This document shows positions 1-29,046 of a stretch of DNA of 29,046 nucleotides, piece after piece (position 1 is the first letter of the stretch; each line of letters starts with the position of its first letter). Made by a program: the position numbers and the translations under genes. The notes under the pieces are model-generated. The model was not told the origin of the DNA. It saw nothing but the letters and a program-made list of their open reading frames with translations, and did not search any database. Source of the DNA: a virus. The DNA lies in IMG/VR virus record IMGVR_UViG_3300035698_009059, positions 1 to 29,046 of that record. The stretch is one strand, 5' to 3'.

Positions 1-95
1 CTGACCTTCAAGGGTCCGGCATTGAGTGTGATGCCGTGGCTCTGGCTGAGGGTGTTGCTTCCTACCTGAAGATTTCCCTTCTCAATAAGCAGTAG
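1..95 (+). CDS. 3' end of an upstream phage gene (partial)
   Basis: A reading frame open from the window edge ends at a TAG at 93-95 and gives a 30-residue C-terminus ending SLLNKQ. The other two forward frames are closed by stops. It lies directly before the neck genes, so it is probably a head or connector protein, but too little is present to name it. A gap of 54 bases follows, containing only a weak 5-bp hairpin (113-127) with no U-run, and then the GGAGG of the next gene. Confidence 0.55.
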   Translation, partial: DLQGSGIECDAVALAEGVASYLKISLLNKQ

Positions 96-149
96 CTTTC
101 ACGTTGTCAGTGGCACCTCTTCGGTGTAGACTGCGTTCTGGAGGTTGTC

Positions 150-890
150 ATGCAGACAGACCAAGCGATCACAGATTACATTCGTAGGCAGTTCGGTGGC
201 GGCGTTGTCGGTGTCGAATTGACAGGCGACCAGATAGCCGATGCGATCATGTCTGCGAAGCTGTGGTACGGCGGGAAGATTGGGCAATACTCTGTTGTTA
301 CTGTGGCGATTCCGAGCGGTGGTGGCAACGTTGATGCTGCTGATATAGCGGACGATTGCGCCATGGTTGTGGAGGTTGTCTTCGCTAGCCGTGGCATAGA
401 CATTCTCCACCAGTTCGATTGGGCCGGTGTGGAGTTGAGTGCGATGCCGAATGGTGTCCGTGGTTCTGGTGCGTTTGCAAGCCGTGGCGGGTACTCTGAT
501 TTGGTCCAGTTGATGCAGTACCGTGAGATGGGGAAGAACATCTTTAGTAGTGATGCCGACTGGGAATGGGATAGTGCGTCGAAGCAGTTGCGTGTATTCC
601 CGATCAGCGGGAAGGATTTGGGTTCGAGTGCTTTGGTACGCTACCGCACCGACGAAATAGATTTGTCCAGGATCAGTTCGACCGATTACTGGTTCATCAT
701 GCGTTGGGCCTTTGCTGAGACTCAGCAGATTTTGGCGCAGATCCGAACGAAGTATGCTGAGTGGCCGAGTGCCACTGGTTCGATTACGATGAACGGCGAC
801 ACACTGTTCACCAATGGTGAGGCTCTGAAGTCCGATCTGGATGAGAAGATCCGGTCGATGCGTGAGCCGCTTCCGATCATAACGGGGTGA
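150..890 (+). CDS. Putative neck / head-completion protein (gp13-like)
   Basis: The product has 246 residues. The start is ATG at 150 with GGAGG at 140-144. The N-terminal third resembles a small helical domain (QAITDYIRRQFG...QIADAIMSAKLWYG). The C-terminal part has the pattern of myovirus neck proteins: a helix with W-A-x-A-x-x-Q-x-x-L and then IRTKYAEWPSATGSITMNGD, followed by an acidic helix. Such proteins close the portal and join the head to the tail. The family assignment is from remembered pattern, not a search. The gene leads a tightly packed connector cluster; the next start is 3 bases after its stop. It could instead be another virion connector protein of the same fold. Confidence 0.5.
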   Translation: MQTDQAITDYIRRQFGGGVVGVELTGDQIADAIMSAKLWYGGKIGQYSVVTVAIPSGGGNVDAADIADDCAMVVEVVFASRGIDILHQFDWAGVELSAMPNGVRGSGAFASRGGYSDLVQLMQYREMGKNIFSSDADWEWDSASKQLRVFPISGKDLGSSALVRYRTDEIDLSRISSTDYWFIMRWAFAETQQILAQIRTKYAEWPSATGSITMNGDTLFTNGEALKSDLDEKIRSMREPLPIITG

Positions 891-893
891 TAC

Positions 894-1631
894 ATGGGAA
901 AGAGAGATGACGGGCTTCATTTTGTTGATGCCTATTCTGATTGGGAAGATGCGCAGGACCGATACCGTGACGAGAGAGCGGTGCGGTTCCGTGAATCCTT
1001 ACTGCAACAGTCCGGCTTGACGCCTGATGACGTCGGGACCGAGCTTGAAGAGGAAGTCGGGGACGTTGACGTGTCTTTCGTGTTTGGCACTGCCACAGAG
1101 GCTCTGGATGCTTACAAGTATGCTTCTAGCCTTGGGTTGGCCGACGACTTGTTCTATGAGGACTCCGATGGGTTCGATCTTCGGTTGTCCGGTGAGATGG
1201 ATTTGGACAAAGCCGATGCTTTGATCGAGTTCATGGGTGCCGCCTCACGGATCATCGAAGACGATATGGGCGATGAGTTTTCGTCCTGGCTGGGTTCTAT
1301 CGTCGAAGTCACCGACCGGCAAAAGAAAGGCATTGCGAAGCTGAAGGAAAAGAAGAAGAAAAAGATGCAAATGCCGAAGGAGTACAATGCCTTGCATGGT
1401 GCTAAGGACGGCACGTTTTCGACGAGGAAAGCGATCAAGAGTGCTGGCAAGGGTTCGTATTCCCACCTGGGAACCAAGCGGAAGGCTGGGAAAGCCAAGA
1501 AGGGCCAGTTTCAATTCCAGATGACGAAGAATCCTTGTGGTCGGGAGGCTCGAGATGTCGGTCGCACCACGAGATGCCACGACGGGAAGTCCGGGTATCC
1601 ATGGCCGAGCAGTAAGGTTCGGTCGAGGTAA
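894..1631 (+). CDS. Hypothetical protein with acidic N-terminus and basic C-terminus
   Basis: The product has 245 residues and I do not recognise its family. Residues 1-135 are acidic and helical. From about residue 142 the protein becomes strongly basic (KLKEKKKKK, then many Lys/Arg/Gly to the end). The C-terminus holds a compact motif, NPCGREARDVGRTTRCHDG, whose two cysteines and arginines suggest a small metal-binding or nucleic-acid-binding tail. The gene sits between a neck-like gene and a connector-like gene and overlaps the next start by one base (TAATG). By position it may be a minor connector protein, perhaps contacting DNA in the portal channel; that role is inference. Confidence 0.7.
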   Translation: MGKRDDGLHFVDAYSDWEDAQDRYRDERAVRFRESLLQQSGLTPDDVGTELEEEVGDVDVSFVFGTATEALDAYKYASSLGLADDLFYEDSDGFDLRLSGEMDLDKADALIEFMGAASRIIEDDMGDEFSSWLGSIVEVTDRQKKGIAKLKEKKKKKMQMPKEYNALHGAKDGTFSTRKAIKSAGKGSYSHLGTKRKAGKAKKGQFQFQMTKNPCGREARDVGRTTRCHDGKSGYPWPSSKVRSR

Positions 1632-2113
1632 TGGGCACTGTTTATCCAGATCCTCTCGAGTTGACGCTGGCGAGGTCGTATGAGGAAGAGCGGCTTGTTT
1701 TGTCTGGCCATTCCGGGAAGTATCTTGTTTTGAACAAGAGTTCCAATGTTGACCCGCTGTACGGTGAGCCGGACGAGTCAGGTTGGGTGTATGACGAGTT
1801 CACCCTTGCGATGGCTGTCACCTACCAGGAAATGGAGAACAAAGAGACAGAGGCCAGAGAGGAGGGTGTCGAGCGCATGTACGATGCCGAAGCGTTCATT
1901 GCTTATAATTCGTGGGGAGCCTCGGGGCCACCGACGTTGCTTGGTGCAGACAGGAAGCCTGAAGCTGGGGATGTCGTGTTTGTTATGGGCCACTACTTCG
2001 ATGTAGTGAAGGGTTCAGTAGGCGGCAACCTTGTGGATTCCGTTGACACTACCGGCTACAAGATCATGTTGAAGTTGAAGTCGAAGTTTGATGCTGAAAG
2101 GAGGGTTGGATGA
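1631..2113 (+). CDS. Putative head-tail connector protein (DPLYGEP motif)
   Basis: The product has 160 residues. It contains DPLYGEP at about residues 41-47, then an EF-T-LAMAVTYQEMENKETEAREEG segment and a C-terminal beta-rich part including GDVVFVMGHYFDVV. I recall this arrangement (N/D-PLYGE, then a beta strand, an EE-x-G helix and a GD-V strand) from small head-closure or head-tail joining proteins, but this is memory of a pattern. The gene begins on the last base of the upstream stop and overlaps the next gene by ATGA, implying translational coupling within the connector cluster. Confidence 0.45.
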   Translation: MGTVYPDPLELTLARSYEEERLVLSGHSGKYLVLNKSSNVDPLYGEPDESGWVYDEFTLAMAVTYQEMENKETEAREEGVERMYDAEAFIAYNSWGASGPPTLLGADRKPEAGDVVFVMGHYFDVVKGSVGGNLVDSVDTTGYKIMLKLKSKFDAERRVG

Positions 2114-2490
2114 GATGGGAAGATATCTCTGCAAAGCTGAAGCTGGAAGGTGTCTCGTTCGTGTGTCGGCACTGTGACAAGTTGATTGGTTCTCCGAGGC
2201 GTGACGAGGGGATTTGTGTCGTTGCGATGAGTCATGGGACTTGCAATGGACCGGTCGGCGGTGGTTGGTTCCAGGAGTATTCTGGGCCGTTGGACAGGCA
2301 CTTGTGGAAGTTCTGCTTCGTGTGCGGGAAGGAAAGCAGTAAGGGTGTCCAGGTACGCATGGGTCACGAGGAGAGCCGCCCGATTGGTGTGTGCAAGGAG
2401 CACGAGAGTGTGTTGTTTACCTACAGTTCTCCGGGCGTGAAGTCTAGGCTTTTGCTGAATAAGAACGACGACATAATGGTGAGGTGTTGA
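2110..2490 (+). CDS. Small zinc-ribbon-like hypothetical protein
   Basis: The product has 126 residues. It carries two CxxC knuckles, C19-C22 and C69-C72, each followed by further possible ligands (H42 and C45; C95 and H98). This spacing suggests two four-ligand zinc sites. No enzymatic motif is visible. It overlaps the preceding gene by four bases (ATGA) and its stop is one base before the next start, so it is made with the connector proteins. Function unknown; a structural zinc protein of the neck or an assembly factor is possible. Confidence 0.65.
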   Translation: MRWEDISAKLKLEGVSFVCRHCDKLIGSPRRDEGICVVAMSHGTCNGPVGGGWFQEYSGPLDRHLWKFCFVCGKESSKGVQVRMGHEESRPIGVCKEHESVLFTYSSPGVKSRLLLNKNDDIMVRC

Positions 2491-2491
2491 T

Positions 2492-3031
2492 ATGGCGAGC
2501 ATCATTGATGAAGTGACTGCGATCATGGCGATGCCTGATTCTGTGGACGCCGAAGAGAGCGTGAGTTGCGACGACCTGTCTGTTTACGTGGTGGCGTCGT
2601 TGATCGAGTGTGCGGGTGAGAAGCTGTTTGATGGAGACGTGCCTTTCTCTGTTGGGTGTCGGATCGCCGAGATGTTTGCCATGTACTCTGAGCCGAGCCT
2701 TGTGAGTGAATCATCCGAGTTCTTCGATTCGTCGAGAGAGACCTGGGTGTCCGTGTTTTCCTCGGTGTTGTCGTCGGATCTGGTTGACGGTGTGAGGCAT
2801 GGGTTCAACGAGAGCACTGTGCGCAAACTGTACAGAAAGGTTTTGGTCGAGTGGTCCGCTGCAATGGGCAGGAAGTACGGATTCGTTCCGAGCGAAGTGA
2901 AGGCTCTTCAGGCTGCCGGGGAGATGCGTGGGGATGCTGTCAAGGTCGTAGAGGAGTTCAAGTCAAGGGCGTCGAGGTCGATGCCTGACAAGTCCTCTGT
3001 TGTTGCTGCCACGAGGATCTTGAATGGGTAG
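2492..3031 (+). CDS. Hypothetical helical protein in tail-completion cluster
   Basis: The product has 179 residues, largely helical by composition, with a serine-rich acidic middle part and a more basic C-terminal half (RKLYRKVLVEW...). I see no known motif. It starts one base after the upstream stop and overlaps the next gene by 8 bases. Its position between a Zn-ribbon protein and a gp10-like protein suggests a minor neck or tail-completion component. Confidence 0.65.
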   Translation: MASIIDEVTAIMAMPDSVDAEESVSCDDLSVYVVASLIECAGEKLFDGDVPFSVGCRIAEMFAMYSEPSLVSESSEFFDSSRETWVSVFSSVLSSDLVDGVRHGFNESTVRKLYRKVLVEWSAAMGRKYGFVPSEVKALQAAGEMRGDAVKVVEEFKSRASRSMPDKSSVVAATRILNG

Positions 3032-3860
3032 TGTGCGCTACAAGAAGCCACGGCTGACTGCCCGTTCTGGGATCATGCCAGCGATATTCCCGGACCAGAA
3101 GACTGTGAGTCGCATGAATGAGTTCATGGGCTCATTCGAGGGGCGGGTGGACCGTGGCATGGAACTGGTGTGTTTGGAGGCGTCTGGAGTGATCCTGGAG
3201 GCCGTGAAGGCGGGTGCTCCGTTGATTGGCGGTGTGGATTATGCAAAAGGGCTGAAGGTTGGGTTAGTGAAGGTGACCGGTGGTGCCGCTGTCGTGATTT
3301 ACCATGATGGTTTGACCGCTACCGTGGGACGAGACACCGGGGACGAGCCAAGGACCGTGCTGTACTTCAGGCCGGTAGCTGGTTCTCCTGCTTGGGTGAG
3401 TGTTCTGGAGCGTTACAATCCATGGCCTGCATCGATGGTGCCAGCAAAGCCGTCCAGTGGCGAAGCGAGGGTCTTCTCCCGGCTTGCCACCAACTCGGAG
3501 GTACAGGACTTGGAGGATCGGTTGTTTGCCCAGAAGGGTGTGATTCAGACAATGCTTTCCGGTGCCGGGTTGAAGGGTGTTTTGGTTCGGAAGCCGGATG
3601 CTTCGGAAGGGATAGATGCGAGCCAGGATTTGGCCTATAGTGTGCTTCGTGCCGAGTTTGGGTATGGCGGGAAACAGAATGCTCATTGGCGACCTGCGAT
3701 CAAGACGATGATGGACAAGATGCCTGCATTGCAGAAGAAGTTTGTCGAGTACGTGACGACGGGGAGTGAATCAGTGTTTGACCTTCCTGCGATCTCGGGT
3801 ATAAATAGTAAGGGAAGCGATGGCAAGTTCCAGGACCGGATCTTGCGTGGACTAACGTAG
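3024..3860 (+). CDS. Putative tail-completion protein (HK97 gp10-like)
   Basis: The product has 278 residues. Residues 40-95 contain a helix ending in EAVKAGAPLIGG, followed by a basic strand pair (LKVGLVKVTGGAAVVIYHDG). This is the layout of HK97-gp10-like completion proteins, where a helix ending A-x-x-AP-x-x-TG is followed by a strand pair. The C-terminal half is unassigned. The start overlaps the upstream gene by 8 bases with GAGGA just before it. Its place before a terminator-like gene fits a neck or tail-completion role. The gp10 relation is a weak pattern match. Confidence 0.4.
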   Translation: MGSVRYKKPRLTARSGIMPAIFPDQKTVSRMNEFMGSFEGRVDRGMELVCLEASGVILEAVKAGAPLIGGVDYAKGLKVGLVKVTGGAAVVIYHDGLTATVGRDTGDEPRTVLYFRPVAGSPAWVSVLERYNPWPASMVPAKPSSGEARVFSRLATNSEVQDLEDRLFAQKGVIQTMLSGAGLKGVLVRKPDASEGIDASQDLAYSVLRAEFGYGGKQNAHWRPAIKTMMDKMPALQKKFVEYVTTGSESVFDLPAISGINSKGSDGKFQDRILRGLT

Positions 3861-3877
3861 ACGTAGAGGTGTTTGAG

Positions 3878-4051
3878 ATGGATGACAGACTGGCGAAGAT
3901 GAGCGACGTGTTGAAGGATGCTGAGTTGGACCTGCTTCGGTCAAAGAACGACAAGATCGCAAGTGGCGAGCGTGACCCCGACGACTGGGAAGAAGTCGAG
4001 TATGATGATGACGAGGACGAGGACGACGACGACGAGTATGACGAGGACTAG
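3878..4051 (+). CDS. Small protein with polyacidic C-terminus
   Basis: The product has 57 residues from ATG 3878. The GTG at 3869 overlaps the AGAGG ribosome site and is less likely. Residues 1-37 form a predicted amphipathic helix. About the last 18 residues are almost all Asp/Glu with two Tyr. Short acidic proteins can mimic DNA or bind basic partners, but nothing here proves that. Its stop codon is followed at once by the first copy of the GCAATCGATTGC palindrome. Confidence 0.6.
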   Translation: MDDRLAKMSDVLKDAELDLLRSKNDKIASGERDPDDWEEVEYDDDEDEDDDDEYDED

Positions 4052-4065
4052 CGCAATCGATTGCG
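4052..4065. repeat. Dispersed intergenic palindrome, copy 1
   Basis: Perfect 14-base palindrome CGCAATCGATTGCG, starting directly after the TAG stop at 4049-4051 and ending 9 bases before the ATG at 4075. As RNA it could form a 5-bp stem with a UCGA loop. The 12-base core recurs at four other junctions. Confidence 0.95.
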
Positions 4066-4074
4066 TGGAGAGCA

Positions 4075-4773
4075 ATGGCTGTGATTACTACCATCGGCCT
4101 TCGTGCCATAGACCAGGGAGTTATCGAGACTCTCGGCGGTGGTCTGTTTGATCTGGTTGTGGACGGTGGCACGAGGAAAGCATACGCCATTGATGTTGCC
4201 GGTATAGAGACAAGTGTTGCCGGGTTCGACGGAAGGGTGCCGGTATATTTCGCCTTTCCAGAGGATGTTTTCTCGAAGTATTCGTTGCCGTGTTTTGTTG
4301 TCAGGCGTGGTGATTTGACCCCTGCGTTCGAGCGCCAGCCTTGGTACGGTTATAGTCGAGTCCCGTCCGAAACGTCGAAGTCCGTGACCGTGAAGGGGAG
4401 ATATGGCCGGTATGTGACTGGCCCAGATGCTTTCGATGTGAGAATGTATCCTGTCCCGTTCGATATTTCCTATGATGTTTTGGTGGTTGGCCGGAGGCAA
4501 TCAGACGGGCTGAAACTGTTGGCCCATGCCCTCGGAGTAATGACGCCGCCGTATTTTTCTTTGAGATGTTTTGACAGTGCGGGCGATTCAAGGCTTTACG
4601 ATGCGGGTGAAGTTTCGGTATCATCGGATTCTGAGCTTGCTGATATAGCTGACCGGAAAGTGGCATGGACGTTTTCTTTTGCTGTCCGTGCCGAGCTTGA
4701 TGTAAAGGAAATGTCTACTGAGACAGATATCATCACAGCCGTTCCTGGCTTGACTGTTGGTGGACTTGACTAG
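4075..4773 (+). CDS. Putative tail terminator / proximal sheath-stabilising protein (gp15-like)
   Basis: The product has 232 residues. After a short N-terminal strand region it has an LPCFVVRRGDLTPAFER segment, a long beta-alpha-beta section with MYPVPFDISYDVLVVGRRQSDGLKLLAHAL, and a C-terminal strand (KVAWTFSFAVRAEL). This matches the tail-terminator fold used by contractile phages to cap tube and sheath at the neck: a target-side loop, Y-x-I/V strand, long helix and closing strand. Location just before the sheath operon supports this. It is the first of five genes preceded by the dispersed palindrome. The precise family remains uncertain. Confidence 0.5.
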   Translation: MAVITTIGLRAIDQGVIETLGGGLFDLVVDGGTRKAYAIDVAGIETSVAGFDGRVPVYFAFPEDVFSKYSLPCFVVRRGDLTPAFERQPWYGYSRVPSETSKSVTVKGRYGRYVTGPDAFDVRMYPVPFDISYDVLVVGRRQSDGLKLLAHALGVMTPPYFSLRCFDSAGDSRLYDAGEVSVSSDSELADIADRKVAWTFSFAVRAELDVKEMSTETDIITAVPGLTVGGLD

Positions 4774-4784
4774 AGGAGGGTGCG

Positions 4785-5261
4785 ATGCCTTGGTATTACT
4801 ATAGCGGAGATCATTCAGTTGCGGTTCCTGTTGGGGATGGAGAGGTTCGTTCGATTCGCCCTCACAGCAAGTTCTTTGTGAATCCTGGATCTGAGTCTGG
4901 TCTTGCCTTCAAGATGTTGTTGCGAAAGGGCAAGGTTTGTGCTACATCTCCAGTCAAGGGTGTCGAGCCACCAAAGCCGAAAGTTGATCTTGAAGTGGAA
5001 CTGAAGCTGCCACCGACGAGGTTTTCTTCGTCCGTGACCGAAACCAGCTTCGGGCCTTCCAAACCTGTAGAAGTCACCGTACAAGAATGGAGTGATTCGG
5101 GCAGTGCTGGCAAGGTTGCCGCCAAGGTTGCCGCAGCGCTGAAGACCAAATCCTCTGGCTCCAAGAAGTCCAAAAAGGGCAAGGAGCCCGAATCGGATGC
5201 GATGCCCGAATCGATCGAGCAGATCGTGACGGACGAGTCAAGTAACGGAGGCGAGAAATGA
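4785..5261 (+). CDS. Conserved small virion protein preceding the sheath
   Basis: The product has 158 residues, with GAGGAGGG before the ATG. The N-terminus MPWYYYSG followed by a short domain with RPHSKFFV and LLRKGKV resembles a small protein I recall near sheath genes in other myoviruses. Residues 60-105 are a proline-rich linker, then come an Ala/Lys helix, a KKSKKGK cluster and an acidic tail. It overlaps the sheath start by ATGA, so its translation is coupled to the sheath. Role unknown. Confidence 0.55.
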   Translation: MPWYYYSGDHSVAVPVGDGEVRSIRPHSKFFVNPGSESGLAFKMLLRKGKVCATSPVKGVEPPKPKVDLEVELKLPPTRFSSSVTETSFGPSKPVEVTVQEWSDSGSAGKVAAKVAAALKTKSSGSKKSKKGKEPESDAMPESIEQIVTDESSNGGEK

Positions 5262-7750
5262 GCCAGTACACGTACCCTGGGATTTACCTGAAAGAGAACT
5301 TTGGTACTCCGGTATCAATCAACGGGGATAGCCCGTCAACCTTGTCTCTGGTTGGCTGGACGAAGCAGGGGCCGATGGAGCCCACGCTGGTCACGTCTTG
5401 GCCCGAGTTCGCCGAGACATTCGGCGGGTTCACCACTGATAGTGACGTTCCGGTTATGGCCTATGCTTTCTTCAAGAACGGTGGGAGCCGGCTGTACGTT
5501 GTTCGGGTTGCCCCGAGCGATGCGACTGGTGCTTCTTTCACCATGAGCAACTATGTTGAAGGTGAGGTGCTTACCCCCGATGCCGCCGTTGTTGCGGGAC
5601 AGACCGTTGTCATGTTCACTGGGAGCAATGTGCTTGATTCGTTGCCGCTTACGGCAGAGACGCTGAAAATCGTCGACAGTGCTGGCAATGAGTTCGAGGA
5701 TAGTGGTGACGGGGTTCTGGATAGTTCAAGTGGTTCGGGGTCGGTTGATTACGACACTGGTGAGATCGTTCTCGAGTATACGTCTGCTCCAGGTGCCGCT
5801 GTCACGTATGAGGCCGAGTACGACTGTAAGGTTTTCACTTTTGAGATGAAGTGGGCTGGGGCAGTTGGTGCTTACTTCGGTTTATGGATCGGTGGAGATC
5901 CGAACTATGAAGAGATGGCCACCGGTGCTTATTCGAGATTCATCGTTGAGGTTCGACGGTACACGTCCGAGAGTTCGTTCGTGTCCCTTGAGACCTTTAC
6001 CGGTTTGAGCCTGACAGATCCTACAGACGATGATTACATCGTGACGGTGTTGAACGATGCGTTGTCAGGTTCGGATTATGTCGAGGTCACGGAGTACGGC
6101 AACACGTTTGAGTTGGTTGGTTTCTTCAATGGTGCGCCGAAGGTTGACCTTGTAGGGTCGCTTGCACCCTTACCAGATGGTGGCGAGAAGCAGTTCGAGG
6201 TAACTCTGGACGATGGTGGAAGTGATGAGTTCGCTTGTAGTCCTTCGTCCTACAGGGGCTATCTCGGCTTGTGCGAGAAAGACATCATCGTTGGCCTTGG
6301 GGACGGCACTGCCAGCCCTGTTGTGGCGATGCTGCCAGGACAAGTCGCTGAGCCAGATGCTGGCGATGCTTTGTTACAGGCAACGCTTGTCCTCGATTGG
6401 TCCTCGACTGGCCCAGCCGGAGAGGAACAGGCTTTTGTGATCGCCACGGGTGCCGTCGGTGATGTTTTCCCCCTGGAAGACAGTGGCGGGAGTTCTATTG
6501 GGACAGTGAACCTGTTGACCGGGGCAATATCTCTCACGTTTGCCGTACCAGCGGACTTTCCTGTTGCCGGTACGCTGATTTTGGCCTCGGTGAAGTGGGG
6601 AGATCCTGTTGTGATCGTTGATGATGGGTACGGGGTGCTTTCCAAGGAGAGTGGTCCTGCACATATCTCCCTGAACCAGAACGGGACGAATGAGATAGAC
6701 TACGGTGTGGCTGGCGGTCCGGACGATGATTCGGTTGGTGCTGTTGTCCAGTTCATGCTGAAGGCAAGTGATAACCCAAGAAGGGGTCCGGCGAGTGCCT
6801 ATGCTGCGACCGGAGTCGATGGCACGAATTTCTCCTCGACATTCTACACGAAGGCGATGGAGTCTGGCGCTGAGTTTGAGATGGATGGTGGCGACGACGG
6901 TTCTGCTCTCACGAGGAGCTCGATCAGTGGTGCTGCCCTCGCTGCCGAGTACAAGGGGCTGTACGCTCTGGACAAGGTTGACGAGATGATGAACATTGTG
7001 GTTCCTGATTTCTGCACAGACCTTTTGGTTTGTGGCGACGTCATGGATTACTGCGAGGCAAGAAAGGATCGCTTCGGTCTTTTCTGTGTGCCAGAGGGGT
7101 TGACTTACGCCCAGGGTGCAACTTACCGGAAGGCAAATTTTGCCGGGCTCCACAACCGGACAGCGATGTACTGGAACCATATCAGGATCACCGATCCTGT
7201 GACCCTGAAGTCGAGGCTTCTCCCGAACGTGGCCCATGTCGCTGGTATCATTGCCAGGACAGATGGAGCCAAGAACGTGGCGAAGGCTCCTGCTGGGATG
7301 GTTGATGGTGCGCTTCGGTTCTGTGAAGGGCTCGAATTTGACCCGACGAAAGAGCAGGTCGGTGTTTTGACTTCGGCCAGTGTCAATGCGTTGGTGCAGT
7401 GGCCGTTCACTGGCAGGTGCGTCTGGGGTGCCCGCACGATGGCTCCTGTGAAAGACCAGGAATTCATCCAGCAGATTCGTACCTTCATGTACGTTGAGCG
7501 AGCCGTCTACAACAACACGTGGGGCACCGTGTTCGAGAACGCCAGCGCTGGGCTTGTGGCGAAGACCGTGAAAGAGCTGGAGAACTTCCTCCTGAAGTTG
7601 TACGGCAAGGGATACTTCAAGGGCAGCACGCCTTCCGAAGCCTTCTCTGTCAGTGGCCGAGTCGTCGGTTCTGGCACTGCCTATGACATTGGCATTGCGA
7701 CCACGAAGCCGAACGAGTTTTCGACCTTCACGTTCATGCCGAAGAACTAA
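5258..7750 (+). CDS. Tail sheath protein
   Basis: The product has 830 residues. The N-terminus YTYPGIYLKE and LVGWTKQGPMEPTLVTSWPEFAETFG is the standard start of contractile sheath proteins, followed by AYAFFKNGGSRLYVVRV. The C-terminal domain (about 680-830) has the conserved sheath region with QWPFTGRCVWGARTM, the QIRTFMYVERAVYNNTWGTVFE helix and the final strand ending FTFMPKN. The middle (roughly 90-520) is a large beta-rich expansion likely exposed on the tail surface, making this longer than a minimal sheath of 350-500 residues. It overlaps the upstream gene by four bases. Confidence 0.95.
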   Translation: MSQYTYPGIYLKENFGTPVSINGDSPSTLSLVGWTKQGPMEPTLVTSWPEFAETFGGFTTDSDVPVMAYAFFKNGGSRLYVVRVAPSDATGASFTMSNYVEGEVLTPDAAVVAGQTVVMFTGSNVLDSLPLTAETLKIVDSAGNEFEDSGDGVLDSSSGSGSVDYDTGEIVLEYTSAPGAAVTYEAEYDCKVFTFEMKWAGAVGAYFGLWIGGDPNYEEMATGAYSRFIVEVRRYTSESSFVSLETFTGLSLTDPTDDDYIVTVLNDALSGSDYVEVTEYGNTFELVGFFNGAPKVDLVGSLAPLPDGGEKQFEVTLDDGGSDEFACSPSSYRGYLGLCEKDIIVGLGDGTASPVVAMLPGQVAEPDAGDALLQATLVLDWSSTGPAGEEQAFVIATGAVGDVFPLEDSGGSSIGTVNLLTGAISLTFAVPADFPVAGTLILASVKWGDPVVIVDDGYGVLSKESGPAHISLNQNGTNEIDYGVAGGPDDDSVGAVVQFMLKASDNPRRGPASAYAATGVDGTNFSSTFYTKAMESGAEFEMDGGDDGSALTRSSISGAALAAEYKGLYALDKVDEMMNIVVPDFCTDLLVCGDVMDYCEARKDRFGLFCVPEGLTYAQGATYRKANFAGLHNRTAMYWNHIRITDPVTLKSRLLPNVAHVAGIIARTDGAKNVAKAPAGMVDGALRFCEGLEFDPTKEQVGVLTSASVNALVQWPFTGRCVWGARTMAPVKDQEFIQQIRTFMYVERAVYNNTWGTVFENASAGLVAKTVKELENFLLKLYGKGYFKGSTPSEAFSVSGRVVGSGTAYDIGIATTKPNEFSTFTFMPKN

Positions 7751-7759
7751 GGAGTAGAG

Positions 7760-8269
7760 ATGTCGAAAGCTCCAACAATGCTGCCAGACTTCATCGTCCA
7801 GGAATTCAATGACGGTGCCGGTGGCGGGACTCTGGGCACTCTCACGGGGATAGCCCCGGACGGTACCCTCGATGACGTAGAAGTCGGATCCCCGTACTAT
7901 AACGGGCGAGTCTGGAAGTATAAGGAGTGCATGGACGGTGGAAGGATTGTCTCTCCAGAGTCTGCTATGTTGGTCCGGTCGATTTCTTTTGCAGCTACCG
8001 GGACAACTGCCCTGAGTGTTTACATGGAAGATCCCAATGCCCCGGCAGGGCAGCTTGTTCCGAAAGTGATGAACAGTGCGGATCTTGATTACACGAGTGG
8101 CGCTATAGATCCTTCAACGGGCCTGTATTGGGCACCGCCGGGAGGGTTACTAGTCCCTCCTGGCTGGTTTTTCTACGTGAAGACCATCGGGAATATGTCG
8201 AAGCCTGGAGCTTTGGTCGTGCGGATCGATGGTGGTTGGGGCGTTCACATTGGACAACTGTACCAGTAA
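7760..8269 (+). CDS. Beta-rich hypothetical protein between sheath and tube
   Basis: The product has 169 residues, with AAGGAG before the ATG. Composition is Gly/Pro/aromatic and beta-rich. The C-terminal strand set GGLLVPPGWFFYVKTIGN and ALVVRIDGGWGVHIG resembles small jelly-roll-like virion proteins. No enzymatic motif. In most contractile phages the tube gene follows the sheath directly, so this is an interposed protein, perhaps decorating the sheath or tail surface. That is inference. Confidence 0.6.
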   Translation: MSKAPTMLPDFIVQEFNDGAGGGTLGTLTGIAPDGTLDDVEVGSPYYNGRVWKYKECMDGGRIVSPESAMLVRSISFAATGTTALSVYMEDPNAPAGQLVPKVMNSADLDYTSGAIDPSTGLYWAPPGGLLVPPGWFFYVKTIGNMSKPGALVVRIDGGWGVHIGQLYQ

Positions 8270-8281
8270 GAGGAGAACGAT

Positions 8282-8884
8282 ATGGCCAGAGCAGCGAGCA
8301 CAGATTTTCTTCAGAGTTTCCGGTTTCACGTCGCACTGATTGAGGCTGCGGGCGAGTATAACCCGCTTCAGCCTTCCGGCATTATTGACGACTTGTACGT
8401 TGGTGGCGAGGCTGGGTTCCAGAGTGTAACCCTTCCCGAACTGTCGGCGGAGCCCGTCGAATATCGTGAGGGCACGTGGAAGTACACCAAGAAGTTCGTT
8501 GGTCCTCCCACGGTGTCTGACTCGACTTTGATTCGTGGAGTGACCTCGAAGGACACTGCGTTCTTCCAGTGGGCGATTGCTGCCATCAGTGGTGGTGAGT
8601 ACCGAGTCGATCTCGATATTCAGCAGTTTGCCCGGACGGACCTTGCCGGAGGCGGCGATCCTAGCGAGATGTCTGAATTGCCGTCGCAGGTTTCTCGGTC
8701 CTATATCTGCCACGAGTGCGAGCCGACCCGTTGCAAGCCAGGTGCTGACATGGATGCGACTTCCGGGGAAGTCTCGATGCAGGAAGTCGACTTCGCCTTG
8801 GAATGGTTCGAGGTCAAGTCGAATACACCGCTTGACGGATCGAATATTCTACCGCAGGCGTATGCTACCGAGGCAACCGAATAG
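8282..8884 (+). CDS. Tail tube protein, paralogue 1
   Basis: The product has 200 residues. The start is ATG 8282 after AGAGGAGA. The pattern is that of T4 gp19-like tube proteins: REGTWKYTKKFVGPPTV, then STLIRGVTSKDTAFFQWA and a C-terminal SGEVSMQEVDFALEWFEV strand. It forms the inner tube around which the sheath contracts. An unusual cysteine group, C143-H144-E145-C146 and C151, precedes the SGEV strand and could bind a metal or form a disulfide. The closely related next gene shares the H-x-C-x-P-x-R-x-K-x-G-x-D-x-DA-x-SGEVS-x-QE pattern. Confidence 0.8.
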   Translation: MARAASTDFLQSFRFHVALIEAAGEYNPLQPSGIIDDLYVGGEAGFQSVTLPELSAEPVEYREGTWKYTKKFVGPPTVSDSTLIRGVTSKDTAFFQWAIAAISGGEYRVDLDIQQFARTDLAGGGDPSEMSELPSQVSRSYICHECEPTRCKPGADMDATSGEVSMQEVDFALEWFEVKSNTPLDGSNILPQAYATEATE

Positions 8885-8909
8885 TCGTTGATTCACCGAG
8901 GGGGCTTTC

Positions 8910-9494
8910 TTGGCACGCAGCAGACTACTGGACTGGCTCCAAGACCACACGTTTTGGGTCACAGATATCTCGCTGAGCAAGAGGGCTCCCTTCTTTGCCC
9001 TTGGTGGCGTTCTCTACGGTTACTCGACCGCTTCCTCTCCAGAAATCACGTTTGAGTCTGATTCGGTGGTCCAGTATGCGGATCAGTACGATGAGCATTT
9101 CGGTACGAAAGTGACGGTGAGCCCTATCACGTTGACCCGTGGTTCGACTTCGATAGACAGTACAATGTGGCAGTGGATTATCCGTGCCTCAATGGGCCTG
9201 GATCGTGTCGAGAGGGACTTGTTGTTGATTCACTTGTCCGGGGTTGCGCTGGTGGGTGACACGAACAATGCAGGAGCCCCTTCGATGGCAAGTGCTGTTC
9301 CGGGTTCCGGTTTGGCCGAGGTAGTGAGGACGTTTGGGAAGGGGTGGGTACTCCACGGGTGCCTTCCGGTTCGCTACAAGGCCGGCTCTGATTTCGATGC
9401 GAAGAGTGGTGAGGTTTCGATCCAGGAACTTGACGTGCAACCAAAGAGGATTACTGAATTTTCTTTAGATCCGCTCCTTTTGCTGGACGTATAG
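8910..9494 (+). CDS. Tail tube protein, paralogue 2 (TTG start)
   Basis: The product has 194 residues. I place the start at TTG 8910, since GAGGGGG at 8898-8904 has correct spacing and the resulting N-terminus MARSRLLDWLQ aligns with MARAASTDFLQ of the preceding tube protein. It keeps the gp19-like pattern: TVSPITLTRGSTSIDSTMWQWI and YKAGSDFDAKSGEVSIQELDV. It retains only one of the three paralogue-1 cysteines (HGCLPVRYK). The two may form different tube segments or a tube and its adaptor. Confidence 0.75.
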   Translation: MARSRLLDWLQDHTFWVTDISLSKRAPFFALGGVLYGYSTASSPEITFESDSVVQYADQYDEHFGTKVTVSPITLTRGSTSIDSTMWQWIIRASMGLDRVERDLLLIHLSGVALVGDTNNAGAPSMASAVPGSGLAEVVRTFGKGWVLHGCLPVRYKAGSDFDAKSGEVSIQELDVQPKRITEFSLDPLLLLDV

Positions 9495-9512
9495 TGGACG
9501 TAAAGTTATGAT
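9484..9512 (+). promoter_or_regulatory. Candidate promoter with 11-base-period direct repeats
   Basis: TGGACG (9484-9489), a 17-base spacer and TATGAT (9507-9512) resemble a sigma70 promoter. The 8-mer TGGACGTA occurs twice, at 9484-9491 and 9495-9502, eleven bases apart, so both lie on the same helix face, as for an activator or repressor site. It precedes the small-gene island. Confidence 0.4.
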
Positions 9513-9535
9513 GGCTACTGGAATTGGGGGACGAA

Positions 9536-9781
9536 ATGAAGTCTTTTAAGAGCAGAAAACTTGTTGTGTTTGGTGTTGTGTTTGTCCTTGCGGTCTTGAA
9601 CAAGATTTTCGAGATCGTGGATCTGGACACGCTCAATGCCATGGTGGCGCTAGTAGTTGGCTGGCTGGTATCGCAAGGGATTGCCGATGCCGGGTCCAGG
9701 GATGTAGCGGTGAGTGCGGAGAAGGCTGCCGGGACCGTGGTTGATGCTGTGAAGCCTGGGTTATTGACTGAGGACAAATGA
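9536..9781 (+). CDS. Small two-helix membrane protein (holin-like)
   Basis: The product has 81 residues. Start ATG 9536 is chosen over TTG 9524 because GGGGGA at 9526-9531 is well placed. Two hydrophobic segments, about residues 9-24 and 36-51, are joined by a short loop with Asp/Glu, after a basic N-terminus (KSFKSRK). The Ala-rich tail is soluble. The size and hairpin topology fit class II holins and a common family of small phage membrane proteins with an S-R-K start and a QGIADA end. No endolysin gene is nearby, so a lysis role is unproven. Confidence 0.6.
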   Translation: MKSFKSRKLVVFGVVFVLAVLNKIFEIVDLDTLNAMVALVVGWLVSQGIADAGSRDVAVSAEKAAGTVVDAVKPGLLTEDK

Positions 9782-9795
9782 CGCAATCGATTGCG
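9782..9795. repeat. Dispersed intergenic palindrome, copy 2
   Basis: CGCAATCGATTGCG directly follows the TGA at 9779-9781 and ends 14 bases before ATG 9810, next to the ribosome site GGGAG. Confidence 0.95.
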
Positions 9796-9809
9796 CAAAG
9801 GGAGATGAC

Positions 9810-10061
9810 ATGCGAGATGTGATTGGTAGGATTGAAGAGTTGGCTGAGTCGAGGATCTCCGGTGCTGTGTCGATTTCCGGTATGGCTGGGAAAGAGAAGG
9901 CCATTGCGCAGAAGATGTTTGATAAGGGGTATCGTTACATCCTGTACCCTGCGAAGGGAGAGAGCAACCCTGCTCCTTTGTACGCCAAGACTTTGCGGGA
10001 TGCAGTCGAGATGATGAAGGATCTTGGCAAGGGTGCCAGGGGTGCTCCCCTGGAGGAGTGA
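9810..10061 (+). CDS. Small hypothetical protein, first of three sharing an N-terminal segment
   Basis: The product has 83 residues, with GGGAG before the ATG. It begins MRDVIGRIEELAES, a short amphipathic helix also found at the start of the genes at 10063 and 10357. The rest (KAIAQKMFDKGYRYILYP..., LYAKTLRDAVEMMKDLG) suggests a small alpha/beta fold with no known motif. The dispersed palindrome sits just upstream. Function unknown. Confidence 0.6.
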   Translation: MRDVIGRIEELAESRISGAVSISGMAGKEKAIAQKMFDKGYRYILYPAKGESNPAPLYAKTLRDAVEMMKDLGKGARGAPLEE

Positions 10062-10062
10062 C

Positions 10063-10347
10063 ATGCGTGACGTGCTGAAAGACATCGAGGCCATGCTTGA
10101 GGGTGCTCCGTCGAAGAACCGGAAGTCGATTGCCGGGGATCCGGGGCGTGTCTCTCGTGCCGGGGCAGATATCTTTCATGCGACAGATGTCACGATTCGT
10201 GTGAACCTCGGGGTTGCGGACTTGAGGAAGTTGCTTGCGGGCAAGGATCTTGAGATTGATGCGAAGGATGTGAAGAAACGAGACAACGAGTCGAACGTCT
10301 ACCGTGTCGTGCTTCGGTACGGTGGGCGTGGCGTACCTGAATTTTAG
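10063..10347 (+). CDS. Small hypothetical protein, second with shared N-terminal segment
   Basis: The product has 94 residues from ATG 10063, one base after the upstream stop and with GGAGG at 10052-10056. It starts MRDVLKDIEAMLEGAPSK, related to the neighbours' N-termini. The C-terminal half has a strand-helix-strand character (DVTIRVNLGVADLRKLLAG and YRVVLRYGGRG). No known family. Coupled to the previous gene by proximity. Confidence 0.6.
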   Translation: MRDVLKDIEAMLEGAPSKNRKSIAGDPGRVSRAGADIFHATDVTIRVNLGVADLRKLLAGKDLEIDAKDVKKRDNESNVYRVVLRYGGRGVPEF

Positions 10348-10356
10348 GATACTGAT

Positions 10357-10623
10357 ATGCGAGAGATCATCGAAAGGATCGAAGAGTTGGCTGAGGCTGT
10401 TCGGTTCGACACGTCTGACTGGGAAGGGAGCAACTCGGGCAAGAACCCGAGGGGCAGTGGTGGCTGGATGTTCAGTATGGGCAAGAACCCCAGGGATAGC
10501 GGTTTCGTAGCCAATGGGCCGTACATTTGGATGTGCCGGGCAAGCAAATACACCGACGCCAAGAAGAAGGCCAATAAGGAAGCGAAGTCTCGCGGTGTCG
10601 ATGTCGTGTATGTCCTTGCATAG
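10357..10623 (+). CDS. Small hypothetical protein, third with shared N-terminal segment
   Basis: The product has 88 residues. The first 13 codons are nearly identical at DNA level to those of the gene at 9810 (MREIIERIEELAEAV versus MRDVIGRIEELAES), which implies recent duplication. The centre has a Gly/Asn-rich internal repeat, GKNPRGSGGW and GKNPRDSGF. The basic C-terminus (KYTDAKKKANKEAKSRG) ends in a strand. The ribosome site is weak (AGGAT). Function unknown. Confidence 0.6.
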   Translation: MREIIERIEELAEAVRFDTSDWEGSNSGKNPRGSGGWMFSMGKNPRDSGFVANGPYIWMCRASKYTDAKKKANKEAKSRGVDVVYVLA

Positions 10624-10728
10624 TCCCTGGGAGTCCTGGGCTGTCCGTGAAGGTCGTTTTGGGATGTTTTGGGGTGCTTGTGTGTGTCTGGTTGTTTCCG
10701 TCCGCTGTTGAGGGCGTGGAGGCGTTCG
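10624..10728 (+). other. 105-base G/T-rich gap with short direct repeats
   Basis: No convincing gene fits here. The stretch contains CCTGGG twice nine bases apart (about 10626-10640) and the tandem 10-mers TTTTGGGATG and TTTTGGGGTG (10657-10676). It ends with GGAGG at 10718-10722, which serves the next gene. A regulatory leader is possible. No terminator-like hairpin with a U-run is visible. Confidence 0.35.
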
Positions 10729-11052
10729 GTGGTGCAAAAAGTAAAGATTCGGCACGTTATGGAGTCCACTACGTCTGCTTCCGTGGTAGCCCTTTTCCAT
10801 GGCGAAACGCAGGTTGCTTGGCCCGACCTTGAGTGGCCCTTCCGAATGAATCAGGTAAGCAAGCAGAACGGCCTTGAAGCCCTGAAGGCGATGCCTGATT
10901 ACAGCGATCGTATGGATGCCAAGATAGTTGCTGTGGCCGATGCCATCATTGCGGACGGTGAGCGGAACCTGACTGCTCCCGAGAATCGCAAGATGAGTGA
11001 ATTGTTGCGTGACCTAGATGCTTCGAGCAAGAAGCACCGGGAGGGGAGATGA
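10729..11052 (+). CDS. Hypothetical protein, probable GTG start
   Basis: The product is about 107 residues from GTG 10729 (or 10732), chosen because GGAGG at 10718-10722 is six bases upstream. The ATGs at 10759 and 10846 lack a ribosome site. The N-terminal part is strand-rich (VKIRHVMESTTSASVVALFHG). The C-terminal half is helical and charged (DAKIVAVADAIIADGE...SELLRDLDASSKKHREGR). Third positions avoid A as in neighbouring genes, supporting this frame over an overlapping one. The stop overlaps the next ATG (ATGA). Function unknown. Confidence 0.5.
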   Translation: MVQKVKIRHVMESTTSASVVALFHGETQVAWPDLEWPFRMNQVSKQNGLEALKAMPDYSDRMDAKIVAVADAIIADGERNLTAPENRKMSELLRDLDASSKKHREGR

Positions 11053-11201
11053 CGACTACTGCGAACATAGCGAAGATTCCTGTTGGGCTCTCTATCATTG
11101 TCCGACGAGATCGACCGTTCTATACCGTTCCGAAGTTCAAGTACGGGACCGGCAAGAAGAACGCCTGGGGTTATCCTGTCCCAGTCGAACGCAATCCTTG
11201 A
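11049..11201 (+). CDS. Very small basic hypothetical protein
   Basis: The product has 50 residues, starting at ATG 11049 with GGGGAG just upstream and overlapping the previous stop by four bases. The sequence is basic with many Pro/Tyr (FYTVPKFKYGTGKKNAWGYPVPVE). No family recognised. The overlap and good ribosome site support a real gene despite its size. Its stop codon lies inside a TTGACA promoter element. Confidence 0.5.
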   Translation: MTTTANIAKIPVGLSIIVRRDRPFYTVPKFKYGTGKKNAWGYPVPVERNP

Positions 11202-11226
11202 CAAACGTGTAGTGAAGTGTTAGTTT
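11198..11226 (+). promoter_or_regulatory. Candidate sigma70-type promoter
   Basis: Perfect -35 TTGACA at 11198-11203, a 17-base spacer and TAGTTT at 11221-11226, with a TG extended -10 at 11218-11219. It lies in a 59-base gap before the gene at 11261. Confidence 0.5.
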
Positions 11227-11260
11227 GTGTGTATGGCGACGCTTACAATGGAGGTGTGTC

Positions 11261-11425
11261 ATGCGAACGAACGACGAGATCCGTGAGGCTGTGAAGTACG
11301 TGAAGTCCCTGTACTGTTACGACTTCATCGAGGATAGGGCTGCTGTGATCGCCCTGGAAGTTCTGGAGCGAAGGTTGAATTTGGTTGGTGAACGCTCTGT
11401 TGGTGAACGCTCTGTTGGTGGGTGA
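11261..11425 (+). CDS. Small hypothetical protein with C-terminal peptide duplication
   Basis: The product has 54 residues from ATG 11261, with GGAGG at 11250-11254. Residues 1-40 form a charged helical domain (EIREAVKYVKSLYCYDFIEDRAAVIALEVLERRL). The tail VGERSVGERSVGG arises from a 15-base tandem duplication. First gene after the TTGACA promoter. Function unknown. Confidence 0.55.
   Translation: MRTNDEIREAVKYVKSLYCYDFIEDRAAVIALEVLERRLNLVGERSVGERSVGG
11384..11420 (+). repeat. Tandem 15-base duplication in coding sequence
   Basis: Unit GTTGGTGAACGCTCT at 11384-11398 and 11399-11413, plus seven bases of a third copy. It stays in frame and adds VGERS units at the end of the small protein. Confidence 0.9.
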
Positions 11426-11428
11426 GGC

Positions 11429-11713
11429 ATGCAGGTTTGCACGAGGGAAGTAACTGTTGCCATGGTTCGTGTACCGTCTTCGTCCGGCAAGGATGTTTAC
11501 ACGGTGAAGGTTATTGGTGACGCTGCTGTGTCGTGTTCATGCCCTGGGTTCACTTATCGGGGGAAGTGCAAGCATTTGGCTGTATCGAGGGATGCTTGTG
11601 GCTGGAACGAGGGTTGCGATGACAAGCAAACTGGGAGACAGCACCAGTTGCATATTTGTCCTCGCTGTGGTGGTATCACCGATAACGTGTTGGCTGAGAG
11701 TCGTGGAGGTTGA
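11429..11713 (+). CDS. SWIM zinc finger protein
   Basis: The product has 94 residues. A strand pair leads into C36-S-C38, eight residues, then C47-K-H49, the CxC...CxH signature of SWIM zinc fingers, with the usual G-F and K-H-L residues around it. A second knuckle CPRCGG lies near the C-terminus. SWIM domains bind DNA or protein partners. This stand-alone small version gives no further clue to its target. The start ATG 11429 is three bases after the upstream stop. Confidence 0.75.
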   Translation: MQVCTREVTVAMVRVPSSSGKDVYTVKVIGDAAVSCSCPGFTYRGKCKHLAVSRDACGWNEGCDDKQTGRQHQLHICPRCGGITDNVLAESRGG

Positions 11714-11715
11714 GG

Positions 11716-12147
11716 ATGACTGAGAAGGTCCAGTTGTTGACGTACAAGGAGGCCATGCTTGATGGTTTGTACGAGACTATCAGGATAGTGATGCCTGGGA
11801 TTCAATACCCTGCGTTGCGTAGCATCTTCGGGGAGGGGTATGATGTTGGGGATGCTGTTCTGTTTTTCATGCGCCCCAAAGACCCGCAGGAAGGTGGCGA
11901 CGGGTTGCGGTTCTCGTTGGCAAGTGCAAGTATTGCCCGAGTGAAAGATGAGCCGTTTGCTTGGCACGTGGCTGCTCCTGTTGGCGCTGGAGTCAAGATT
12001 CGGTACGTGGCCTATCGTGCCTCGGAAGTCGACACGGATCGGTTCGACCTTCCTGTGGCTGAGGAGGCTGAAGTTGATGTTGTTGCGAGTGGAGTGTTGG
12101 ATTTTTCTGCAATGCTGAAGAAGCATAGGGGAGGTACAGATGTCTGA
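11716..12147 (+). CDS. Hypothetical protein, first of a tandem paralogue pair
   Basis: The product has 143 residues from ATG 11716, with GGAGG at 11705-11709. The N-terminus (LLTYKEAMLDGLYETIRIVMPG) and the later GDAVLFF match the next gene (LLTFDESMAAGMSELVKVLAPG, GDAVLFYP), so the two arose by duplication. The C-terminal half is beta-rich and differs from its partner. No known family. It overlaps the next gene by 8 bases. Confidence 0.6.
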   Translation: MTEKVQLLTYKEAMLDGLYETIRIVMPGIQYPALRSIFGEGYDVGDAVLFFMRPKDPQEGGDGLRFSLASASIARVKDEPFAWHVAAPVGAGVKIRYVAYRASEVDTDRFDLPVAEEAEVDVVASGVLDFSAMLKKHRGGTDV

Positions 12148-12487
12148 GAAACTGCTTACGTTCGATGAGTCGATGGCTGCTGGCATGTCAGAGCTTGTAA
12201 AGGTGCTTGCACCGGGCCAAAAGATGAAGGGTGTGTGTGGCGTATCTGGGGAGAGTTTCAGTGCGGGCGATGCCGTTCTGTTCTATCCGTTTATGATCAA
12301 GGTTGATGGTGAAGGAGATGACACGGAGGCCACCTTTGAGATCACCTTGTCAAAGGTCGAGCACTTGCGGACTGCCGGGTATCGGTGGATGAAGAGTTGT
12401 GCGGAAGTGGACAAGCCACACCTGTTTGCTTTTCGCGCTTTCCGTGGCGATGGTTACAAGAGCGCCGAGTGCTCCGAAGTGAACTAA
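12140..12487 (+). CDS. Hypothetical protein, second of a tandem paralogue pair
   Basis: The product has 115 residues, overlapping the previous gene by 8 bases, with AGGGGAGG before its ATG. It shares the N-terminal helix and the GDAVLF strand with its neighbour and is shorter at the C-terminus. Three cysteines (C33, C87, C111 approximately) are not arranged as a clear metal site. Function unknown. It ends the transcription segment before a 78-base gap holding a promoter. Confidence 0.6.
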   Translation: MSEKLLTFDESMAAGMSELVKVLAPGQKMKGVCGVSGESFSAGDAVLFYPFMIKVDGEGDDTEATFEITLSKVEHLRTAGYRWMKSCAEVDKPHLFAFRAFRGDGYKSAECSEVN

Positions 12488-12510
12488 GTCCTGCCTCTAT
12501 CCGTAGTGCC

Positions 12511-12539
12511 TTGCTTACTCAAATCTTGTGTGGTATATG
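12511..12539 (+). promoter_or_regulatory. Candidate promoter before the RHH gene
   Basis: TTGCTT (12511-12516), a 17-base spacer and TATATG (12534-12539) with an extended TG at 12531-12532. It lies in a 78-base gap and would drive the RHH regulator at 12566 and perhaps the chaperone beyond. Confidence 0.45.
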
Positions 12540-12565
12540 AGTAGATGCTGAGTAAGGAGGTTGCG

Positions 12566-12763
12566 ATGCGGTTGAATCTCGAAATGAAGAAGGACGTGTA
12601 CGAACGGTTGCGCACGGCTGCTGAGACTGAGGGAAGATCGTTGTCCGATGTTGTGCGTGTGCTTGTCAACGAGTGGCTTGAACTAACCGAGGAAAAGCAC
12701 CGGACGAGGATGACTGTTCTCGAAGTGATGCCTGACTACGTGATGGAGGACGGAGATGAGTGA
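12566..12763 (+). CDS. Ribbon-helix-helix (Arc/CopG-type) DNA-binding protein
   Basis: The product has 65 residues from ATG 12566; AAGGAGG at 12554-12560 decides this start over ATG 12545. The N-terminal strand MRLNLEM is followed by KKDVYERLRTAAETEGRSLSDVVRVLVNEWL, the two-helix RHH pattern with the G-R-S-x-S-D turn. Such proteins bind operators as dimers through the N-terminal strand. The short C-terminal tail is acidic. It has its own candidate promoter, typical for a regulator. It is the only transcription factor seen here and might act at the dispersed palindromes; that link is inference. Confidence 0.8.
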   Translation: MRLNLEMKKDVYERLRTAAETEGRSLSDVVRVLVNEWLELTEEKHRTRMTVLEVMPDYVMEDGDE

Positions 12764-12923
12764 TATTGGACGCCCGAATTCGATGGTTGCGAAACCTGGG
12801 ATCGATCTTCTCGAGATCGAGGGTGAGAACGAAGAAGAGACAGATGCCACCCTACTGGTAAGTCGGTCGGTTGATGATGATTTGGTCGAAGGCAAGAAGG
12901 ACGTGGAGGGCTGCAATGAGTGA
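12756..12923 (+). CDS. Small acidic hypothetical protein
   Basis: The product has 55 residues. It starts inside the end of the RHH gene (8-base overlap, with GGACGGAG upstream) and overlaps the chaperone start by 8 bases. The sequence is acidic (EIEGENEEETDATLL, DDDLVEG) without a motif. Overlaps on both sides suggest translational coupling between the regulator and the chaperone. Function unknown. Confidence 0.5.
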   Translation: MSDIGRPNSMVAKPGIDLLEIEGENEEETDATLLVSRSVDDDLVEGKKDVEGCNE

Positions 12924-13701
12924 ACTTGAAATTCTCGAACCCAGGTCAGGGTTTTTGTCCGGTGAGCTTCCTTGTGGTGCCGTGGTTGACGGCGAATTGA
13001 GGACAGATTTTTTGGTTCACGAGATGGACGGTGACGACGAGGATCTCCTTATGGGGAAGGGTCCGATTGTCACGAGGTTCAACAAGATCATCACGAACTG
13101 TTCCGAGTCGCTGTGTGGAGTTTCAGACAAGGTGGCGATTGGCCCGATGGTTCATGGTCTCACAGCAGCGGACAGGATGGTTTTGTTGGTTGCTGTTCGT
13201 CGTGCGGGCTGTGGAGATATTTACGAGATGGTTGGTGTGAAGTGTCCCGAGTGTGGGCACCGTGCCCGGTATCGGGTGAACCTTGCCGATCTCGAGATCA
13301 AGAAGATGCCGAATCCGACCTTGCTGAAGCGAACAGACACGCTGGTCACTGGTATAGTTGTGGACTGGCATATCATGTCCGGCCTGGACGAAGAGTGGAT
13401 GCAGCGTAAAATCAAGCTCCTGAAGGGCGAAAAGCAGTTGACGGTGGCGCTGGCTGCCAGGGTTGACAAGGTTGATGATGTAGCGATTGATCGTGAGGGT
13501 GACTTCAAGGGTGCGATGGATGCGCTTCGCCGGATGAAGTCTCGTGAGCGGAACAACCTTCGTACTTTGTTCGAGATAGAAGAGGGCAGTATCGACCTGA
13601 AGTTGGAGTTTGTGTGTAGTGGTTGTGAAGCCCCGTTCTCCGGCCAACTGGCCGTGGCGCAGAAGAATTTTTTCTTCCCTGCGGAAATGTCGAACAGTTA
13701 G
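12916..13701 (+). CDS. Tail assembly chaperone / T4 gp26-like protein, zero-frame product
   Basis: The product has 261 residues from ATG 12916, with GGAGG at 12905-12909. Features typical of the gp26-like baseplate/chaperone family: DEDLLMGKGP near residue 42, ADRMVLLVAVRRAGCGDIYE at 85-104, a zinc knuckle C110-C113, a C-terminal knuckle C234-C237, and an FFFP end. It lies directly before the tape measure gene, where phages encode chaperones that coat the tape measure during tail assembly. The TTTTTTC site near its end allows a longer frameshifted form. Confidence 0.7.
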   Translation: MSELEILEPRSGFLSGELPCGAVVDGELRTDFLVHEMDGDDEDLLMGKGPIVTRFNKIITNCSESLCGVSDKVAIGPMVHGLTAADRMVLLVAVRRAGCGDIYEMVGVKCPECGHRARYRVNLADLEIKKMPNPTLLKRTDTLVTGIVVDWHIMSGLDEEWMQRKIKLLKGEKQLTVALAARVDKVDDVAIDREGDFKGAMDALRRMKSRERNNLRTLFEIEEGSIDLKLEFVCSGCEAPFSGQLAVAQKNFFFPAEMSNS

Positions 13702-13859
13702 AAGAAGACGTCTTCTTTCTGAGCGAGTATTGGCATATTCCGCCTGATCAGGTAAGGTCGATGAGGTATTCTTTTCGACGTCGTATGGTGATGCGTAAGG
13801 AAGAGTTGGAGCGCAAGCGGAAGCAGATGCAGGGTACACCGGCGAGGACGCCACGATAA
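12916..13859 (+). CDS. Frameshifted tail assembly chaperone (-1 fusion product)
   Basis: A -1 shift at 13668-13674 moves ribosomes past the zero-frame TAG (13699-13701) into a frame open to TAA at 13857-13859. The product has 314 residues: 253 shared residues plus a 61-residue extension with LEEDVFFLSEYWHIPPDQV followed by a strongly basic helix (RYSFRRRMVMRKEELERKRK). The extension has no start codon with a ribosome site of its own. This mirrors the G/GT arrangement of lambda and similar frameshifts in other phages, where the longer form links the chaperone to the tape measure. Confidence 0.7.
13668..13674 (+). other. Programmed -1 ribosomal frameshift site TTTTTTC
   Basis: T-TTT-TTC in zero-frame codon register fits the X-XXY-YYZ rule exactly. 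A weak hairpin UUCC/GGAA (13675-13686) follows at once, and a stronger palindrome lies at 13702-13717. Position before the tape measure gene is the classical one. Confidence 0.75.
13702..13717 (+). repeat. 16-base palindrome at the end of the chaperone zero frame
   Basis: AAGAAGACGTCTTCTT is a perfect palindrome starting right after the zero-frame stop. The RNA can form a 6-bp stem with an ACGU loop, extended by a G-U pair. It is 27 bases past the slippery site, farther than the usual 5-9, so a stimulatory role is uncertain. Confidence 0.6.
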
Positions 13860-13860
13860 T

Positions 13861-13872
13861 GCAATCGATTGC
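13861..13872. repeat. Dispersed intergenic palindrome, copy 3
   Basis: GCAATCGATTGC, one base after the TAA at 13857-13859 and 13 bases before ATG 13886. It shares the flank ...GCGTGAGGT with copy 5. Confidence 0.95.
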
Positions 13873-13885
13873 GTGAGGTTCCGGG

Positions 13886-16800
13886 ATGAGTCTTCTTGGT
13901 TTCAGTTTTGGGTTTGGTGCCAGGGACGAGGGTCTGCATGGTGCGATGTCTTCCGCTACTGGCCAGCTTGGCGGCCTAAACGATGCCATGGGAGATATCA
14001 ATACCACGGCGAAAGAGAGCAAGTTGGGCACCTGGATTCAGGGTATCCAAAGCATGCAGCTCAGTGGGATTCAAGATTCCATAGAGAAGCTCACTGGCGG
14101 CGCTGTCAACCTCACGAACGGTCTAGAGTCTACCTTCAAGTCAATGCGTGTAGAGATTGCTCCGACCGTTGCGCAGATGGGCCTGTACGGTGCGGCTGCT
14201 GCTGAAGCCAAGAGTGAGATCATGGGGATCGCCTATGCGAGTCAAATCTCAGCGGACCAGGTTGCGAAGACTTACCGTGCGCTTCATTCGGCTGGTACTG
14301 GCACAAAGGAAGTGTTCGAGTCGATGGGATTGTCGCTTGCCGACCTCACGAAGCTGGAACAGACCACCGGGATTGATACTGAGAATTTGGCTTCGCAGAT
14401 TGACAACCTTGGGACGTCGTACGGTTTCAGCAAAGAGCAAATGGTTGAATACTTGGACGAGTTTACGGCGAGTGCTCAGAAGGCTGGAGTGGCCCATGTA
14501 GCGTTTGCGAAGATGGACAGTATACTTGCTGCCCTGGACGACCAGTTGGCTGGTTCTAAGTGGTTTGCGGACATGGATCTAGAATCCCAGACCAAGCATA
14601 TCAAGGACGTGTCCCTGGGTATCGTTCAGTTGTCCGGGTTGTTCCAGCGTATGGGCAAGACGCCGGAGGAGGCCATCGAGGCGTCGGATGCTTTCTTCAA
14701 GCAGTTGGCGGACGGTGACAAGACGATGAGCCGGATGCAGACCGGCCTGGATTCGGTTGGTGAGAACTTCACTGCCCTGGCTGAAAGTGCTGGGGTCGAG
14801 ATGTCTGCGGACATTTTCAAGCAAGACCCGAGAAAAGCTCTGGATAACCTCGTGAAGATCCGAAATTCCATGATTGGCGTTGGGAAGGACACGACGAGGT
14901 TTGATCAGCAGATGGAGAACATCCTTCCGGGCTTCTCGTTCCTGGCTTCGGGGCTTAGTTCGGGCAAAATTGCTATGGACGATTTCGCCTCTTCGTCGAA
15001 GGACGCTGCTGGTGCCCTGAAGAAGATGGGTGATGCCGGGTTCGAGAACCCGTTGACGGACGAAGACAAGTTGCAACGTGTGAAGGATCGGTTTGATTCG
15101 TTGCTGTTGAGTGTCGGTGGCGGCGGGAAGAGTTTTCTGCGTCAGCAGACCAAGGTGTACGGGCAGGTCGGCGATGCGATCGAGGAGCTGGCTTCCGATG
15201 AGAAGTGGGGGCCGTTGACGAAAAGGTTTGCGCTTGCTGCCAGGGTTGGCAACACGGCTTTCTTCCTCCCTATCAACCAGAGTGCAAAGGACTTCGGGGC
15301 GTCGATTGAGTCTGTGACCGAACAGTCAGGTTTCTTTTCGAGGAAGATGGCTGCTTTTCAACAGTTTGGTTTCGCTGGGATGTTCGTGGATGTATCTCAC
15401 GGCGTCGACGAGATGAAGGATAGTGTTGGTGCAGCCAACGAGAAAGTACAGAAGATGCTTGGGCTCGTGGAGCTTATCAAGATCAACCTGGATACGTTCA
15501 TGCCCGTAGCGATTGGCCTTGTAGGATCGCTCTGGGGGCTCCACAAGGTAGCTGCGATTCTTTCTCCAGTGCTGGGTGCCCTGTCTAGTGCCATGGGTTT
15601 GATGATGAAGACTTCAGCAGGCCGGGGCGCTGTCTCGTTCCTGAAGTTCTTTGGTCCTGCAGGGCTGATTGTTGGTGCCGTTGGTGGCACGGCTTACGCC
15701 TTGGTCAAGTATGGGGATGAGATCGAGAAGTTTGCGGTCGATTCCTTGAAGAGCATGACGAAATGGCTTGACGGCGTTGACGAGTGGCTGTCCGGGTTGG
15801 ACGGTGCAGAGATTGCAAACGACCTGATTGATACCGTGGTTGGTTGGTTCAGTGATATTCCCGGAACGATTGCCAAGATATTTTCGTTTGGCGATGGCAG
15901 CGAACTCGGTGGGGCAGCTTCTGCGTTTGGAAACTCCCTTGTCTCTGTTGTCACGAAGGGCTTGAACGTGCTTTGGGATTTCTTTTCCACGCTGGGCACC
16001 AGGATAGCATCGAAAGTCATGGAGGTGGACTGGTCTGCCCTTGCCGAGAGTGCGTCTGCCGCTGTGACCGGTGCGTTCAGCGATGCCTCTCAGTTTATTG
16101 GGCAAGGGGTCGATTGGGCGAAGGGGATGGTGGATTCGATCAAGGCCACGGACTTCTCGAAGATTGGTGCGGACCTGCAAGTGGCACTGTCCCCGTTCGT
16201 TACTGCCCTTGTTGACTTCGTGAAGAAGTTGCCTTCGATGATGCTGAAGTATTCGCTGAAGGTGTCCGAATTGGTTGACATGGTTCTGCCCAAGATCAGT
16301 GAATTGAGTAGTGAGTTGCGTCGGTGGATGGGTACGGCGGCGAAGAAGTTTGAGGAATTCTTGGGTGGCCTGTTCGATGGTGTTGGGGATAGTGCTGAGG
16401 GGTTCTTTGCTGACTTCGATTGGGAGTCGATGTTCTTGGCGGTATGGGAGCAGGTTCTGAATGTAGGGAAGATTCTTGGGGTTGTAAGCAAGTTCTTCCT
16501 GGATGTTGCCGCTGGTGTCCTGGACTTCGCTCCAATGTTGCTGAAGGGGCTCTGGGGAGTCGTGAAGTTTGCTCTTGATGGTATTGTCACCGGCCTTGCG
16601 AATCTGGTTGACTTTATCGTTGAGCCACTGTTCGAGGCTCTCGGCTTCAAGAACATCAAGATTGGGCAGTGGTGGCTGGACGAGGTATGGGAGCCGTTCA
16701 AGTTGATATTGGACGGGCTTGCAGATGTAGCGATTGGCCTATTCGAGTCCCTCTTCATGGGTCCGATCAACATGATTCGTGACTGGTTCGCCGGAGAGAA

Positions 16801-18058
16801 GAGTCTTGGCGAAGGCTTCATGGAGTATATCTGGAATCCTCTTGTGAACACTGTCGCAGGCTTGTTTGGGGTGCTTGAGGATTTGTTTGACTTGCTCATT
16901 TTCAAGCCGTTGAATTGGCTCTGGGATCAGTTCAAGTCTGGCCTGTTCAACCTGGGTGCGTTGTTCGAGGAGAACGTGTGGAATCCGTTGATGAGCTTCT
17001 TTGGGGGCGTAGGTGATGCTGTGTCGTCTTTTTTCAAGGATGTCGTGGTTGACCCGTTGCTGGCTGCTTTGAATGTGATTATAGATACTTACAACAGCAT
17101 GTCAGGCTTCCTGGGTCTGAGCAAAAGGGATAATCTGAGATTCGGCATTGACGGTGATCTCGAATGGTTCGACAGAGAAAAGGAGAACATCAAAGAGATC
17201 GACAGTGAAATGAAGAAGCTGGCGATTGTCAATGCGGACACGACGTGGGAGCCAGTACAGGATCCGAGGATGAGTAAACATGCGGATCCTACGTCTGGCC
17301 TTGTTCCTGTGAGCCCGTCTGCGGCTGCTTTTGGTGGGTATGATGGGAGGAAGAAGAAGCCGGACTTTGAGTTTGGTTATGGGTTCGGTGATCCTGTTGA
17401 CGCTGGAGAGTCTGCTGCGAAGGGCTATATAGCTGGATACAGGAACGGGGACGTGGTTGGCAATGTCCAGGATGTGCTCCAGGGGGTTGATGACCAGTTG
17501 CCACATTCCCCGCCGAAAGACCCGAAGTCCCCCCTTCGTGGCCTGGAAGATGCTGGTGTTTCGACGATCGAGATGTTCGTGTCTGGTATGGAGTCGGCAG
17601 AGTCGATGTTGCTTGATGCCACCAGGGAGCTTTTCGGGATGGTTGGTCTTGTCGGCAGTGAGGCGATGTCCGGGGCGATAACCAGCGATCTCGGTAGTGT
17701 CATTGAGGCGTTGACACTGGAGATTGAGAAGCAGTTCGAGGATCTTGGGTTTTCTGCCGGTAGTTTGTTCGTGGAGGGTGCCGAAGAGTTCGTCAGTGAT
17801 CGTGCAAAGATGTTGACGAAGAAGTTTGCGTCTGCGATTGCGGCTGGGGTTTCCACGATTGACCAGAGGAACCTTGAGGTCGGTGACAGCGTGGTGAAGT
17901 TGAACCTGGACGGTGCGGATCTGATTGTGAGTTCGATCGCCCAGCAAACGAAGGTCTTGTCCATGCACCTGATTGACATTGGATCGAAGATTGAGAAGAC
18001 CAACGAGTTCCTGGATCACAAGCGTGGCGGTGCGGTTCGGATGAGGGTGGTGAGCTAA
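13886..18058 (+). CDS. Tape measure protein
   Basis: The product has 1390 residues, the longest gene here, placed after the chaperone as usual. The N-terminal 300 residues are helical with Gly/Ala/Ser bias. A hydrophobic region at about 535-615 (FMPVAIGLVGSLWGLHKVAAIL, GPAGLIVGAVGGTAYALV) is typical of tape measures that insert in the host membrane. Three repeats of about 49 residues, each opening with V/I-W-E/N-P, occupy roughly 932-1078. The C-terminus is soluble. At about 0.15 nm per residue the tail would be about 200 nm (inference). Start ATG 13886; the stop overlaps the next ATG (TAATG). Confidence 0.92.
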   Translation: MSLLGFSFGFGARDEGLHGAMSSATGQLGGLNDAMGDINTTAKESKLGTWIQGIQSMQLSGIQDSIEKLTGGAVNLTNGLESTFKSMRVEIAPTVAQMGLYGAAAAEAKSEIMGIAYASQISADQVAKTYRALHSAGTGTKEVFESMGLSLADLTKLEQTTGIDTENLASQIDNLGTSYGFSKEQMVEYLDEFTASAQKAGVAHVAFAKMDSILAALDDQLAGSKWFADMDLESQTKHIKDVSLGIVQLSGLFQRMGKTPEEAIEASDAFFKQLADGDKTMSRMQTGLDSVGENFTALAESAGVEMSADIFKQDPRKALDNLVKIRNSMIGVGKDTTRFDQQMENILPGFSFLASGLSSGKIAMDDFASSSKDAAGALKKMGDAGFENPLTDEDKLQRVKDRFDSLLLSVGGGGKSFLRQQTKVYGQVGDAIEELASDEKWGPLTKRFALAARVGNTAFFLPINQSAKDFGASIESVTEQSGFFSRKMAAFQQFGFAGMFVDVSHGVDEMKDSVGAANEKVQKMLGLVELIKINLDTFMPVAIGLVGSLWGLHKVAAILSPVLGALSSAMGLMMKTSAGRGAVSFLKFFGPAGLIVGAVGGTAYALVKYGDEIEKFAVDSLKSMTKWLDGVDEWLSGLDGAEIANDLIDTVVGWFSDIPGTIAKIFSFGDGSELGGAASAFGNSLVSVVTKGLNVLWDFFSTLGTRIASKVMEVDWSALAESASAAVTGAFSDASQFIGQGVDWAKGMVDSIKATDFSKIGADLQVALSPFVTALVDFVKKLPSMMLKYSLKVSELVDMVLPKISELSSELRRWMGTAAKKFEEFLGGLFDGVGDSAEGFFADFDWESMFLAVWEQVLNVGKILGVVSKFFLDVAAGVLDFAPMLLKGLWGVVKFALDGIVTGLANLVDFIVEPLFEALGFKNIKIGQWWLDEVWEPFKLILDGLADVAIGLFESLFMGPINMIRDWFAGEKSLGEGFMEYIWNPLVNTVAGLFGVLEDLFDLLIFKPLNWLWDQFKSGLFNLGALFEENVWNPLMSFFGGVGDAVSSFFKDVVVDPLLAALNVIIDTYNSMSGFLGLSKRDNLRFGIDGDLEWFDREKENIKEIDSEMKKLAIVNADTTWEPVQDPRMSKHADPTSGLVPVSPSAAAFGGYDGRKKKPDFEFGYGFGDPVDAGESAAKGYIAGYRNGDVVGNVQDVLQGVDDQLPHSPPKDPKSPLRGLEDAGVSTIEMFVSGMESAESMLLDATRELFGMVGLVGSEAMSGAITSDLGSVIEALTLEIEKQFEDLGFSAGSLFVEGAEEFVSDRAKMLTKKFASAIAAGVSTIDQRNLEVGDSVVKLNLDGADLIVSSIAQQTKVLSMHLIDIGSKIEKTNEFLDHKRGGAVRMRVVS
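16679..17118 (+). repeat. Three protein-level repeats in the tape measure
   Basis: Units of about 49 codons begin near EVWEPF, YIWNPL and NVWNPL. They share a hydrophobic helix, an LF/FF region and a P-I/L-N or DPL segment. The first two also share R/W-D-x-F and an LG. The third is more divergent. Confidence 0.6.
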
Positions 18059-18426
18059 TGGCACGTATCGGACTGGCAAGCGGAAGGAGCAGTTGGTTGC
18101 GGCATTGTGAAGTGACTGTTGCCGACGTACCCCGGAGCCCGATTTCCGAGCCGGCCAAGACGAGTTGGTTTGGGATGTTCGTTGGTGACGAGATCGAAGA
18201 GAACAGTGATGACTTCGAGTACACCGTTGACTATGGCGAGCGGCTCCCTGCTTTGGCCGAGCGGTTCTATGGTGATCCGCTGGCGTGGTGGGTACTTGCG
18301 AAGCGGAACGATATATGGTTGCCGGATGTCCAGGTCTATCCTGGGTTGGTTCTGATTGTGCCGGACCCGAAGTATGTAAAGGATCGCTACCTCGGTTCGG
18401 CGCAATCGATTGCGCAGCGGGGTTGA
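18058..18426 (+). CDS. LysM-domain tail protein (gp53-like)
   Basis: The product has 122 residues. A LysM-like domain at 54-104 has Y-T-V-x-x-G-E-x-L-x-x-L-A-E-R-F-Y-G-D and a closing V-Y-P-G-x-x-L-I-V-P. Such proteins sit beside the tape measure and hub in many contractile phages and correspond to a baseplate wedge or hub-binding component. The last eight or so residues (AQSIAQRG) are encoded by the dispersed palindrome and look like an appended tail. The start overlaps the tape measure stop. Confidence 0.75.
   Translation: MARIGLASGRSSWLRHCEVTVADVPRSPISEPAKTSWFGMFVGDEIEENSDDFEYTVDYGERLPALAERFYGDPLAWWVLAKRNDIWLPDVQVYPGLVLIVPDPKYVKDRYLGSAQSIAQRG
18401..18414. repeat. Dispersed palindrome, copy 4 (inside coding sequence)
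   Basis: CGCAATCGATTGCG, extended to a 16-base perfect palindrome at 18400-18415. It lies in the last codons of the LysM gene, 13 bases before ATG 18428, the only copy within a reading frame. Confidence 0.95.
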
Positions 18427-18427
18427 C

Positions 18428-19819
18428 ATGCCCCACCCGAGTTTTCTCCAGAGCCAGCCATTCATCAAGATCATCGAGTCCAGCAAAGACAGCAATGGCA
18501 ATGTCGTACTGACAGACAACGTGCTGTCTCCCAACGAATTCCCCTTCGTTTCGGGTGTGACCATCGTGCAGACCGGGACAGATGTAGATGTCCAGAACGG
18601 CGTGAACATAGAGTTGTCCCTTGACATGCCGTACGAGGAAGGAATCGCCTTGCTGAGTGGGGAGTATGGCGGATTGATCAAGAATGGGAACGTGTTGGTT
18701 GTTTCCCTCGGGTACAGGGACGGTTCCGGGATGGTTACTTCGAGTTTCTCGGGTATCGTGACCGATGGAGGGAGTGGGCTTACGCTCGGGCCGGAGGGTT
18801 TGAGTGGTTCGATTCGTGCGACGTGTGCTGCGACCCAGACCCAGTATAGTGAGACGTTCACGGACAAGTTTTTTGCAATGGGGCCGGAACAACAACTGGT
18901 CTATCTGGCGAAGAAACAGGGTTATTCGACCGTAAATGTTTCCAATGAGGCGTCAGGTACTCTGGATTTGGTCGAGCCTGTGAAGTTCAATGGGCAGATG
19001 TCGTATGTTGGTGCCCTCGAGAAGCTGTTGCGCCATTTTGGTTTGGTTGCGACCGCTGGGCCGATTGCTGAGGGTGGGGCTTCTCCAGTGGTTCCTGTGG
19101 ACGGTGAACTGGTCTTGAGCGTGTATTCTCCTGGAGCAGAGACTCAATCGTTGCTTCCTGTGGTCAAGTTTGGGCTTCGTGGCGACATGAGCGATGGTGA
19201 GACTTGGCCTATTCTTGCGTGGAACCCCGAGGTCAATGCTGCCAACTTCAACGTGACGCAGGTCAGTAGTGGTGCGAACGCCTCGGTAGTGATGTCCGGG
19301 ATAGACAAGAACGGGGAGATCCTCGTGTGTGCCGTGAACCCCGCCGCCACCGACACTGCCAGGACGATGAAGAACAGGAAGTCTGGTCCGACCGGGCTGT
19401 CCGATATGGCTGGCACGCAGCAGGTCGATGTTCAGGTCGATGGTGCTGGGGAAGTCAACGCCTCGAGTGCTCTGAGTTCGTTGACGCAGGAAGGAACAGA
19501 TGGAGTGAACGTGGCCGGGATGCGCATGGGTTTGACTTCCTCCGAGAACGCAACGGTGGAGGGGAGTGTTGGTCTGCTGAAGCGGATGATTCTTCCGTTC
19601 ATTACAGGCACGCCAGTTGGCCTCACGACACTTGGTTGTCCCTTGGTGACTTGCGGGACGATGATCGAGATATTTGGCGTTGGAGATTATCTGAGTGGCA
19701 ACTATCAAGTGAAAGAGGTCACGCACGCATGGACGCCCGGTTCCTGGGAGACAACTTTGTCAGCGTTTGCCCAGTCGAAGGCCGGAAGTGCTGGTGATGC
19801 CGTGAAAGGAGTCGATTGA
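18428..19819 (+). CDS. Baseplate hub protein (gp27/gpD-like)
   Basis: The product has 463 residues from ATG 18428. It has the layout of hub proteins: N-terminal strands with NGVNIELSLDMPYEEGIALLSG, a GLIKNGNVLVVSLGYRDG barrel strand and FSGIVTDGGSGLTLGP, a helix-rich centre (YVGALEKLLRHFGLVATAG), and a C-terminal barrel ending in GDYLSGNYQVKEVTHAWTPGSWETTLSAFA, a very typical hub ending. It would form the trimeric ring joining tube and spike. Its stop overlaps the spike start (TGATG), and the palindrome precedes it. Confidence 0.8.
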   Translation: MPHPSFLQSQPFIKIIESSKDSNGNVVLTDNVLSPNEFPFVSGVTIVQTGTDVDVQNGVNIELSLDMPYEEGIALLSGEYGGLIKNGNVLVVSLGYRDGSGMVTSSFSGIVTDGGSGLTLGPEGLSGSIRATCAATQTQYSETFTDKFFAMGPEQQLVYLAKKQGYSTVNVSNEASGTLDLVEPVKFNGQMSYVGALEKLLRHFGLVATAGPIAEGGASPVVPVDGELVLSVYSPGAETQSLLPVVKFGLRGDMSDGETWPILAWNPEVNAANFNVTQVSSGANASVVMSGIDKNGEILVCAVNPAATDTARTMKNRKSGPTGLSDMAGTQQVDVQVDGAGEVNASSALSSLTQEGTDGVNVAGMRMGLTSSENATVEGSVGLLKRMILPFITGTPVGLTTLGCPLVTCGTMIEIFGVGDYLSGNYQVKEVTHAWTPGSWETTLSAFAQSKAGSAGDAVKGVD

Positions 19820-20793
19820 TGGTTGATCGGAAAAGAGTTGAAGACCCGGCTGGGTGGTTGCGTGACCAGATTCGGATATATGGTCTTGAGCATGTGACCG
19901 GCAGGTACTATGGGAGCTACCGGGCAATCGTGGTCAGCAATGCGGATCCTGAGAATCGTGGCAGGGTTCGGGTTATGTGTCCTGCTATTGGGCACACGTC
20001 GAAGAGTCATGTCCCGAGTGACCTATGGGCGCTTCCGATGTCGGACGGGTTGTCTGCTGGAGGCATGGGTGAGTTGGCCGGGCAGATGAAGGGCGTCTTT
20101 TTTCCTCCCGAGGAGTTCGATCAGGTCTGGGTCGAGTTCGAGGGTGGTGATCCGGCAGAGCCGAGATACAAGGGTGGCTGGTTGCGTGGTGAAGGCAAGT
20201 CCGAGATCAAAAGCAACTACATGCCTGGGGTTGATATGCGTAGCGGCCCTGGAGAGCCCGTGAAGAAGCGTGGGATGCGATCGCCGGTTGGGCACTCCGT
20301 TGTTATGGACGATGCGACTGGGAGTGTCGTGGTGAGCCGTGGGGCCAATGGCAATCCTACCGGTGACATGATAATTATTCAGGACAGCCAGATCGTGATT
20401 ACTACAGCGAATGGTGACACGCTGGTTGTTGGTGACGGAAGAATCACTGCTGTAGCGAAGGATAAGAGTTCGTTTTCGATTGGTGAGGACGGTGCCTCGA
20501 TTACAAATGCGAGTGGGACCACGATCGGGATGAAGGGCAAGAGTATTTCGATGGTGGCGGATGGTGACGTGAATATAGTTGCAGGTGGCGGCATAAAGTT
20601 GCGTGGTTCGAGTGTGTTGCTTGGGAAGGGTCCGGTGTATGAGCCGATGGTGACGGGTCAGACCTATGCGACAATGTGGGCGATGCACACGCATATAGCA
20701 GCGACACCGGGCACACCGACGTCCCCGATGGTTGGTGCTCCGTTAGTCCCGATGATGGGATTGAATCCGAACGTGAAGATTTCAAAGGTGTGA
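19819..20793 (+). CDS. Central spike protein (gp5/gpV-like)
   Basis: The product has 324 residues from ATG 19819, with AAAGGAG upstream. Residues 28-140 form an OB-fold-like domain (RYYGSYRAIVVSNADPENRGRVRVMCP, DQVWVEFEGGDPAEPRYKGGW). Residues 180-285 are short beta repeats typical of a trimeric beta-helix needle. H290-T-H292 near the end matches the HxH motif that binds iron at the tips of P2 gpV and phi92 gp138. No lysozyme domain is present, unlike T4 gp5. It acts as the membrane-piercing tip. Confidence 0.85.
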   Translation: MVDRKRVEDPAGWLRDQIRIYGLEHVTGRYYGSYRAIVVSNADPENRGRVRVMCPAIGHTSKSHVPSDLWALPMSDGLSAGGMGELAGQMKGVFFPPEEFDQVWVEFEGGDPAEPRYKGGWLRGEGKSEIKSNYMPGVDMRSGPGEPVKKRGMRSPVGHSVVMDDATGSVVVSRGANGNPTGDMIIIQDSQIVITTANGDTLVVGDGRITAVAKDKSSFSIGEDGASITNASGTTIGMKGKSISMVADGDVNIVAGGGIKLRGSSVLLGKGPVYEPMVTGQTYATMWAMHTHIAATPGTPTSPMVGAPLVPMMGLNPNVKISKV

Positions 20794-20794
20794 C

Positions 20795-21139
20795 ATGGGT
20801 TGCTGTATCAGAGTTCCTGAGTTTGCGCTTCCCTCGGTGCCCATTCCTGGGTTGCCAAGCATTGGTTTGCCAAGCATTGAGTTGCCGAGCCCGCCTTCTT
20901 TGCCAGAGATTCCGGGGCTGTCTTTGTCGGTTGCGCTTCCCTCTGTTCCTGTTCCTGGGTTGCCGAGTATAGGTTTGCCGGTGATTGACCTTCCTGTGGT
21001 GGTTGTGCCTGGAGTTTCTGTCTCGGTTGCGTTACCCTCTGTGCCAGTGCCAGGGCTTCCTAGTATTGGGCTTCCTGTCATTGAACTACCAGACTTGCCG
21101 ACCATGAAGTGTCCGGCTTCATGCGTGACGGAGGGATAA
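20795..21139 (+). CDS. Pro/Leu-repeat protein with terminal cysteines, spike-associated
   Basis: The product has 114 residues made almost wholly of three repeats of about 32-36 residues: ALPSVPxPGLPSIGLP then I-D/E-LP or similar, and a connecting segment. Pro recurs every three to five residues. The N-terminus is MGCC and the C-terminus has C106-x3-C110, so possible metal ligands lie only at the two ends. It lies directly between the spike and gp25-like genes, where contractile systems often encode a spike tip or adaptor. I know no family with this pattern. It begins one base after the spike stop and ends overlapping the next ATG. Confidence 0.65.
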   Translation: MGCCIRVPEFALPSVPIPGLPSIGLPSIELPSPPSLPEIPGLSLSVALPSVPVPGLPSIGLPVIDLPVVVVPGVSVSVALPSVPVPGLPSIGLPVIELPDLPTMKCPASCVTEG

Positions 21140-21534
21140 TGAAGTTACCTCGAAGCGTCCCGAGCAGTGCGAAGGGCATGGCCTTTCCTTTTGGTTCGTC
21201 CGATGGTGGTACGCCGGGCACTGTGACTGGAGCCGAGGCTATCCTGAGCAACGTGAAGTCTCTCATGGGGATTGCCAAAGGGGAGCTTCCGATGCGGCCA
21301 GACGTTGGGACGATAGTCAACGATTTCGTGTTCGACAACATTGACCCTTTGCTTGAGGCTCAGATCGTGTCGGAGGTGAGGAGGCTTGTGTCTGTCGGGG
21401 AGCCACGAATGGATGTTCTGGCTGTTCTCGTGAAGGGAGCAAGGAGTGATGGGTTGTCTGGGACAGACGTTGAGGTCCACTACGACATACCGGGGCTCAA
21501 GAGCGGTGTGCTGACAACTCCAATAGGGACGTGA
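21139..21534 (+). CDS. Baseplate wedge protein, gp25/gpW-like
   Basis: The product has 131 residues. ATG 21139 overlaps the upstream stop (TAATG) with GGAGGG before it; an upstream in-frame start lacks this. The family signature is clear: GELPMRPDVGTIVNDFVFDNID and the E88-P89-R90 core motif, followed by MDVLAVLV. gp25 proteins form the core of the wedge and nucleate sheath assembly in phages and type VI secretion. The N-terminus is about 15 residues longer than minimal members. Confidence 0.9.
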   Translation: MKLPRSVPSSAKGMAFPFGSSDGGTPGTVTGAEAILSNVKSLMGIAKGELPMRPDVGTIVNDFVFDNIDPLLEAQIVSEVRRLVSVGEPRMDVLAVLVKGARSDGLSGTDVEVHYDIPGLKSGVLTTPIGT

Positions 21535-21541
21535 GGGAGTC

Positions 21542-23644
21542 ATGGACGACAGATATAGATTTTCGGTGGATCAGGAGCCTTTGAACCAGATCCAGTTTGC
21601 TGCAAAGGACTTTCCTTCGTACTACGATGCCCTTGTGAGAAGGCTTCGGGACGAGTTTGGCGATCTTTACAACGAGTATTCTGACTCAGCTATGGCGATG
21701 ATTCTGACACACTTGATGGCTTACGGGTTGAGCCAGTTGAGTTGGTATCTTGACCGGACGGCGGGCGAGTCGTACCTGGATACTGCGAAGACGATGACCG
21801 CTGTGACGATGCTGTCAAGACAGATCGGGTACAAGGTCCGGCCTGCTTCTCCGTCGACCGGTGACATTGCTGTCGAGTTCGATGCGACGGCTGCATACGG
21901 GAAGATCCCGACAGGGTTCCGGTTCGGTGGTCCGGGAGGGCTCGAGTTCATCGCTACTGCGGACGTGATTGTTCCGGCAGGCAGCACGAGTGCCACGGTT
22001 GGTGTGACTGAGGGCCGGAAGCGTAGTGTTAGTTTCGTCTCGAGTGGTGAGCCGAATCAACGGTTCGTTTTGAGTGGTGTGGACGGTGAGGACACGTTCC
22101 TGGCAGATTCGAGTGTGCGGTTGCTGGTGAACGGTGCTGAATGGGCCGAGAGCGACTTCATAGACTTCGAGAGGACAAATCATTTCGAGGTTGTCTACAC
22201 GACCGCTCCCCCGTTTGTGCAAGTAGGGGATGGTTCCGCTGGCAACATTCCGCCGATTGGTGCGGACATTCGGGTGGAGTACAGGATTATCAGTGGTGCG
22301 ACTGGCAACGTGAAGGCGGGTGCCGTGTCGAGTGCGCTTGATTCGTTCAAGGTTGGAGGCAGCTCTGTCGCTTTCTCTTCTGTGTCGAATTCGGGCGGCA
22401 CAAGTGGCGGTACGGACCCGGAGAGCAGAGAGAGCGTGAAGCGTTTGGCACCAAAGGTTTTCAAGGCGTCTGAAGCAGCCGTTCTCCAGACCGACTATGA
22501 GGCTCTGGCTTCGTCGTTTTCGGATCCGACGTACGGTTCGGTAGCTGTTGGGTTTGCAGCTTGCATCCGTGATTCCTTCCTCGATTCGGAGCTTTCGACG
22601 TTCATTGACAATGCCGAGGCCGCTGCGAATAGTTGGGTGAGTCTGATTGGAACCTTGACCGGTTCGTCTGTTCCGACGCAAGTTTCTTCGATTGCTTCGA
22701 GCGTTGCTGAGATTGCCGTGTCTGTTGCCGGAGTGACCACTGTGAACGCTGCGTTGTATTCACTGGCAACGACTGGAGAGTCAAGTGCTATATCTGGCAA
22801 GTCGTTGGCTTCAACAGTGATGGCCTCTGTGGATTTGGTCGATGATCTCCTTTCTTCGGCTATCACAGACATCTCGAATGGTGACTATGGTGATGCGACG
22901 ACGAAGCTGACCACTTCGAGGCACCTTCTCTTGGAGGCAAGCACGAGTGCGTCTTCGATGTCGGCACTTTTCGGCACGCTTGCGACGAGCTTTTACGAGG
23001 TGTATTCGGAGCACTATGCAGACCTTGCCACGTATGCCGGGGAGATTTCTGCTTCGGGGGATTCGATCACGAGCGCCACAGATATGATTACGATCCTGCT
23101 GTCCACGGCGGACTATTCCTCTGGAGTGTACGGCGCTGCTGTGACAGGCAATCTCCAGAGCGTTGACACTTACCTGAAGACGTACTTTTCGAGCGACTGC
23201 AAAGCCAATGTGGTGGAGGTCCGTGCTCTTGTGAAGGACGTTGACGGGTTCTACACCGGACCCTCGACGGGGCTTGTAAGGGCTCTACAGTCGCACCTGG
23301 ACGGAATAAAGGAAGTGACGCATCAAGTGTTCGTCCATAGTGGTTCGGATGCCTTGCTGGAGTCTGTGCTTGTCCTGAAGGTCTTGTACGACCAGACGAA
23401 GGTGAAGGACGAGGTGAAGGCGAATATCCAGACGGCCATATACGCTTTGCTGCGTGACCGGTATTTTGGTGAGCCCCTGTACGTGGACGATGTTTATACA
23501 GTGCTTGATTCAGTGCTTGGGATTGGGCACGTGACCGTGGCCATTAGTGGGCCGGTTGACAGGCTTGACGATGATGGCAACCTGATTCCCCTCGAGCTTG
23601 AAGTTGTGACGAAGGGGACACTGACTATCCTAGAGGTGACTTGA
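21542..23644 (+). CDS. Baseplate wedge protein, gp6/J-like, with large insertion
   Basis: The product has 700 residues. The N-terminal part (SDSAMAMILTHLMAYGLSQLSWYLDRTAGESYLDTA, LSRQIGYKVRPASPSTG) is the standard baseplate J/gp6 opening. A beta region leads to GATGNVKAGAV and SGGTDPESRESVKRLAPKVF, both strongly conserved, then LQTDYEALASSF. About residues 341-543 are a Ser/Ala/Thr-rich helical insertion. The family fold resumes at VVEVRALVKDVDG and ends with YVDDVYTVLDSVLGIGHVTV. It would form the wedge ring with the gp25-like protein. Its stop overlaps the next ATG. Confidence 0.85.
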   Translation: MDDRYRFSVDQEPLNQIQFAAKDFPSYYDALVRRLRDEFGDLYNEYSDSAMAMILTHLMAYGLSQLSWYLDRTAGESYLDTAKTMTAVTMLSRQIGYKVRPASPSTGDIAVEFDATAAYGKIPTGFRFGGPGGLEFIATADVIVPAGSTSATVGVTEGRKRSVSFVSSGEPNQRFVLSGVDGEDTFLADSSVRLLVNGAEWAESDFIDFERTNHFEVVYTTAPPFVQVGDGSAGNIPPIGADIRVEYRIISGATGNVKAGAVSSALDSFKVGGSSVAFSSVSNSGGTSGGTDPESRESVKRLAPKVFKASEAAVLQTDYEALASSFSDPTYGSVAVGFAACIRDSFLDSELSTFIDNAEAAANSWVSLIGTLTGSSVPTQVSSIASSVAEIAVSVAGVTTVNAALYSLATTGESSAISGKSLASTVMASVDLVDDLLSSAITDISNGDYGDATTKLTTSRHLLLEASTSASSMSALFGTLATSFYEVYSEHYADLATYAGEISASGDSITSATDMITILLSTADYSSGVYGAAVTGNLQSVDTYLKTYFSSDCKANVVEVRALVKDVDGFYTGPSTGLVRALQSHLDGIKEVTHQVFVHSGSDALLESVLVLKVLYDQTKVKDEVKANIQTAIYALLRDRYFGEPLYVDDVYTVLDSVLGIGHVTVAISGPVDRLDDDGNLIPLELEVVTKGTLTILEVT

Positions 23645-26571
23645 TGACCGAAGAAACGACAAGAATGGGGATTCCTTACCCTTCCGAGAATCAAGAGTCG
23701 TGGTATGACGCCTTCGAGTCAGCGATGACCCAGTTGGATACTGCCATTTTCGCCGGGTTCGAGCACAGGAATCATGCGTTGTACGGTGGTGGCACGATTT
23801 CGTGGCAGTTGGTTGGCACGGAGTGGCGGCTTGAGTGGACAGACGATCTGGTAGTGATGTCCCCGGCATACGGGCAGAAGATTTCGATTCCTGCGTCGTC
23901 GTCCCCGGTGGTTGTTCCGAGCGGTTACTTCGCCTATGTGCAGGTTCCTGTTGGTTCGACTGTCGAGGCTAGTATCGTCACGGTCGAGTCGGCCTCACAG
24001 ATTCCGATCGGCAATGGTGCGATGGTTCTGGGTTTCCATGACCCAGAGACAGATGCTTTTGTCTGGAGGACCGGGCTTGTCCTGACTTCGGGCTCGAGCG
24101 TAGCGACTGGTGTGTTCCCGATGACGGTGATCAACGTCGTAGATGGGAACGCTGTGCAGATCAACGGGAAGGATCTGTGCTCTGGCACGCTGGCACCCTC
24201 AGACGAGGATATTCTGAGGTACGATTCTGCGACCGGGAAGTGGTGTAACGAGACTCTTCCGACACCTGCACCATCCCCGAACTACCATACAGCGAAGTAC
24301 ATTGTTGGGAAGAATTCAGCCTGTGAGTACAGCCCGTATGGGGCTTCCGGCAAGCAGTATATCCAGGACGCCATTGACGATGCTTACATTGAGGTGAGTG
24401 TCGGGTTTTCCGATGGTGCTGTGGTGTTCGTGCAGGAGGGGACGTACGATGAGGACTTGGTTTTCAAGCCAGGCGTGAGCGTGGTCGGGGCTTCCCCTGC
24501 TGTGAGTATTGGCGGGGTGTCGCACTACAGGACGACGATTGAAGGGAAGCATGAGGTGACACCGTACCTGCTTGATCCGTCTGTGGCGAAGGATTCGTTT
24601 GCGGACGTGTCGATTCTGTTTGAGAACATTAGGTTCAAGTATTCGCCGGTGACACCTGTGCTTGGGGACGTTGTTTTCGAGTTCCTGGATCACACCCCGG
24701 TAGGTGGCGAGGTTGGAGTCCATGTCGTCACGTTCATGCGGTGTTTCCGTGACGAGACAGAGATTGATACTGGCACCGGTGATGTTGTCCAGTCGAACAC
24801 GACGAGGTTTCTGGAAGTCGACTGTGGCCAGTGCGCTGCCGATGTTGAGTTCATTCATACCCACGTGACCGGTGGGAGCGGAGATGCCCTCGGGACGTAC
24901 GACGGCAAGGGCGGACCGGTATACATGGACAACGAGAGTACGTTGGTGCTGAGGGACAGTTCGATTGGTTTCAAGCAAGCCGATGCGGCTGCTACCCCTG
25001 GGTATAGACCATCGATAGGCTTGTTTGACGAGTCCGTCCTTGTGGCGTACAGGTCTTCGTTTGACGGGGCCGTGTGGATGGACGGAGGAGGTGTTGTCCG
25101 GGTATCAATGGATGGGTGCGATGTCGTTGGGAGCACGCACTTGTCGAGTGATGATTCGTTCCGGTCCCCGTTCATCTTTGCTGGTGACGAGATTTACCTG
25201 GATTTGTGGCGGACCGTTGTGACTGGAGATGAGGGGACCGGTGACGGGCTGTACTATGCCTTTGCTGGTTTGATGACTGGTTCTGGAGGCATGGTTCTCT
25301 ACAGTGATGTTTTGTTCCAGTCTGCTTCGGGCGCTGCCGCGTTGAGGGCAGGTACGGAGCCGGCCCTTGTGTCTTCGGGTATGGCTGTGAGTGCGCTGAA
25401 GTCCACGGTGTCGTCGGGTTCAGACTCTTGGGCTTACCGGTGGGCCGATCCGTCTGTTCACGGCGGCAACAGCCAGCCATCCGGCGGCGGGACGTATAAC
25501 GGGAAGGATGCTGTTTTTGGTTCAGACGTGAGCATTGCCGGGAAGTTGACTGTGGCCGGGCTGATTGACCCGACCGGGTTGGTTCTGGACGAGCAAGCGT
25601 CGGCTCCTGCAGGAGATGTTGCGACGAAGGCCCAGATATGGGTCAAGGATGATGCTGGCACGCAGCGTCTTGTGTATAGGGATGGTGCCGGGACAGAGAA
25701 GGTGCTGTCTGATTTCGAGACGAATACGATTTCGAGTGTCGGCGGTGGCCAAAGTGTTGTGAGTGGGAAAGTTGGTTCGGATCTCCAGGTGAAGTCGATT
25801 GCCGGTGGTGGCGGTGTTGCCGTGGTTGACGATGCAACGGAGATCACGATCGGGCCGGGTTCGATGGGCATTTACTCTGCGTCCGAGTTGTTCGAGCAGC
25901 GGTTCCGGGTTGACCCGGACCTCGAGTGGACAGCGGCTGCCGATGCGCACGGCACGTCTGCTGTCAATTTGAGTCCAGCCGGCCTATTCGGGACCGGGAT
26001 GCTGAGGTGTGACTCGGGAGCCTTGACGTGGGCAGCGTACACAGCCAATGCCACCGTTCCGGCTGCTGGCCATGACTTTTTGATGTTCGTGAGACTGAGC
26101 GACGATCCAGATTTCGATTACGGTGAGGTCTTGTTCGGGATTGGTGCTGCGGACTGTAGTGCGGTGACGAGCAAGATTTCGGATCCTGCTGGCGGTTTTG
26201 GCCCATGGGCGGGATTGATGAGAAGGAACGCCTCGGGGACTACCCCGGAGTGGCTTATCGGTTCAGGCGATGCTGTTGGTGCAGAGACAAGCGGTGCGCT
26301 GTCTGGGAGCATGTCAGGCAAGTGGTTCTGGTACAGTTTCAACACAACCACGCTGGTCAGTAAGCTGTGGGTCAACCAGTCGTTCAATGGCACACCTAAC
26401 ATTGAGTTTACTTCGCACTTCGGGCCTTCCGTGAATCCAGGTTCGGCGCTGCATCCAGGGATGTGGATGATGAACGTCAATACTGGTTCGGTTGCTGCGA
26501 AGTCTGTGCAGGTTGAGTCGCAGAAGATATGGTTCCCTCGTGGCGGTGAAGATTTAGTTTCTGTTCCATGA
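23644..26571 (+). CDS. Large tail spike/fibre protein with beta-helix region
   Basis: The product has 975 residues from ATG 23644 (TGATG overlap). Residues 1-60 resemble the baseplate-binding start of phage tail proteins (PYPSENQESWYDAFESAMTQLDTAI). About 240-600 form a right-handed beta-helix of pectate-lyase type: IQDAIDDAYIEV, GAVVFVQEGTYDEDLVFKPGVSVVG, then short Gly/Asp-rich turns. About 640-690 is a phage linker (KAQIWVKDDAGTQRLVYRDG). About 740-975 is a beta-sandwich, possibly lectin-like. It probably binds or degrades host surface glycan. No catalytic residues can be assigned by eye. Confidence 0.65.
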   Translation: MTEETTRMGIPYPSENQESWYDAFESAMTQLDTAIFAGFEHRNHALYGGGTISWQLVGTEWRLEWTDDLVVMSPAYGQKISIPASSSPVVVPSGYFAYVQVPVGSTVEASIVTVESASQIPIGNGAMVLGFHDPETDAFVWRTGLVLTSGSSVATGVFPMTVINVVDGNAVQINGKDLCSGTLAPSDEDILRYDSATGKWCNETLPTPAPSPNYHTAKYIVGKNSACEYSPYGASGKQYIQDAIDDAYIEVSVGFSDGAVVFVQEGTYDEDLVFKPGVSVVGASPAVSIGGVSHYRTTIEGKHEVTPYLLDPSVAKDSFADVSILFENIRFKYSPVTPVLGDVVFEFLDHTPVGGEVGVHVVTFMRCFRDETEIDTGTGDVVQSNTTRFLEVDCGQCAADVEFIHTHVTGGSGDALGTYDGKGGPVYMDNESTLVLRDSSIGFKQADAAATPGYRPSIGLFDESVLVAYRSSFDGAVWMDGGGVVRVSMDGCDVVGSTHLSSDDSFRSPFIFAGDEIYLDLWRTVVTGDEGTGDGLYYAFAGLMTGSGGMVLYSDVLFQSASGAAALRAGTEPALVSSGMAVSALKSTVSSGSDSWAYRWADPSVHGGNSQPSGGGTYNGKDAVFGSDVSIAGKLTVAGLIDPTGLVLDEQASAPAGDVATKAQIWVKDDAGTQRLVYRDGAGTEKVLSDFETNTISSVGGGQSVVSGKVGSDLQVKSIAGGGGVAVVDDATEITIGPGSMGIYSASELFEQRFRVDPDLEWTAAADAHGTSAVNLSPAGLFGTGMLRCDSGALTWAAYTANATVPAAGHDFLMFVRLSDDPDFDYGEVLFGIGAADCSAVTSKISDPAGGFGPWAGLMRRNASGTTPEWLIGSGDAVGAETSGALSGSMSGKWFWYSFNTTTLVSKLWVNQSFNGTPNIEFTSHFGPSVNPGSALHPGMWMMNVNTGSVAAKSVQVESQKIWFPRGGEDLVSVP

Positions 26572-26572
26572 T

Positions 26573-26584
26573 GCAATCGATTGC
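26573..26584. repeat. Dispersed intergenic palindrome, copy 5
   Basis: GCAATCGATTGC, one base after the TGA at 26569-26571 and 13 bases before ATG 26598. Identical to copy 3 over about 21 bases, including the GCGTGAGGT flank. Confidence 0.95.
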
Positions 26585-26597
26585 GTGAGGTAGTGTT

Positions 26598-28445
26598 ATG
26601 CCGGGACAGTCAGGAGATTTCTTCGGGAGCGACCCCTTTGGTGTTGTTGCGTTCGCCAGGCGAGTGCTCTACGGTTCGGTTCCTGGCACGCACAAGGCGA
26701 TCGACGAGAACAGTGGCGGGCAACTGCGTAGATTCCTTCTTTCGTTCCAGGGCGAACTCGAGGAGATTCGTCGTCGGATCGAGTCCTTGCGTGATCAGCG
26801 AGATCCTGTGTTGTGTGACGGCGGTTCGGGTGCGGCAAGTCTGAAAGTTGTTTCGACCACACCGGGGACTTCAACCGTGATTGAAACGGAGATAGCGCAC
26901 GGGCTCAGTAGTGGAGTTATCGCTACCTTTGCCGGGTGCTTCGCTTATGGGCTGTACGGGAGCCACGAAGTAACCGTGGTGAGTGACACCGAGTTCAGTG
27001 TGGACGTGACTACTACGGTGGCTGTTGTCTCGGGTGAGACGACCAGGGTTAGGCTTCGTGACCTGAAGGCCGTAGAGGTGAATGTGACGGCGGCGGAGCT
27101 TGTGACAGATGATTCGTTTGGCTTGATGGTCCAGTTCACTGTGGAGCCGGGGACGGATCTGTACCCTGTTGGTCCGGGGTGGAACAGCGCGATGCGGTTC
27201 ATTGATAGCGATGGGGTTGAGCACACTTTTACGAACGTGGTTGTCCGGCCTCACAGCAGTAATGCCGGGGAATCGGGGAGCGAGAACTACCTGCAATGCA
27301 AGACGGGCAGGCTTGCCGGTTCGGGTGCCCATGTTCCAGACGGTCCGGCAGTCTTGCCTTACAACATGATTTTCGTAAGACCGACGATGCTTGAGCACCT
27401 TGGTTCTGACTTTGGTATCGAGTTCGACGAGAACGATCCAGAGTTGTTCCAGCGGAACTCCATATCCAACGTCGTCCAGTATCTTCGGAAGCGTTCTGGG
27501 AGTGCTGGCTACGCTGCGAGAGGCGATACGATCGGTTTTGATGTTGTTGCGACCGGGCACTATAGGACGCTGGGTGACTACAGTGACATTCCTGCCTCGA
27601 AGAAGATCCAGGTCGAGGACAGTGATGACTTTTACACGAGTGTTGACCCGAAGATGCTTCGGTTCGATGAAGTAAGTGCGGACCAGGAGTTCATGGATCC
27701 TTCGACGTTCACGGTTCATCCTGTCACAGATGCCCTTTTGTTCGAGGATGGTTCGGTTGATGGCATGAGTCCAGCGATGGCTTGGGCGGAATCTGCGGGG
27801 CAGGTCGAGGTGGTTGCCGAGACCCTGTTGGTCCCTGGAGGGTCCGAGCTTGTGGCCATGCACCTTCCGTATGGCAGAATGGTGACGATCCGTTGGACTG
27901 GTTCCGACAGGGCGTTTTGGGGTGACATGAGCGGTGGTGTGTTTGCGGTTGTGGAGTCTGGTGTGCCGCTGTGGATAGAGTCTGAGTCGTACAACGAGCC
28001 TGCTGGCACGAGTGTTGTGTGCCTGTCTGTGCCGGATTCGGTATCGTTGCCACTGGGCACGAAGACGTTGCGGTACGATCCTCGAGTAGTTGTTGGCATG
28101 TCGGAATGGGCGAGGACGCACAAGGTTTCGATCAAGGCTACCCCGAAGAGTACGTTGTTTGATGCGTTGTCCGGGAGCGGTGCCTTGATCAACGATGCGT
28201 TCGACCGGCTACTGTCGAAGATGGTTGTGGAGCAGGTGCCTATCCATGCGGAGATCCTGAAGTCGTACCTGGGTGTTTCGATGAGTCTGGCCTTTCCTGT
28301 GCCCTCTGTGGCGATGTCTTCGCCGGAGGAGATGTTTGCGATGGTTGCTCCGTTTGCTGCGAGGTTCGATGCTATCCCAGCGGATGCTGCTGTGGTGGAC
28401 GATGTTGGGCCGACAGTTACCCTTGGAGTGACGGTTACGCCTTGA
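26598..28445 (+). CDS. Baseplate structural protein, possibly gpI-like N-terminus
   Basis: The product has 615 residues. The N-terminus has a helix (GGQLRRFLLSFQGELEEIRRRIESLRDQRDP) of the sort seen in tail protein I and wedge proteins. Strand-rich domains follow, then ENDPELFQRNSISNVVQYLRKRSGSAGYAARG, which recalls the R-x-x-x-x-x-A-x-x-x-H/R-x-x-GT segment of gpI. The C-terminus is Ala/Pro/Val-rich. The ribosome site is weak (TGAGGTAG) and adjoins the palindrome. Its neighbours are the spike and a fibre-like gene, which fits a fibre-attachment component. Moderate certainty on function only. Confidence 0.5.
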   Translation: MPGQSGDFFGSDPFGVVAFARRVLYGSVPGTHKAIDENSGGQLRRFLLSFQGELEEIRRRIESLRDQRDPVLCDGGSGAASLKVVSTTPGTSTVIETEIAHGLSSGVIATFAGCFAYGLYGSHEVTVVSDTEFSVDVTTTVAVVSGETTRVRLRDLKAVEVNVTAAELVTDDSFGLMVQFTVEPGTDLYPVGPGWNSAMRFIDSDGVEHTFTNVVVRPHSSNAGESGSENYLQCKTGRLAGSGAHVPDGPAVLPYNMIFVRPTMLEHLGSDFGIEFDENDPELFQRNSISNVVQYLRKRSGSAGYAARGDTIGFDVVATGHYRTLGDYSDIPASKKIQVEDSDDFYTSVDPKMLRFDEVSADQEFMDPSTFTVHPVTDALLFEDGSVDGMSPAMAWAESAGQVEVVAETLLVPGGSELVAMHLPYGRMVTIRWTGSDRAFWGDMSGGVFAVVESGVPLWIESESYNEPAGTSVVCLSVPDSVSLPLGTKTLRYDPRVVVGMSEWARTHKVSIKATPKSTLFDALSGSGALINDAFDRLLSKMVVEQVPIHAEILKSYLGVSMSLAFPVPSVAMSSPEEMFAMVAPFAARFDAIPADAAVVDDVGPTVTLGVTVTP

Positions 28446-28471
28446 AAATTTGTGCGATGATGATGTATTGT
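28442..28471 (+). promoter_or_regulatory. Candidate promoter before the fibre-like gene
   Basis: TTGAAA (28442-28447), an 18-base spacer and TATTGT (28466-28471), in a 49-base gap. It overlaps the last codon and TGA of the previous gene. Confidence 0.4.
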
Positions 28472-28481
28472 AGACGCAACT

Positions 28482-28491
28482 TGAGGTGATC
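28482..28491 (+). promoter_or_regulatory. Extended Shine-Dalgarno sequence
   Basis: The ribosome site TGAGGTGATC matches eight or nine bases of the 16S 3' end. It decides ATG 28495 over the in-frame GTG at 28486, which lies inside it. It is one of the longest matches in the window and suggests strong translation. Confidence 0.55.
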
Positions 28492-28494
28492 GTG

Positions 28495-29001
28495 ATGAGT
28501 GCAAGCGCCGTATTTGTCCAGGACTACAGAACCGAGTTAGCGAAGTTAGCCTCTGATTCGCTGGCTGCGGGCGGTCCCGACAAGATGCTGTTCTATAGCT
28601 GGCGTGTTGGTGAGGGCGGGTATCAGGTCGTCGCTGGCAACAAGGTTCCGAAGACCCCTTCGACAAGCATGTCCGGGATAGAGGCTCTGGTAGATTGCGC
28701 CACGGCGGTCTGTGCTGTTTCCCATGCTGTGACGGGCGGGTATGCCGAGTTTTTGTTCAGTGGTGGGGAGGTCACGGATGACGGTGCCGGTACTGTCACG
28801 ATCAGTGTAACCCTTGCGTCGAGTGAAGCCAGCCTGGACGACACGAAGAGCATGTTGACCGGGAACTGCGGCAACGCCCCTGAGTTGTTCGAGATAGGGG
28901 TGTACGACGAGAACGGCGTTCTGGTCATTTACGGGACGTTCGACGAGGTTGTCAAGATTAGCGGGAAGACTGTTCAATTCGACATTGTGGTCACATACTA
29001 G
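28495..29001 (+). CDS. Tail fibre / collar-like small protein
   Basis: The product has 168 residues from ATG 28495. Its second half (NAPELFEIGVYDENGVLVIYGTFDEVVKISGKTVQFDIVVTY) is like the N-terminal baseplate-binding unit of phage tail-collar fibre proteins, where an E-I-G-L/V-Y/F-D strand is followed by a K-x-x-G-K-x segment. The first half contains SWRVGEGGYQV and a beta region. It has its own promoter and a strong ribosome site. It may be a fibre connector or small receptor-binding subunit. Confidence 0.5.
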   Translation: MSASAVFVQDYRTELAKLASDSLAAGGPDKMLFYSWRVGEGGYQVVAGNKVPKTPSTSMSGIEALVDCATAVCAVSHAVTGGYAEFLFSGGEVTDDGAGTVTISVTLASSEASLDDTKSMLTGNCGNAPELFEIGVYDENGVLVIYGTFDEVVKISGKTVQFDIVVTY

Positions 29002-29014
29002 ATAAGGGGACGCG

Positions 29015-29046
29015 ATGAGTACAACGCTGCTGAGTGTGAATCAAGA
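29015..29046 (+). CDS. Start of next gene (partial)
   Basis: ATG 29015 follows AAGGGGA (29004-29010), 13 bases after the previous stop. Ten complete codons are visible (MSTTLLSVNQ) before the window ends. Probably another baseplate or fibre gene by position. Confidence 0.5.
   Translation, partial: MSTTLLSVNQ

Follow-up and report, generated by a model that had tools for sequence, protein, structure and literature searches.

The window analysed here (29,046 nucleotides) is a 29-kb IMG/VR virus fragment with a contractile-tail module that includes sheath, tubes, tape measure, gp25 and gpJ. The tail sheath gene (5258-7750, plus strand; PHROG tail sheath, 4.5e-39) encodes a protein 38% identical to the sheath of the related viral record G042 (E 9e-165). 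Two pairs of tandem paralogues are also present, one of tail-tube-like proteins with 34% identity (8282-8884 and 8910-9494) and one of small proteins with 29% identity (11710-12147 and 12140-12487), and a proline-rich repeat protein with PSVPVPGLPSIGLP units is encoded at 20795-21139, overlapping the start of the gp25-like gene.

The 12-letter palindrome GCAATCGATTGC occurs in the window in five exact copies, at 4053, 9783, 13861, 18402 and 26573, as reported in the initial annotation and confirmed here with a dyad probability of about 1e-13 (GCAATC/GATTGC, five seen against 0.01 expected; Poisson 9.9e-14). There are no copies with one mismatch, and with two mismatches permitted eight matches are obtained against 1.34 in shuffles. 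The most frequent 10-bp palindrome in the window is CAATCGATTG, with five copies, the runners-up having one each. A position weight matrix derived from related records scored the five sites at 23.6-28.0 and nothing else above 8; because it finds these five and nothing weaker, the motif in the window is strict, all-or-none. The sites, given unstranded, are GCGCAATCGATTGCGT at 4051-4066, before the ATG at 4075 (matrix score 26.2); ACGCAATCGATTGCGC at 9781-9796, before the ATG at 9810 (27.2); ATGCAATCGATTGCGT at 13859-13874, before the tape-measure ATG at 13886 (23.6); GCGCAATCGATTGCGC at 18400-18415, before the ATG at 18428 (28.0); and again ATGCAATCGATTGCGT at 26571-26586, before the ATG at 26598 (23.6). 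The respective distances to the ATG are 10, 15, 13, 14 and 13 bases, and each of the five copies is followed by a start within 30 bp (0.18 such copies expected); the close upstream position thus stands, while the earlier range of 9-14 bases becomes 10-15. Likewise, placement between stop and start holds for the four copies that begin one base after a stop codon, but not for that at 18402, which is embedded in the final codons of the preceding LysM-like ORF (18058-18426).

Searching viral contigs with the sheath of the window alone yielded no relatives; the motif itself did find them. Among the matches listed for the motif before an ATG in viral contigs, most records had one copy and a few had three to six, the latter being mutually homologous and tied to the window through neck, sheath and tube genes; the motif-rich clade records have a T4-like portal and a common terminase. 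Judged by these homologies, the motif search recovered the window's own clade. The general form of the site is RYGCAA-YYRR-TTGCRY, a palindrome of 14-16 bp with mostly TTGCA-type half-sites, and related viral genomes carry 18 sites in 54 kb and about 40 in 99 kb. GCAA-N4-TTGC was counted 20 times in G042, 19 in G053, 19 in G065, 32 in G088 and 14 in G104, and no other 4-4-4 dyad is as strongly over-represented, either in the clade's motif-rich records or in G065, G088 and G104. Similarly, GCAAYYRRTTGC occurs 18 times in G042, 10 in G053, 17 in G065 and 27 in G088, the two highest of these counts coming from 54 kb and 99 kb of DNA, respectively, with a count of 0 for the reversed control. Spacing between sites is more even than random in G053 (p.001) and G104 (.004).

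The position of all five window copies, 10-15 nt before an ATG, would suit an RNA hairpin or a start-associated element with a part in translation or in the processing of mRNA, readings already offered in the initial annotation. Elsewhere, however, most sites lie inside genes: with genes called by a simple in-house script, 80 of the 135 sites (59%) in the window and ten related records fall within coding sequence, which speaks against a start-associated element. The count in relatives proposed earlier did reveal a start-proximal excess (26 of 135 sites within 30 bp upstream of a start, 5.2 expected), but no restriction to junctions. The other 55 sites lie outside coding sequence, though gaps account for 4-25% of the sequence in these 11 records. 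Since sites shift position between relatives, the notion that particular genes are served by them does not hold; sites are found between stop and start because coding is undisturbed there, gaps being where a site costs least. The hairpin was rejected on two grounds. In transcription sense, the first flanking pair is C..G in 41 cases, T..G in 17, C..A in 10 and T..A in 5, and the second is G..C in 31, A..C in 19 and G..T in 10; RNA pairing would favour G..T over A..C and the reverse is seen, so that the sites are symmetric in the manner of a DNA dyad. In addition, the five window segments show no excess of RNA fold stability over shuffles (z -0.02 to 0.65). An mRNA processing site found no support, and we regard any such RNA or start-associated role as extremely improbable.

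In five records, a site occupies the same codon position (x-N-R-L-x) of a 285-residue protein encoded after the portal, and GCAATCAATTGC or GCAACCAATTGC stands at the matching codon position in a sister subclade. This kept position suggests, at the level of sequence comparison, a constraint acting on the DNA within coding sequence. In L353:11538-12386 (G053) and its homologues, the codon position of the in-gene site is kept despite strong protein divergence.

The spelling of the sites varies among lineages. The centre TCGA is replaced by TCAA, CCGA or TCGG, in some cases at matching positions between relatives, and dialect centres without CpG are common. A search for any dispersed dyad in relatives lacking the window spelling but having a ParB-domain gene identified TTGCAGGnnCCTGCAA in G085 (48 copies in 100 kb, p 9e-119), RCAATCGATTGY as the dialect of G082 (p 2e-30) and TTGAAATnnATTTCAA as that of G070 (p 4e-16), and no dispersed dyads in the remaining relatives of this kind; no convincing alternative dyads were found in the array-free relatives G061, G063, G069 and G073. 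The arrays of G085, G082 and G070 indicate that the architecture is common and that its spelling follows lineage. Loss in close relatives, which the initial annotation would have held against a function, does affect the spelling, but is answered by a change of dialect, including at matching positions. Computationally, the sites constitute a genome-wide array, with about one per 1.7-5 kb, a spacing often more regular than expected by chance, a preference for gaps and lineage-specific spellings of one architecture.

A signal of host origin, either a LacI-family operator, an iterated palindrome or a restriction-related host motif, might be suspected from the occurrence of paired GCAATCGATTGC with LacI-type operator spacing in 102 bacterial genome stretches, many of them from Alphaproteobacteria. 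Yet no bacterial genome stands out in this paired-motif scan, which gave dispersed LacI-like pairs and no iterated-palindrome host; the dialects track phage lineage across hosts from Vibrio to Rhizobium; and a restriction target would be expected to be avoided, not enriched. We consider a host origin highly improbable. The LacI family is absent from the Pfam families listed for G088, G065 and G042 with G053 (at least 25 for the last). The pairs within 30 bp (L230-L309), many of them in Rhizobiales and Sphingomonadales, probably represent paired operators of the LacI family. An otherwise unrelated viral contig (L128, G013) has two GCAATCGATTGC copies 10 bp apart on the reverse strand near 7807-7840 (GCAGCAC-rich), which look like a paired LacI-type operator.

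Comparison of gene content between array-bearing and array-free genomes singled out one protein, here termed B, belonging to phrog_17202, whose annotated function is unknown. B was found in G022, G028, G041, G042, G047, G053, G065, G070, G085, G088 and G104, and also in G061, G063 and G079. No array was detected in the B-bearing G061 and G063, while G076 and G082 have arrays and no B was found in them, both genomes being incomplete; the association between B and the array has a Fisher p of.001 in a table drawn up once the data had been seen. In 9 of 14 B-bearing genomes outside the window's clade, the start of B is preceded by a site at a distance of 78-151 bp (0.65 expected, P 9e-10), an interval chosen after looking at the data. 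The B-encoding G079 also has four tandem 21-bp repeats around TGTTAC-NN-GTAACA (L345, 1008-1084), which are iteron-like.

The AlphaFold model of B has a pLDDT of 76, and the two structure models rest on shallow alignments. The predicted fold matches Spo0J-parS with a Z of 10.1 over 115 residues, followed by ParB (8.6), Noc (8.5) and KorB (7.1), with the caveat that middling Z values are common for helical models. In Foldseek the 22 best chains were all ParB or Noc, at an E of only 0.16 and a probability of 0.98. A ParB/Noc/KorB-type helix-turn-helix (HTH) is thereby predicted for the middle domain of B. The ParB N-terminal CTPase domain (PF02195, boxes I-III) is absent from B, the fold match covering the HTH region only, and a sequence search of B against the PDB returned nothing. 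Lacking the N-domain, B has not been filed as a ParB; judged by its model, it resembles the half of a ParB that reads parS. Covariation in the recognition helix was also tried: a Y before RKA accompanied T..A flanks in the metagenomic genomes, but the phages SM1, JP1 and DLP5 break the pattern, and residues of B do not appear to covary cleanly with dialect.

The neighbour of B in the clade is a separate ParB N-domain protein (phrog_26387, PF02195), and in several clade members the site lies just before this ParB-like gene rather than upstream of B. The ParB-like protein was rejected as sole binder, the gene occurring without an array in G071 and G081 and the array without the gene family in G088, G065 and G022; it tracks the array less well than B does. 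A conserved inverted repeat, AACATRGCACCATGTT, lies upstream of the ParB-like gene and slightly upstream of the array site in G028, G047, G042, G055 and G056, and is possibly a promoter or second operator. The ParA family is absent from the Pfam families listed for G088, G065 and G042 with G053 (at least 25 for the last), and tblastn of the window's RHH protein against the related records examined gave no match. The window contains neither B nor the ParB-like gene, because it is a fragment; G042, however, combines 20 array sites, B and the ParB-like gene with a sheath 38% identical to the window's, and through this link the full genome of the window most likely has both genes.

The genomic neighbourhood of B bears on two other explanations. 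In isolates, B comes directly after RecA, a Holliday-junction resolvase, a Cas4-like exonuclease and RuvC, which, together with the even spacing over the whole genome, would agree with a Chi-like or primosome-like recombination or replication signal read by a module of RecA, exonuclease, RuvC and B. Chi-like signals are directional, whereas the array sites are palindromes, and a regulator is suggested by the ParB-type HTH and by the site ahead of the B gene itself; a recombination signal is in our judgement distinctly unlikely. In the window's clade, on the other hand, the terminase gene comes shortly after B and the ParB-like gene, as would be expected of a packaging or self-recognition mark, with phage DNA tagged for packaging by the protein whose gene precedes the large terminase. 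Such a mark appears very unlikely given that SM1, DLP5 and others have B in the recombination module, with no terminase annotated in the neighbourhood examined, and that it would be unusual to find pac-like sites scattered by the dozen.

Were B the reader of the array, arrays would be expected in isolated phages that encode it. Nine isolates were picked by homology to B alone and then examined, and eight have a significant array: Rhizobium phage L338C (47 sites, p 4e-116), JP1 (33, p 9e-87), DLP5 (38, p 4e-78), SM1 (30, p 1e-60), HJ05 (p 1e-45), TM16 (p 7e-37), Rhodobacter phage RcZahn (about 28 sites, p 5e-23) and SIO-2 (p 6e-11). VHS1, in which B is present, has a weak array (six sites, p 3e-5), and BRock and phiM7, which are not among the B matches, have none. 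Spacing is even in SM1 (p.0005), L338C (<.0005), JP1 (.0005) and RcZahn (.0035); 111 of 201 sites in the isolates are non-coding, against 25 expected, and 47 lie within 40 bp upstream of starts, against 11 expected. The Stenotrophomonas phages DLP5 and DLP3 (Delepquintavirus) both have B, with an array in DLP5; they are siphoviruses, unlike the window with its contractile-tail module. According to the portions of the two phage papers covered here, each encodes two ParB-domain proteins (PMC5834331, PMC7326821), DLP5 as a prophage takes the form of a phagemid (PMC5834331), and the same was put forward for DLP3 on account of its ParB domains (PMC7326821); those portions do not mention the array. 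UF_RH6, also a B-bearing isolate, has been described as lytic (PMC10281142). Lytic phages of this kind speak for a role beyond lysogeny, so that a function restricted to the prophage would not be general.

Known ParB-family proteins are loaded at palindromic sites, from where they slide or spread; ParB partitions and Noc blocks division. The phage sites resemble the NBS and parS sites of bacterial chromosomes in being 14-16 bp palindromes in many copies, with the same HTH fold predicted for B, and differ from them in sequence, in being phage-borne and in their 2-5 kb spacing over the whole genome. A similar scattering is offered by KorB of plasmid RK2, a ParB-family protein whose 16-bp OB sites are dispersed over the replicon, with a role in inheritance and silencing at a distance (PMC11790492). 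Here too sites of 14-16 bp are scattered over a replicon and the candidate reader is of ParB type; the phage arrays, however, have dozens of sites, unlike the OB sites, and while KorB unites CTPase domain and HTH in one protein, B lacks the ParB N-domain, with a ParB-N protein perhaps next door.

The stoperators of cluster A mycobacteriophages such as L5 and Bxb1 are asymmetric, oriented one way and bound by a monomeric immunity repressor. The comparison with them made in the initial annotation is close in kind, both being dispersed arrays of DNA sites for a protein, but the phage sites are palindromic. A stoperator-type array for another phage regulator, in which a repressor at scattered operators would block elongation and B would be a mere neighbour, would account for about one site per 2 kb, the use of short intergenic gaps and lineage-specific specificity (PMC9283540 and general knowledge), as well as for the transcription of the window from one strand. 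Gap enrichment is strong, though many sites lie in coding sequence; the Pfam families listed for G088, G065 and G042 with G053 (at least 25 for the last) include no integrase or classical repressor; and B alone is consistently common to array-bearing genomes. This explanation is, in our view, unlikely.

We consider it probable that the palindromes form an operator or parS-like array for the phage-encoded ParB-type protein B, which would coat, organise, partition and/or silence the genome. In the proposed mechanism, the palindrome is a putative site for a dimeric phage-encoded DNA-binding protein; B, possibly with the adjacent ParB-N-domain protein, would bind the sites, would autoregulate, and would load along the whole genome to organise or partition it and/or to silence or block transcription. 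Such loading is most plausible when phage DNA persists extrachromosomally, and the best reading is that extrachromosomal phage DNA may be organised, silenced or segregated by the genome-wide array. A more far-reaching version, which we advance tentatively and think doubtful as a whole, is a widespread 'split ParB' of large phages, in which B would be the parS-type HTH and its neighbour the ParB-CTPase, jointly clamping and organising the genome at 15-50 palindromes of even spacing and lineage-specific spelling, with dialects as immunity or incompatibility groups.

No published report of the array was found in the open-access literature searched, and such arrays are not mentioned in the portions covered here of a survey of the ParB-CTPase fold published in 2025, phages included (PMC12704722). 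With these results, what appeared to be a local oddity becomes a general trait of a wide range of phages of 80-110 kb, with hosts from Vibrio to Rhizobium, and the unannotated conserved family phrog_17202 gains a likely role. In the cultured phages it can be tested how genome organisation, silencing or segregation is achieved by large phages that have no evident integrase and, if dialects set specificity, superinfection immunity groups would be predictable from sequence.
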